Source: Pocillopora verrucosa (taxonomy: Eukaryota; Cnidaria; Anthozoa; Scleractinia; Pocilloporidae). From it: DNA of 64,000 nucleotides. The position numbers and the translations under genes are program-made. Below are positions 1 to 64,000 of this stretch, piece after piece. Location: contig NC_089317.1 in assembly GCF_036669915.1 (NCBI RefSeq), positions 1,871,571 to 1,935,570 on the forward strand. Reading direction: 5' to 3'. Numbering within the stretch: position 1 is the stretch's first letter; every line of letters starts with the position of its first letter. The notes below the pieces were generated by a model that saw only the letters and a list, made by a program, of their open reading frames with translations, searched no databases and had not been told where the DNA came from.

Positions 1-689
1 TTGTTAAAAGGAATGTTGTCAACGGTAAAAACAATATTCTAACAACTTGGACAAAATTTGACAGTAGAGTTAAGTGTTGACTTCAAGTTGTCTCTATCCT
101 GATGAAGATTTCTGCTCAAGCTGTGGAAACATCACTCACTTCTACTGCAAACAGCACTTTTTGGTACCTCTCTCACAAGTTTAATTCAATTTATTAGCTT
201 TGCCAACAATACATACAATGTGGAACATGGGAAAATTACAATAACATAATGGACAGGCAACCACAATAGTGATATCCAATTACTGTGGTCCCAGGAGTAT
301 TAAAATAATTAAAACAATTACATCAATGATTAATAATTATGAACAATGTGGAGTTGGTGTTGTTTTCAGGCTGCTACATGAATTAAATTTTGTACAGATA
401 GTTTTATAAGTCCTGGGATTGTCAATGTCATAGATATCTTGGAGTGCAGTTGAATAATGACGCATCAAAGCACGTTTGAAGTTATTTACATTGTTCATAC
501 TTAGGTTAAGCTTGTTTGACAGAGTGTTCCAGATTATTATTTTTCATAAAACAGGATGATCAGAATATATGATCAACTCCTGGGTTCAAACCATTTTATA
601 TGTCAAAAATACTGGTTGCTTGAAGGTGGTTGTCTCTAATGGGAAACAAGGTCAGGGACAATTGATCGTATATGAATACTCTAAACAAC

Positions 690-907
690 CTCACAGTTAA
701 CCCTTTAACTTCCAAGATCTGATTATTAATTCTCCCCTGTAGCTGCTACACATTCATTTGTCAATAAGTTAGAAGAATTTGGTGTTAGATCAAGATAACA
801 ACTTTTACTTGATGAGTTTGAATATTCTCATGAGCCGTTTGCTGGATAATGTTTAGATATTACAGGGAGAAGTTACATGCTAATCACTTTTGGGAGTTAA
901 AGGGTTA
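690..907. mobile_element. Dispersed MITE-like element, copy 1
   Basis: The segment begins with CCCTTTAACTTCCAAGATCT and ends with GGGAGTTAAAGGGTTA, so its ends are inverted repeats of each other. It has no coding capacity. The same ends flank copies near 1500-1716, 57690-57882 and 63050-63256. A short non-autonomous DNA transposon is the simplest reading; the transposase family cannot be told from sequence alone. Confidence 0.6.
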
Positions 908-963
908 AGGATTGAAGGAGAGCTTACTGTTCTATAAAATAGACTTGAAAGACTACAACCACT

Positions 964-1420
964 GTGCCAGATATAACAACAATTTTTTGTAATGCATCTG
1001 TACAGTATATATATCTACATCTCAATCTTTGCCTCCAAGGTAAGAGGATTATTCTTTCGGCCAGCATGGGAGATCTTAACAAAGGTCTAGTGCGATTGCA
1101 TTCAATTTTGGGTTTCTTTTATGAGTCAGGGACTCAGGAAATATCAGTTTAAACCTGAGCAAATTTAATTCAATTTCTCTGTGATTTTTGGATAAAAAGA
1201 AAACTGTTTCTTTGAATGTTATCAGTCACATATTAAAAATACTATAGTTTCTTTAATTTTCTTTTTTCCAGGGATACAACTTCAGACCTTTGTGGTTTAC
1301 AGTTAAATCAATGCTTCCTTCATCAAAGTTATACAAGTGAAGACATCTATATTATGAAAATAAAGACTGTTGCAATAGCAGAAAGTGAGTATCTTGCAAA
1401 TACTGTTATTCTGAATAAAT
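964..1420 (+). other. Possible 3' end of a plus-strand transcript
   Basis: A plus-strand frame from 964 ends in phase 1 at a donor (CTCCAAG followed by GTAAGAGG, junction at about 1038). A pyrimidine-rich acceptor (TTTTTTCCAG) precedes GGATACAACTT near 1272, where the frame continues for 11 codons to TAA. AATAAA-type signals follow near 1358 and 1414. This would give a 36-residue C-terminal peptide with no recognised domain. Chance is a serious alternative. Confidence 0.2.
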
Positions 1421-1499
1421 GCTAACATTGACCTGTAAATTGTTTTGAAAGATGTATCATTATTTTAAGGACAGTCCAGTTATTTCATTTACTAATGAC

Positions 1500-1716
1500 T
1501 TAACCCTTAAACTCCCATAAGTGACCAAGACAGAATTTCTCCTTACAATATCAGTACAATATTAAGCAGACAAGTGATGAGAAGCAAGAAAAATATCAAT
1601 TGGGGGATTATCACAATTGATCCAATACCAAATTCTCTTAATTAACTACAAAGGAATTGTATGACAGACTGTAAGGAGAATTACCAATGAGATCTTGGGA
1701 GTTAGAGGGTTAAGTG
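1500..1716. mobile_element. Dispersed MITE-like element, copy 2
   Basis: It starts AACCCTTAAACTCCCATAAG, contains the internal block GTGACCAAGACAGAATTTCTCC and ends GATCTTGGGAGTTAGAGGGTTA. It is strongly similar to the copies near 57690 and 63050 and shares its ends with the copy at 690. It is non-coding. Confidence 0.65.
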
Positions 1717-4700
1717 TATGACCTTGGTGCTAAAATGGCTCAAATTTAAGACAGACTAGTTAGAAAATATTTTATATGTTCTTGTTGTGTTTTGTAACTT
1801 TCCTGCTTCATGTATGCTTAAACTAGTTTTTTTTCCCTTGAATTTGTTAGTATTAACATGACTGATTGCTTAATGAAAGCTGACCCCTTTGCAGCAAATT
1901 TACATTGAAAAAACTATGAAAATACAAAATTATTTATATCTGTTTTGTTTCTGTCTATTTGGGAACAGTATAGAGCTATATCTTGACTGTTGCACTGTAT
2001 TTTAAGACTGACAGGAATCAAAGTTTTTTCCACTGTTGCAATAATTTGCAGTTTTGCTTTTGTGGAAAAATTATTATGAAAGTTATTTCTACATATGAAA
2101 TATAGGTTTAGCTTGGTATTCAAGTGTTATATACATCGTAGACAAGAAATAACATCACCAAAACAAACCACCCCTCCCTTCCCCTTCAAAAAATGTAATG
2201 AATAGTGTTTTTATTAGCTCCAAAAGCCACCCAATCACAAGGAAGACAAAACTTTTGCTGATTCTGATAAACTCCAAAGGATCGACTCATGGTAAACGCA
2301 GGTTTTTTTCCCCAAAATAGTCAAAGCAATGAATAAGTTCTCTGAAAGTATTTTAGTAAGAGCAGGGAGCAAATTTCCATGTTAAGTTAAATTTAAACCA
2401 AAACTAAGTCTTCTCAATGTCAACAATAAGAGTTTACAAACTTTACACTGTTTCCACATCGTTATAAAGTTTCTGACTGAGGGCCTAAATGATAGCTCAA
2501 GCATAAGATGTTTGAAAAAATTGGGTGAAATAAGCAATGTTCATATTGCTTGACTGACAACTGTTTACTGCGTCACATGCTCTTGAAATGTGACAAAGGA
2601 AGGTGCAAAGCTTACTTTCTATTAATCTTTCTAGATTTGAAGTTAATTAATTAATCATTTATTTAAATATGATGTCCATTTGCCAGAGGCAAACAAAAAA
2701 TTTCACGTGTGTTGCTCAAAGACTGTTTAAATCAATTGTGATTTGGTTTGTGTATGTCAATACACTGTATGTCAATACAATTTAATTCAACCGTGATATT
2801 TAGGGAGAAAATACTGGACGAATTTTAACCATTAGGAGAAGGTTTTAAACAGTAATCGTTAAACAAAATTGGATAAGTTGTGTCAAAACTAGAGCATGTT
2901 TCAGTGGTAAGCGAATTGCAAATTACTATTTCAACAAGTGTCTACCAAACAGAATCGAAATGATACTCTTTCTAGAAACTTTGAGCTTCGCGCGAATAAA
3001 CACTAGGTTGAGTCAATCTTGTGCACCAGTTAAAATGGTAGTCGTAGGTTGTATACAGATAGGAGTGGATCAAGGATACTCCCTAATGCGTCGCAATTAT
3101 TTAGAATCAAATTGTGACCGGTACTCAGAAAAATTCCGCTTCAGAGACAGATGTGAACGCGTCTTGTTTCTCCGCAATGGAAAAGGCACGGTTTATCTTC
3201 AAATCCCTTGCCTGCTACAAAATTTTGAGATGCCAAAATGAATGTTTACAGTTTTCTATTTGTTTGTTTATGCATTAGACTGAAGTTCTCTGCGTGTGCA
3301 AGCGTTTTTTGTTTTTGTTTGTTGTTGTTTTTTTTTACGCTAAGTTAAGGAACGCGCTTGGACAAAGGTCAAGACCGACGAAGAAAAGAAAACCTACATG
3401 CGCGTGCAGCGCGTGTCATACACTGCATACCGCGTCATATGATTTAACCAATAGGAGTACTGCAAACCGCACCACGCCAATTAGTATCACTATGGAAACA
3501 CCATTGATAACGCGTCGTGATAACTGCTCTTTTAAGCTGGAGTTCTGTAGATTTACTGTGTCGACGCTAGGCGTGTTGTATTTCTTGTGACAAGAGCGCA
3601 ACTCAAAAAAGAGTCAAACTAACAAGATTCCCTTCTAAAGCATGGAATAATAAGAAGTTGCACCAATGGGGATTCTCAACGGATGTGAAACTACAGTGGA
3701 AGGTGGATATGAGGTAACCGAAGCTTAGATAGATTGCATAGCTAATATCACAATGAGAGCCTTTGTTTTCTTGTGCCTGTTTCATTAGGATTCATGCGAG
3801 ACCGATCGATTAGATCTTCATGGATTGAATTCCATCTTGCAGTTCGCCTAATGCCAGGACTCCACTCCTTGATTCCGTCCTTGCTTAAACCAGGATTAGT
3901 TTAGACTTAGTAAGATGTAGGAATGAAAGTACGTTTATTTAGAAAATAACCGCAAAATGTTTGCAACTTGTTTCCCAAGAGGGGTAGGCTAGTTGCGAAA
4001 ATGTTCCCAACTGTGACGTTGTTTAACACATAAGAGTTTGTAAATTTTGATTGGCTTTGTTAGGAATTTAGTTCACATCTGCCAATTATGAAGCGCTAGC
4101 AAAATGATTTCCCAATGATTTCGCTTTTGTGCACGAGATACAAATGTATAAATGATTTTTGCGCCCCCCGTTGTTTCTCAGTTTATATTTCAATCAAATT
4201 GTACCAATTATCTGCAGAAATGTTGAAATGTTTTGATTTGGATTGTAATTCAAAAGTTTTCGAAGCGCATTTAAGTTGGTGTTTGTTTAGCCGTTTATAG
4301 TAGTTCCGATTGTCGCGGCTTCCGCCTGTTTAAGCAATTAGATTCGGCGACTTGAACACAATGTTAATCCGTCGTCGATGAGACTTCTTGAGATTGAAGA
4401 TTTAAATACATATAAAAATTATTTGATAACTATTAAACGCAAATAAATGCAAATTAAACCTTATTATGAGATTTAAAACTTAACACTGGTTTCTTAAGAC
4501 TGAAGAAAACTTTTAACATTTCCAATTCAATTGCATAGTTGTAAGGGTGTCACGATAAATGTTTACTCTTTAAGTTCGACTTGCAACAAGCTGCAACGTA
4601 GCAGATTGAGAACTGCAAATCACTGCGAGAAGTCTCTGGTTTGGTTTAAATGATAAATAAAGATTCTTAACGAATCTTTGATGCTCCCGAGTTGTCGAGC

Positions 4701-6482
4701 TTAAAGACTGTTATTGATGAAGATATTTGGAATTTAATTTACTTATTACTTTCATGTGAAGTGGACTACGCAAATGTGAAATATTTAATAGCGTAACAGC
4801 TCCTCAGTACATACACAATGCAAAAGATCAACAAATTGATATTCGTCTATATTGTGCATTTACTTGACTCCTTTGGTCGGCCTATTTTCTACCCTTTTCA
4901 ATCAAACTTTCGATCATTTAATGGCCTCACTTTCTACAGAGTTCTCTGCGGCCCAGCGGAAAAGCTTCTGTTGTGACGCGGAATCGAAAGGTCTGAGATT
5001 CGATTCTTCGTGGAGACTCGGATTTTTTCCTCGTGACAACACCAATACATCTTTCTTTAATCTTTCGATCTGCTTCTACTACTTGATCTGCCGCATGATG
5101 GTGAGAGATTAGTTTACATGGCCTCTCTTGAGACCTTTCTGGAAGAACCATCTAGTTACAAAGCCTTTTTTTCTTTCATTTCCTTTTCATGTGGGATCTA
5201 CTAAAACTTAAGTTCGTACAAACCACTTCGTGGAAAACCTGAAACGATGTGCACTATTTTCTTCCACCGCTACGAGCCTACCTTTCTTGAAGAGTGGCGC
5301 CGCTGAAAAAATATACCCTAGCCTACCATAGGCATATTCTGAAAAAAAAACGACAGCTTTGTGCCAAGCGCATGACAAACAGTCAATATTTCCCTATGGA
5401 TCAACTTTTGTGAAGATTTAGTCTCTAATTTCTTACATCTCACGCACTCGCGATGTCTATTATGCTTCTTTATCACTTCTCGTTTTCCATTTACTCCGGT
5501 GGAATCTCTCCATTGTTTAGTGTTTAAGTTATTTTTTCCGTCTCTTCATCGTGAGCTCCAGCCCAGTATTGTTGCATCTGTACTCAATAACACGATAATC
5601 TGAGCAGAAGTGCCGCTGGGGTTATGACGATCTTTGCGGGAAATTTTGTTTGTGTCGTTCTAAAAAAGATTTCGACCCAGGAGTTTATTTTTCAAACACG
5701 TCGGAGTATAACGAGCACGACTGGGACCCAACAGGCCACTGCAAAGCCTCACTGATTGACACGCAGACTGTTATATTACAGGGTGGTGGTCAAACTGACG
5801 TGAATATTAATTTGATTGATTAACAATTCACTGAATTGCAATTGTCATGCTGTCAAATTGTAGCAAATCAGATCGCTGGGTGCTAAATTTGAGTGTTTTG
5901 AAATTTCCTCAAGAAAACAATAGTTACCAGCGTAGCACATAAGACCTTTGCTGATTTGTTTGTTTGTGAGAAGTCTTCCAGAAACAGACAATTAATTTCC
6001 ACGGCTCGCCTGTCTCTCATATCTCACCGTAAATGTGGCTGCGCAAACTATAATTGCTCCGCAAAATACGCGGGTTGAGATCTGAGCTATAATGCGGAAG
6101 TCTGTTTTTCCCAAACGCTGCGCGCTTTCTTGGTTTTCATTGTAATGTACGCAACAGTCAGCCGTTGTTTCACGAATATGAGAAATTAATTCTAAGTTCG
6201 AGGCATCCTTTATCTCACAGTAAAGAATATTCCATTTTTTAGTCTCATCCTATTACAAAAGTGCAAACGTTGAAAAAATAGCTTTCGCACACGAAGTAAG
6301 AAACATAAGGAAACCTAGAAAAAACCTAACAACCAATCTACTGTTGATATTCATGTCCTTGTAAAATATCTGGTGACATCCTAAACAAGTAAACAAGGAG
6401 CTTTCGCATAAGATACTTGGAGAACCTTGACAAAACTACACCGTCTTTCTACTGTTAATATTCTTGTCAATGTAACATCTAA

Positions 6483-6578
6483 TTCTTGATCAAGTAGAGA
6501 GCAAAAGAACAGTTCAAAGAGGTAAAAGTTCAGTCTCTTGAAGCATCTTCAAGATCGTCATCATCCCTCGTGATGTTC
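6483..6578 (-). pseudogene. Degenerate terminal exon of the left unit
   Basis: The minus-strand acceptor TCTTTCAG precedes GAACATCACGAGGG at 6578. Entered in phase 1 it reads GTSRG and then leaves the frame kept by relatives at 15564, 36536 and 39796, which read GTSR..RVDDDL. Compared with the 15.5 kb copy it has lost about 14 nt, so the frame is destroyed. I read it as a decayed terminal exon. Confidence 0.45.
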
Positions 6579-8061
6579 CTGAAAGACATGAAGAATGCAG
6601 TGCGTTTACTTAAATATGTTTATATAATTTTGAGTTGTCAAAACCTTAAATCCGTGTACAAACGTGGTGGCAGTGAAGATGTTCATCTGCAGTTTCGCCG
6701 AGGATATCTTGTATTTTGCTTTTGCCACCTGAGATGGTTTTCAATTCTTTTCAATCGTTAAGATTTTTGAAAAGTTTGCTTTCACTAATGATATAATTAC
6801 GGCCAAAAAATGCATGGCACTTTGGTTAAATAATTCATTGGAATCACTGATTTTCATGATAATGTGAAATATTTTTTATCCAGGCCATCATAGAGAAAGA
6901 TGATATGATTAATAACATCCCCACAGAATCAATATACTATTTATCAGAATAAAGAGAGAAGAATATAGGATTTTATCAACTTTGACTGTAATAGCTTACT
7001 TTTTTCCCTTTAATCCTAACAGCACAAAGTTGTCTTAAAAAAATTGTAATGAAGATTGTTCGAAGTTTTACACAGTTATTCTTCATACGAGATTTACCAA
7101 CCTACGAAGTACTGGTTACAAATGTAACTCTATGAATCATAATATTGATACATCTAAAACATCCTTCTTAAAAAAAAAATGGAAGCATACACATTTCGTG
7201 CACTCAAAACATCGAAACAGATCTTTTGCCCATGATTAAGTCGCTTCAAGAAAGTTCATAGCATGGATCAAAAAAAAATTATCACAGGCACACATTTGTA
7301 CAACAACTTATTTAACAGTCAAAACAACAAAGATATTCTACTGTAGAGAAGAAGGCCTCTTCTCTCCTTGTCTTCAAGGTTTCATAAATTATTCTCTTAT
7401 ACAAGCTTGGTTATTAAAAAGTCATTGAAATATTATTATTTTTTATCTCTCATTCCTTAGTAGTGAAACATTACCCTTCAGAAAAAAAGCACTACATTTT
7501 CACACGCTCGAAGTAACACGGAATAATTTTGGGTGCGGTAGAAATCGAGGAACATATTAAATCACAATTTCATTTTACTGTTCTGATGTTATTTACTCTT
7601 GTCACAGAAATGTGGGCATGAGTATTCCCACTTAAGAGTTACGTCAGGAGCTTGAAATAAGCTTTTATTTGTCAGTTAAGATGTCTGCCATTCACAGGGC
7701 TACAAAGTTTGTGGGTGTCGAATTTATTAATGACAAACTGCTTTCTGTGACTGCCGTTTGCATCATGTTTCGTGTAACATTTTTGAGACATTATTTGCAA
7801 CTTTCGAACAAACATTTAGCAGAATTTTCTAAAAGTAAATAATCTTTGTGCATGTAATGTGAATTTTCAATCGAATTTCATTTGCGATAAAACAGATAAG
7901 AGAGAGAGAGAAGCAGTGCACATAACTGTTACTCATTCCGCCATTTTGAAGCATGTATTATCAAATTAACTATAAACGTTTCCAGAGTTTAAAATGATCG
8001 ATTATACTTTGGTAAATTTGGTTTGCAAAGAAGAAATTTTCATAGGATAATACACCGAGTG

Positions 8062-8234
8062 ATTTAAGCCTATGAATAGCACGAAAGTTCGTATAACAAT
8101 TTGCTTAAGTTATCTCTGAATGAGGCTCTGGGTTGATGCATTCCAAGCGAACATGGTGGAAGGATAACCTTCGACATTATTATTTCTCGTTCAATAAATA
8201 TCGCACTGGCACGAACTGAAATGGTGTATAGAAT
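8062..8234 (-). other. Phase-1 open segment behind an acceptor, conserved in both left copies
   Basis: On minus, CACCATTTCAG precedes TTCGTGCCAGTGCG. From there a phase-1 frame stays open for about 50 codons to a stop, including MSKVILPPCSLG and HQPRASFRDNLSKLLYELS. The duplicate copy near 12310-12490 keeps the same acceptor and frame with scattered replacements (MSKGFILPYSLG, HQPRASLKDNLSKLLYELS). It may be a terminal exon for the Lys-rich first exons upstream, but no CaaX box is present and the exon-1 phases do not all fit. Confidence 0.25.
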
Positions 8235-8858
8235 CGAAAGCAGCGACGAAATGCCCCCTTCGCACAAACAAGCCTGTCCAAAAGAGGAAACTGCGGTGTT
8301 ATAGCTCGAAACTTTTCTGAGACCAGGTTAAAGCGGCAAACGAACACAACAAAAATTACTTATGGTTTTTAAATAAGCAAACTTCTAACCTTTTCAGATT
8401 AAAGGATTCGCCAAAGTAACATTTGAGAAAAAGAAGCATGTTGAATATGTCAGAAATATTGAAAAAAATACGACCGTGGGCATGATGTTATTGAGATACT
8501 TCTTCGTCGATGAACTCAAACTATGTGGTTGTCTGAGTCTCGCCCATTGACGCACGAGGTAAAAATTTTCTAGTTTCACACAGAATTTAGATATGTAGCT
8601 CAGGCATGTTTGAGTACCGATTTACTTCAGGTTTCTAAATGAACGGTGGAATTCGAAAAAACTTAGGTGAAGGCCAAAACTGAATAAATTTTCTCCAGCT
8701 TGATAACTCGCTCTGACACGTGGCGATCGAAGCCGACCGCCATTTTGAACAAACGACTTGCCTTCGAAGCAGGAAAGGATTTTGCGAGAGAAATCTTGCT
8801 TGAAAAAAGAACTGACGATTTCAAAATGAAAAGTTCAAGTAGTAAAGATCTTACTCAC

Positions 8859-9053
8859 CCGTTTACTACTTTTTTTTGTCTTCTTCTTTTTTTTTTTTTG
8901 GTCTTTTTCTTTGTCCTTTTCTTTTCTTTTTACTTGTGCATCTTCTCCGGTGGATCTTGTCTGTTGGGTCTTTCGATAATTCGCATCTTTAGTTTTGGTA
9001 TTAGGTGACACTACGCGGTCAGTTTTTTTTTTTTTTTTTTCGTCATCGGACAT
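8859..9053 (-). CDS. Lys-rich first exon, MSDDEKKKKK type
   Basis: The exon runs from the ATG at 9053 to a GTGAGTAAG donor at 8858 and encodes 65 residues. It reads MSDDEKKKKKTDR, then SPNTKTKDANY, a match to the cluster head (compare GNSTRDASY), then a highly charged lysine tail ending KKTKKSSKR. The donor is in phase 0, unlike the phase-1 donors of intact members, and long A runs make the frame fragile. No micro-exon with a CaaX box was found downstream. It is either a diverged paralogue or a decaying one; the product would be a small, very basic intracellular protein. Confidence 0.35.
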
Positions 9054-9889
9054 GTTTCTTTCTTTTCACCTTCCTTTTTTCAGAACCTGTAGCAGCAGGA
9101 GCTTTAGCAAACGTGTTTAGGGACCACGGAAAATACGCAGTTTATCATGAATTATGGGACTCTGTTAACGTGCAGAACTAACTTGCACCATCATGGGCGC
9201 GTGATTTTTACGATACTTAACCTCTGACCAGTATGATCGCGTCACTAATTAATTCTAGTGATTCTCATTTTTGAAACATCAATTGTAATTTTCGTACCGC
9301 ATTTGTTACTGTGACTTGGTGATGAAATCTTTGCGGAATCATTCCTGGATGTTTCAGATTAATGCACACTTTTAGAATCGTGATTACATGGTTTTTGCGT
9401 AGCTGTTTCCCTTTTTTTTTCAGAACAGGGCGCGCTTCGCATACGTTAGACGTGGAGGAAAACGTCGCCTTGAAACTTCAAAAGCGTGACTTCGTTCGCC
9501 AGAAACCATGTATCGAGCAGTTTTTAAACTCAGTATTACTGTGAATAACAAATTTTTAAATCTGCTTTGTGCTAGCGTTTCGACTATCTTTTGGCAAGAG
9601 TACCTTTTGGAGTGCCTTTAAATCTTGTTGACGCATGTTGATGAAGTGACCGCGCTCCAAATTTATGCAACCTCCTGCTAGAAATAGGCATTGTCTCGTG
9701 CTCGGCACTCATGCTTTACAAACGTACTAATCTTTTCGTGAGAGATCTCTCTAGTCAGTTTCGATGAAATTCTTCCATTAAAATGCTACAAAGTTCAATT
9801 TAAAGCGATTGGTGGATAGTGGAAGGATCGCATCCGCCATGTTGAACACAGCGGTTGAGAGGTTGTGGGAAAAGAAGGGCTTTTGCAAA

Positions 9890-10135
9890 AATGTTGATCA
9901 GTAAAACTTGAAAACTTACCTTGAATCATTGAGCAGAACATATGACTACACGAAACTGCAAAGGTGAAGGAAGCGAACTTTCTTGTTGGTTGCAAGCGTT
10001 TCAAAGCCAGTTTTAGAGAACCTTCGCGAAGTGGAAGTTTTTATAGCGGTCTTCGCATTTACAAGACTTGGTTGCATGGCGATGGTAGCTAGTGTCCTTT
10101 GTCGAGTTTCAAAAGATGCATGATTTACCAAGCAT
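9890..10135 (-). pseudogene. Broken copy of a Cys-rich CaaX gene (10.1 kb)
   Basis: From 10135 the frame reads MLGKSCIF, then TGA, then NSTKDTSYHRH. This aligns with the intact gene at 34665 (MPGKSCACCNSTKDASYHR), with TGA standing where the last Cys of the CACC motif should be. The exon-1 donor is lost. The micro-exon at about 9920-9950 keeps its acceptor and donor, but a deletion has removed the CWCVLL coding part. Two independent breaks make it a pseudogene. Confidence 0.65.
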
Positions 10136-11084
10136 GTCAAGGCTTAAGTTAAGGATAGAATAACAAGTCTGCAGTTCCTCGAATGTCAGCTGAAATCCTC
10201 ACTGATTGACACACAGACTATTATAGTACAGCGCGGCGAAACTGACGAGAATCTTAAGTAGATTGATTAACAATGCACAATTCATTGAGTTGCAATTTTC
10301 ATGCTGTCAAATTGTAGCGAATCAGATCGCTGGGTGCTAAATTTTAGTGTTTTGAAATTTCCTTAAGAAAACATTGGAAACCAGTGTAGCACATCAGATC
10401 TTTTCCGATTTGTTTATCTTAGAGAAGTCTTCCAGAAATCGACAGTAAAATTCCTTGGCTCGCTTGTCTCATGTTTTACCTCAAATGTGGTTGCGCAAGC
10501 TATATTTGCACCGCAGAATACGCGGGTTGAGATCTGAGCTATATTGCAGAAGTCTGTTTTTCCTTGTAATCTGCACGGCAGTCGGCCGTTGTTTCACTAA
10601 TATGTGCCCTCAGGTATGGTTAGAAATCTTCTAACAAGGTTCGTGGTCAATGTCATTATTACAACTTGTTTCGCAAATTTTTGGTCTTTGATTTTTAAGC
10701 GATGTTTGGTCGCTTATGATTAAATAACTAATTGATAGATGCGCGCAAAATATCGTAGAACAAGGTTTCAAGCGTGCTCGACATCAAATGATGTCTGTTT
10801 TGTAATTTCGTAGCCAAAATGAGTGAGCTATCTGAGTTTTAGGCGCTTATAATTCAGCCTAGAATACCTAAATTTTTTTTGTTTAAAAAGCAGCTTTCGC
10901 TTACTAAGAAAGTCAGAGAAACCTAGAAAAAACGTAACAACTAATCAACTGTTAATATTTATGTCCTTGTAATATCTAGTGACATCCTAAACAAGTAAAC
11001 AAATAGCTTTCGCATAAGATACTTGCAGACACTTCAAAAATACCACAGTCTTTCTACTGTTAATATTCTTGTCCTTGTAACAAC

Positions 11085-11182
11085 TAATTCTTCATTAAGT
11101 AGAGAGCAAAAGAACAGCACAAAGAGGTAAAAGTTCAGTTCTTAAAGCATCTTCAAGATCTTCATCGTCCCTCGTGATGTTC
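11085..11182 (-). pseudogene. Degenerate terminal exon, copy B
   Basis: The acceptor at 11183-11190 precedes GAACATCACGAGGG. Phase 1 reads GTSRGTMKILKML and then a stop, so the RVDDDL frame kept at 15.5, 36.5 and 39.8 kb is lost. It is the duplicate of the degenerate exon at 6578. Confidence 0.45.
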
Positions 11183-13108
11183 CTGAAAGACATGAAGAAT
11201 GCAGTGCGTTTACTTAAATATGTTTATAGCATTGAGTTATCTAAACCTTAAATCCGCGTACAAGCTTGGTGGCAGTGAAGATGTTCATCTGCAGTTTCGC
11301 CGAGGATATCTTGTATTTTGCCTTTGCCACCTGAGATGGTTTTCAATTATTTTCAGTAGTTAAGATTTTGTAAAGTTTGCTTTCACTAATGATATAATTA
11401 CGGCCAAGAAATGCATGGCACTTTGGTTAAATAACTCTTTGGAATCACTGATTTTCATGATAATGTGAAATATTTTTTACCCAGGCTGTCATAGAGAAAG
11501 ATGATATGATAAATAACATCTCCACGAAATCAAGAGACCATTTATCAGAATATAGAGAAAAGAATATAGGAATTTATCAACTTTTACTGTAAAAGTTTAC
11601 TTTTCTCCCCCCAAATTCAAACAACACTCAGATGAATAACACACAAAGTTGTCCTAAACAGATTATAATGGTCATTGTTCTAAGTATACACAGTTATTCT
11701 TCATACGAGATTCACCAACCTACAAAGTACTGGTTACAAATGATTCTATGCATCATAATATTGATACATCTAAAATATCCTTCTTGAAAAAGAAATAGAA
11801 GATAAAAACTGTGGTGTCAATGGAAGCCTACACATTTCGTGCACTCAAAACATCGAAACAGATCTTTTGCCCATGATTAAGTCGCTTCACATCATTAGAT
11901 AGTTCATAGCATGGATCAAATAAAATTGTCACAGGCGCACAGATTTGTACAACAACTTATTTAAGAGTCAAAACAACAAAGATTTTCTGCTGTAAAGAAG
12001 AAGGTCTCATCTTTCCTTTTGCATCATGTTTCGTGTAACGTTTTTGAGACATTATTTGCGACTTTAGAATAAACATTTAGCAGAATTTCATAAGAGTAAA
12101 TAATCTTTGTGCATGTAATGTGAATTTTCAATCGAATTTCATTTGCGATGAAACAGATAAGATATAAAGAAGCAGTGGATATAACTGCTACTCATTCCGC
12201 CATTTTGAAGCATGTATTATCAAATTAACTATAAACGTTTCCAGAGTTAAAATGATCGGTTGTACTTTGGTAAAATTTGGTTTGCAAAGAAGAAATTTTC
12301 ATAGGATAATACACCGAGTGATTTAAGGCGATGAATACCACGAAAGTTCGTATAACAATTTGCTTAAGTTATCTTTGAGTGAGGCTCTGGGTTGATGCAT
12401 TCCAAGTGAATATGGTAGAATGAAACCCTTCGACATTAACATTTCTTGTTCAATAAATATCGCACTAGCACGAACTGAAATGGTGTATAGAATCGAAAGC
12501 AGCGACGAAATGTCCCCTTCGCGCAAACAAGCCTGTCCAAAAAGAGGAAACTGCGGTGTTATAGCTCGAAACTTTTATGAGACCAGGTTTGAGCGGCAAA
12601 TGAACACAACAAAAATTACTTGTGGTTTTTAAATAAGCAAACTTCTAACCTTGTCAGATAAAAGGATTCGCCAAAGTAACATTTGAGAAAAAGAAGCACG
12701 TTGAATATGCCAGAAATATTTAAAGAAATACGACCGTGGGCATGATGTTATTGAGATACTTCTTCGTCGATGAACTCAAACCATGTGGTTGTCTGAGTCT
12801 CGTCCATTGACGCACGAGGTAAAAATTTTCTAGTTTCACACAGAATTTAGATATCTAGCTCAGGCATGTTCGAGTACCGATTTACTTCAGATTTCTAAAT
12901 GAACGGCGGAATTCGAGAAAACTTAGGTGAAGGCCAAAACTGAATACATTTTTCTCCAACTTGATAACTCGCTCTGACACGTGGCGATCGAAGCTGACCG
13001 CCATTTTGAACAAACGAATTGCCTTCGAAGCAGAAAAGGATTTTGCGAGGGAAATTTTGCTTGAAAATTTTCAAAATCAAAAGTTCAAGTAGTAAAGATC
13101 TTACTTAC

Positions 13109-13262
13109 CTGTCCACTATTTTTTGGCTTTTTTCTCATCCTTTTTTTGAACCTGTGCATTGTTTCCGCAGGGACAGCTTTGGGTCTGGCTAGGTGTTTTA
13201 TAAATTGCTTCTTTAGTGTTGGGATTTGGTGTCACGTTGCGCTCATTCTTTTTAGGGGGCAT
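13109..13262 (-). pseudogene. First exon MPPKKNER, Lys-rich, stop before the donor
   Basis: The exon starts at 13262 and ends at a good GTAAGTAAG donor in phase 1 (51 codons plus one base), matching the cluster phase. It reads MPPKKNERNVTPNPNTKEAIY, then SQTQSCPCGNN, then a run of lysines. A TAG at codon 49, two codons before the donor, cuts the chain at 48 residues. The head aligns with TKDASY of other members. It is the duplicate of the exon at 9053, which has a different frame at the donor. Confidence 0.4.
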
Positions 13263-14129
13263 GTTTCTTTCTTTTCGCCTTCCTTTTTTTCAGAACTTCT
13301 AACTGCAGGAGCTTTAGCAAACGTGTTTAGGGATCACGGAAATACCCAGTTTATCGTGAATTATGGGACTCTGTTAACGTGCAGAACTAACTCGCATCAT
13401 CATGGGCACGTGATTTTTACGATACTTAACCTCTGACCAGCATGATCGCGTCACTAATTTCTTCTAGTGATTCTCATTTTTGAAACATCAATTGTAATTT
13501 TCGTAACGCATTTTTTGCTGTGACTTGGTGGTGAAATCTTTGCGGAATCATTCCTGGATGTTTCAGATTAATGCACACTTTTAGAATCGTGATAACATGC
13601 TTTTTGCGTAGCTGTTCCCGTTTTTTTTTTTTCAGAACAGGGCGCGCTATTCGCACACATTAGACGTGGAGGAAAATTGTCGCCTTGAAACTTCAAAAGC
13701 GTGACTTCGTTCACGCGAGCAATTTTTTTAAACTCAGGATTACTGTGAAGAAAAAATTTTAAAATCTGCTTTGTGCGAGCGTTTCGACTATCTTTTGGTA
13801 AGAGTACCTTTTGGAGTGCCTTTAAATCTTGTTGACGCAAGTTGATGAAGTGACCGCGCTCCAAATTTATGCAACCTCCTGCTTGAAATAGGCATTGTGT
13901 CGTCCGTCGCAAAGAATGTTGACCGCTAAAATGAAACTGCTCGGCACTCATGCTTTACAAACGTACTAATCTTTTTGTGAGAGATCTCTCTAGCCAGTTT
14001 CGATGAAATTCTTCCATTAAAATGCTACAAAGTTCAATTTAAAGCGATTGGTGGATAGCGGAAGGATCGCATCCGCCATGTTGAACACAGCGGTTGAGAG
14101 GCTGTGGGAAAAGAAGGGCTTTTGCAAAA

Positions 14130-14374
14130 ATGTTGATCAGTAAGACTTGAAAACTTACCTTGAATCGTCGAGCAAAACATATGACTACACGAAACTGCAA
14201 AGGTGAAGGAAGCGAACTTTCTTGTTGGTTGCAAGCGTTTCAAAGCCAGTTTCGGAGAACCTTCGCGAAATGAAAGTTTTTATAGCCGTCTTTGCATTTA
14301 CAAGACTTGGTTGCATGGCGATGGGAGCTAGTGTCCTTTGTCGAGTTTCAAAATACGCATGATTTACCAGGCAT
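14130..14374 (-). pseudogene. Broken copy of a Cys-rich CaaX gene (14.4 kb)
   Basis: The exon starts at 14374 and reads MPGKSCVF, TGA, NSTKDTSSHRH and then TKSCKCKDG. The TGA replaces a Cys codon of the intact paralogue at 34665. The exon-1 donor is missing. The micro-exon near 14155-14190 retains its splice sites but lacks the CaaX codons. It shares the TGA with the 10.1 kb copy, so the break predates the duplication. Confidence 0.65.
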
Positions 14375-15292
14375 GTCAAGGCTTAAGTTAAGGATAGAAT
14401 AACAAGTCTGCAGTTCCTCGAATGTCAGCTGAAAGCTTCACTGATTGACATAAAGACTATTATAGTACAGCGTGCCGAAACTGACGGAATCTTGATTTGA
14501 CTGATTAACGATGCACAATTCACTGAGTTACAATTTTCATGCTGTCAAATTGTAGCGAATCAGATCGCTGGGTGCTAAATTTAAGTGTTTTGAAATTTCC
14601 TTAAGAAAACATTGGTAACCAGTGTAGCACATCAGACCTTTTCCGATTTGTTTATCTTAGAGAAGTCTTCCAGAAATCGACAGTAAATTTCCTTGGCTCG
14701 TTTGTCTCATGTTTTACCGCAAATGTGGTTGCGCAAGCTATATGGGCACAGCAAAATACGCGGGTTGAGATCTGAGCTATATTGCAGGAGTCTGTTTTTC
14801 CTAAACGCTGGCGCTTACTTGGTTTTCATTAAAAATTTGCGCGGCAGTTGGCCGTTGTTTTACTAACATATGCCCTCAGGTATGGTTAGAAATCTTATAA
14901 CAAGGTTCGTGGTCAATGTCATTAGTAAACCTTGTTTCGCAAATTTTTGGTCTTTGATTTTTAAACGGCGTTTGGTCGGTTAGGATAAAATAACTAATCG
15001 ATAGATGCGCGCAAGATATCGTAGAACGCATTTGGAGCGTGCTCGACATCAAATGATGTCTGTTTTGCCAGCTGAGTTTTAGGCGCTTATAATTCAGCCT
15101 ATAATACCAAAATTTTTGACAGACAGTGCTTTGATAGTTAGCTTTCCAAAATCATGGAGTTGCCTCATGAAAAGTCTTGTCTAAAGTGAGGCATTTTTCT
15201 AAATTGGAGGCATCCTTTATCTTACAATAAGGAGTATGTCGAGTAAAAACATAGCAAGCCAAATTTTCCTGCACAAAGAAAAAAGTGTTACA

Positions 15293-15564
15293 TTTATTCC
15301 TATCCTAGTACAAGAGTGTAAACGTTAAAAAAGAAACTTTCGCTTCGCTAAGTAAGAAACATAGGGAAACCTAGAAAAAACTTAAAATACTTGCAGGAAC
15401 TTAAAAAAACTACACAGTCTTTCTACTGTTAATATTGTTGTTCTTCTGACATCTAATGCTTGATTGCGTAAACAGCAGGGAACAGTTCAAAGAGATAAAA
15501 GTTCAGTTCCTTGAAGCATCTTCAAGATCGTCATCAACTCTCTCTGTACTTTTCCGTGATGTTC
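15293..15564 (-). other. Terminal exon with AATAAA, reads GTSRKSTERVDDDLEDASRN in phase 1
   Basis: The acceptor TGTCTTTCAG ends at 15565. Entered in phase 1 the exon reads GTSRKSTERVDDDLEDASRN and stops. The terminal exons at 36536 and 39796 read GTSRAKRTKRVDDDLDDTSRN in the same phase. They differ by an in-frame codon indel and several third-position changes (ACA/ACT, GTT/GTA, GAT/GAC, AGG/AGA), which suggests protein-level constraint. The polyadenylation signal AATAAA lies at 15293-15298. The exon is downstream of the 17-19 kb first exons and would be reached in frame only if the stop-bearing micro-exon is skipped. Confidence 0.45.
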
Positions 15565-16900
15565 CTGAAAGACATGAAGAGTGCAGTGTGTATACTTAAA
15601 TATGTTCATATAGCTTTGCGTTATCAAAACCTTAAATCCGCATACAAGCTTTGTGGCAGTGAAGATGATCATCTACGCTGAGGATATCTTGTATTTTGCT
15701 TTTGTTACCTGAGATGGTTTTAAATTCTTTACAATTTTTTTAGGATTTTTGTAGAGGATTTGTGCGTTTCAGTTTTCACTAATGATGTAATTACCACCAA
15801 GAAAAGCATGTCACTTTGGTTACACAATTCGTTGGAATCACTGATTTTAAGCAATGAGTATAAGTGAAGATTTTGCTTCGTCACCGCTTGAGGCTGCAGT
15901 CAGGAAGCGTGTTCTGTTAGCGCGCAATTCTTAGAGGAAATATCTGACTACACAACTTTTACTTAGGGGCCTTTTTTATCGTATAAAAACATCGATAAAT
16001 GTATAATATAGTGGCGGTGAAACTGACGCTTTATGGTCAGTTAGAGCGCAAAACGGGACTGAATCACTTTTACTTTTGAAATAGAAACTAAAACCCACCT
16101 AATCTACTGGATGGTGCAATGCTCTAGGTAATCTGAAATAAAGATGCAGAGAGAATGTCAGTAGTGCAGAAATGAATGAAAAAAGCAAAACAAATTAGAA
16201 ATAGACAGAGGACCCTTTTTTTTGTCCTCGAAGGAGGTACAAAACTTATTCTGGCACTTTCAAGGTTTAATTTTTTTTTGGATGCTCTCCCTCTTGTGCG
16301 CTTTATTCTTTGCCCTCTTTCTTCGCTTTCTCTGATAACCATAGTCACGAGAAGAGTTACCAGTTGCCTGTGATTTTCCTGACGTTTTAAAGTTTTAAGA
16401 AAAGTAATCGCGCGCGAACTTCGTCTGCCACAGATGTATCTGACATAGTTTTTTCAACTGACGCGATTTTATGCTCAATTATTAAAATATTCAGAGAAAT
16501 CGGTTAACTTAGACGCGCAATTTTTTTGAAACTTATAAAATTGCTAGCATAAGGATTACGTTTTTCTGTAAAACGACAAAGCAGTTTCGATGTTAATTTA
16601 TATTTACGAAACAAAATGTTCTCTAAAGGCAGCTTTAAAGTTTCAATAGAGAGGCGGGTAGGAAGTAGTCGTGTACAGACTTCCCAGTCGATCGCTGAAA
16701 GCTAGGGTGGTTAAAAGTGAGAAATCATAGATTTTCGATTTCCCACTCGCATAATTTTGCGCTAAAGATCTACAGAGTTTCCGAAAAAGTTAGAGTCACT
16801 TTGTTCTAATGCAAAGTATTGTGTGCCAAAATGAGGGTTACAAGTATTGATTATGATTCACTTTCGATTTAGAATAGAAATTAATTCAAAAATAGCTCAC

Positions 16901-16933
16901 CATGTATCGTTACGCCGGAGGATGCCATGCACG
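16901..16933 (-). pseudogene. Micro-exon relic without CaaX
   Basis: A 33 nt segment is bounded by TATTTCAG and GTGAGC on minus, the same layout and length as the CAIL-encoding micro-exon at 44573-44605. In phase 1 it has no stop and no C-terminal Cys box. It is probably a dead micro-exon belonging to the first exon at 17159. Confidence 0.4.
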
Positions 16934-17039
16934 CTGAAATAGAGAGAGAGAAACAAACGACTTACATGCGATATAATATACCAACGATTATTTACTGGGA
17001 ACATTTAGTCTTAAAATAGAGAACAAGCTTGCAAATTTT

Positions 17040-17159
17040 TTATGTCTTCGATAAATCGGGCAAATCTACAAACAGCTCTAATAGATCTTTCCAGTTTTTT
17101 CTTGCATTTATTATCATTTTCGCGGGCAAATTTGTTGTTCCGTTTGATCTTCTAGGCAT
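17040..17159 (-). pseudogene. MPRRSNGTTN first exon, frameshifted paralogue
   Basis: It encodes 39 residues beginning MPRRSNGTTNLPAKM. Its nucleotide sequence aligns with the MPGRSKATAN exon at 44844, but the frame after the head differs: the CKKKLERS-like reading is in another frame. No good donor is visible. I take it as a decayed member of the MPGRS subfamily. Confidence 0.35.
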
Positions 17160-17693
17160 TTTTAAGGTATGATTCTTAGCGATACAAAGAGAGTACCTCT
17201 TGAACTCTTGTTTTCAACAAGAAGGGTCAATCACAACAGCATTATGTGTGATATATTTTTTTCTGCGCTTTCATAGCTTCTGCTTATATAATCGACGCCT
17301 TCTAAAGCGAAAATCTTTTACGCAATTAGTTTATCTAGCACGGAGATTTTGCTCACTCATTGAACTCCTATCCATTTATGTGGAATGCGAAGGAGAGCAA
17401 CTGATTCTCCCTCTGAGTAGACATATTGCTTTGGCTCTTAGCCCGAACATTGCTATCTAAATTCGAGCAGGGAATATGAATTTCCAATGATATACAATCA
17501 ACCACAGTCATGTTTTATTGCTTACCTTTATGAATGGAAAAGAAACGTGCGGTTTAGATGGCTAACAGCTCTTTCAAGTGAGTTGAAATATACCCAGCTT
17601 ATTTTGGGAATATACGATTTACAAGAAAAATATTGACAATAGTAAAATGACGATTCATGAATCGTTTTTCAAAAATTGATTAAAACTAACCTT

Positions 17694-17964
17694 TTATTGA
17701 CTGCTGCACCAACCTGAAATACAGAGGCAAGAGAGTCAGCTTGGGAGAAGTGAAAAATGCAACGAATCAATATCATGACTAAGTTCGGTATTTACCTTTA
17801 GCGCGACTTTTACTGCGACTTTTATTCGCTTGTGGCGCTTTACGTCCAGTTTTTGTTGTTTTTTTTTGAACAGCTCCTTTCTTCGGCTTCTTTTTCCTTG
17901 CTTTGTTCCTCTTTTTATAACTCGCATCGCGAGTGGAATTACCACTCGGTCCTGCTTTGGGCAT
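17694..17964 (-). CDS. Polybasic CaaX mini-protein ending WCSSQ
   Basis: Exon 1 (17796-17964, 56 codons plus one base, donor GTAAAT) and micro-exon 2 (17691-17713, only 23 nt, acceptor TGTATTTCAG) give a 62-residue protein. It has the head MPKAGPSGNSTRDASY, then a tail of Lys/Arg (KKRNKARKKKPKKG and SRSKSRAK), then GWCSSQ and stop. CSSQ fits a CaaX box with Gln as last residue, which in known families favours farnesyltransferase. A polybasic stretch before a CaaX box is the arrangement of K-Ras-type membrane tails, so inner-leaflet targeting is likely. There is no signal peptide or transmembrane segment. Its close paralogue lies at 43965. An AATAAA at 17514-17519 could end a short transcript. 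Function unknown. Confidence 0.72.
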
Positions 17965-18776
17965 TCTTTCTACAAACTGTTGATGCTTGTCTCCTCAGAG
18001 TTCTACAGTGAAACCAAAACTAACCGCCTCACGCTTTTCCATAGTCTTTGCGCGCGCTTTTTCGCCAATGTGACTTTGACATTTCAAAACCAACTGTTAT
18101 GCACTGTTTTGCCCACAAATGTCTTTCTTCCACAATGTCATTGCTGTTATTTATATGAGTCTGTTTTACTGGAATCACAAAACAACTACCCTCTTTCTAT
18201 TTTATATGGGAAACCCTGCTGGAGTCGATGTCCATCAACTTGGCCTTCAGCCAAATTGCGCCTCATGGCTATCTATCCCTGATAAAAATGTGTTCCCTTG
18301 CTCTTACACTTAAATTGCTTTATTTTCGATGGTTTTTTGCGCAAATTCAGTTTTATTGATTGTCGTTTCGTTTATACAGAAATTTTGGCTTTAGATGGCC
18401 TAAGCGTGGACTGTTAGATCGAATATTGTGTTTAAATACTTTTCTCTGTTAAATTTGATACCACTATCCGCCATCTTGTACAAACAACGCACAACGTTGA
18501 TCATTGAGGTAGAAAGCGCAATTCTCATATCGAGCTCAAAGATTACACAGCTTGATGCGTAAATATAAGACGAAGGATTTGATCTAGCATCCCCTTGAAT
18601 CGAGAATTGAGTTCGAGAAAAGCCGAGGACCGCGAGATTAGGAAGTAGACCGCGAGGCAGAAAACCGAGTCTATTGAAAACGCTGTTGTGTTACGCCGCC
18701 ATATTGAACGAACGACTGAAACCCACACTAAGCGGGACTTCTGAATTTAAGTTAAGCTTACCCCAATAGCGCCTGT

Positions 18777-18955
18777 TTACAGAATACAGCAGCAACAACA
18801 TCCTGAAAATGAAGGTAAAATAAACGGTTGGTTATGTCGAAAAGCAGAATGATAAAACAAGAATAGGCAGATCGTGATTATAGCAGTTTAAGTCAAGGCT
18901 CACAAGCATTACCATAACTTGCATCATTTGTCGTATTTCCAGAACCGCCCGACAT
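18777..18955 (-). CDS. 22-residue CaaX peptide ending CCCCCIL
   Basis: Exon 1 (18913-18955, 43 nt, donor GTAATG in phase 1) encodes MSGGSGNTTNDASY. Micro-exon 2 (18762-18802, acceptor CATTTTCAG) adds GCCCCCIL and the stop, giving 22 residues in all. The CCIL end is a CaaX box with Leu, the class used by geranylgeranyltransferase I, and the Cys run before it could also be palmitoylated. This is little more than the conserved cluster head joined to a lipid anchor. The paralogue at 32527 keeps the same exon lengths and boundaries, which supports the gene. The donor is weaker than in other members. Confidence 0.62.
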
Positions 18956-19601
18956 CTCCTTGGTAGAATCAAGTTTGTGAGAACTTATTGACTGTCGAAA
19001 ACGAGTTTGCCTGTTTGATATGATAGCGCGTTTTATGCCTGCCTAGTTTTTTCCCACGAATTAGACTCTCACGTCATACTTCCATATTTGACAGTTGATT
19101 GTATTCACATATCTGAAATTGGTTTTACCGATTGGTTTTTACGCGGCCGTCCTTGTCATTTTCTCATCATTTGTCTTCCTCTTAGGTGGGTTGTTTGGTT
19201 GCGTCAGTTGTGATGAAAAACAATGAACACGCCTCGGGTCAAAGCTGATTTGTTCAATTCATATCTGCACTCAGAGAAAACGGAAATCTTTCAAACTTTG
19301 CACCTCGTATGAGAAACTGTCGAAGAAGTGAATGATCGAAGTAAACTATTATATCGCGCACAATAAGTGCTAACAAAGCAGCCCTTCACTAAAGTCTTGC
19401 TTTGACATTTTTTAATCTCCATTTGCGCAAAAGAACGTAATCGTTATCTTATAATGCGCGTGAAGATTGTTTTGAGTTTCTTTACCTCTATTCAAAGGAA
19501 ATTCAAACGAATTTCCCAGCCTACTGAAGTTTAACCCTAGATAGCTCCGCCTTCAATGCCTAAACTTCATTTCGCGGTAAAATCTCGTAAATATGAGTGG
19601 C

Positions 19602-19874
19602 CTAACCTAATTTTGGAATCTGTACCACATGGGCCGACTTCCCCTTTGAAGTATTTTTGCAAATTTTGCTCAATATCATTTCATTTCCACTTTCTCGGGC
19701 GCCAATGAGTCTGTTCACTGATGCCTTTAAAATGTCGACGGTAGTGGTACTCCTCTTGATTAATGCCGTGGACTGTAGCCCTCGATATTCCTGGCAATAT
19801 TCCGGTAAATAAATCATTTTGAGACATCCTGTCGTGCCTTCTCGAATTACTATGCTATCGATTTTTTTTGACAT
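19602..19874 (-). other. 90-codon open frame beside polyadenylation sites, repeated five times
   Basis: The open frame starts MSKKIDSIVIREGTTG and has no recognised domain. Related sequence lies near 22230-22450, 28100-28300, 30740-30900 and 33190-33400, in most cases just downstream of a cluster polyadenylation signal. In the other copies this frame is broken by stops, while a different frame stays open in some. That pattern suggests a repeated non-coding segment or an old captured element rather than a maintained protein. Confidence 0.3.
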
Positions 19875-19966
19875 CGGTAGGGATACTTAGTCTCGGATAT
19901 CTACAGCAGAAATACCACTAATAACTCAGGAACAAGAACACAACTCAAATTACTTTTGTTGTAATG

Positions 19967-20413
19967 TTTATTGACTCTATCTCTGTCAGATCTTTTACAT
20001 CAGTTCCTCTGCTTTCTCTCTGCGAGCAGAATGATGACTGAAATGTTACAATGCTTTGTCATCGAACGTAGGTCAAATAAACAGCACCAGAAATCATACG
20101 TTCCAAAAGTGTCTAAGGTTAAGAAATACTCGATTGTGAAGTCTCTTAGAAGTGAGAATCCCAACTAAGAACTAACCCAAATAGAAACCATTTTAGCCAA
20201 ACGAACTATGATCATCAAATTTTTGAAAACCGTAATCATCTGCAAACTCCAGCTGGACTACAATTGCCTTCGCTATACGAGGAAACAATTTTGTTTTAGG
20301 CTTCGGAGCGCGAACAAATAGTGACAACTGCAAGTAATTGAACACGAGAAACTACATCAGTCCTTGTGCAAAAGGGCTTCATTATTCCTCCTTCTAAACT
20401 TGGTCTTTGGCTT
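19967..20413 (-). other. Terminal exon, unit at 20.4 kb
   Basis: The acceptor CGCCTTTCAG ends at 20414 and AATAAA lies at 19967-19972. In phase 1 this copy hits TAG after AKDQV because one A of a TTTTAG stretch is missing; relatives at 24662, 28824 and 31431 stay open. It therefore works as 3' UTR only. Confidence 0.5.
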
Positions 20414-20758
20414 CTGAAAGGCGAGGAAATCTGATTAAGTATGGTTAACAATGAATACAGTAGCCTGAACGGATGGTAAACGAGTCGGTTTGAATTCAGA
20501 AACGATTGCTACACTCGACAGAATTGTTTCCAACGTCTTAGTGTAAGCCAAAACGAGGCAATTACGCGATAATGTGTATTTTGCTACTGGCATGAAGAGA
20601 TTAAACAATTCTGGTTCCAAATACATTAAGAAATGGTTTGTTATGCTAAGCACCCTTTCTAGAGGGTTAAATTTATCGCCTATTTCGCGAATAACCGAAC
20701 TAGAATAGAAAACAGTATAAAAACAATAATCACTTTCGAAAGAGTAGCGAAAATTTAC

Positions 20759-20787
20759 CTTTTAAATCACTGATCATTCGCGCCAGC
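20759..20787 (-). pseudogene. 29 nt micro-exon with the CaaX Cys lost
   Basis: It is bounded by a TTTTTCAG acceptor and GTAAATTTT donor. In phase 1 it reads GWRE and stop. Relative to GWCSSQ at 17713, the TGC (Cys) has become CGC (Arg) and the frame after it differs, so no CaaX box remains. The same 29 nt exon recurs at 22731-22759, 24994-25022, 29178-29206, 31786-31814 and 34270-34298 with intact splice sites. Confidence 0.5.
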
Positions 20788-20877
20788 CTGAAAAACAAGT
20801 GAAAGGAAGATTTAGTAAGTGTTGAGCGATGGATGAAGGAAGATTTCCGCCATGTTGTAATGGTTTACTTCGAGCAG

Positions 20878-21024
20878 TTATTCTTCGCAACATCGCGAGA
20901 AAGCGTTGCGGCTGAGGACCGCGTGTACTCTGTTAAGAGCTGTGTTAGATCTTTTGACTTGTTTTTCGCTTCTATAATTCGCGTCGCGGACAACTTTTGC
21001 GGTTGTGCTGGATCTTCCGGGCAT
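20878..21024 (-). CDS. MPGRS-type exon, Cys-poor paralogue
   Basis: Read through without splicing it gives 48 residues: MPGRSSTTAKVVRDANYR, a basic middle KQVKRSNTALNR, and an end RCCEE. The head aligns with GNSTKDASY but most Cys positions of the metallothionein-like members are replaced. A GTACAC donor follows NR, so it may instead splice to the micro-exon at 20787. A TATA-like ATATAAGC lies upstream near 21098. Expression and function are uncertain. Confidence 0.35.
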   Translation of the reverse strand: MPGRSSTTAKVVRDANYRSEKQVKRSNTALNRVHAVLSRNAFSRCCEE

Positions 21025-21273
21025 TTTAGAGAGCTGGTTCGCCAGTAGCACGTCAAAAATTTCCTCTCGACCCCAAGAAAGTTCGATCACCGTAATATAA
21101 GCTAAATGTTTTATCATTTTTGTCATTTGCTTTAAGAGGAATGCACAACAAAGGTAAAAATAATTGAGTAAGAATATCAATGACTCGTGGCGCGAAATGT
21201 TGCAACAATTTATACTGAGTGGACAAAGACGAAATTTGTTGCAGACCTGTTCTAATCCCTAATTGAGTCGATT

Positions 21274-21375
21274 TCAGGCGTTCTTCGGCTTTGGTTTCGG
21301 TGACTTTGGTTTCGGTGACTTTGGTTTCGGTGGCTTTGGATCTGGAGGGGGATTCGGCGTTGGTTTTGGTGGCAT
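21274..21375 (-). CDS. Pro/Lys-rich mini-protein MPPKPTPNPPPDP
   Basis: An unspliced 33-residue frame begins MPPKPTPNPPPDPKPPKPK and continues with KSPKP repeats to a TGA. A TATAAA box lies 84 bp upstream (21459-21464), and the same TATA context precedes the paralogues at 25581, 37604 and 40864. It lacks a CaaX box. The Pro-rich paralogues at 45275 and 52738 keep a phase-1 donor and join a CaaX micro-exon, so this copy has probably lost its anchor. The Pro-rich sequence should be extended and disordered. Confidence 0.4.
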   Translation of the reverse strand: MPPKPTPNPPPDPKPPKPKSPKPKSPKPKPKNA

Positions 21376-21458
21376 AATTTTCAGTGGTTGAATTGTACGA
21401 ACAAGTTGACTCACAGAGACCAGCAGAGGTAGACGCTCAACTATTTATAGCAGTGCTA

Positions 21459-21464
21459 TTTATA
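21459..21464 (-). promoter_or_regulatory. TATA box of the 21.4 kb Pro-rich exon
   Basis: TATAAA on minus, in the context CTCGCTATAAATAGC, 84 bp before the ATG at 21375. The same context recurs upstream of the other Pro-rich exons. Confidence 0.55.
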
Positions 21465-22730
21465 GCGAGACGCACCGAAACCGAAGAATCACATGTACGA
21501 TCTTGATAGCTGTTAAGTTTGAGCGCAAAAAACTGCTTACCAAGCGTGCTTACGAAGAATTTTGGAAGACAGTTTCTTTTTCGAATCATATTTGACTTGT
21601 TTCGAGTATAATGTTTCAACAAGGTCGCAAGACAGATTTTTGCGCTAAGTAGAGATGTCTGTGAATTATCCTATTTCTCCCCACCTCACCGATTGCGCTC
21701 AATCGATTAACCAAGCAAAATTTGGTTTTACCGCAAAAAAAAACCGGGCTGTCCATGTCATTTTCTCATCATTCATCTTCGTCAAAGGTGGGTTGTTCGG
21801 TTGCGTCAGTTAGTTGTGATAAAAAACAATGAACGCGCCTCGGGTCAAAATTTGTTTCATTCATATCTGCACTCAGACATATCGAAATTCTTTTAAACTT
21901 TGCGCCTCGTATGAGAAACTATCGACGAAGTGAATGATCGAAATTAACTCTCATCGCGTATAATTAAGTGCAAACAAAGCAGCTCTTCGAGGTGTTCTTG
22001 TTTTGAAATATCTTAAATCTCCATTTGCGCAAAAAACGTAATCATCTTTAAATGCGCGTGAAAATTGTTTTGAGTTTCTTCATTCCTATACAAAAGCAAT
22101 TCAAACGAATTCGCTGGCCCTGCAGCAATTTAACGCTAGATAGCTTCAATACCTGAACTCCATTGCGCGGTAAAATCTCGCGAATATTTATGAACTAACC
22201 TATTTTGGAATCATCACCACTGGGCTGACTACCCATTTGAAGTATTTTGCATATTTCTCTCAGTTTCATTTCCAATTTTTCGGGCGCCAACGGGTCTATT
22301 TACCGATGCCTTTAAAACGTCGATGGAAGTAGTGCTTCTCTTGATTAGTGCCACAATATTCCTTCCAATATATCTGGTAAATAACCCATTTTGAGACATC
22401 CTGTCGTGCCTTCTCGAATTTCTGTGCTATCGATTTTGTTTGACCTCGGTAGGGATAGGTTTGAATTCAGGAACGAGAGATAACTTTGCTACACTCGCTA
22501 GAACTATTTCCAACGTCTTAGTGTATGCCAAAACGAAGAAATTACGCAATAATGTTTATTTTGTTACAGTGATGAAGAGATTAAACAGTTCCGGATGTTA
22601 AGAAATGGTATGTTATACTAAGCACTCTTTCCAGAGGGTTGAATCTTTCGCTTATGGCGCGGATAACCGAATTAGAATAGAAAACAATATGAAAACAATA
22701 ATGACTTTCGAAAGAGGATCGAAAATTTAC

Positions 22731-22759
22731 CTTTTAAATCACTGATCATTCGCGCCAAC
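22731..22759 (-). pseudogene. 29 nt micro-exon, CaaX lost (22.7 kb)
   Basis: Same sequence and boundaries as the micro-exon at 20759-20787; phase 1 reads GWRE then stop. This unit has no terminal exon of its own: near 22460 the sequence jumps from the segment that follows the polyadenylation site to the segment that precedes the micro-exon, which indicates an internal deletion. Confidence 0.45.
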
Positions 22760-22891
22760 CTGAAAAACAACTGAAAGGAAGATTTAGTACGCGTTGTTGC
22801 CGCGTCGCCATGTTGTAATGGCTTACTTCGAGCAATTGTCCTTTGCAACATTGCGAGAAAGTGTTGCGGCTGAAGACCGCGTGTACCTCTG

Positions 22892-22981
22892 TTAAGAGCT
22901 GTGGTAGATCTTTGGACTTGTTTTTTGCGTCCTTAACTTGTGGCGGATAATATTTGCGGTTGCGTTGGATCTTCCGGGCAT
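22892..22981 (-). pseudogene. MPGRSNATAN exon, frame diverged
   Basis: Read unspliced it gives 29 residues beginning MPGRSNATANIIRHKL. A small deletion removes the DASY part of the head and shifts the frame relative to paralogues. No CaaX box is available in the following micro-exon. Confidence 0.35.
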
Positions 22982-23230
22982 TTTAGAGAGATGGTTCGCC
23001 ATTAGCTCGTGCACTCTCCTCTCGACAGCAAGAACGGTCGATCACAATAATATATGAGCTTCATTGTTCATCATTTTTGTCATTTGTTTTAAGAGGAACG
23101 CACAACAAAGTTAAAAATAAGTGAGTAAGAATATCAGTGACTCGTGGTGCGAAATGTTGCAACAAATTATACTGAGTGGATGAAGCTGAAATTTGTTGCC
23201 GACCTTTTCAAATCCTTAACAGAGTCGATT

Positions 23231-23308
23231 TCAGCCCTTCTTTGGCTTTGATGGCTTTGGTCTCGGCCACGGATCTGGAGGGGTATTCGGCGTTGGTTTT
23301 GGTGGCAT
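23231..23308 (-). CDS. Pro-rich 25-residue frame MPPKPTPNTPPDP
   Basis: A 25-residue unspliced frame begins MPPKPTPNTPPDPWPRPK and ends KPKKG before TGA. It is a paralogue of the exon at 21375. No phase-1 donor precedes the stop, so no CaaX box is added. Confidence 0.35.
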   Translation of the reverse strand: MPPKPTPNTPPDPWPRPKPSKPKKG

Positions 23309-24205
23309 AATTTTCAGTGGCTGTAGTGTACTAACAAGTTGACACACAGCGACCAGCAAAGGTAGATCTCAACTTTATTATGGCTGAAGCCAGATCAGTG
23401 TTTTTAACAGTGAGACGCGATGAAAGAAACCTTACCGCGTGGCGACAAAGTTGCGTCTGCGTACTTCGTATACTAATTTATTATAGGTCCTTTTTTGCTG
23501 TTATGCATATGAGTCTGTTAAACTGGAATAAAAAAATTACTGCCTTTTCTCCATTTGTAAGGGAAAGTCCGCTGGAGTCGATATCTATCAACTTGGCCTT
23601 CAGCTAAATTGCATCTCATGGCTACCTATCCATGACGCAAATGTGTTCCCACGCTCTTACACTTTAATTGCTTTGTTTTCAATGGTTCTTTGCGCAAATT
23701 CGGTTTTCTTGATCGTCGTTTCGTTTATACAGAAATTGTGGCTTTAGATGGCTTTGGCGTGGACTGTTAGATCGAATATTGTGTTTGAATGCTTTTCTCT
23801 ATTAGATTTGATACCACTATCAGCCATCTTGTTCAAACAACAAACAATGTTGATCATTGAAGTAGAAAGCGCAATTCTAAAATCGAACTCAAAGATTGCG
23901 CAGTTTGGTATGAATTTAAGATGAAGGATTTCATCTAACATCCCCTTGAATTGAGAATCGAGTCCGAGAAAAGCCGAAGACCACGAGAACAAAAAGTAGA
24001 CCGCGAGGTAGGAAACTTGAGTCTATTGAAAATGCTGTTGTGTTACGCCGCCATATTGAACGAACGACTCAAACCCACACAAAGCGGGACTTCAAAATTT
24101 AAATTAAGCTTACCTCGTGAGTGCCTGTTTATATGATATATGCTGCGGAAACACTGATAATAACTCAGGAACAAGAGCACAACTCAAACTACTTTTGTTG
24201 TAAAG

Positions 24206-24662
24206 TTTATTGACCCTATATCTGTCAGAACTTTTACATCAGTTCTTCTGCTTTCTCCTCTCCGCGAGCGGAATGATGACTGAAATGCTGGAATGCTTTG
24301 TCATCGAACGTAGTTCAAATAAACAGCGTCAGAAATCATACATTCCAAAAGTGTCTAAGGTTGAGAAATACTCGATTGTGAAATCTCTTGGAAGTGAGAA
24401 TCCTAACCAAGAACTAACCCAAATAGAATCGATTTCAAGCTAAACGAGCTATGATGATAACCTTTGTGAAAACCATAATCATATCATCTGCAAACTCAAG
24501 CTCGACTACTATTGCTTTCGTCATGCTAGTGAATAATTTTGTTTTAGGCTTCGCAACGCGAACAAATAGTGACAACTGCAAGTAATTGAACACGAGAAAC
24601 TGCATCAGTCCTTGTGCAAAAGGGCTTCATTACTCCTCCTTCTAAAACTTGGTCTTTGGCAT
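24206..24662 (-). other. Terminal exon, unit at 24.7 kb
   Basis: The acceptor TGTCTTTCAG ends at 24663 and AATAAA lies at 24206-24211. In phase 1 it reads AKDQVLEGGVMKPFCTRTDA and stays open for about 40 codons before a stop. It shares MKPFCTRTDA with 28824 and 31431. Confidence 0.45.
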
Positions 24663-24993
24663 CTGAAAGACAAGGTAACCTAATGAAGTATAGTTAACAG
24701 TGATCACAGAAGTCTGTACGAATGGCGGACGAGTCAGTTTGAATTCAGAAACGAGAGATCTCTTTGCTACACTCGCCAGAATTATTTCCAACGTCTTAGT
24801 GTAGGCCAAAACGCAGCAATTACGCGATAATGTGTATTTTGTTACTGTGCATGAAGAGATTAAACAATTCTGGATATTAAGAAATGGTAAGTTATAGAGG
24901 GTTGAATCTTTCGCTTATGGCGCGAAAAACCGAATTAGAATAGAAAACAGTATAAAAGTAATAACCACTTTCGAAAGAGTGTAAAAAATTTAC

Positions 24994-25262
24994 CTTTTAA
25001 ATCACTGATCATTCGTGCCAACCTGAAAAACAATTGAAAGGAAGATTTAGTACGTGTTGAGCGATCGATGAAGGGAGATTTCCGCCATGTTGTAATGGTT
25101 TACTTCGAGCAGTTATTTTTCGCAACATCACAGGAAAGCGTTGCGGCTGAGAATCGCGTGTACCTCTGTTAAGAGCAGTGGTATTTCTTTTGACTTGTTT
25201 TTTTGCATCTATAACCTGCGTCGTGGACAACATTTGCGGTTGTGCTGGATCTTCCGGGCAGT
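24994..25262 (-). pseudogene. MPGRS-type exon with lost ATG, plus dead micro-exon
   Basis: At the start position the sequence is CTG (ATG in all paralogues), followed by PGRSSTTANVVHDAGYR. A seventh A in the lysine run shifts the frame. The micro-exon 24994-25022 has splice sites but no CaaX box. Three defects mark it as a pseudogene. Confidence 0.55.
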
Positions 25263-25506
25263 TTAGAGAGCTGGTTCGCCAGTAGCTTGTCAGGTCTTCC
25301 TCTTGACAGCAAGAACGATCGATCACAATAATATATAAGCGACGTTGTTTATCATTTTGGTAATTTGTTTTTAGAGAAACGCAAAGTTAAAAATAATTGA
25401 GTAAGAATGTCACTGGCTCGTGGCGCGATGAGTTGCAACAATTTACACTGAGTGTATTGAGACGAAATTTGTTGCAGACCTTTTCCAATCCTTAACAGAG
25501 TCGATT

Positions 25507-25581
25507 TCAGCCCTTGTTCGGCTTTGGTTTCGGCCTTGGATATGACGGATCTGGAGTGGTTGGATCTGGTTTTGGTGGCAT
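25507..25581 (-). CDS. Pro-rich 24-residue frame MPPKPDPTTPDP
   Basis: A 24-residue unspliced frame starts at 25581, reads MPPKPDPTTPDPSYPRPK and ends in TGA. A TATAAA lies at 25679-25684, about 98 bp upstream. No CaaX box. A further Pro-rich relic starts at 26060, but its frame breaks after MPANLA. Confidence 0.35.
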   Translation of the reverse strand: MPPKPDPTTPDPSYPRPKPKPNKG

Positions 25582-25989
25582 AATTTTCAGTGACTGTAGC
25601 GTACAAACAAGTTGACTCACAGCGACCAGCAGAAAGAGACGCTCAACTTAACTCAAGCTGACGCCAGATCACTGCTTTTTATAGCGAGACGCGATGAAAG
25701 CAATCTTATTGCGTGGCGACTAAGTTGCGTCTGCGTACTTCGTGTAGTAATTTATTATAAGCCTTTTTTTGCTGTTATGCATATGAGTCTGTTAACTGGA
25801 ATCACAAAATTACTGCCCTCTCTCCATTTATCAGGGAAACTATGCTGGAGTCGATGTCCATTAACTTGGCCTTCAGCTAAATGGCAACTCATGGCTAGCT
25901 ATCCCTGACGCAAATGTGTTCCCTTGTTCTTACACTTGAATTGCTTTGTTTTCGATGGTTTTTTGCGAAAATTCGATTGAGATCTGGTT

Positions 25990-26060
25990 GTGGCGGATCC
26001 CATTGTGGGTCTGGCTTTGGACGTGGCGGATCGGGAGGATTATGCCAGGTTTGCTGGCAT
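25990..26060 (-). pseudogene. Frameshifted Pro-rich exon
   Basis: From 26060 the frame reads MPANLA and stops. The typical Pro-rich reading NPPDPPRPKPDPQWDPP continues in another frame directly after it. A TATAAA-like box is present upstream near 26157. It is a broken paralogue of 25581. Confidence 0.5.
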
Positions 26061-26399
26061 AATTTTCAGTGGCTGTAGTGTACGAACAAGTTGACTTACA
26101 GCGACCAGCAGATGTAGACGCTCAACTTTACTCAGGCTGACGCCAGATCGGTGTTTTTTATAGCGAGGTGTACCGACACCACGATCTTGGCAGCTGCCAA
26201 GTTTGAATGCAGAAAACTCCTTACCAAGCATGCTTACGAAGCATTTTGAAACAAAGTTTGCCGAATCATATTTGGCCTTTTTCGAGTATAATATTTCAAA
26301 CAAGTCGAAGGACGGTTTTTTGCGTTAAGTAGAGATGTCTGTGAATTATCCTATTTCTCCCCTCCTCGCTGATTACGCTCAATCAATCAACCGAGCGAA

Positions 26400-28320
26400 A
26401 TTGGTTTTACCGCAGAAAAAACGCGGCCGTCCTTGTCATTTTCTCATCATTCGTCTTCCTCATAGGTGGGTTGTTTGGTTGCGTCAGTTAGTTGTGATAA
26501 AAAAACAATGAACGCGCCTCGGGTCAAAATTTGTTCAATTCATATCTGCACTCGGACGAAACGAAATTCTTTTAAACTTTGCGCCTCGTATGAGAAATTG
26601 ACGAAGAAGTGAATGATTGAAATAAACTTATATCGCGTATAGTAAGTGCTAACAAAGCAGTTCTTCAAGGCATTCTTGCTTTGACATTCTTTTTTATTCT
26701 CTATTTGCGCTAACAAAGTAATCGTCTTACAATGCACGTGAAGATTGTTTTGAGTTTCTTTATCTGCATTCAACAGAAATTCAAACGAATTTGCCAGCCT
26801 ACTGTAGTTCAACTCTAGATTGCTCAGCCTTCGATACCTAAACTTCATTTCGCGGTAAAATCTCGCGAATATTGATGAACTACCCTAATTTTGAAATCAG
26901 TACCAGTAGGCCGACTTCCCGTTTGAAGTATTTCGCATATTTTGCTAAGTATCATTTCATTTCTGCTTTGTCGGGTGCCAACGGGTCTATTTACTCTGAA
27001 AGGCGAGGTAATCTAATTAAGTTTAGTTAACAATGAGTCGATGTCCAGCACCTCTGCCTTCAGTTAGATTGCTGTGATGTGTCCCCTCGCTCTTACACTT
27101 TAATTGCATTATTTTCAATGGTTCTTTGCGCAAATTCGGTTTTGTTGATCATCGTTTCGTTTATACAGAAATTGTGGCTTTAGATGGCTTAAGCGTGGAC
27201 TGTTAGATCGAATATTGTGTTTAAATGCTTCTCTCTATCAAATTTGATACCACTATCCGTCATCTTGTACAAACACCAAACAATGTTGATCATCGAAGTA
27301 GAAAGCGCAATTCTCAAATCGAGCTCAGAGACTACGCAGTTTGGTGTGAATTTAAGACAAAGGATTCGATCTAGCATCCCCTTGAATCGTGAATCGAGAA
27401 TCGAGTCCGAGAAAAGTCGAATACCACGAGATTGCGCCTCATGGCCACCTATCCATGACGAAAATGTGTTCCCTCGCTCTTACACTTTAATTGCATTATT
27501 TTCAATGGTTCTTTACGCAAATTCGGTTTTCTTAATCGTCCTTTCGTTTATACGGAAATTGTGGCTTTAGATGACTTAAGCGTGGACTGTTAGATCGAAT
27601 GTTGTGTTTACATGCTTTTCTCTATTAGATTTGATACCACTATCCGCCATCTTGAAAAAACAACAAAGAATACTGATCATCGAAGAAGAAAGCGCAATTC
27701 TCAAATCGAGCTCAAAGACTACGCAGTTTGGTGTGAATTAAGACGAAGGATTTCATCTAGCATCCCCTTGAATCGAGAATCGAGTCCGAGAAAAGCCGAA
27801 GACGACGAGAACAAAAAGTAGACCGCAAAGTAGAAAACTTGAATCTATTGAAAATGCCACTGTTACGCCGCCATATTGAACAAACGACTGAAACCTACAC
27901 TTAGCAGGACTTCAGAATTTAAGTTAAGCTTACCCCAAGAGCGCCTGTTCGCAGACTACAATAGCAAACACATGTTGAAAGTGAAGGTAAAACAAATGGT
28001 TCGTTATGTTGAAAAGCACAGAATTACAACAAGAATAAGCAGTTTAAGTGGAGACTCACAAGCGTTTCCTCCTCCCTCGCTAATGCGAAGGTAATTTGGT
28101 TCTGGCGCCAACGGGTCTGTTTACTGATGCTCTTAAAATGTCTATGGTAGTGGTATCTCTCTTGATTAATGCCGTGGACTGTATCCCTTAATATTCTTTG
28201 CAATATTCTGGTAAATAACCCATTTTGGAACATCCTGTCGTGCCTTCTCGAATTTCTGTGCCATCGATTTTGTTTGACATCGGTAGGGATACTGAGTCTC
28301 AAATGTCTGCTGTGGAAACA
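26400..28320. other. Rearranged unit fragments
   Basis: Fragments of neighbouring units are joined here, including CTGAAAGGCGAGG near 27000 directly followed by unrelated unit sequence. The block around GCCGCCATATTG and AAGCTTACCCC at 27867-27940 also occurs, but the micro-exon acceptor AG is changed to AA, so the CCIL-type exon there is dead. No intact gene seen. Confidence 0.5.
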
Positions 28321-28372
28321 CTGCTAATTACTCAGGAACAAGAACAAAACTCAAACTACTTTTGTTATAATG

Positions 28373-28824
28373 TTTATTGACTCTATCTTTGTCAGATTTT
28401 TTACATCAGTTCTTCTGCTTTCTCTTCTCCGCGAGTGAAAGATTGACTTGAATGTTACAATGCTTTGTCATCGAACGTAGGTCAAATAAACAGCACTATA
28501 AATCATACGTTCCATAAGTGTCTTAGGTTGAGAAAAAAATCGATCGTGAAATCTCTTAGAAGTGAGGGCTCTAACTAAGAACTAACCCAAATACAAACCA
28601 TGTCAAGCTAAACGAACTTTGATCATAAAATTTTTGAAAACCATAATCATCTGCAAACTACAGCTCGACTACAATTGTCTTCGTTATACGAGTGAATAAT
28701 TTTGTTTGAGGCTTCGCAACGCGAACAAATAGTGACAACTGCAAGTAATTGAACACGAGAAACGCATCAGTCCTTGTGCAAAAAGGCTTCATTGTTCCTC
28801 TTTCTAAAACTTGGTGTTTGGCAT
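28373..28824 (-). other. Terminal exon, unit at 28.8 kb, open in phase 1
   Basis: The acceptor CGCCTTTCAG ends at 28825 and AATAAA lies at 28373-28378. In phase 1 it is open from 28824 to the TAG at 28658 (54 residues): AKHQVLERGTMKPFCTRTDA, then LVFNYLQLSLFVRVAKPQ. It is similar to 31431. It is either the tail of an unprenylated isoform or a conserved UTR. Confidence 0.45.
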
Positions 28825-29177
28825 CTGAAAGGCGAGGAAATCTGATTAAGTATAAATGACAATGGTAACAGAAGTCTGAACGGATGGTAAACGAGTCGGT
28901 TTGAATTCATAAACGAGAGATCGCTTCACTACACTCGACAGAATTATTTCAACGTCTTAGTGTAAGCCAAAACGAGGCAATTACGTGATAATGTGTATTT
29001 TGCTATTGTGCATGAAGAGATTAAACAATTCTGGTTCCAAAGACATAAGAAATGGTTTTTTATGCTAAGCACTTTTTCTCCAGGGTTAAATCTATCGCCT
29101 ATTGCGCGAATAACCGAACTAGAATAGAAAACAGTATTAAAATAAAAACCACTTTCGAAAGAGTATCGAAAATTTAC

Positions 29178-29446
29178 CTTTTAAATCACTGATCATTCGC
29201 GCCAACCTGAAAAACAATGGAAAGGAAGATTTAGTAGGTGTTGAGCGATCGATGAAGGAAGATTTCCGCCATTTTGTAATGGTTTACTTCGAGCAGCTGT
29301 TCTTCTCGCAAAATCGCAAAAAGCGTTGCGGCCGAAGACCGCGTGCACCTCTGTTTAGAGCTGTGTTAGATCTTTTGACTTGTTTTTTCGCATCTATAAC
29401 TTGCGTCGCGGACAACATTTGCGGTTGTATTGGATCTTCTGGGCAT
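29178..29446 (-). pseudogene. MPRRSNTTAN exon plus dead micro-exon
   Basis: The exon from 29446 reads MPRRSNTTANVVRDASYR, then CEKTSQKI and TAA (26 residues, to 29366). The lysine run has an indel that moves the frame off the KQVKRS reading of the 37 kb copy. The micro-exon 29178-29206 lacks a CaaX box. A TATATA lies near 29514. Confidence 0.45.
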
Positions 29447-29695
29447 TTTATAGAGCTGGTTCGCCAGTAGCTCGTGGACTCATCCTCTCGACAGCGGAAC
29501 GATCGATCACAACGATATATAACCTTCAGTGTTTATCATTTTTGTCATTTGTTTTAAGAGGAAAGCACAACAAAGTTAAAAATAAGTGAGTAAGAATATC
29601 ACTGACTCGTGGTGCGAAGTGTTGCAACAAATTATACTGAGTGGATGAGGATGAAATTTGTTGCAGACCTTTTCAAATCCTTAACAGAGTCGATT

Positions 29696-29770
29696 TCAGC
29701 CCTTCTTCGGCTTTGATGGCTTTGGTTCCGGCGACGGTTCTGGAGTGGGATTCGGCGTTGGTTTTGACAT
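29696..29770 (-). CDS. Pro-rich 24-residue frame MSKPTPNPTPEP
   Basis: An unspliced frame starts at 29770, reads MSKPTPNPTPEPSPEPKPS and ends KPKKG before TGA. It is a paralogue of 23308 and carries no CaaX box. Confidence 0.35.
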   Translation of the reverse strand: MSKPTPNPTPEPSPEPKPSKPKKG

Positions 29771-30533
29771 AATTTTCAGTGGCTGTAGTGTACGAAAAAG
29801 TTGACTCACAGCGACCAGCCAAGGTAGACGCTCAACTTTATTATGGCTGAAGCCAGATCAGTGCTTTTACTACGTGGCGACAAAGTTGCGTCTGCGTACT
29901 TCGTGTACTAATTTATTATAAGCCTTTTTTGCTGTTATGCATGTGAGTCTGTTAAACTGGAATCACAAAATTATTTCCTTCTCTCCATTTATATGGGAGA
30001 CTATGGGAGTTGATGTCCATCAACTTGGCCTTCAGAAAAAGTGCATCTCGTGGCTACCTATCCACGACGCAAATGTGTTCCCACGCTCTTACACTTTACT
30101 TGCTTTATTTTCAATGGTTCTTTGCGCAAATTCGGTTTTCTTGATCGTTGTTTCGTTCATACAGAAATTGTGGCTTTAGATGACTGTAGCATGGACTGTT
30201 TGATCGAATATTGTGTTTAAATGCTTTTCTCTATTAGATTTGATGACACTATCCGCCATCTTGTACGAACAATAAATAATGTTGATCATTGAAATAAAAA
30301 GCGCAATTCTCAAATCGAGCTCAAAGACTACGCAGCTTGGTGTGAATTTAAGACGAAAGATTTCATCTAGCATACTCTTGAATCGAGAGTCGAGAATCGA
30401 GTCTGAGAAAAGCCTAAGACGACGAGAACAGTAGATCGCGAAGTAGAAAACTTGAATCTATTGAAAACGCTGCTGTGTTATCGCCGCCATATTGAACAAC
30501 GACTGAAACCCACACTAAGCGGGACTTCAGAAT

Positions 30534-30575
30534 TTAAGTTAAGCTTACCCCATAAGCGCCTGTTTTCAGAATACA
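30534..30575 (-). pseudogene. Dead CCIL-type micro-exon
   Basis: The sequence matches the micro-exon at 32334-32374, including the GTAAGC donor. The acceptor AG has become AA, and the stop after CCCIL has become a sense codon. Its first exon is missing: the sequence joins another unit near 30700. The same state is seen at 27.93 kb. Confidence 0.5.
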
Positions 30576-30987
30576 ACAGCAACCACATGTTGAAAGTGAA
30601 GGTAAAACAAATGGTTCGTTATGTTTAAAAGCAGAGAAATAAAACAAGAATAAGCAATTTAAGTCGAGGCTTACAAGCGTTTCCTCCTTCCTCGCTAGGG
30701 CGAATGCAATTTGGTTCTGGCGCCAACGGGTCTGTTTAGTGATGCCCTTAAAATGTCTATGGTAGTGGTATCTCTCTTGATTGATGCTGTGGACTGTAGC
30801 CCTCAATATTCCTCGCAATATTCTGGTAAATAACCCATTTTGAGACATCCTGTCGTGCCTTCTCGAATTTCTGTGCTATCGATTTTGTTTTATATCGGTG
30901 GGGATACTGAGTCTCGAATATCTGCTGTGAAAACACCGCTAATAACTTATTAACAAGAGCACAACTCAAACTAATTTTGCTGGAATG

Positions 30988-31431
30988 TTTATTGACTCTA
31001 TCTCTGTCAGATCTTTTACATCAGTTCTTCTGCTTTCTCCTTTCCGCAAGCGGTATGATGAGTTACAATGCTTTGTCATCGAACGTAGGTCAAATAAACA
31101 GCACCAGAAATCATACGTTCCAAAAGTGTCTTAGGTTGAGAAAAACTCGACCGTGAAATCTCTTAGAGGTGAGAACCCTAACTAAGAACTAATCCAAATA
31201 CAATCCATTTCAAGCTAAACGAACTTTGATCATAAACTTTGTGAAAAGAATAACCATCTGCTAACTCCAGCTCGACTACAATTGCCTTCGTTATATGAGG
31301 GAACAATTCTATTTTAGGCTTCGCAACGCAAACAAATAGTGATAACTGCAAGTAATTGAACTCGAGAAACGCATCAGTCCTTGTGCAAAAGGGCTTCATT
31401 ATTCCTCCTTCTAAAACTTGGTCTTTGGCAT
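30988..31431 (-). other. Terminal exon, unit at 31.4 kb, longest open version
   Basis: The acceptor CGCCTTTCAG ends at 31432 and AATAAA lies at 30988-30993. Entered in phase 1 it is open from 31431 to 31178, over 80 codons. It reads AKDQVLEGGIMKPFCTRTDA, then FLEFNYLQLSLFVCVAK and HITKAIVVELELADGYSFHK, ending GLVLS. An internal ATG begins the MKPF segment, so an independent short frame is also possible. No known domain. Confidence 0.4.
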
Positions 31432-31785
31432 CTGAAAGGCGAGGAAATCTGATTAAGTATAAATGACAATGATTACATAAGTCTGAACGGATGGTAAACG
31501 AGCCGGTTTGAATTCAGAAACGAGAGATCTCTTTGCTTTACTCGACAGAGTTATTTCAACTTCTTGGTGTAAGCCAAACGAAGCAATTACGCGATAATGT
31601 GTATTTTGCTACTGTGCATGAAGCAATTCTGTGCAATTCTGGTTCGAAAGACATTAAGAAATGATTTGTTATGCTAAGCACTCTTTCTCCACGGTTAAAT
31701 CTATCGCTATTGCGCGAATAACCGAACTAGAATAGAAAACAGTATAAAAACAATGACCACTTTCGAAAGAGTATCGAAAATTTAC

Positions 31786-32052
31786 CTTTTAAATCACTGA
31801 TCATTCGCGCCAACCTGAAAAACAATGGAAAGGAAGATTTAGTACATGTTAAGCGATCGAGGACAAGATTTCTGCCATGTTGTAATGGTTTACTTCGAGC
31901 AGTTGTTCTTCTCGCAAAATCGCAAAAAGCGTTGCGGCCGAGGACCGCGTGTACCTCAGTTAAGAGCTGTGTTAGATATTTTGACTTGTTTTTTCGCATC
32001 TATAGCTTGCGTTGCGGACAACATTTGCGGTTGTATTGGATCTTCCGGGCAT
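31786..32052 (-). pseudogene. MPGRSNTTAN exon plus dead micro-exon
   Basis: The exon from 32052 to 31972 reads MPGRSNTTANVVRNASYR, then CEKTSQNI and stop. It is a close copy of the exon at 29446 with the same lysine-run frameshift. The micro-exon 31786-31814 lacks CaaX. Confidence 0.45.
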
Positions 32053-32348
32053 TTTAGGGAGCTGGTTCGCCAGTAGCTCGTGGACTCTTCCTCTAGACAG
32101 CAAGAACATATATATAAGCTTCATTGTTTATCATTTTTGTCATTTGTTTTAAGAGGAAGGCACAAAAAAGTTAAAAGTAAGTGAGTAAGAATATCACTGA
32201 CTCGTGGCGTGAAAAGTGCAACAATTTATACTGAGTGGATTACGACGAAATTTGTTGCAGTGTTACGCCGCCATATTGAACGAACGACTGAAAACCACAC
32301 TAAGCGGGACTTCAGAATTTAAGTTAAGCTTACCCCATGAGCGCCTGT

Positions 32349-32527
32349 TTACAGAATACAGCAGCAACATTTGTCTGAAAATGAAGGTAAAATAAACGGT
32401 TGGTTATGTCGAAAAGCAGAATAATAAAACAAGAATAGGCAGATCGTGATTATAGCAGTTTAAGTCAAGGATCACAAGCATTACCATAACTTGCATCACA
32501 TGTCGAATTTCCACAACCGCCCGACAT
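32349..32527 (-). CDS. 22-residue CaaX peptide ending KCCCCIL
   Basis: Exon 1 (32485-32527) encodes MSGGCGNSTCDASY and ends in phase 1 at GTAATG. Micro-exon 2 (32334-32374, acceptor CATTTTCAG, donor GTAAGC) adds DKCCCCIL and stop. The 22-residue product has six Cys and ends in the CaaX box CCIL. Exon sizes equal those of the paralogue at 18955, while the amino acids differ (GC against SG, STC against TTN), so the exon structure has been kept through sequence change. Expected to be cytosolic and lipid-anchored; function unknown. Confidence 0.65.
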
Positions 32528-33491
32528 CTCCTTGGTAGAATCAAGAACTTATTGACTGTCGAAAACGAGAGAATTTATTGACTGTCGAAAACGCGTTTGC
32601 CTGCTCGGTATGATAGTGCGCTTTATGCTTGCCTAGTTTTTTCCACGAATTAGACTCTCACGTCATACTTCCATATTTGACATTTGATTGTATTCACATG
32701 TCTGAAACTGGTTTTACCGATTGGTTTTTACGCGGCCGTCCTTGTCATTTTCTCATCATTCGTCTTCCTCATAGGTGGGTTGTTTGGTTGCGTCAGTTAG
32801 TTGTGATGAAAAACAATGAACGCGTCTCGGGTTAAAATTTGTTTAATTCATATCTGCACTCAGACAAAACGAGAATCTTTCAAACTTTGCACCTCGTATG
32901 AGAAACTGTCTAAGAACTGAATGATTGAAATAAACTTATATCGCGTGTAATAAGTGCTAACAAAGCAGTTCTTCAAGATATTCTTGCTTTGAAATTCCTT
33001 TTTATTCTCCATTTGTGCAAAAAAAGTAATCGTCTCAAAATGCGCGTGAAGATTGTTTTGAGTTTCTTGATCTGCATTCAACAGAAATTCAAACGAATTT
33101 TCCATCCTACTGCAGTTCAACTCTAGATTGCCTAGCTTTCAATACCTAAACTTCATGGGCCGACTTCTCGTTTGAAGTATTTTGCATATTTCGCTCAACA
33201 TCATTTCATATCCACTTTCTCGGGCGCCAATGGGTCTGTTTACTGATGCCTTTAAAATGTCGACGGTAGTGGTATCTCTCTGGATTAATGCCATAAACTG
33301 TAGCCCTCAATATTCCTTTCAATATTCTGGTAAATAACCCATTTTGAGACATCCTGTCGTGCCTTCTCGAATTTCTGTGCTATCGATTTTGTTTGACATC
33401 GGAAGGGATACTGAGTCTCGAATATCTGCTGTAGAAACACTGCTGATAACTCAAGAACAAGAACACAACTCAAACTACTTTTGTTGTAATG

Positions 33492-33919
33492 TTTATTGAC
33501 TCTATCTCTGTCTGATCTTTTACATTAGTTCTTCTGCTTTCTCCTCTCCGCGAGCTGAATGATGAGTTACAATGCTTTGTCGTCGAACGTAGATCATATA
33601 AACAGCACTAGAAATCATACGTTCCAAAAGTGTCTTAGGTTGAGAAAAACTCGATTGTGAAATCTTTTAGAAGTGAGAACCCTAACTAAGAACTAACCCA
33701 AATACAATCGATTTCAAGCTAAACGAACTATGATCATAAACTTTGTGAAAACCATAATCATCTGCAAACTCAAGCTCGACTACAATTGCCTTCGTTATAC
33801 GAGGGAACAATTTTGTTTTAGGCTTCGCAACGTGAACAAATTGTGACGACTCCAAGTAATTGAACACGACAAACTGGATCGGTCCTACTGCAAAAGGGCT
33901 AAAACTTGGTCTTTGGCAT
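33492..33919 (-). other. Terminal exon, unit at 33.9 kb
   Basis: The acceptor CGCCTTTCAG ends at 33920 and AATAAA lies at 33492-33497. In phase 1 it reads AKDQVLALLQ and stops because a short stretch containing the MKPF start is deleted. It is the likely 3' UTR exon for the two Cys-rich genes upstream. Confidence 0.5.
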
Positions 33920-34438
33920 CTGAAAGGCGAGAAAATCTGATTGAGTATAGTTTACAATGAATACAACAATCTGTGTGGATGGTGAAAGAGTCGATGTGAA
34001 CTCAGAAACGAGAGATCTCTCTGCTACACTCGCCAGAATTATTTTCGATGTCTTAGTGTAAGCCAAAATGAGGCAACTAAGCGATAATGTGTATTTTGCT
34101 ACTGTGCATGAAGAGATTAAACAATTCTGGTTCCAAAGATATTAGGAAATGGTATGTTATGCTAAGCACTCAGAGGGTTAAATCTTTCGCTTATGGCGTA
34201 AATAACCGAATTAGAATAGAAAACAGTATAAAAACAGTAACGACTTTCGAAAGAGTATCAAACATTTACCTTTTAAATCACTGATCATTCGCGCCAACCT
34301 GAAAAACAATTGAAAGGAAGATTAAGTACGTGTTTAGCGATCGATGAAGAAACGCTGATCGTTTCCGCCATGTTGTAAAACCCCGCATGACTGGTTAAAG
34401 AAAGATGGGAACTTGTGCTTAAAACTTACTTGAAATCA

Positions 34439-34665
34439 TCAGAGCAAAACACACCAGCAGTCATCATGTTTACACGAACCTGGAATGGTGAGGAACGAAT
34501 AAATCTTTAGTGGTATTTGGCGTTTTCAAGCCCATTAAAGATAAACCACTACTTACACTGGCCTTTTCGACAACCGTCTTTGCATTTAGAGGTACAGTGG
34601 CCACATGGACGATGGTAGCTAGCGTCCTTCGTGGAGTTGCAACAAGCGCACGATTTTCCAGGCAT
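34439..34665 (-). CDS. Metallothionein-like CaaX protein ending CWCVLL
   Basis: Exon 1 (34557-34665, donor GTAAGT, phase 1) encodes 36 residues: MPGKSCACCNSTKDASYHR, then PCGHCTSKCKDGCRKGQ. Micro-exon 2 (34430-34479, acceptor CATTCCAG) adds CSCKHDDCWCVLL and stop. The product has 49 residues and 11 Cys in CxC, CC, CxxC and CxxxC spacings, with many Lys and two His near the Cys, like metallothioneins. Unlike classical metallothioneins it has Tyr and Trp and ends in a CaaX box, CVLL, of the geranylgeranyl class. A membrane-tethered metal- or redox-handling peptide is a reasonable inference. Broken copies lie at 10135 and 14374. Confidence 0.75.
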
Positions 34666-35542
34666 ATCAGGGCTTTAGTTAAGCACAGCAAATGAAAAGT
34701 TTCTTGCTCCCCGAAAGTTGGTGCAGAGCCTCAATGAACGAAGCATAGACTAGTGCGGAACAAGGTCTTGAATCTTAATTTGATTGATTGACAGTTTACA
34801 ACCCACAGAGTTTCAATTATCCTGCTGTCATATTGCAGCGAACAAGATCGCTTTGTGCTAAATTTATTATTTTCAAAGCTTCATGAAACAAAACATTGGT
34901 TACTAACGTATCGGCCAGTTTATATATTTGTTGGAAAGTTGCTATAAATTGGCAAGAAATAGCCTCGGGTTCCCTTCTTAGCTGTGTTTTGCCACAGTCG
35001 TAGATCCGCACATCTTTGCTCCACAAAATACGCGGGTGGAATTCTAAGCTATTTCCGGAGCATCTTTGTTTATCGAGACAGTTGCCCTTATAAGGTTTTC
35101 ATTTTATTCAACGCGGTGGTCGGTCATTGATTAACAAAAATGTGCTTTCATGGCACATTGAAAAAAATGCAAGTGAAGCACGACGTCAACAGCATTGGTT
35201 TGCAGTTTTTTTTATGGCCACTCAAGCTCTGTTTGTTTGTTTAGGCTGACGCGATACGACAAGCATTGCGCACATGAGACCTTTGAACGCGGGCATCAAT
35301 TAATTGTTTTGAAATTGCTGTAGATCGTATTTACGCAACGTGGGAACGTGATCGCGCTCGTAACTCATGCAACTTCGCACAATTGTATCGCTAAAAATCT
35401 TGAAAGCTAGCTGTAAGTGGATATTCAAGCTGAAAAAGTGCAGGTCATGTCTGCCATGTTTGACACCCCGTTTGGTTTGATATAGATTGACAGTGACCTT
35501 TGCATCTACGTTATTTGCCACACTTGGAAACTTACCTACTTT

Positions 35543-35765
35543 TTAGAGTATAACGCACTTTTCGCACCAACCTGGGAAAGCGGAGAAGAATTTTCTGTCA
35601 GACGCTGTTTTTTTCAAATCTCGCAATAGAGAAACATAACTTACAGTGGTGCTTTGTACAGTTATCTTTACATGCTTCATTTTTTAAGGTAGGACAGTCT
35701 GCTTTGTGGCATGGATAACCAGCGTCTTTGGTTGAGTTGCTGCAAGCACAAGATTTCCCGGGCAT
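35543..35765 (-). CDS. Metallothionein-like CaaX protein ending EKCVIL
   Basis: Exon 1 (35645-35765, donor GTAAGT, phase 1) encodes MPGKSCACSNSTKDAGY, then PCHKADC and NEACKDNCTKHH. Micro-exon 2 (35536-35571, acceptor TTTCCCAG) adds CWCEKCVIL and stop: 49 residues with nine Cys and three His. It is the sister of the gene at 34665, with the same head, length and split, but different residues between the Cys. The CVIL end is a CaaX box with Leu. No signal peptide. Metal binding is inferred from composition only. Confidence 0.75.
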
Positions 35766-36289
35766 ACTTTAGATTTAAGGGATTAAGCAGATACAATCTG
35801 TTTCTTGTTCCTCAAAAGCCAGTCTACCACCTTCTTCAATGAGATGCAACCTTTTGTAATTTAAGAACTTGTCGGCCTATCTGACGATTTAAGCAACTTG
35901 ATTGACAACAATTCACAGTCCACTGAGTTGCAATTTTCATGCGGCTAAGATTGTGTTTCTAAGCTTGTGTCTGAACAAACGAACGTGTTACACTATGAAA
36001 CCGTGCAAGATATCGTAGATCTCGTACCGGGCGCGTCTGGGATCAAGGAATACTCTTTTGTAATTTCTTAACCAAATTTCGTTAGCGAAGAGAATTTTAG
36101 GCGCGACCGCGTCAGTTTATCATTCCTTATATTTTGATTATAATACTGATGAAATTGTTTCATCGCAAAGTCTTGCGTTCATTGTGCGCATAAATACAAA
36201 TTGTGGTATCGCCATATCTTACAATAACAAGGATATCGAGTAAACACACAGCGAGCCAAATTTATGTGCAAGAAGAGAAAAGTGTTACA

Positions 36290-36536
36290 TTTATTTCTAC
36301 ATCGATGTGATATCCTTTCAATTGCGAAGAATAAACGAATAATTATTCTATGATTTACTGTGGTGAACTCTGACAAAATTACGAAATGTCTATTGTTAAC
36401 AGTTCCTTTACTTTTAACGTCTAATGCTTGTTTGCTTGAAGAACGCAAGAACAGGTCAAAGAGATAATTCTTCGGTTTCTTGAAGTATCATCAAGGTCGT
36501 CATCTACTCTCTTCGTCCGTTTTGCTCTTGAAGTTC
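36290..36536 (-). other. Terminal exon with phase-1 frame GTSRAKRTKRVDDDL
   Basis: The acceptor CTGTCTTTCAG ends at 36537 and AATAAA lies at 36290-36295. Entered in phase 1 the frame reads GTSRAKRTKRVDDDLDDTSR, then NRRIISLTCSCVLQANKH and stop. The 15564 exon has the same protein start with synonymous differences. This is the best evidence in the window that terminal exons code. Confidence 0.5.
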
Positions 36537-37097
36537 CTGAAAGACAGGAAGAAGGCAATGCGCTTACTTAAACAAGTTTATATTGGTTTGACTCACCGAA
36601 CCCTAATTTCATACGCATGACTAGAGAAAGTCGTAGACCGAAAGTAAAGTATTATGCTTAATCTTCAACTGTGTAATGGCTCTTTACTTTACTTCCACCT
36701 TTCAAGAAAATTAACATGAGCTAACCAACTACTTAGCTGTTAGATATTAAAATACTATGTATTCCGTCGGTTAAAATTTTTGCAATTCGCTTTGCGTATT
36801 TACGCGTTTGACCCTAGCTAATGCTGTTGTAACCGCTAAAAAAAATAATTTCAGTTCGGAGCAGGATGTCCTCCAGGCTAAACTAGAGAGAAACATGTCA
36901 AAATAGGAAAAGAAAAATGATTTGCTAACAATATAATGTGCTAATGATGGTTTAATTCAAGCAGTTGTTCTTCGCAACATCGCAAGAAAGCGATCGATGA
37001 AGGAAGCGCTGAGTTCCGCCATGTTGTCACGGTTTATTTCGAGCTGATGTTATTCGCAACATCGCGAGGAAGCGTTGCGGCTGAGGACCGCGTGTAC

Positions 37098-37194
37098 CTC
37101 GGTTAAGAAATCCGGTAGATCTTTTGACTTGTTTTTTGCATCTATAACTTGCGTCGCGGACAACATTAGCGATTGCGTTGGATCTTCCGGGCAT
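37098..37194 (-). CDS. MPGRSNAIAN first exon, intact frame
   Basis: The exon from 37194 to a GTACAC donor encodes 32 residues plus one base in phase 1: MPGRSNAIANVVRDASYR, then CKKQVKRSTGFLNR. TATATA lies at 37265-37270. In this copy and its duplicate at 40454 the lysine run is in frame, unlike the 22-32 kb copies. The next micro-exon (about 36.87 kb) reads WRTSCSEL without a stop at the CaaX position, so the anchor appears lost. If the exon is not spliced, the frame runs on to about 37027. Confidence 0.4.
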
Positions 37195-37532
37195 TTTAGA
37201 GAGATGGTTCGCGAGTAGCTTGTCATCTCTTACTCTCGACAGCAATAACGATCGATGACAAAAATATATAAGCTACGTTGTTTATCATTTTGGTCATTTG
37301 TTTTAAGATGCTTGGCGCTTTTTAAAGCGAGGATTATATTTACGATTAGTTTCACTCGAAAAATAGATTTTACTGACCTATGGCATTCCAAACCATCAAG
37401 AGGAACGCACAGCAAAATTAAAAATAATTGAGTGAGAATATGACTGACTCGTGGCACGAGAAGTTGCAACTATTTACACTGAGTGGATAAAGAGGAAATT
37501 TTTGGCAGACCTTTTCCTTAACGGAGTCGACT

Positions 37533-37604
37533 TCAGGGCTTCGTTGGTCTTGATCTCGGTGGCTTCGGATCTGGAGGGGGACTTGGCGTAGGTTTACAAG
37601 GCAT
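37533..37604 (-). CDS. Pro-rich 23-residue frame MPCKPTPSPPPDP
   Basis: An unspliced frame from 37604 reads MPCKPTPSPPPDPKPPRSR and ends PTKP before TGA. TATAAA lies at 37712-37717, 108 bp upstream. It is a duplicate of the exon at 40864, which runs five residues longer. No CaaX box. Confidence 0.4.
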   Translation of the reverse strand: MPCKPTPSPPPDPKPPRSRPTKP

Positions 37605-37711
37605 ACTTTCGAGTAACTGTGGTTTACAAACAAGTTGACTCACTGAGATCAGGAGAGGTAGACGCTCAACTTTACTCAACGATTACTTTAACTGACGCCA
37701 GATCGGTGCTT

Positions 37712-37717
37712 TTTATA
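37712..37717 (-). promoter_or_regulatory. TATA box, 37.6 kb Pro-rich exon
   Basis: TATAAA on minus in the context CTCGCTATAAAAAGC, identical in the duplicate at 40972-40977 and close to those at 21459 and 25679. Confidence 0.55.
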
Positions 37718-38011
37718 GCGAGGTGCGCCAAAACTGAAGTATCATATTCACGATCTTGACAGCTGCCAATTTTGACCGCAGAAAGTGCTTTCTAAGCATG
37801 CTTACGAAGCATTTTGAAACAATGTTTCTTTGCCTAATGCTGTCTGGCTCTTTTTCGAGTATAATATTTCAACCAGGTCGAAGGACGCCAAGTAAAATTT
37901 TACGTTTGGGTATGTTGTGTCAAAGATTTAAAACCGGGCTTACCTTAAATGGTCATTCTAAATCCCCGCCTTTGTTGTCGTGATCTAAAAAAAAAGGAAA
38001 TAGGAAGTCGC

Positions 38012-38380
38012 TTAATTTGCTCGATAGGAAAACGAGAAAACGATTCCATAATCTACCATCTCTGCGTCACCCATCCTCCAAGTCGACTCGATCTTGGTGT
38101 CCGAACTTCTAGTCGAGTCTTTAGAAGTGTTTGTCGTCGTAGTCGAGTTGTCGGTGGTGTTCGTGCTCGTAGTCGAGTCGCTAGAGGTGTCCTTGTCTTT
38201 GTTGTCGGTTTTGGTAGACGCTGAAATGAGAATGAAAAAGTGTTTTTAAGATGTCTCTACCATAGAATCGTACGTCGAACAATGGTACTTATTTTTCGTG
38301 CTATTGTTCGTGACCCATGAAGACGTAGTATATAACACTTACCAGTCTTGGTTTCCTATTAATCCCGATTTGCATGACAT
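38012..38380 (-). CDS. Two-exon MSCKSG gene with a Ser/Thr/Asp-rich second exon
   Basis: Exon 1 (38343-38380) encodes MSCKSGLIGNQD and ends in phase 2 at GTAAGT. The second exon starts at 38220 after CTCATTTCAG. In phase 2 it gives only CVYQNRQQRQGHL and a stop. In phase 1 it would be open to 38012 and read an acidic Ser/Thr/Asp-rich repeat (TSSDSTTSTNTTDNSTTTT); in phase 0 it is also open. The repetitive TCGACTAC-type sequence keeps several frames open, so the true product cannot be chosen. The head resembles the cluster head (GN..D). Confidence 0.3.
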
Positions 38381-39549
38381 GTTCACCTCGGTGTGAAGAA
38401 AGGCGACCTGCTTTTCTCGCTATGATGTTCTCGCCGAATATTTGCGCACTTTGTTTTGTTTATGATAACATTCATATTTTATTTCTTTCCGTTTCTAGCG
38501 CACTTTTGAGTCGGGAAATAATTAAACTTTTATAGATCAGCGACTTCCGTGCAAGGCAAATTCGTGTCCATATTGGGGCTATTTTGGGATTCCTAAAGTG
38601 CGTGCTTGTGTTTTTCATGTCATTTCGTAGAAGTCGGAAGTCGATAAACAAGAAATGTGCTAAAAAAGCATTTAGTGAAACGCTAGCGAAGCACTTTTGG
38701 GATGTTTGTTTTGAAATCCAATCTGCGCAGTGATTAGGAGGTTTGGCTCAAAAAAGGTGCTGTCAACACCAGGTTGGAAAACAAGTCATGAGAGCGCGCT
38801 CATGAGTTGAAGAGATGTCGATTCATCTTTATTTAAGACTATTTCCGGCCTGATGTGTCAGATTCGCGCAGCGCGCGATAATTTCCACAGTCGTTTATTC
38901 GAAATTTTCCATTTAGACTAACCTAACTTCGCGATTTCTGCCTCATGGGATGATTTCAAAGAGCTTTTTACTGAAGTTTCTATTCATCCATGTTCAAATT
39001 TTCAAAATGTAATCCCTTTAATTTATGATTTTCCCGCGGGGAACCCCAATCGAGACATTTTGCATTCTATGCCATCATCTTGAATGTCTTGGGCATGTAA
39101 GGGCCATTCATTTTTGTCTTAGAATGTGTCGGCCTATCTGACGATTTAGGCAACTTGATTGACGACAATTCACAGTCCATTGAGTTGCAATTTTCATGCG
39201 GCTAAGATTGTGTTTATAAGCTTGTGTCTGAACAAACGAACGTGTTACACTATGAAACGCGTGCAAGATATCGTAGATCTCGAACCGGGCGCGTCTGGGA
39301 TCAAGGAATGCTCTTTTGTAATTTCTTAACCAAATTTCGTTAGCGAAAAGAATTTTAGGCGCGAACGCGTCAGTTTATCATTCCTTATATTTTGATTATA
39401 ATGCTGATGAAATTGTTTCATCGCAAAGTCTTGCGTTCATTGTGCGCATAAATACAAATTGTGGTATCGCCATATCTTACAATAACAAGGACATCGCGTA
39501 AATACACACAGCGAGCCAAATTTATGTGCAAGAAGAGAAAAGTGTTACA

Positions 39550-39796
39550 TTTATTTCTACATCGATGTGATATCCTTTCAATTGCGAAGAATAAACGAAT
39601 AATTATTCTATGATTTACTGTGATGAACTCTGACAAAATTACGAAATGTCTATTGTTAACAGTTCCTTTACTTTTAACGTCTAATGCTTGTTTGCTTGAA
39701 GAACGCAAGAACAGGTCAAAGAGATAATTCTTCGGTTTCTTGAAGTATCATCAAGGTCGTCATCTACTCTCTTCGTCCGTTTTGCTCTTGAAGTTC
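39550..39796 (-). other. Terminal exon, duplicate of the 36.5 kb one
   Basis: The acceptor ends at 39797 and AATAAA lies at 39550-39555. Phase 1 reads GTSRAKRTKRVDDDLDDTSR and on to ANKH with stop, the same as the left copy. Confidence 0.5.
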
Positions 39797-40357
39797 CTGA
39801 AAGACAGGAAGAAGGCAATGCGCTTACTTGAACAAGTTTATATTGGTTTGACTCACCGAACCCTAATTTCATAAGCATGACTAGAGAAAGTCGTAGACCG
39901 AAAGTAAAGTATTATGCTTAATCTTCAACTGTGTAATGGCTCTTTACTTTATTTCCACCTTTCAAAAAAATTAACATGAGCTAACCAACTAGTTAGCAGT
40001 TAGATATTAAAATACTATGTATTCCGTCGGTTAAAATTTTTGTAATTCGCTTTGCGTATTTACGCGTTTGACCCTAGCTAATGCTGTTGTAACCGCTAAA
40101 AATAATAATTTCAGTTTGAAGCAGGATATCCTCCAGGCTAAACTAGAGAGAAACATGTCAAAATAGGAAAAGAAAAATGATTTGCTAACAATATAATGTG
40201 CTAATGATGGTTTAATTCAAGCAGTTGTTCTTCGCAACATCGCGAGAAAGCGATCGATGAAGGAAGCGCTGAGTTCCGCCATGTTGTCACGGTTTATTTC
40301 GAGCTGTAGTTATTCGCAACATCGCGAGGAAGCGTTGCGGCTGAGGACCGCGTGTAC

Positions 40358-40454
40358 CCCGGTTAAGAAATCCGGTAGATCTTTTGACTTGCTTTTTGCA
40401 TCTATAACTTGCGTCGCGGACAACATTAGCGATTGCGTTGGATCTTCCGGGCAT
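40358..40454 (-). CDS. MPGRSNAIAN first exon, right copy
   Basis: Duplicate of 37098-37194 with the same 32-residue reading and phase-1 GTACAC donor. The lysine codon AAA has become AAG, a silent change that also shortens the A run. The following micro-exon near 40.13 kb has no CaaX end. Confidence 0.4.
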
Positions 40455-40777
40455 TTTAGAGAGATGGTTCGCGAGTAGCTTGTCATCTCTTACTCTCGAT
40501 AGCAATAACGATCGATGACAAAAATATATAAGCTACGTTGTTTATCATTTTGGTCATTTGTTTTAAGATGCTTCGCGCTTTTTAAAGCGAGGATTATATT
40601 TACGATTAGTTTCACTCGAAAAATAGATTTTACTGACCTATGGCATTCCAAACCATCAAGAGGAACGCACAGCAAAATTAAAAATAATTGAGTGAGAATA
40701 TGACTGACTCGTGGCACGAGAAGTTGCAACTATTTACACTGAGTGGATAAAGAGGAAATTTTTGGCAGACCTTTTCC

Positions 40778-40864
40778 TTAACGGAGTCGTCGTAAGGGTT
40801 TCGTTGGTCTTGATCTCGGTGGCTTCGGATCTGGAGGGGGACATGGCGTAGGTTTACAAGGCAT
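40778..40864 (-). CDS. Pro-rich 28-residue frame MPCKPTPCPPPDP
   Basis: The frame from 40864 reads MPCKPTPCPPPDPKPPRSR, then PTKPLRRLR and TAA. It has two Cys in the head. TATAAA lies at 40972-40977. No CaaX box. Confidence 0.4.
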   Translation of the reverse strand: MPCKPTPCPPPDPKPPRSRPTKPLRRLR

Positions 40865-41279
40865 ACTTTCGAGTAACTGTGGTTTACGAACAAGTTGACT
40901 CACTGAGATCAGCAGAAGTAGACGCTCAACTTTACTCAACGATTACTTTAACTGACGCCAGATCGGTGCTTTTTATAGCGAGGTGCACCGAAACTGAAGT
41001 ATCATATTCACGATCTTGACAGCTGCCAATTTTGACCGCAGAAAAGTGCTTTCTAAGCATGCTTACGAAGCGTTTTGAAAGAAAGTTTCCTTGCCTAATC
41101 CTGTCTGGCTCTTTTTCGAGTATAATATTTCAACCAGGTCGAAGGACGGACTTTTGCGCCAAGTAAAATTATACGTTTGGGCATGTTGCGTCAAAGATTT
41201 AAAACCGAGCTTGCCTTAAATGGTAATTCTAAATCATCGCCTCTGTTGTCATGATCTAAAACAAGAAATAGGAAGTCGC

Positions 41280-41667
41280 TTAATTGGCTCGATGGGAAAA
41301 CGAGAAAACGATTCCATAATCTGCAATATCTGCGTCACCCATCCTCCAAGTCGACTCGTTGTTGGTGTCCGAACTTCTAGTCGAGTCTTTAGAAGTGTCT
41401 GTCGTTGTCGAATTGTTAAAGTAGTCGTAGTCGAGTTGCCGGTGGTGTTCGTGCTCGTAGTCGAGTCGCTGGAGGTCTCCTTGTCTTTGTTGTGTTCCTT
41501 GGTAGACGCTGAAATGAGAGTGAAAAAGTGTTTTTAAGATGTCTCTAACATAAAATCTTACGTCGAACAATGGTATTTACTTTTCGTGCTATTGTTGTGA
41601 CTCATGAAGGCGTAGTATATAACACTTCCAAATCTTGGTTTCCTATTAATCCCGATTTGCATGACAT
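41280..41667 (-). pseudogene. MSCKSG gene, right copy, donor lost
   Basis: Exon 1 from 41667 reads MSCKSGLIGNQD, but the donor TGGTAAGT of the left copy is TTGGAAGT here. The second exon (from 41508) is open in phase 2 throughout: VYQGTQQRQ, a His/Tyr/Asp-rich stretch, then NNSTTTDTSKDSTRSSD and WRMGDADIADYG. So the copy with the working donor has the short frame, and the copy with the long frame has the dead donor. Confidence 0.4.
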
Positions 41668-42559
41668 GTTCACCTCGGTGTGAAGAAAGGTGACCAGTTT
41701 TTCTCGCTACGATGTTCTTGTCGAATATGTGCGCACTTTGTTTTGTTCATGATAACATTCATATTTTATTTCTTTCCGTTTCTAGCGCACTTTTGAGTCG
41801 GGAAATAATTAAACTTTTATAGATCAGCGACTTCCGTGCAAGGCAAATACGTGTTCATATTAGGGCTATTTTGGGATTCCTAAAGTGCGTGCTTGTGTTT
41901 TTCATGTCATTACGTATAGGTCGCAAGTCGATAAACAAGAAATGTGCTAAAAAAGCATTTTGTGAAACGCTAGCGAAGCACTTTTGGGATGTTTGTTTTG
42001 AAATCCAATCTGCGCAGTTATTAGGAGGTTTGGCTCAAAAAAGGTGCTGTCAACACCAGGTTGGAAAACAAGTCATGAGAGCGCGCTCATGAGTTGAAGA
42101 GATGTCGATTCATCTTTATTTAAGACTATTTCCGGCCTGATGTGTCAAATTCGCGCAGCGCGCGATAATTTCTACAGTCGTTTATTCGAAATTTTCCATT
42201 TAGACTAACCTAACTTCGCGATTTCTGCCTCATCGGATGATTGCAAAGAGCTTTTTACTGAAGTTTCTATTCATCCATGTTCAAATTTTCAAAATGTAAT
42301 CCCTTTAATTTATGATTTTCCCGCGGGGAACCCCAATTGAGACATTTTGCATTCTATGCCATCATCTTTAATGTCTTGGGCATGTAAGAGCCATTCATTT
42401 TTGCCTTAAAATTTCCCAACATTTCTCCTGAGCTAAATGCCTTGTTTATTATTGGAAAGGATTTTTTTATGAGGGTTTTTGAACTTGGGGTATCAGACTA
42501 GGAAGTACTGATTACATCAAATGAACATAAACACAGCTCAAGTCACTTTCTATGTCAAG

Positions 42560-42963
42560 TTTATTGCCTCTATCTCCTCTAAGTCCTCTACATTTTTGCG
42601 CCATCCACAAGCGAATTTGTAACTGAAGCATTACATCGCTTTCTTAACAAGTCAAATAAAACAGCGCTAAGCCAAAAAATGTAAAAAATCGCAGAGTACT
42701 TGAAAAAATCCGCAAATTCAATCGAAGTAACGAACTCAACCAAAAACTAAGCATTTCATGCACTGTACTCTTAAACCGAAAACTTTCTCAAACTTACAAA
42801 GATCAGTAACCTACAACCATTTACTTAATAAGAATAAAACAGTCTATCAAAGGTGTGCAACGTTTCCAAACTGTAGATAATTCCAGAAACTTGAGAATAA
42901 GGAACACATCAGTCCTTGTGAAGGGCTTCATTAGTTCTCTTCCAAAAAGCTCATCTTTGGAGT
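42560..42963 (-). other. Terminal exon, 43 kb unit, open in phase 1
   Basis: The acceptor TGCCTTTCAG ends at 42964 and AATAAA lies at 42560-42565. Phase 1 is open from 42963 to the TAA at 42821: SKDELFGRELMKPFTRTDVF, then LKFLELSTVWKRC and CFILIK. It shares [AP]KD...MKPF..RTD[VA]F with 49980, 31431 and 28824. Confidence 0.45.
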
Positions 42964-43499
42964 CTGAAAGGCAAGACAAGGTGATTAATATTCTGAAAGG
43001 TTTAATACTGCAGATTTCACGAATGTAATAAACCGGTGTCGATTATGTTTGAGGGTAGCTAGAATTATTTCTGAAGTCTTCGTCCATGCCAAGACAACTG
43101 CGCGCGAATGTTAATAGGCCATTTTACAGTTGTGTACTTAGTTGCCAAGCCTTTGATTTGGAGTGAGGCTGAAGGTGACCATGCTGTGATAGAGAACAAT
43201 TTCTAGTTACCGTGATAACAAGGTAATTTACATTTGAAAAGCAGCAACGTTTGTATCATATCGAGGTAAACCTTAGCCTCACTTCCGTTCAAAGGCTTGG
43301 CAACCAAGTACGCAACTGTAAAATGGACTATTTTCACAGTGTGCATGAAGAGTTTAAACGATTCGGTTTTTCTTCAACTGAGGATCAACACTCAGAAATT
43401 GTCTAGTTTGCGAACAGTTCTCTCAAGTGAGTTGAAGTAAATCTAGCTCATTTCGGGAATCCGCGATTTTCGAAAAAAAAAAACGTATAAACATACCTT

Positions 43500-43965
43500 T
43501 CATTGACTGTTGCACCAACCTGAAATACAAAGGCAAAAAAGTCAGCTTGGGAGAAGTAAAAAATGCAACGAATCGATAACATACCTAAGTTCGGTATTTA
43601 CTTTTGGCGCGACTTTTACTGCGACTTTGATTCGCTTGTGGCGCCTTACTTTTCTTTTGGATTTTGGTTTTCTTTTGAACAGCTCCTTCCGCTGGCTTCT
43701 TTTTTCTCCCAGTGTTCGTCTTCGCTCCTGCTCTGAGCATTCTTTCTATGGTATCACGAATAACCGTCACAGAGTTCTGTGGAGTCGTTGCGCGCCTTTG
43801 TTTCTTTTTGCTTCCAGTGTTGCCCGCTTGTGGTGCTTTACGTTTGTTTTGGATTTTTGTTTTCTTATGAACAGCTCCTTCCGCTGGTTTCTTTTTTCTC
43901 CCAGTATTCCTCTTCTTGTAACTCGCATCGCGAGTAGAATTACCGGTCGCTCCTGCTCGGGGCAT
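43500..43965 (-). CDS. Polybasic CaaX protein ending WCNSQ, internally duplicated
   Basis: Exon 1 (43602-43965, 121 codons plus one base) and micro-exon 2 (43497-43519, 23 nt, acceptor TGTATTTCAG, donor GTATGT) give 127 residues, the longest member. It begins MPRAGATGNSTRDASYKKRN. A module NTGRKKKPAEGAV, KKTKIQ, KAPQA occurs twice, separated by SVTVIRDTIERMLRAGAK. It ends SRSKSRAK, SWCNSQ. The duplication roughly doubles the basic tail of the paralogue at 17964. CNSQ fits a CaaX box with Gln. The very basic chain suits binding to acidic membranes, though RNA or DNA binding cannot be excluded. Confidence 0.75.
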
Positions 43966-44576
43966 TCTTTCTACAATGGTACCACAACTAACCGTCTCAC
44001 GCTTTTCTATAGTTTTTTCGCGCGCTTTTTCGCCCCTGTGACTTTGATTGACATTTCAAAATTAATTGTTATGCACTTTTTCGCCTACAAATGTTTTTCT
44101 TCCGCAATGTCATTAACGCTGCCAAGCTCTTCGGCTACCTAACTTTTTTGTCATTTTACAACCAGTATCTTGCAATTTGGTGATTGATGATCAACTTTGC
44201 TGAAGTATTTCTAGCTCACATGGCGAGTTGCCGCTGATATTTTGCAATTGTTTTTGCTCAGTGACGTGGTTTTCAATTAAGTGATTTTCATTTTTGCTTA
44301 ATCTTTAACTGCGCAACGGCTCTTCACTTCATTTCGACCTTTCAAACAAACCAACATAAGCTTACCAAATACTTAGCAGTTAGATATTTTTAGGACATAA
44401 CGTATTCCGTTTGTTGAAATTTTTGTAATTTTGTTGCGCATTTATGAGCTTGACCTTAATAGTGCTGTCTTAGCCACGGGCAGGATCTTGTTAGTTGAGA
44501 TAATGAGGATAGCATCGTAATATTAAACGATTCGCTTTCGATGTGGAAGAAATGAATACAAATGAAACTCACCTTG

Positions 44577-45275
44577 TTACAGTATAGCGCAGGACGCCCA
44601 CCAGCCTGAAATAGAATTAAAACATGTCAAAATATAAGAAGAAAAATGACTTACAAACGATATAGCATGCTAATGATGGTTTACTTCGATCAGTTCTTGG
44701 CAACATTGCGCGACAGCGTTGTACCGCGGGCTGAGAATTGCGTATGCATCTTTGAAGAGCTCTGGCAGAGCTTTCGACTTGTTTTATGCATCTATAACTT
44801 GCGTCGCCGACAGCATTAGCTGTTGCTTTGGATCTTCCGGGCATTTTAGAGAGATGGGTTTATCTGATGGGGAGACAGTGGCTCGTCAACTCTTCCCTTC
44901 CTCTTGACAGCGCGAACGATCGATCACAATGATGCGTAAGCTAGGTTTCTTCTACCTCTTTTGTAATGTGTTTTAACATACGTGGCGCATTCTAAGACAG
45001 AGATCGTATCTACGATTACTTGCATTCAACAAACAGATTTTGCTGACCGAAGTTATTTCTAACCGTTCAAGGGGAACGTCAAAACAAATTAATTGAGTAG
45101 TAATATTACTGTGACATGTCATGCGAAAATTTGCGACAAACCTCGAATACGAACATTTCATACTGAGTGGCTAGAAGAAAAATAGAATACAGCCACCGTC
45201 CTTTGGCGAACACGGTCGTGGCGGAGACGGTGTTGGCGGATCTGGAGGGGGATTTGGTGTAGGTCTTCCCGACAT
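44577..45275 (-). CDS. Pro-rich CaaX mini-protein ending SCAIL
   Basis: Exon 1 from 45275 to a weak GTGGCT donor at 45196 encodes MSGRPTPNPPPDPPTP and then SPPRPCSPKD in phase 1. Micro-exon 2 (44573-44605, acceptor CTATTTCAG, donor GTGAGT) adds GWWASCAIL and stop, giving 35 residues with CaaX box CAIL. The micro-exon is sound; the pairing is less sure, because the MPGRSK exon at 44844 lies between them and could be its partner, though that exon has no clear donor. Confidence 0.45.
44617..44844 (-). pseudogene. MPGRSKATAN exon lacking a clear donor
   Basis: The frame from 44844 reads MPGRSKATANAVGDASYR, CIKQVESSARALQRC and on to RCRAMLPRT. The GTACAC donor of its paralogues is GCATAC here, so normal splicing to the CAIL micro-exon at 44605 is doubtful. 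Confidence 0.35.
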
Positions 45276-46092
45276 AATCTTTGACGGCTCACGCGCAAAT
45301 TGACTCACAGCGACCAGTTGAAGTAGACGCACAACTGAACTTGCGCTGACACCAGATCAGTGTTTGTATAGCGAGACGTACCGAAACTGAAGTATAACAT
45401 GTCTCATCACGACAGCTGCCAAATTTAACCGCAGACATGGCTGAGCAAACTGCTTACCAAGCATGCTTACTAAGCATTGTGAAACAAAGTTTCTTTCCCA
45501 AATCATGCTTGGCTTGTCTGAAATATTATATTTCAACAGGTCAAAGGACGATTCTTGCGCTAAGTAAAATTTTCCAACATCTTCCCGCCTCGGTAATCAT
45601 CGCTCAATCAATCAATCAGGCACTCGGAAACGGCTATTTTTGGATAACTGACGTGCGCGCATGTGGTTTCAAATCGTTTCTTAGAATTCGCATGTTGATA
45701 ATTTGCTTACATTGCATTTGGCGAAATGCTAGCTTGGCGCTTTTCTTATTTCTTTTCTGATTTGCCTTAAATCGGTTTGTTTCAGGTCAAAAGGTAGCCG
45801 GCTATGTCTAAAGAATTGCACGATTAAGTAACATACGTTGGTAAATAATAAAGTCGATCTGCTTTTCTAGCTATAATGTAGAAGCCAAATACCAGCGCAC
45901 TTTGTTTTGTTGATGATAGCATTAATATTTTCTACTCTCCGTTTCTGGCGACCTTTGGACGCAGGAAGTTATCAAAAGTGTTTGAAATTCACTCAGCAGG
46001 CATTTGAAAATACGCATTCACATTGGGGTTATTTTGGGATTACCAATAAGCACGCTTGTGGTCTTCATGTTGTTACTTGAAATCGCAAGTTG

Positions 46093-46378
46093 AATTGTGC
46101 TTACAAAGCATTTGGTGAAACGCTAGCGAAGCGCTTTCCAATGTTTGTTTTGAAATCCAATTTGCACAGTTATGGGGGGGGGGGGTGGTTCAGTAAAGGG
46201 GCTTTCGTCATCAGGAAGATTATCATGAGTTGAATTGTGCTTACAAAGCATTTGGTGAAACGCTAGCGAAGCGCTTTCCAATGTTTGTTTTGAAATCCAA
46301 TTTGCGCAGTTATTGGGGGGTTTGGTTTAGTAAAGGTGCTTTCGTCATCAGGAAAATTATCATGAAAGCGTGCGTAAG
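46093..46378. repeat. 143 bp tandem duplication
   Basis: The block GAATTGTGCTTACAAAGCAT at 46093 is repeated at 46236 with about the same following 130 bp, including a G run in the first copy. Related single copies lie near 38.65 and 41.94 kb in the 3.26 kb units. Non-coding. Confidence 0.75.
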
Positions 46379-46741
46379 GGTTGAAGAGATGTCAATTCAT
46401 CTTTATTTTTAGACTATTTCCAGCCTCATGCTTGGCGCGCAATAATTTCCACAGTCGTTTAGTCGAAATTTACTATTTCGATTTACCAAATTTCGCGTTT
46501 ACTGCTTCATCGATTGATTTCAATGATCTCATTATTCAAGTGTCTATTCACCCATGTTCAAATTTTCAGAATGTAGTCCCTTTAATTTATGATTTTGACG
46601 CGAGAAACCCTCTTTGAGACATTGGCATTTTATATCATCATTAAGAATGCCTTGGGAATTTAAGGGTCATTCAGTGTTGTTTTAAAATTACCCAAAATTT
46701 TCCCTCAGATTAATGTCACACAGTTCATGTTACTTTCTTTG

Positions 46742-47064
46742 TTTATTAACTCCATCACTGTTAGGTCTTCTACATCGGTTCCTGACGTGCGCCATGCACG
46801 AGCGAATTTATAACTCAAATTTTACATCGCTTTGTCATCAAACTCGGGTCAAATAAACAGCACTTAGCCGAAAATTTCCATAATATGTGAAAAAATTCTA
46901 AAAAACTCAATTTCTAACTCCTAATACGAGTAAAACATATTGTAGTCGATGCGCAACGTGTGCTAACTGTAATTAACTCCAGAATTTTTAACAGGGAGAA
47001 ACACATCAGTACTCGTGACGAAGGGCTTCATTAGTTCTCTTCCAAATAGCGTGATCTTCGGGGT
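46742..47064 (-). other. Terminal exon, 47 kb unit
   Basis: The acceptor TGCCTTTCAG ends at 47065 and AATAAA lies at 46742-46747. Phase 1 reads PEDHAIWKRTNEALRHEY and then stops; the MKPF segment has shifted out of frame. Confidence 0.45.
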
Positions 47065-47411
47065 CTGAAAGGCAAGACAAGCAGATTAATATTCTGTAAG
47101 TTTAAGCACTACAGACTTTAATGTTATAAATCGTGTTGGTCAGGAAACGAGAATAGCTAGCATTATTTCTGAAGTCCTCGTCTATTGCAAGACAATTGCG
47201 TGCGAATGTATACTTTCACATTGTGCATGAAGCATTTTAACAATTATTTATTTTTCAACCGAGGATCAACACTAGCAAATTCCCTAATCTGCTGACAATT
47301 CTTTAAAGCGAGTTGAAATGTATCTAGCTTGATGCGCAAATTACAAGACAGGTAAAGACAAGAATTTCAGAGCGATTTTATGTCAATTTAGTATGAATAT
47401 AAAAAATTTAC

Positions 47412-47600
47412 CTTTTACAGCAGTACACAGTCGTCGTCATATAGTCTGAAACATAGACGCAAAAGATGTTAGCGATCGAAAGACAAATGCTGAAATGACG
47501 CAGTAATAAAACAGACATTTAGTTATTTTTCCCGTTTTTCGACGCAACGTTCGAACATTTCTGTTTAGAGTTTCTGCTTTTGAGCATTTTTTCTCCTGGC
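47412..47600 (-). pseudogene. Broken Lys/Cys CaaX gene, left copy
   Basis: The exon sequence CKKLGDNSQEKKCSKAE matches the right copy at 50557. A one-base deletion shifts the frame after KAE, and the GTGAGT donor is TTGCGT. The micro-exon 47412-47445 has lost one base, so the DDCVLL end is out of frame. A longer frame reading upstream to MATVKSKRADVSS runs into a dispersed repeat and is not a gene start. Confidence 0.55.
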
Positions 47601-47921
47601 TGTTGTCGCCAAGTTTCTTGCATCGCTCTAACGAAGAGTTCTCCTTCTGTCGCTCTGACGAAGGGTTAAAGCTCGAAACGTCAGCCCTCTTACTCTTTAC
47701 GGTGGCCAATTTACGTTATCAACTCAGTTTATAACACTAAATTACCCTGTTATACTCTCTAACTAACGCAACACCACAGTTTCATTAGAAATACATATCC
47801 TTTACTCATTTGGTTTCTTGTAGCGTATATCATGTGTGTTGTTAAATATCAGGAGAAGGCGTAAGACTAAGCCATCTTTTGCGGCAGTAGCATATAAACT
47901 AACTCAAGCTTACCTTTATGG

Positions 47922-48112
47922 TCACAAGATTACGCATGAACCTGAAAAAGCCAAAGAAAGAAAGTAAGTTTCTCAAAAGCGAAAGCGAATACGTTTTACT
48001 GTCGAGACTTACACCATCCTTTGTCTCTGCTTGTGTTTCCTGTGGGTCCTGCCTTCATGACAAATCCTATGTCTTCGTTCAAGTTTCCTGTCGATTCTGA
48101 CTTTTCAGGCAT
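47922..48112 (-). CDS. 39-residue CaaX peptide ending CSCVIL
   Basis: Exon 1 (48013-48112, donor GTAAGT, phase 1) encodes MPEKSESTGNLNEDIGF, then VMKAGPTGNTSRDKGW. The head motif therefore appears twice (TGNLNED and TGNTSRD), suggesting internal duplication. Micro-exon 2 (47914-47941, 28 nt, acceptor CTTTTTCAG) adds CSCVIL and stop. The product has 39 residues, only two Cys (both in the tail) and CaaX box CVIL. It is positionally equivalent to the CTIL gene at 51050 but quite different in sequence. Confidence 0.65.
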
Positions 48113-48903
48113 ACCTAGAACTCTCTATGTACTTTCGATGCTAACACGACCGATTTCGCCTCGACAACTCGTGCCAATCTAGCGTGCACCAGTTTTTTAT
48201 GACGTCTGTGGGCGGATTATGTCCACCGTTGTGTCATCTTCTGATTGGCTCTCAGATTTGCTGAATAGGCACTTCCTCATATTTACGCGAACAACAAACA
48301 TTAAGATCTACGGCTGTTGCATTTTGTAATGAACCATTTTTACAGTACGTGTATATGGTTTTCACTCATGCTTTTAGGTTTTTGCAACGAATTCCTCAAG
48401 CTTGGTTTCTCTCAAGACTATTTTTGTATGAATCACGCGCCTGAATCGGCCATATTATACAAACGATAAACGAACTCGGAATCGTCGACCTGATTTTTCA
48501 AAGAAAAAAAAAACGCGCTCTCATGTAGAACAAGTATGGTTACATGATTTAAGAAATGTAGAATGATAAAGCTTAGTAAATGTAGGACACTAGCTTTGCG
48601 CACTCTTTTGAATTAATAAATTGGTTTTACTACGAAAGATTACGATGGGAAAACGCAAACAATTTCCACAAAATTTGCGCGTATGTTTGACGATAGTGTA
48701 GTAGGCTCTTAACTTGATAGAGAACAGATAATTTTCATCGAATTGAAGACGACAATTTAATTGAGTTTGCCTAAAAATTGGAAATTTTACTCAAAACACT
48801 CCAAAGTCACTTGGGAACAAGTTCTACTGCGGGAATCATTCATATTAAAGCTTCTTGCGTTTAACAGCTTTAAGAACACAAAATTCTTACCTCATCTCTT
48901 GTG

Positions 48904-49099
48904 TTAGAGAATCGTGCCACACGCTGAAAAAGAATTTAGAAAAAATACATTAGAGGATTCAAGTTGAAAGCACGATGCAACGACAAGAGTACTTACGGGA
49001 GCAGCAACAACAGCAATCTCTATCATGAGGAGATCCCCCCGTTCAATAATCCGCGTCACAAGTCGTATTCCCACATGCTCCAGACGTACCGCAAGGCAT
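48904..49099 (-). pseudogene. Cys-rich paralogue with in-frame TGA and lost CaaX Cys
   Basis: Exon 1 (48997-49099, 103 nt as in the intact paralogue at 52059) reads MPCGTSGACGNTTCDADY, TGA, then TGGSPHDRDCCCCCS with a good GTAAGT donor. Micro-exon 2 (48891-48923) gives CGTIL and stop, where the paralogue has CCTIL, so the Cys four from the end is Gly. Two defects point to a pseudogene. Its Cys content (nine apart from the TGA) is much higher than in the paralogue. TATAAA lies at 49175-49180. Confidence 0.5.
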
Positions 49100-49174
49100 A
49101 TTTCATACTAAGTTTTTAAGTCTCTGGGAAGTAGAAGGTTAACGCACAATTTTACTTTGAATGACTCTTCTGCG

Positions 49175-49180
49175 TTTATA
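49175..49180 (-). promoter_or_regulatory. TATA box of the 49.1 kb copy
   Basis: TATAAA on minus in GCATATAAACGCAGAAG, 76 bp before the ATG; the same context lies at 52136-52141 before the duplicate. Confidence 0.6.
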
Positions 49181-49476
49181 TGCCCAACGCAGCCAAACGA
49201 TAAGGGTTGTCAATAACTGTAAATAATTGACAGTTTCATTGTGGAAGCGTTCATCATGATGTGGTAAAAATTGTGCTTATTAAGGCATTTTGAGACAAAG
49301 TTCCTTTGCGCATTTATTTTTAGCCTTCTCAGAATTAGTTTTTCATCATAAATTGGCGTAAATTGGTTTAAAAATGATTAAAAGCTTAGGCGCTGATGCG
49401 CAATTTAAGTAAGTCGAACGAACTGCATAGTTGCGCTTCATCCGCTTGAAATGAAAAAGTCGTCCACCTTTCAACG

Positions 49477-49505
49477 TCATTGCAAGAAGCAGCGTTCGCG
49501 AGATC
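49477..49505 (-). CDS. Orphan CaaX micro-exon ending RCFLQ
   Basis: The exon 49468-49505 (38 nt, acceptor TTTTTTTCAG, donor GTGGAC) reads GSRERCFLQ and stop in phase 1. CFLQ is a CaaX box with Gln. It is the duplicate of the micro-exon at 52407-52444, but its own Pro-rich first exon was left out of the duplication. It could be used only by a first exon further upstream, such as 51050 or 52059. Confidence 0.45.
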
Positions 49506-49564
49506 CTGAAAAAAAGAAACAGACAGATTTATGTCACACAGCTCATGTTACTTTCTTCGTGATG

Positions 49565-49980
49565 TTTATTGACTCCATCTCTGTTAGGTCTTTTACATCC
49601 GTTCCTGACGCGCACCATACACGCGCAAATTGATAACTTAAATGTTTCATCCTTTCTCATCGAACTCAGTAAATAAACACCATCAAATAGTCAAATAAAC
49701 ACCACCAAACCGAAAAGTTACATAGTAAAAAAATCCTTATCGTGAATTGATAGAACTAACAAGCTCATCTTAAAACCAGCTATTTCGTGCACTACACCCC
49801 TTAACCGAAAACTCAAAAGATTAGTAATCTAAATTATCTCCCTAATACGAGTAAAACAGTCTGTGGTAGTTGCGCAACGTGTCCAAACTGTAATTAACTC
49901 CAGAACTTTATAAGGGAGAAACACATCAGTCCTCTTGACGAAGGGCTTCATTCTCTTCCAAATAGCGTGATCTTTGGGGT
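49565..49980 (-). other. Terminal exon, 50 kb unit, open in phase 1
   Basis: The acceptor TGCCTTTCAG ends at 49981 and AATAAA lies at 49565-49570. Phase 1 is open from 49980 to the TAG at 49829: PKDHAIWKRMKPFVKRTDVF, then YKVLELITVWTRC and IREII. It is similar in protein to 42963. Confidence 0.45.
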
Positions 49981-50330
49981 CTGAAAGGCAAGACAAACAG
50001 ATTAATATTCTGTAAGGTTTAGTACTACAGGCCTTAATGTAATATATTGTGTTAGTTAGGATACGAGAATAGCTAGAATCATTTCTGAAGTCTTCGTCTA
50101 ATGCTAGACAATTGCGTGCGAATGTTTATTTTCACACTTTGCATGAAGCATTTAAACAATTCTCGTTCTTTCAACCGAGGATCAAGACTAACAAATTCTC
50201 TAGTTTGCTGAAAATTCTTTCAAGTGAGTTGAAGTGTATCTTGCTTGATGAGCAAATTACAAGAAAAGTGTAGACAAGAATATAAGAGCGATTTTATGTC
50301 AATTTTGCAAGAGTGTAAAAAATTTACCTT

Positions 50331-50557
50331 TTACAGCAGTACACAGTCGTCGCTTTCACATTCTGAAAAAAAGACGCGCGAAAAGTTAGCGATCGAAAGG
50401 CAAATGCTAAAATAACTTAGTCACGAAACAGAGTCCTTATTTACATTTGGTTGTTTTTCCCAATTTTCGACTCACCGTTCGGACATTTCTGTTTGGATTT
50501 TTCTGCTTTTGGACATTTTTTCTCCTGGCTGTTGTCGCCTAGTTTCTTGCATCGCTC
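50331..50557 (-). CDS. Lys/Cys-rich CaaX gene ending DDCVLL, 5' end unclear
   Basis: The exon ending at 50476 (GTGAGT donor, phase 1) is open from 50557 and reads CKKLGDNSQEKKCPKAEK, then KQKCPN. Micro-exon 2 (50328-50362, acceptor TTTTTTTCAG, donor GTAAAT) adds ECESDDCVLL and stop. The tail resembles HDDCWCVLL of the gene at 34665. No in-frame ATG exists in the open part; a TAA sits just upstream and a dispersed repeat begins there. The start was either destroyed by insertion or lies in an unseen upstream exon. The CaaX box CVLL is intact. Confidence 0.4.
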
Positions 50558-50870
50558 TTACGAGAAGCTCTTCCTCGATTGCTCAAACGAACAGCTCTTC
50601 TATCGCTCTGACGAAGGACTAACGCTCAAAACGTCAGCCTTTTAACTCCTTACGGAGGCCAATTTACGTTATCAACTCAGTTTATAACACTAAATTACCC
50701 TGTTAAACTCTCCCACCGACGTAGCACAACAGTTTCTTTTGAAAATCATATCCTTTTTTCATTTTCTAATAACATGTATCAAGTGTTATCTCAAATATCA
50801 GGAGAATGCGCGAAAGTAAGCTATTGTGTGCGGCAGTAGCATATAAACTAAGACAGGCTTACCTTTTTTG

Positions 50871-51050
50871 TTACAAGATTGTGCACCAACCTGAAAAAGC
50901 CAAAAAAAGACAGTAAGTTTTTCGAAAGCGAAACCAAACTTATACGTTGTACTGACGAGACTCACTAAACCAACTGTCGTTGTCACTGTCAGGTTTTCTA
51001 ATGTCTTTGTCTTTGGTCGTGTTTCCTGTTGTTCCTGAACTTCCAGGCAT
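50871..51050 (-). CDS. 34-residue CaaX peptide ending SWCTIL
   Basis: Exon 1 (50966-51050, donor GTGAGT, phase 1) encodes MPGSSGTTGNTTKDKDIRK, then PDSDNDSWF. Micro-exon 2 (50863-50890, 28 nt, acceptor CTTTTTCAG) adds SWCTIL and stop. The single Cys of this 34-residue protein is the CaaX Cys, so conserving it makes sense only as a lipidation site. The middle is acidic and polar, the opposite of the polybasic members. It is positionally equivalent to the gene at 48112. Confidence 0.65.
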
Positions 51051-51863
51051 ATCTAAAATTTTATATGTGCTCTAGATGCTAACACAACCGACTCAAGATC
51101 TCATGCCCAGTTATCTCTTAAATGTGGCAATGCTATTTGCGCGCCCTAGTTTATTATATGATGTCATTCTGGGCGGATGTTTTCACTGTTGTGTCATCTT
51201 CTTATTGGCGGCTCTCAGATTTTGCTGAATAATTCATGTCTCATACTTCAGCGAACAACAAAAAATAAAATCTAGGGCTGTTGCTTTCTGTAATGAACAG
51301 TACATGTACATGGTTTTCAGACATGCTTTTAGGTTTTTACAAAGAATTCCTCAAGCTTAGTTTCTTTCAAGACTACATCTGTATGAATCACGCGCCTGAA
51401 TCCGCCATATTGTACAAACGATAAACGTGTGCCGAATAGTCGACGTGATTTCTCATTAAAAAAAAAAAAAACGGCGCGCTTTCATGAAGAACAAGACTGG
51501 TTACATGATTTAAGAAATGTAGAATAATAAAGCTTACTGAATGTAGGACACTAGCTTTGCGCACTCTTTTAAATTATTCAATTCGTCTAACTACAAAGGA
51601 TTACGAAGAGAAAACGCATACAATTTCCACAAAATTTACGCGTACGTTTGACGATAGAATAACAAGCTCTCTGAAATTGATAGGGAACAGATATTTTGCA
51701 TCGATTGAAGACGAGAATTTAACTAAGTTTTCCTAACATTCGAAATTATACTCAAAACACCCTAAGGTCACTTGGGAACAAGTTCTGCTGTGGGAATCAT
51801 TCACATCAAAGCTTCTTGCGTTTCACAGCTTTAAGAACACAAAATTCTTACCTCAACTCTGTG

Positions 51864-52059
51864 TCAGAGAATTGTGCAACACGCTGAAAAAGAATATAGA
51901 AAAAATACATTAGAAGATTCAAGTCGAAAGCGTGATGCAACGATAAGATTACTTACAGGAACAGCTACAACAGTGATCTCTGTTTTGATAATGTCCCTCT
52001 GTAGGATACCCCGCGTCAGAAGTTGGATATCCACTTGCTCCAGAAGTACCGTAAGGCAT
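51864..52059 (-). CDS. 40-residue Gly/Tyr/Cys CaaX peptide ending CCTIL
   Basis: Exon 1 (51957-52059, donor GTAAGT, phase 1) encodes MPYGTSGASGYPTSDAGY, then PTEGHYQNRDHCCSCS. Micro-exon 2 (51852-51883, 32 nt, acceptor TTTTTCAG) adds SCCTIL and stop: 40 residues, five Cys all in the last eleven, CaaX box CTIL. TATAAA lies at 52136-52141, a normal distance for a short 5' UTR. The duplicate at 49099 is broken. Confidence 0.68.
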
Positions 52060-52135
52060 ATTTGATACTAAGTTTTAAGCCTCTAGGAAGTGAAAGGTTA
52101 ACGCACAACTTTACTTCGAATGACTCTCTTCTGCG

Positions 52136-52141
52136 TTTATA
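52136..52141 (-). promoter_or_regulatory. TATA box of the 52.06 kb gene
   Basis: TATAAA on minus within GCGCATATAAACGCAG, 77 bp upstream of the ATG at 52059. Confidence 0.6.
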
Positions 52142-52415
52142 TGCGCGACGCATCTGTAAATGATTGACAGCTTTATTGTGAGAACTTTTCCCTTGGCGTG
52201 GCAAAAAAAAGTGCTTACTAAAGCATGTTGAGACAAAGTTCCTTTGCGCAATAATTTTCAGCCTTCTCCGAATGAGTTTTTCATCGTTAATTGACGTAAA
52301 TTGGTTTGGAAATGATCAAAAGCTTGTGCGCTGATGCGCAATTTATGTAAGTCGAACGAATTGCATCATTGCATTTCGTAAACTTGAAATATAAAAATGC
52401 GTTTACCTTTTAACG

Positions 52416-52738
52416 TCATTGTACGACGCAGTATTTGCGAATTCCTGTGAAAAGAAATGGAAAGTCTTAACCATTTCCAAGAATCAAGACAGTTTGCTTG
52501 GTTTAATGCATGATCCTGCCTGGCGCTAGATATCAAAACTTATTGAACACAAACAACGTATCGCCGACGTGTAACGCATCGCGTCAAAACCGAGAGAGAA
52601 AAGCGACCCCTTAACGAATGAAATAATCAAGAATCTATGAAAATATCTACATCTACCTTTTCGTGGCTGTGGTTCAGGTTTCCGCGGAATTGGAGGGTCA
52701 TCGGGGCAATTTGGAGTCGGTCCCCCTTTTCCTGACAT
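52416..52738 (-). CDS. Pro-rich CaaX peptide ending KYCVVQ
   Basis: Exon 1 (52657-52738, donor GTAGAT, phase 1) encodes MSGKGGPTPNCPDDPPIPRK, then PEPQPRK. Micro-exon 2 (52407-52444, acceptor CTTTTCACAG, donor GTAAAC) adds GIRKYCVVQ and stop, giving 36 residues. The basic IRKY just before CVVQ is typical of CaaX tails, and Gln as last residue favours farnesylation. This is the right-most member of the cluster. It shows that the Pro-rich exons elsewhere (21, 23, 25, 29, 37, 40 kb) are relatives that lost the anchor. Confidence 0.68.
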
Positions 52739-52739
52739 A

Positions 52740-54290
52740 GATTCGTTTGTTAAAAGTTCCGTTCCGCACTTTGTTATCGTAACGCTTATTTTAATTCTAG
52801 CCCAACTAGACTTAAGAATTTGAAAGCGAATTAAAAATTTACGTGTTATTCCACACGAGGGAAATTACGTTCAGTTCGGTTGATTGACAGATCACAAAAT
52901 GTGCTGATTGGATAAAAAAGACGCGTTTCTTACCATGGAACTGGAGATTTTGGTGCACTGAAATCCCCTAATGAAAAGAAAATTTTAAAAAATACCTCAA
53001 TGATATGCATGGACATGCATGGATTCTGACGACGCACCTAGTCACAACCGTAGTTGTCTTTCATGGAAAGTTGTGCATACGATTAAAAAAATTGATTCCA
53101 CTTACCTTGGTTTCACTGCAGAAAAACGCAAAACACGTTTGGAGTATGTCGATGTTTTTGAGCTACGTGTTCACGATCTTTGTGGTTTTCACGGCATGTG
53201 TCGATTTCAAGGGCGGAACATGGTGTAGTTCGGTTGCCACGCAATCGATCGTGGGACTTACCCCTGTGATCTATGTTCAAAATACTTTAGACGCAAAATT
53301 TAGAATCTCTCCATCACTGATTCTTGTAACAACCATAAGAACGCACTGTTAAAAGACGGTGAAAATTGCGCAGGGGTCATGTTGTCTCCGTTTACCGAGC
53401 TTCGTGCGTCGCTTGTGGCGGGTTTAGAATCGTAGCACGGAAATTAAAGTAAACTGCTGTGTGGTCACTTTCTTCTCTTTCTGTGATTTGACGCATTATT
53501 TGTTTCTGAACACGCACCCGTCAACCTTCAGCTGGCCTTCTACACGTGCCAAGCGCCAATGAATTCCCCCAGGATGATACAGCTGATTTGTTGTGGCGGG
53601 TTTTTACTTTCGCAACGTAAGCACGTTTCCTTTTCCAAAAAAACCCGCCAACAAAGCAGTTTCGAGATGATTAATGCGTCAAATATGTGCTTGGAAAGCA
53701 TTTTCAAAGATGCTGTTGATGCATTTTCTATTCTTGGTTGATTAGCTGTCGCTCAGATGGTGCCACTTCGGCGCGGAATTCTATTAGAGTCGACGTGGTG
53801 AATGATTTTGTTTGGTTAATCCTCGTTGTTTTGTTAACTTAGCATTATCTCATGACGACCTTGGCCAAAACCGTTCCCTTTTTTGGTAATGTAAACGCCA
53901 TGGCACCAGCTTCCATTGTCATCGTAATCAAGATTGTTGACTTCGTCTGTCATTCAAAATGCTTGCGGAAAACCTAAATTATTTTCAATACAGAAACCCC
54001 TTTGTTCAGGTTGTCTAAATTGATAGCTTTCAGTTTCTTGCACGTAGGGTTTTTTCCGGCCAGGTGGAGTGGCTGTCTCCCATTGGTAGATATTTTAGAT
54101 CGCGAGTTATATGCTTCGTAAGCACTTTCATTTAATTGTGAGACCCACGTGGGGCCTAACCTGATTGGTCGAAAGTTTCAGGTAAAAAAATTTCCCTTCA
54201 CACACGAGTGTGTCAGGTATTTTTCCCTGCTCAAGCGTTTGCATCAAAACATTTCACCGCCTCGGTATCGCCAGTCTCTATCGATTTTCA
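52740..54290. other. Right border of the cluster, no convincing gene
   Basis: Two overlapping plus-strand frames (53005-53352 and 53019-53228) exist, but they conflict with each other and match nothing in the window. I see no cluster head or micro-exon here. Confidence 0.4.
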
Positions 54291-54299
54291 TCAAACGAA

Positions 54300-54587
54300 A
54301 TGGACCCCAAAGTTGCGAAGCTGTTGGAGGGGAAATCAGATGAGGACAGAATTAAAGCCATTGCCTTTTCATTCGGTTGCCTTTTGACAAGGCCTACGGC
54401 TAATTCGCCACCTGATGCACCCATGAAAGGTAAGAATCTGAAGTTGCGGTCGTTGCACAGAACGATTTTCGAATTGATACTAAGTTGATGTACGATTCCT
54501 TCACAGATGAACGGAGAGCGAAGGAGAAGTCGAGAAGCGAACCGAAATATTCCTTTGAGGAACTGAGCGACGAAGAAGATAGTTCAG
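54300..54587 (+). CDS. 5' exons of a plus-strand gene, charged unknown protein
   Basis: Exon 1 (54300-54429) starts MDPKVAKLLEGKSDEDRIKA, continues AFSFGCLLTRPTANSPPDAP and ends in phase 1 at GTAAGA. Exon 2 (54507-54587, acceptor CCTTCACAG) reads DERRAKEKSRSEPKYSFEEL, then SDEEDSS and a phase-1 GTACTT donor. A further acceptor near 54764 (TGTTTTTCAG) would add Glu and a TGA, giving about 71 residues; other 3' exons are possible. I do not recognise the protein. Its use of both introns in one phase, with sensible splice sites and an acidic/basic disordered composition, makes it a likely real gene, in opposite orientation to the cluster. Confidence 0.5.
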
Positions 54588-54799
54588 GTACTTACTGAAA
54601 ATTTTATTCATTTTATTTATCTGTTGTTGAATTCATTTGTAAGACGGAGAGCGACTAAGAGTGATTGCGCTCTCGAAACTTCTGAGCTTACTCGCGGATT
54701 TCGTATCGCGATGTCGTTTCGTGTGCAGCGCAAGATATTTATTTGGTTTAATCTGTTTTTCAGAATGATGAATAAGCGACGAGTGTTCACCCAGGGAGA

Positions 54800-57680
54800 T
54801 CAGGTTTTTCTGTGATGATTTATTCTGTACCTCAAGCCAACAAGGAATTGAGCTCGCTCATGAATGATTTTCCATTCGGGGAGCACAGCAGATGCAAGTA
54901 ATTCCGTCAAAAGTAAAATATCACGCAACAAGCTCAGGCTGTAATGGATCGTCAAGTTTGTTCGTCTCTGTTTCTAAGTTAAATAATTCATGAAACTACG
55001 GATTGTAAAGTTTTTTCATCGACCAACTTTCTTTATGATCAACTCTGTTAGATTTTTAATTGCGGCCGATACTTATTTCGAAATAACAACTGACATTAGC
55101 TTAACCTGATGTTGTTGCTATATTTGTGTTTCCGCAGATTAAATGTTTGTCGAAACATGCCGAAACTGAAATATTGTTTCCATTTACGTTTTCGGTAGAA
55201 TAATATGCTTACGACTTAAATTTGAACCTTTCTAATTTGCAGTTATGTTGAGACAGCCACCCGGCTTGAACTTTGAAAACTGCATATTTCTGATATTAGA
55301 ACGAATTAACAGGATGTATTAATTAATCCGTGTTGTTGGCTGTTTTGTGAAGCCATTTCCAGAACTAGTAAATAAAAAAATTCACTCATGACACCTCCTT
55401 GTTATTAACGTTTTATTCGTTTATTTGTCTTTAATTACATTCAGAAGGATTTTGTCATGCGTTTAGTGAAGTTGCTATTCCTACCCAAGCGAGAAATCTT
55501 TTAATATTTGCCTTGTTTTTGTAAATATATATTTCAGGCAAGGGTACGCACCGAAATATTTTTTTTGTAAACAACTTATTCTTTCACCCTTAAGCGAAAT
55601 ACCCTTTTTCTCTTGCTCGCACCTAGAAATCTTTATTGCAATGCTACAGTGTTTTTTGTTTTACAATTAAAACGTTCTCCTTTAAATAAAAAACATATGC
55701 TAATCAGGTAAATGAGTTGTGAATATTATGACAAAAGGTTCTTTCAAAAGTCGATCGAAACCGCGTTTCGAACTTGAAAAATCTCGATAGTGACATCCTG
55801 AAATGTTTTAGTTTTTTGCCCCTAAAATTTGCCTCTATCTTCAGAAGTAAATTAGATATTATTTTTCTTAGAAAATTGTGTTGTAGCTTTTTATATGATT
55901 TAGCATTCGAATCCCTTCAAAATCGAAAATTACGATTGTTCACCTTTAGATTCCCCCTCTTTAAAGAAATTGCTTACAAAGCAAAACTTGTTTCGGCAAA
56001 TTCGCCTATGACAATGGACATGTCGTACGTTATGGCATTTTTCCACGAATAATTTAGCAGGTTGTGTTTATACTTATTGTCACATCAGCTTCTGGGATTT
56101 TCCCTAAATCGTGAACACTTCAATTTGATCAAAATATGCCACGTAAAATAATAAACGGAGAAAGGTTCTTAAGCGGCATTTAACCTCCATTGAAGAGCAA
56201 AAAATGCAAGGCGTTCGAAGCAGTGTTTGAGGGGAGCTTGGGGTCTACAATTTGTGTCTACAATTTGTTTGCAATTATCGGCGAGTTGTGTCCAGAACTT
56301 ACGATCTGAACCAGTTTTCTCGTCTATATTTGACGAAAGAAGTAACCGAAACATTTTACTTTCTAACGCCGAAATCCAGAAACGAGATCCGAGGAGTTTC
56401 GTTACATTGAATTGAAATCTGACAATGATGACATACCGGGTTTTTTGCCTTGTAACGCAATTACTCTGTTGATCCAACGCAAATCCGAAGTAAGGTGATC
56501 TGTTTAAATTTACATTTTCTTTCCATTAAATGTAGATTCGTACAATTGTTCGCCCACTTCGGGGGAATTTTAAGATTATTTTCTGCTTTTCTCGCACCAA
56601 GGTGATTAAAATATATTCTGCCCACGCGATTATTCGGGGGAAAGAAAATTATAAGTTTAAACGGAAGTTCAAGAGGATATTAGGTAGGCAGACAAAATAG
56701 CGAAAATATCTCACGGGTTCTAAATGTAGGGGAAAATTTTTTCTTGTAAGAACCCGATAAAAGTTTATTGCTTTCGATTTCTCGAACTCTCTGTAGGGAT
56801 TGTTTTGATAAAAGGATTAAATCGTGGTCTGTAAGGTTGTAAATAAATCTTGTTTTAAATTTTATGCAAATAGCCAGCGTCACAAAAGCCTCGAGTGAGC
56901 GTGACGTTTCCGAATGTAAACAATATTGGACACAATGCGCGGAGACTGGGATCAAACTTCAGGGATTTTTGGCCATATATTGAAAATTCTCATTCCTTTC
57001 CTTCGTTGTAAACTAAGCATGCTCTTGAAAAATAAGCAATTATTGAAAACGAAAAAAGAGTTGAACAATTTCTTCTTTTCATTTGAGTACTTTTGAAAAG
57101 GAATGCCGAGAAAAACATAATAAATTTTCTAATACTATACGGCCGTTTACATGCACCCGAATCTTGAAATGAGCCTCGAAGCAGAACGAAATAAGTTAGC
57201 CTCCTCAACAATATAAAGTAGCATATCTCTGTTACATTAATTTTATATTTGTGGTTGTTGTGTCTAGCGCATACTCAAAAAAAATTTGATGTTATCTCGA
57301 TGGGGATAGGTACAAATATGTCATAAGCACCAACGTACAAGTCGTTAGGTGGAGAAATGTCTCTAGAGGCTCAATCGGTTCGTTGCAGAGGCCAGTAAAT
57401 ATGACATCTATGTTTCAAAATATTTTTATCAAGCGTCCTAGAAATGTTTCGTAACTATAACAACGTTAAATTCATTAAAATAATAAATAAAATAATTAGC
57501 TATAAATTTAATTGATCGATTTAATTTAATAGTTAAAACCTGCGATAAAAGTCCCTCTAAAACATGGTAAAAAATTGGAAAAAAGCTGTTTTTACGTTTC
57601 GCAGGGAGTGGATGGGATTTAGTAAATAATAACTAAAAACAGTAGTGAAGAGGAGAACGAAAATGAATGATTTCATCCTT
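54800..57680. other. Gene-poor stretch
   Basis: AT-rich sequence with short frames (for example 55774-56052 plus, 56169-56477 minus), none recognisable or repeated elsewhere. It may be intron of the 54.3 kb gene. Confidence 0.4.
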
Positions 57681-57689
57681 CATCTTTCA

Positions 57690-57882
57690 AGAGTGACCAA
57701 GACATAATTTCTCCTTACTATATCGATACAATATCATGCAGACAAGTGATGAGAATAAAGAAAAATATCAATTATGGGATTACTAATTGATCTGATACCA
57801 AATTCTCCAATCTAACATCATGAGAATCAGTTGGCAGACAGTAAGGAGAATTACTGATGAGATCTTGGGAGTTAAAGGGTTA
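57690..57882. mobile_element. Dispersed MITE-like element, copy 3
   Basis: It contains GAGTGACCAAGACATAATTTC near the start and ends GATCTTGGGAGTTAAAGGGTTA, matching the copies at 1500 and 63050. Confidence 0.6.
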
Positions 57883-58439
57883 AAATATCCTCTGCTACAG
57901 TGAGTTCTGTGAGGATGGAGTGAGCCTTTATGGACGACAGTCTTTAGACATTAACATGCGTTTTCTCCACACTGTTCTCCTTACATTTTTTAAGGTGCCG
58001 ACAAGGAGAATTTGAGTTACAATCAACAGCTTCTTTTATTGGTGATCATTTTCTTGATTCTCATGGTCTTAATGTGTAAATCTGAGATACTATTGTGAGG
58101 AGAAAATAGATGCTAATCACCCCAAGGAGTAAAGAAGTTAAGGAAGGCAGCAAAAGTCTAGTACTGAGGTAGAAAACGAAAGTGGCCCTCTTTGAGAGGA
58201 GTTGTGATCTGATTTGAAAGAAGTAAATAAAAATTTGTAGAAATAAATACACAAATAAGTAGTTAAAAGATTAATCGATGGTAAAATAAAGAGACAAGGA
58301 GCTAAATAAACAATTTTTAATCTTTTTATTTATTTTTTTTATTGATAAATAAATGAATTGATGAATAATTGCCCCAAATGGTACCTCTTACCCTCTCTTG
58401 CCCCACCATAGACAAATCTGAAAATAGCTTTAGAAATCA

Positions 58440-58910
58440 AATTATTTTGTAATACTCCTCAAGTTATCTTGTAATATCCCCCAAGTTATTTTTTAATACT
58501 CCCCAAGTTATCTTTCCATATCCCCTCAAGGTATTTTGTAATACTCCCCCAAGTTATCCTGTAATACCCCCCTAAGTTGTCTTGTAATACTCTCCCCCAA
58601 GTTATCTTGTAATATCCCCCCCAAGTTATCTTTATACCCCCTCCCCAAATTATCTTGTAATACTCCAAAATTTATCCTGTAATATCCCCCAAGTTATCTT
58701 GTAATACCCCCAAGTCATTTTGTAATATACCCCAAGTTATCTTGTAAACCCCCCCCCCAAGTTTTCCTGTAATACCCCCCAAGTCATCTTGTAATACCCC
58801 CCCAAGTCATCTTGTAATACCCCCCAAGTCATCTTTTAATACCACCCAAGTTGTTGTTATCTTGTGATACGCTCCAAGTTATCTTTTATTTCCCTCCCCC
58901 CCCCCTGTCG
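58440..58910. repeat. C-rich minisatellite, about 20 bp unit
   Basis: About twenty imperfect copies of CCCCCAAGTTATCTTGTAATA, varying in the C run and in TTAT/TCAT. The minus-strand frame through it (runs of ITWGGYYK) is only translated repeat. Confidence 0.9.
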
Positions 58911-59751
58911 CAACACTACAGTCTCTTTAGAAAATTACCCTGCTAATTCTGGAGCAGTTTGTCGTTGTTTAAGAACTAAGAATTCCCCCAGGAATCTAAA
59001 ACGACGTTAAAGGAACGATTGTCTAAATAGACCTGAGCCCAGTTGTACGAGGGTGGATTAGCCTACCTGTGGTCGCGCCCTTCCCTCCAAAGGCTAAACG
59101 TAGGCTAAGGGCGGTCAACGCTATCTAACGGATAAATCGTTGTCCAGTGGATAAGTAATACCAACAAATACTAAGCCATCCACTAGATACAGATTTATTC
59201 AGTGGATAGCGTCTTCCAAACTTTGAACAACTGGAGCCTGGACGACAGGGATTCAAGTGAAGTCAAGCGGGCCCAGTGAAGCTCAGTTAGGTCTCTGATC
59301 ATACCAATAGGGGAATAACATGACTTTTTGAGGGAATATTGTTTATTTGCGCCCGCGTAGACTCAAAAAGTAATGTCATTATCATTATTATCAATAAACA
59401 AGGCCAAATGATATCAAGAATGCGAGTTTTAATAATACAAGCTAAGTGAATGACTAATTCAAAGTCACTTCAAATCATCATGTAAGTGTTGATTGAACAA
59501 GCTATTAAAGAATCAACTCAGTCCAGTGAACTTATTGAAAATTACCGTTCAAAACCGGAGTTTCGCAAATGAATGGTTTTCCCGCGTCAACACTAGGCTT
59601 ACTCTAATTGGTTAAAATCCATCGGATGATGAAGCAAGAACCAATCAGCTGTAGGGCTGATAATGCATTAGCAGCCCGCTGTCAGTCTTTTGCGGCCCGC
59701 TGAGCGTGTGTTTTGAAGAGGCCGATTTTCTATTTGGCCGCGTATATTGAT

Positions 59752-59995
59752 AATAATGGTCGATTATCAAAATCGGACGACCGCGAAGCGGGAGTCTGAT
59801 TTGTTAATAAAGAGAGCGATTAATAATGGTAATTGAACTAAATGGAGTGCAATTTGGGCTGAAATCATACAAGTGGTTTCAAAATCGAACGAGCGCGCAG
59901 CGCAAGTTCGATTTGAAATCACAAGTATTATTTCAGCCCAAAATTGCACAACATGAGGTTCAATTACCACTTTATTACATCCATTTTTAAATCGC
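59752..59995. mobile_element. Palindromic element
   Basis: GGGCTGAAAT near 59857 is matched by ATTTCAGCCC near 59931, and GTTTCAAAATCGAAC by GTTCGATTTGAAATC, around a centre GAGCGCGCAGCGCAA. A strong hairpin would form. It may be a foldback transposon relic. Confidence 0.5.
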
Positions 59996-61236
59996 CCAAA
60001 TACAGGACTTGGTCAGTTCAAATATTTCATTGATGCAGTACTGAGCTGGTTTGAAATTAAATTCACTCATTTTTTGTGGGGAAAAATAAGAGTTTTGAAA
60101 ACAAAAGTTGCAAAATTTACCACATGATTCTCTTTGTCTTTCATTTTCCTGCAATTTGATTTTTTACTTTAAACAAGCCTTTAAATCTGATTGGTTGTTT
60201 TGTTTTTAGTGTAGCCTCCTCATTGGCTGAGAAAAAGATGCGATTTAAAGCAAAAATGGTGCGATTCGTGAATAAATCACACCAACTAGAGCCAATCAGA
60301 TTACAGGGGCCACCAGTGGTTTCAAAATGGATGTAATAAGTGACACAATTAGACACCACAAAAGCCTGTTATTAATTAATCGTCGCTTTGATAGACAAAC
60401 TCCTTTTGAAAAAAAAGCATCTTTAATCATATATTATTACAAGCTCAAAATTTAACAACCCTTTTTTTTCTACTTTCTCGCACGGTGCTCTTGTCATTTT
60501 TTGGATTAGCAGTTTACAGGACTAATTTCTCACGCGATGCATTCGACATTTCTGTATTAGCAGTATACAGGACGCGTATCTCGTATGAAAGCCCTTGTAA
60601 TGTTCATAGCTCATTGATATAATCCGTAGGTCTGAAACTCGATTCATCATGGGAACTTAGAAGTGTTTTTCTGCTTGCCATGCACGTGACAAGACGAAAA
60701 AATATAACATAACTGTTAACCTCCTCCCACCAGAAAAGGGACCCAATAATTTATGAAGCAGCGCGCGCAAATGATGCTTACTTTCCAGTTACGCACGTAT
60801 GACAAATCAATTGTCCCATTAGAGTGCATTTCGATTGAGCGTTACACAAGGTGATTAGAACAGCCAATCAAGGGAAAGGAAAATATCACAAGAAGCCTTT
60901 TACAACTTAAAGTAAAAACAAGCAAACTTCCTAAAGCGCGGGAAAACGCGAGTCACTAAATCGTGTTTTTTAGTAGCTTTGAATCTGATTGGTCGAGAAA
61001 GTGACGCGAGTTTTCTGAACCAATCACGCAGCATAGTGCACCAACACCACAGAAATCCCGGATTGCTCTTGAAACCCAACTATAAAAATTACTCTTGTGT
61101 TCAAATCGGGCAACTGATGACCACTCATTTTGGAAAGATTTATCATGGTTTTAGATTAGTAAGGTAATTACTCTTGAGTTATCAGTTAGATACCGCCACC
61201 GTTTTAAGATATAAGCAACAACAACGACGACTATAT

Positions 61237-61330
61237 GATGTGAAGGGGGGGGGGGGGAGAGGGGGAAAGAGCGCAGAAGAATATGTGGCGGGTACAACAG
61301 GCAGGAGGTTCCCCCCCACCCCTCCTCCTA
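61237..61330. repeat. Poly-G and poly-C low-complexity stretch
   Basis: A run of G near 61245-61258 is followed by a purine stretch, then CCCCCCCACCCCTCC near 61313. Overlapping frames here are not convincing. Confidence 0.6.
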
Positions 61331-61546
61331 TAATAGGCTGTATAAGTACAATCAATAATTATTTCTCCGTCATGGGCAAGAAATAAGCGTTTGATGAAAG
61401 AAGTACGTTCAGGCACGGCATTCGTGGAAAGGAGCTTTAGTTAGGTTTGTGCTTTAGTATAGTTTTTATAGTATCTTATCCATTGAATGCATGTTTATAT
61501 ATTTGAGTGTTCTTATGGCTTATGAATTTTCCGTGGTTAAATAAAG

Positions 61547-61549
<3 letters not shown>

Positions 61550-61602
<53 letters not shown>
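61550..61602. repeat. TATC tetranucleotide microsatellite
   Basis: About thirteen uninterrupted copies of TATC. Confidence 0.95.
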
Positions 61603-61696
61603 AATAGTTATAGTTCTCACTAGAGCTGCCCCCGCCCTACAGTACCATTTTCTTTTTTTTTTTTGAGTTGGGCTTGTTGTTTACAGTTGTGTAGTT

Positions 61697-62010
61697 ATGA
61701 CCATTTGCGGGAAAAACGTTGATACCTTGCGGCCGTGCAAGCGATCAAATCGAGATTTTTTTTTGGTTACGATCAACCGAAAACACCTACATTCTCTCTT
61801 CTCCAGTCTTCCTCTATACTAGGACAAATCTCGTGTCAAAGACGCCGATCCTAAAAGTCCTCGCGCGCGTGTCTTTTTACTGGCAGCCCATGACCATTTG
61901 CGGGAAAAACGTTGATACCTTGCGGCCGTGCAAGCGATCAAATCGAGATTTTTTTCTGGTTATGATCTACCGAAAATACCCACATTCCCTCTTCTCGAGT
62001 CTTCCTCTAT
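61697..62010. repeat. 192 bp direct duplication
   Basis: ATGACCATTTGCGGGAAAAA at 61697 recurs at 61889 with about 120 bp of similar following sequence. The frame across both copies owes its length to this repeat. Confidence 0.8.
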
Positions 62011-62870
62011 ATTACGCGGGGAGTCCTAAGGTGCCTCCGGTGCAGGGTTTTTGGCCCTCTGGGACCAAAAACCCTGCGGGGGCAATAATAAATCCTCTTT
62101 TGCGGATTCTCCCCCAGTAGAAATCATATGCGGAGTTTTATTCGCTTTCCACCATTAACAATGAGGCAACTCGCGAGGTATCTGAAACATAATTTCTGGG
62201 AGAACAGGTTCTGCCTTAGATCTAAAATAACTGTAGAGGGACGTGTAACCTTTGAATAACAAAATAGCAAAATCATAAGAACACATAGTGAAAAAAAGGA
62301 GAGGCTCATGGGTAAGACCCTGAGATTTCTCTCTCAAAAAACGTAACCTTTTCGGAGACGTTCTCATGAAGGGTAACCTCGACCTGATATTCGGAGTCAA
62401 ACTAATATAACGATGAAAGTGCAGAAGATTGGTTCAAGCTGTCAATAAAATGACTTCTAAAAATAGATTCAGTGAAATTGGCGTATATCAGTGAAAGCCT
62501 TTATTATCACACTTTTCCCCATCTTCTCTCTGTAACCCGGCGGTCAAACGCACTGAGGCTTACGCAAATGACTCCATTTTTGCTAGCTGCGCTCGAATTT
62601 TCCGTGCAAAGTAAGGGAAGGTTTAAGAAAAAACCCGCTGTTACGCAAAAATTACGAAAAAAAAATTGAAACGTTCACAGAAATCTGTGAAAGGAGATAG
62701 GGAAGGGAATGGAAATCTTGAGACTTTTCCAACACAAAGTCTATTTATCGAAAATCTAAAGGTATTCTCATGGCTTTTTGTGGTTGTTCATAGCTCCGGC
62801 GGGGAAATTGATTTTGACAATATGAAAGCACTCTTTTACGCTGTATCTTTAACGTTTCAGCTTTGACAAA

Positions 62871-62995
62871 TGCGCAGACGTTTGAGGACTGTGCTTAATT
62901 TGCGTAGACGTTTGAGCGCTGTGTTTAATTGGCACAGAGGTTTGAGTGTTGTGTTTAATTTGCGTAGACGTTTGAATGCTGTGTTTCGTTTGAGG
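62871..62995. repeat. 33 bp minisatellite, about four copies
   Basis: Tandem copies of TGCGTAGACGTTTGAG followed by CTGTGTTTAAT, with substitutions. The frames on both strands here are translated repeat. Confidence 0.85.
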
Positions 62996-63049
62996 GAGTT
63001 CTTGGCCTCTTTGCGGGTTCGCCTCTTAGAGTTGTCTCTGAGCTCATTA

Positions 63050-63256
63050 ACCGTTAAAATCCCATGAGTGACCAAGACAGAATTTCTCCTTACAATATTA
63101 ATGTTATATCGAGCGGGAAAGTGATGAGAATAAAAAAAAAGTATCAATTAGGGGATTATTAGTTGATCAAATACCACATTCCCTCGACTAACGTCACAAT
63201 AATTGTATGGCAGACAGTAAGGAGAATTACTAATGAGATCTTGGCGTTGAAAGGTA
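63050..63256. mobile_element. Dispersed MITE-like element, copy 4
   Basis: It contains GAGTGACCAAGACAGAATTT and ends with GATCTTGGCGTTGAAAGGTA, a slightly decayed end. Same family as the copies at 1500 and 57690. Confidence 0.6.
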
Positions 63257-63479
63257 AGGGATGAGCTGTAGTTGTTATGGAAAATCAGATTAACTCCGCC
63301 ATCTTAAAAAGAGCCTGAATTCTTCGTTTATGACGTTGTTAGCAAATTTCTTAATTAAATTCAATTGCGCGAGCGTGCTACTTATTCCTGTATTGCACGC
63401 TGATGACATGTGTGCGTGCGTTTAAGTTTGGCCGAAATAAATCAATGATAACAACATTTAAACTACCGCTACCGCAAAT

Positions 63480-63640
63480 GATTCGCTCTGACAAAGGGCT
63501 ACCGCTCGAAACGTCAGCTTTCAAACTCTTAACGGTGGCCAATTTTCGTTATCAACGAAGTTTGTAATACTAAATTACACTGTTATACTCTCCCACCGAC
63601 GTAGTACCATAGTTTCTTTAGAAATTAACCCTTTATCACC
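63480..63640. mobile_element. GAAACGTCAGC dispersed element
   Basis: CGCTCTGACAAAGGGCTACC, then GCTCGAAACGTCAGC, then GGTGGCCAATTTTCGTTATC. Related copies lie near 47640-47800 and 50585-50760. It is a dispersed repeat; the core resembles a hammerhead ribozyme. Confidence 0.55.
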
Positions 63641-64000
63641 GCTCTGATGGGTTGATATGTCGGCGTTCCGTCCATCGAGATATAAAGCACTTTGGAAAGC
63701 ACTTACCCTTGGTCACCTCTTCAAGAAACTCGTACCTATCTTTCGTTCTCTCAAAACTTCGAGCCGGCACGCACGTTGACGCACAAAGCAATTGTTAGAT
63801 AACTTGTGTGGCTCTATAAATTGTGTGACTCTGGAAGTCTTAACAACCCGGAAACGAGTAAAAGCCTCCAAAGCACTTTTATTTTATGTTACAAGAAGTG
63901 GGAAAACTAGAAACTCCGCAGAACATAAAGTACTTGCCAAGGAGATTGGTTACTTAGCCAGCGGTTTCTTTTTTTTAAAGCAATGCATCGTTGATCTGAA

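Follow-up and report, generated by a model that had tools for sequence, protein, structure and literature searches.

A tandem array of two-exon mini-genes with CaaX-encoding micro-exons suggests a family of prenylated mini-proteins in a probable animal genome

The a-type pheromones of some fungi are encoded by clusters of several genes. In the passages cited here, their precursors are described as short polypeptides with a C-terminal CaaX box (PMC3068285), and the gamma subunits of heterotrimeric G proteins as small animal CaaX proteins that are geranylgeranylated when X is Leu (PMC9678972). Likewise, HIPPs are characterized by an HMA domain and, according to the cited text, occur in vascular plants only (PMC12940333), while SCRiPs, which are coral-restricted small cysteine-rich proteins, combine a signal peptide with fixed distances between their Cys residues (PMC2652719). 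For germ-cell guidance in Drosophila, a GGTase-I-prenylated protein has been argued for, either as the attractant or for attractant release, and the cited part of a review favors Hedgehog in the role of attractant, with G-gamma-1 being the prenylated component (PMC12752509). The excerpts of the literature matches listed hold no description of a family such as the one reported below.

Within the window—i.e., the whole 64,000-nucleotide stretch of DNA that was analyzed—a first-pass annotation had listed at least eleven two-exon minus-strand genes with CaaX ends. Repeat sequences of the stretch resemble those of stony corals, which makes a coral origin probable. The 12 listed exons and one orphan were found at their places, with the Cys exactly fourth from the stop (Cys-4), and a CTIQ exon at 16.1 kb was added as the 14th. 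In each intact gene, a variable head exon would be joined via a phase-1 intron to a micro-exon ending in the CaaX box. Eleven gene models retain an open frame, their splice sites, and the CaaX box, and their spliced products have 22 to about 127 aa. Many other family copies are broken or lack a CaaX box, including six micro-exons of a WRE/WHE type. Since the last coding exon has only 20–41 nt of coding sequence, automatic annotation could easily miss such genes.

The window was scanned for micro-exons by splice signals, ignoring the C-terminal residues: an acceptor score of at least 4, phase 1, 4–15 codons to the stop, and, no more than 20 nt past the stop, a donor scoring at least 2.5. These features were picked after the genes had been read and are silent on the C-terminal residues. 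The minus strand yielded 15 phase-1 micro-exons in the 64-kb window, while the plus strand yielded none in any of the three phases at the same default thresholds. Cys was fourth from the stop in 13 of the 15, and X was Leu or Gln in all 13; the two exceptions were HDNKGGDLE at 37984 and CGTIL at 48923, the latter being a degraded duplicate of the 51883 exon. On the same strand, phase 0 gave 11 micro-exons and phase 2 gave 5, and in each phase a single one had Cys-4: FRVVICSAQ at 9955 and LYDDDCVLL at 47445, which is a shifted copy of exon 50362. Cys-4 is thus concentrated where the heads also are, in phase 1 (13/15 vs. 1/11 and 1/5). In 200 dinucleotide shuffles (minus strand, phase 1), there were on average 0.535 micro-exons and 0.015 with Cys-4 (maximum 1), and Cys-4 combined with X = L/Q did not occur once. 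With 13/15 set against a mean of 0.015, a chance origin of the CaaX micro-exons was rejected. Other thresholds gave Cys-4 in 12/14, 15/18, and 18/21 minus-strand micro-exons (X = L/Q in 12, 14, and 15), and allowing 3-codon exons gave 13/21, the six extra being WRE/WHE. At the loosest threshold, the plus strand held 7 micro-exons, none with Cys-4. Without the donor condition, the scan was far less selective (43 minus-strand and 22 plus-strand candidates).

We also approached the genes from their heads, taking ATG open reading frames (ORFs) that matched a loose head pattern, written after the heads had been read, and joining the best donor to the best acceptor with a minimum intron length of 50 nt. 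The pattern matched 19 minus-strand ORFs and 1 on the plus strand, and for 8 of the 19 the first choice of donor and acceptor led to a CaaX box. Two intact genes were missed, at 44.84 kb (a 49-nt intron, below the limit) and at 18.96 kb (a later donor scored higher), and the CVLL exon of the 34.67-kb gene was the second choice, the first being a WRE exon that gives CWRE. No CaaX was reached from another 8 of the 19: four are Pro-rich ORFs, three are of the MPGRSN/MPRRSN type, and one contains a stop and has lost the Cys. Head donors, where scored, reach 0.3–3.9, below the 2.8–8.1 of the donors after the stop. Besides CaaX, the N-terminal head is the strongest common feature: most heads share M-P/S-G...G-N-[ST]-T-x-D-A-[SG]-Y and are of acidic, Pro-rich, Cys-rich, or polybasic type. 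The MPGxS heads noted previously are present but not universal, with MSGG, MSGK, MPRA, MPKA, MPYG, and MPEK starts occurring too.

All features given below as coordinate ranges lie on the minus strand. The 52.74-kb gene has a Pro-rich head, MSGKGGPTPNCPDDPPIPRKPEPQPRK (exon 1, 52657..52738; donor GTAGAT, phase 1), and a CVVQ micro-exon with its coding part at 52416..52444 (acceptor 8.9; donor 9 nt past the stop). In the 52.06-kb gene, a 73-nt intron separates exon 1 (51957..52059, MPYGTSGASGYPTSDAGYPTEGHYQNRDHCCSCS) from a CTIL micro-exon found by the splice-signal scan (51864..51883), and the 51.05-kb gene, with a database relative (P0006), consists of exon 1 at 50966..51050 (MPGSSGTTGNTTKDKDIRKPDSDNDSWF) and a further CTIL micro-exon (2a) from the scan at 50871..50890. 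We rejected the idea that each CaaX exon belongs to a separate gene. For the phase-1 CVLL exon (2b) at 50331..50362, no separate first exon in a compatible phase was found, and an in-frame join to the 51.05-kb exon 1 would give a product ending in ...SWFKCESDDCVLL, which makes it a candidate alternative last exon of that gene. The CFLQ exon at 49477..49505 is indeed an orphan, as had been proposed, being a duplicate of 52416–52444 from a block that does not extend to the first exon; downstream of its stop, the highest donor score is only 1.2. The scan also picked up a degraded duplicate of 51864–51883 at 48904..48923, where Cys-4 has become Gly (CGTIL), and its exon 1 at 48997–49099 holds an in-frame stop.

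The remaining micro-exons of intact genes all came from the splice-signal scan. The 48.11-kb gene (database relative P0003) pairs exon 1 at 48013..48112 (MPEKSESTGNLNEDIGFVMKAGPTGNTSRDKGW) with CVIL at 47922..47941, and the 44.84-kb gene pairs exon 1 at 44655..44844 (MPGRSKATANAVGDASYRC...CYIV) with CAIL at 44577..44605. At 43.97 kb, the head-side test identified a long polybasic exon 1 (MPRAGATGNSTRDASYKK..., 43602..43965), for which it favors a donor after 43650, likewise phase 1; CNSQ follows at 43500..43519. Two Cys-rich genes lie at 35.77 kb (exon 1, MPGKSCACSNSTKDAGYPC..., 35645..35765, relatives P0001 and P0002; CVIL, 35543..35571) and 34.67 kb (exon 1 from the head-side test, MPGKSCACCNSTKDASY..., 34557..34665; CVLL, 34439..34479). 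Two genes for 22-aa products lie at 32.53 kb (exon 1 from the head-side test, MSGGCGNSTCDASY, 32485..32527; CCIL, 32349..32374) and 18.96 kb (exon 1, MSGGSGNTTNDASY, 18913..18955; CCIL, 18777..18802). The 17.96-kb gene, for which database relatives were found, has a polybasic head (MPKAGPSGNSTRDASYKK..., 17796..17964) and ends in CSSQ (17694..17713). The additional CTIQ exon (16104..16132; relatives P0024 and P0025) has a head near 16.4 kb without an ATG at the expected start. Since CFLQ and CTIQ persist beside missing or ATG-less heads, a CaaX box can survive its gene for some time.

A further splice donor follows closely after the stop, so everything downstream in the mRNA would be 3' UTR. 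A downstream exon of the 51.05-kb gene (49841..49980, of which only the start, 49980, is located) was taken as such, and similar exons start at 42963, 33919, 31431, 28824, and 24662. Frame-breaking indels between copies, judged by eye, led us to reject both this type and the GAACWTCA-type downstream exons (39.8, 36.5, 15.6, 11.2, and 6.6 kb) as conserved coding exons. The first WRE-type micro-exon is at 34285..34298 and the other five start at 31814, 29206, 25022, 22759, and 20787; in phase 1 they read WRE or WHE, then a stop.

Counting the orphan copy, the 14 CaaX ends fall into nine lineages, and Cys is exactly fourth from the stop in all 14; Cys-4 is absent from the six WRE/WHE exons and from the CGTIL copy. 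The a1 position takes seven different residues, none of them charged, Pro, or Gly; a2 is I, L, or V in 12/14 and Ser in CNSQ and CSSQ; and X is L in 9/14 and Q in 5/14. At the codon level, Cys is TGC or TGT, X is CAA, CAG, CTG, CTC, or TTG, and the stops are TAA, TGA, and TAG. Drift could hardly keep Cys-4, X, and the stop while their codons changed in nine lineages. In all 14 ends, X fits acceptance by GGTase-I (L, I, M) or by FTase under the X rule in the cited part of PMC11152559; CxxQ ends are assigned to FTase on the example of CAHQ in that paper and on general background. In a yeast assay, human GGTase-I fully geranylgeranylated CTIL, CVIL, and CVLL but left CAHQ and CVLS unmodified, and the cited part also reports modification of CVLL in an FTase-dependent manner (PMC11152559). 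The motif suggests that the mini-proteins are prenylated.

Searches of other public contigs gave 21 close relatives of the heads, plus 7 more in a second search. The earlier view of a lineage-specific family agrees with the protein searches, which return close relatives only, without names or Pfam domains, from a database whose animal coverage is uncertain. The spliced C-terminus is absent from all 28 of these proteins; they carry the unspliced reading. Nothing marks them as transcripts, and we read them as predictions on unspliced DNA. In the relatives of the 13.26- and 16.4-kb heads (P0022, P0024), the ORF ends before any CaaX exon. For the 9 of 11 products scanned, the only Pfam matches were weak and below cut-off: YKL023C-A for the 17.96-kb gene and, for the 44.84-kb gene, Tc-R-P (E 0.0059) and DUF842 (E 0.045). 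Pfam gave no match for two readings of a flanking ORF plus three further peptides, and Rfam gave none at gathering scores. Viral contigs, in four scans, and prokaryote genome contigs were looked through for stray loci with introns; the former yielded no relative, and in the latter none was confirmed.

Taken together, we put at about 60% the probability that this is a fast-evolving tandem family of cytosolic mini-proteins, membrane-tethered via prenyl groups. The genes would, we infer, be expressed and spliced as modeled, and the proteins, whose N-termini have no signal-peptide likeness by simple hydropathy, made in the cytosol (highest 9-residue averages near the N-terminus, −0.94 to 1.61 over the 11 models, a simple average rather than a signal-peptide prediction). 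Ends with X = L would be geranylgeranylated by GGTase-I and those with X = Q farnesylated by FTase, followed by trimming by RCE1 and methylation by ICMT, and the mature product, whatever its function, would be held on the cytosolic face of membranes. In some members, a polybasic stretch, or an extra Cys next to CaaX open to palmitoylation, may aid the membrane hold, such that the micro-exon would act as a portable anchor.

Two older gene pairs show purifying selection, with pN/pS of 0.30 for 35.77/34.67 (p = 2.4e-8) and 0.25 for 43.97/17.96 (p = 2.7e-5). Recent duplicates show none (pooled nonsynonymous 0.222 vs. synonymous 0.223 per site), with pN/pS of 4.4 on nine changes for 32.53/18.96 and 1.04 for 51.05/48.11. 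The 40.45/37.19-kb ORFs (MPGRSN/MPRRSN type) are open without CaaX and differ by 3 synonymous changes and 1 nonsynonymous change (p = 0.048). Between recent duplicates, coding sequence diverges more than introns (nonsynonymous 0.222 vs. 0.129, p = 4e-4), and this excess is equal at synonymous and nonsynonymous sites; we therefore rejected it as strong evidence of positive selection.

Coding parts that outpace introns are what recognition peptides might show, and the short CaaX precursors, N-termini without signal-peptide likeness, and tandem multi-gene cluster would also suit secreted lipopeptides that are prenylated, methylated, cut, and exported by an ABC transporter, acting between cells (mating, settlement, or self/non-self) like yeast a-factor. 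This is nevertheless unlikely, since a precursor of the a-factor type would lose the N-terminal head that is conserved here, inspection by eye reveals no shared cleavage site, and the excess in exons affects synonymous sites as well. A mostly dead array, in which CaaX was real in the ancestor and present copies are unexpressed and drifting, would account for the many broken or CaaX-less copies, the pooled pN/pS near 1, and the unspliced relatives (0/28 spliced); it seems improbable given the 11 intact models, the two constrained older pairs, and the retention of Cys-4, X, and stop through codon changes in nine lineages. One could also imagine a cassette array placing a common prenyl-anchor micro-exon on diversifying heads, its products being prenylated recognition or signaling peptides and an animal counterpart of fungal pheromones that evolves by birth and death, with exons outpacing introns and a choice between alternative CaaX exons; we regard this reading as quite improbable. 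Lastly, that the heads are the products, with mainly untranslated or alternative micro-exons and intron retention or other splicing ending proteins a few residues into the intron, is very improbable: the unspliced reading of the relatives and the early stops of P0022 and P0024 would fit, but the former are apparently predictions on unspliced DNA and CaaX is concentrated in the heads' own phase.

If the junctions of the favored membrane-tethered family are used, proteins down to 22 residues would have, as sole common C-terminal feature, a lipid anchor on its own micro-exon, with one anchor exon reused over different head types, and the locus would offer a defined list of candidate prenylated animal peptides.

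Compared with known systems, most products here are about half the size of G-gamma or less. The family is tandem and fast evolving, unlike G-gamma, and no G-gamma domain was matched in the 9 of 11 products scanned with Pfam (with an E limit of 10 for seven and of 1 for two). HIPPs resemble the 35.77- and 34.67-kb genes in combining a Cys-rich, possibly metal-binding part with CaaX, but these two proteins had no Pfam match, whether to an HMA or a metallothionein family model, and the HMA match that marks HIPPs is thus absent. Similarly to SCRiPs, the products are small, Cys-rich, taxonomically restricted, and duplicated, but the Cx6-7Cx4-6CPx3-6Cx4-6Cx5-6CCC spacing occurs in 0/11 models. The likeness to fungal lipopeptide mating pheromones raised by the first-pass annotation extends to the very short length (11 spliced models, 22 to about 127 aa) and the CaaX end and no further. 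In contrast to the fungal a-type precursors, the present family is probably animal, has a conserved N-terminal head and X = L or Q, and consists of two-exon genes in which a CaaX micro-exon accompanies several chemically different heads.

On the minus strand, very short genes lie in a tandem array running from about 52.7 to 16.1 kb. Self-comparison of the whole window returned 128 matching pairs at E ≤ 1e-10, with duplicate blocks that were 95.5% (42.4–39.1 vs 39.1–35.9 kb), 89% (32.3–30.0 vs 29.7–27.4 kb) and 79% identical (52.5–49.8 vs 49.5–46.9 kb), and shows that the array has a history of repeated duplication. In the 11 intact models, named by the minus-strand start of exon 1 (52.74, 52.06, 51.05, 48.11, 44.84, 43.97, 35.77, 34.67, 32.53, 18.96 and 17.96 kb), a head exon was followed by a phase-1 intron of 49–212 nt and then by a micro-exon, whose coding part took up 20–41 nt up to the stop, with a further donor 3–15 nt past it. 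Several units carried an additional exon starting about 350–540 nt past the last micro-exon (e.g., at 49980), which was taken as 3′ UTR because the reading frame, judged by eye, is not kept among copies. A recurrent downstream exon beginning GAACWTCA (minus-strand starts 39796, 36536, 15564, 11182 and 6578) could encode an acidic tail in some copies; by eye, its frame is broken at 11.2 and 6.6 kb.

We then scanned the window for micro-exons defined solely by their splice signals, phase and length. These criteria were chosen after the genes had been read and did not include the C-terminal residues. Phase 1 of the minus strand yielded 15 micro-exons, 13 of which placed Cys fourth from the stop (Cys-4), and the last residue, X, was Leu or Gln in all 13. 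Phases 0 and 2 yielded 11 and 5 micro-exons with one Cys-4 each, and the plus strand of the window none. Since 200 minus-strand shuffles that preserved dinucleotides averaged 0.535 micro-exons, and 0.015 with Cys-4, a chance origin of the CaaX boxes is ruled out, and the first-pass annotation's claim of micro-exons ending in CaaX with Cys-4 was borne out. With altered thresholds, Cys-4 was found in 12/14, 15/18 and 18/21 micro-exons (X = Leu or Gln in 12, 14 and 15), and the loosest of these gave 7 micro-exons on the plus strand, with Cys-4 in 0/7. Allowing 3-codon exons lowered the share to 13/21, as this let in six copies of a related exon. These near-identical micro-exons, GYTGGCRCGAATGATCAGTGATTTAAAAG (minus-strand starts 34298, 31814, 29206, 25022, 22759 and 20787), are flanked by good splice sites, read WRE or WHE then stop in phase 1, and may represent either a preserved UTR exon or an alternative terminus.

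Counting an orphan at 49.5 kb, there were 14 CaaX ends, representing nine lineages by our own grouping of duplicates. Among them, Cys was encoded by TGC (12) or TGT (2), X by CTG, CTC or TTG for Leu and CAA or CAG for Gln, and the stop was TAA (7), TGA (6) or TAG (1), while the residue after Cys took seven different identities. Amino acids are thus fixed at positions where the DNA varies. The 14 ends include a CTIQ exon at 16.1 kb, additional to those first listed. The CVLL exon at 50.36 kb stood, but not the separate gene proposed for it: it sits 3′ of the 51.05 kb gene's CTIL exon, and the phase-1 exon 1 of that gene reads in frame into either, ending ...SWFSWCTIL or ...SWFKCESDDCVLL. The 47.45 kb copy of this exon no longer fits, because its CVLL reading is in phase 2.

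Approached from the heads, with a loose pattern written after these had been read and the best donor and acceptor chosen per ORF, 19 minus-strand ORFs were recovered, and a CaaX box was the first choice in 8/19. At 34.67 kb it came second to a WRE exon, giving CWRE. No CaaX came from a further 8/19, namely four Pro-rich ORFs, three of the MPGRSN/MPRRSN type and the broken copy at 49.1 kb. This approach passed over two intact genes, 44.84 kb because its 49-nt intron falls below the 50-nt limit and 18.96 kb because a later donor scored higher. Heads were not all MPGxS, so that motif did not hold as a general head. Much of the array is without CaaX or in decay. Seven Pro-rich mini-ORFs (such as MPPKPTPNPPPDPKPP...; minus-strand starts 45275, 40864, 37604, 29770, 25581, 23308 and 21375) look akin to the 52.74 kb head and have no usable donor and CaaX exon. 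Long Ser/Thr/Asp-rich exons at 41540 and 38220 (minus strand), one apparently out of frame by eye, lie past MSCKSGLIGNQD-like heads among the CaaX genes. Adjoining the cluster, what appears to be the start of a multi-exon gene lies at 54300–54600 on the plus strand (MDPKVAKLLEGKSDEDRIKAIAFSFG..., no Pfam match). A G-rich degenerate tandem repeat with units like GATAACTTGGGGGGTATTACAA occupies 58440–58900.

We also compared substitutions between copies. The 35.77/34.67 kb pair had 22 synonymous changes in 26.3 sites vs 27 nonsynonymous in 108.7 (p = 2.4e-8), and the 43.97/17.96 kb pair 16 in 39.0 vs 15 in 147.0 (p = 2.7e-5). In other pairs the signal of coding constraint is weaker or contrary: pN/pS was 0.73 for 44.84/40.45 kb (exon 1 only; p = 0.25), 0.11 for 40.45/37.19 kb, both without CaaX (p = 0.048), 1.04 for 51.05/48.11 kb and 4.4 for 32.53/18.96 kb (0.5 synonymous, 8.5 nonsynonymous changes). 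When ungapped parts of four recent pairs were pooled (five comparisons, one involving the broken 49.1 kb copy), change per site was 0.222 nonsynonymous and 0.223 synonymous, vs 0.129 in the introns and flanking DNA of those blocks (p = 4e-4 and p = 0.05, respectively, against introns). This exon excess may stem from rapid diversification, from constraint that has relaxed, or from recombination replacing exons.

Protein searches with the heads gave 21, 7 and 2 matches, corresponding to 28 distinct relatives, with close ones for the 35.77 (2), 48.11 (1), 51.05 (1), 17.96 (17), 13.26 (2), 16.4 (4) and 29.45 kb (1) heads; the family therefore exists outside the window, its range being perhaps the same or sister species only. 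The repeat sequences look like those of stony corals, so the window is probably of coral origin. Of the 28, none was named or assigned a Pfam domain in the match table, and a spliced C-terminus was found in 0/28, the sequences either continuing into the intron or ending. A basic mini-ORF at 13262 (minus strand; MPPKKNERNVTPNPNTKEAIYK...KKAKK), with its stop just 5′ of a donor and no CaaX, is near-identical to the database relative P0022, a cluster with 31 members.

N-terminal 9-residue hydropathy averages ranged from −0.94 to 1.61, and by this simple measure 0/11 models had a signal-peptide-like start, so the products would be cytosolic. Secretion as a lipopeptide appears unlikely. We favor a membrane-tethered, head-presenting role for the predicted products, with a probability of roughly 0.6. 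Human GGTase-I in yeast modifies CTIL, CVIL and CVLL fully and leaves CAHQ and CVLS unmodified (PMC11152559), and CxxL ends would be GGTase-I substrates. In that paper CVLL is modified by human FTase as well, so the lipid may vary; the text searched contains no mention of CAIL, CVVQ, CCIL or CSSQ. CxxQ ends would be directed to farnesylation, and extra acyl groups may occur on CCCC/CCCCC members.

The two genes that are strongly polybasic, at net charges of +21 and +33, both have Gln at X, a combination that recalls polybasic-plus-farnesyl membrane targeting. No G-gamma, HMA or metallothionein domain was found in the 9 of 11 products scanned against Pfam, and the SCRiP cysteine spacing occurred in 0/11 models. 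Judged by sequence, the array products would act like a CaaX-anchored protein; their likeness to fungal pheromones extends to short length and the CaaX end.
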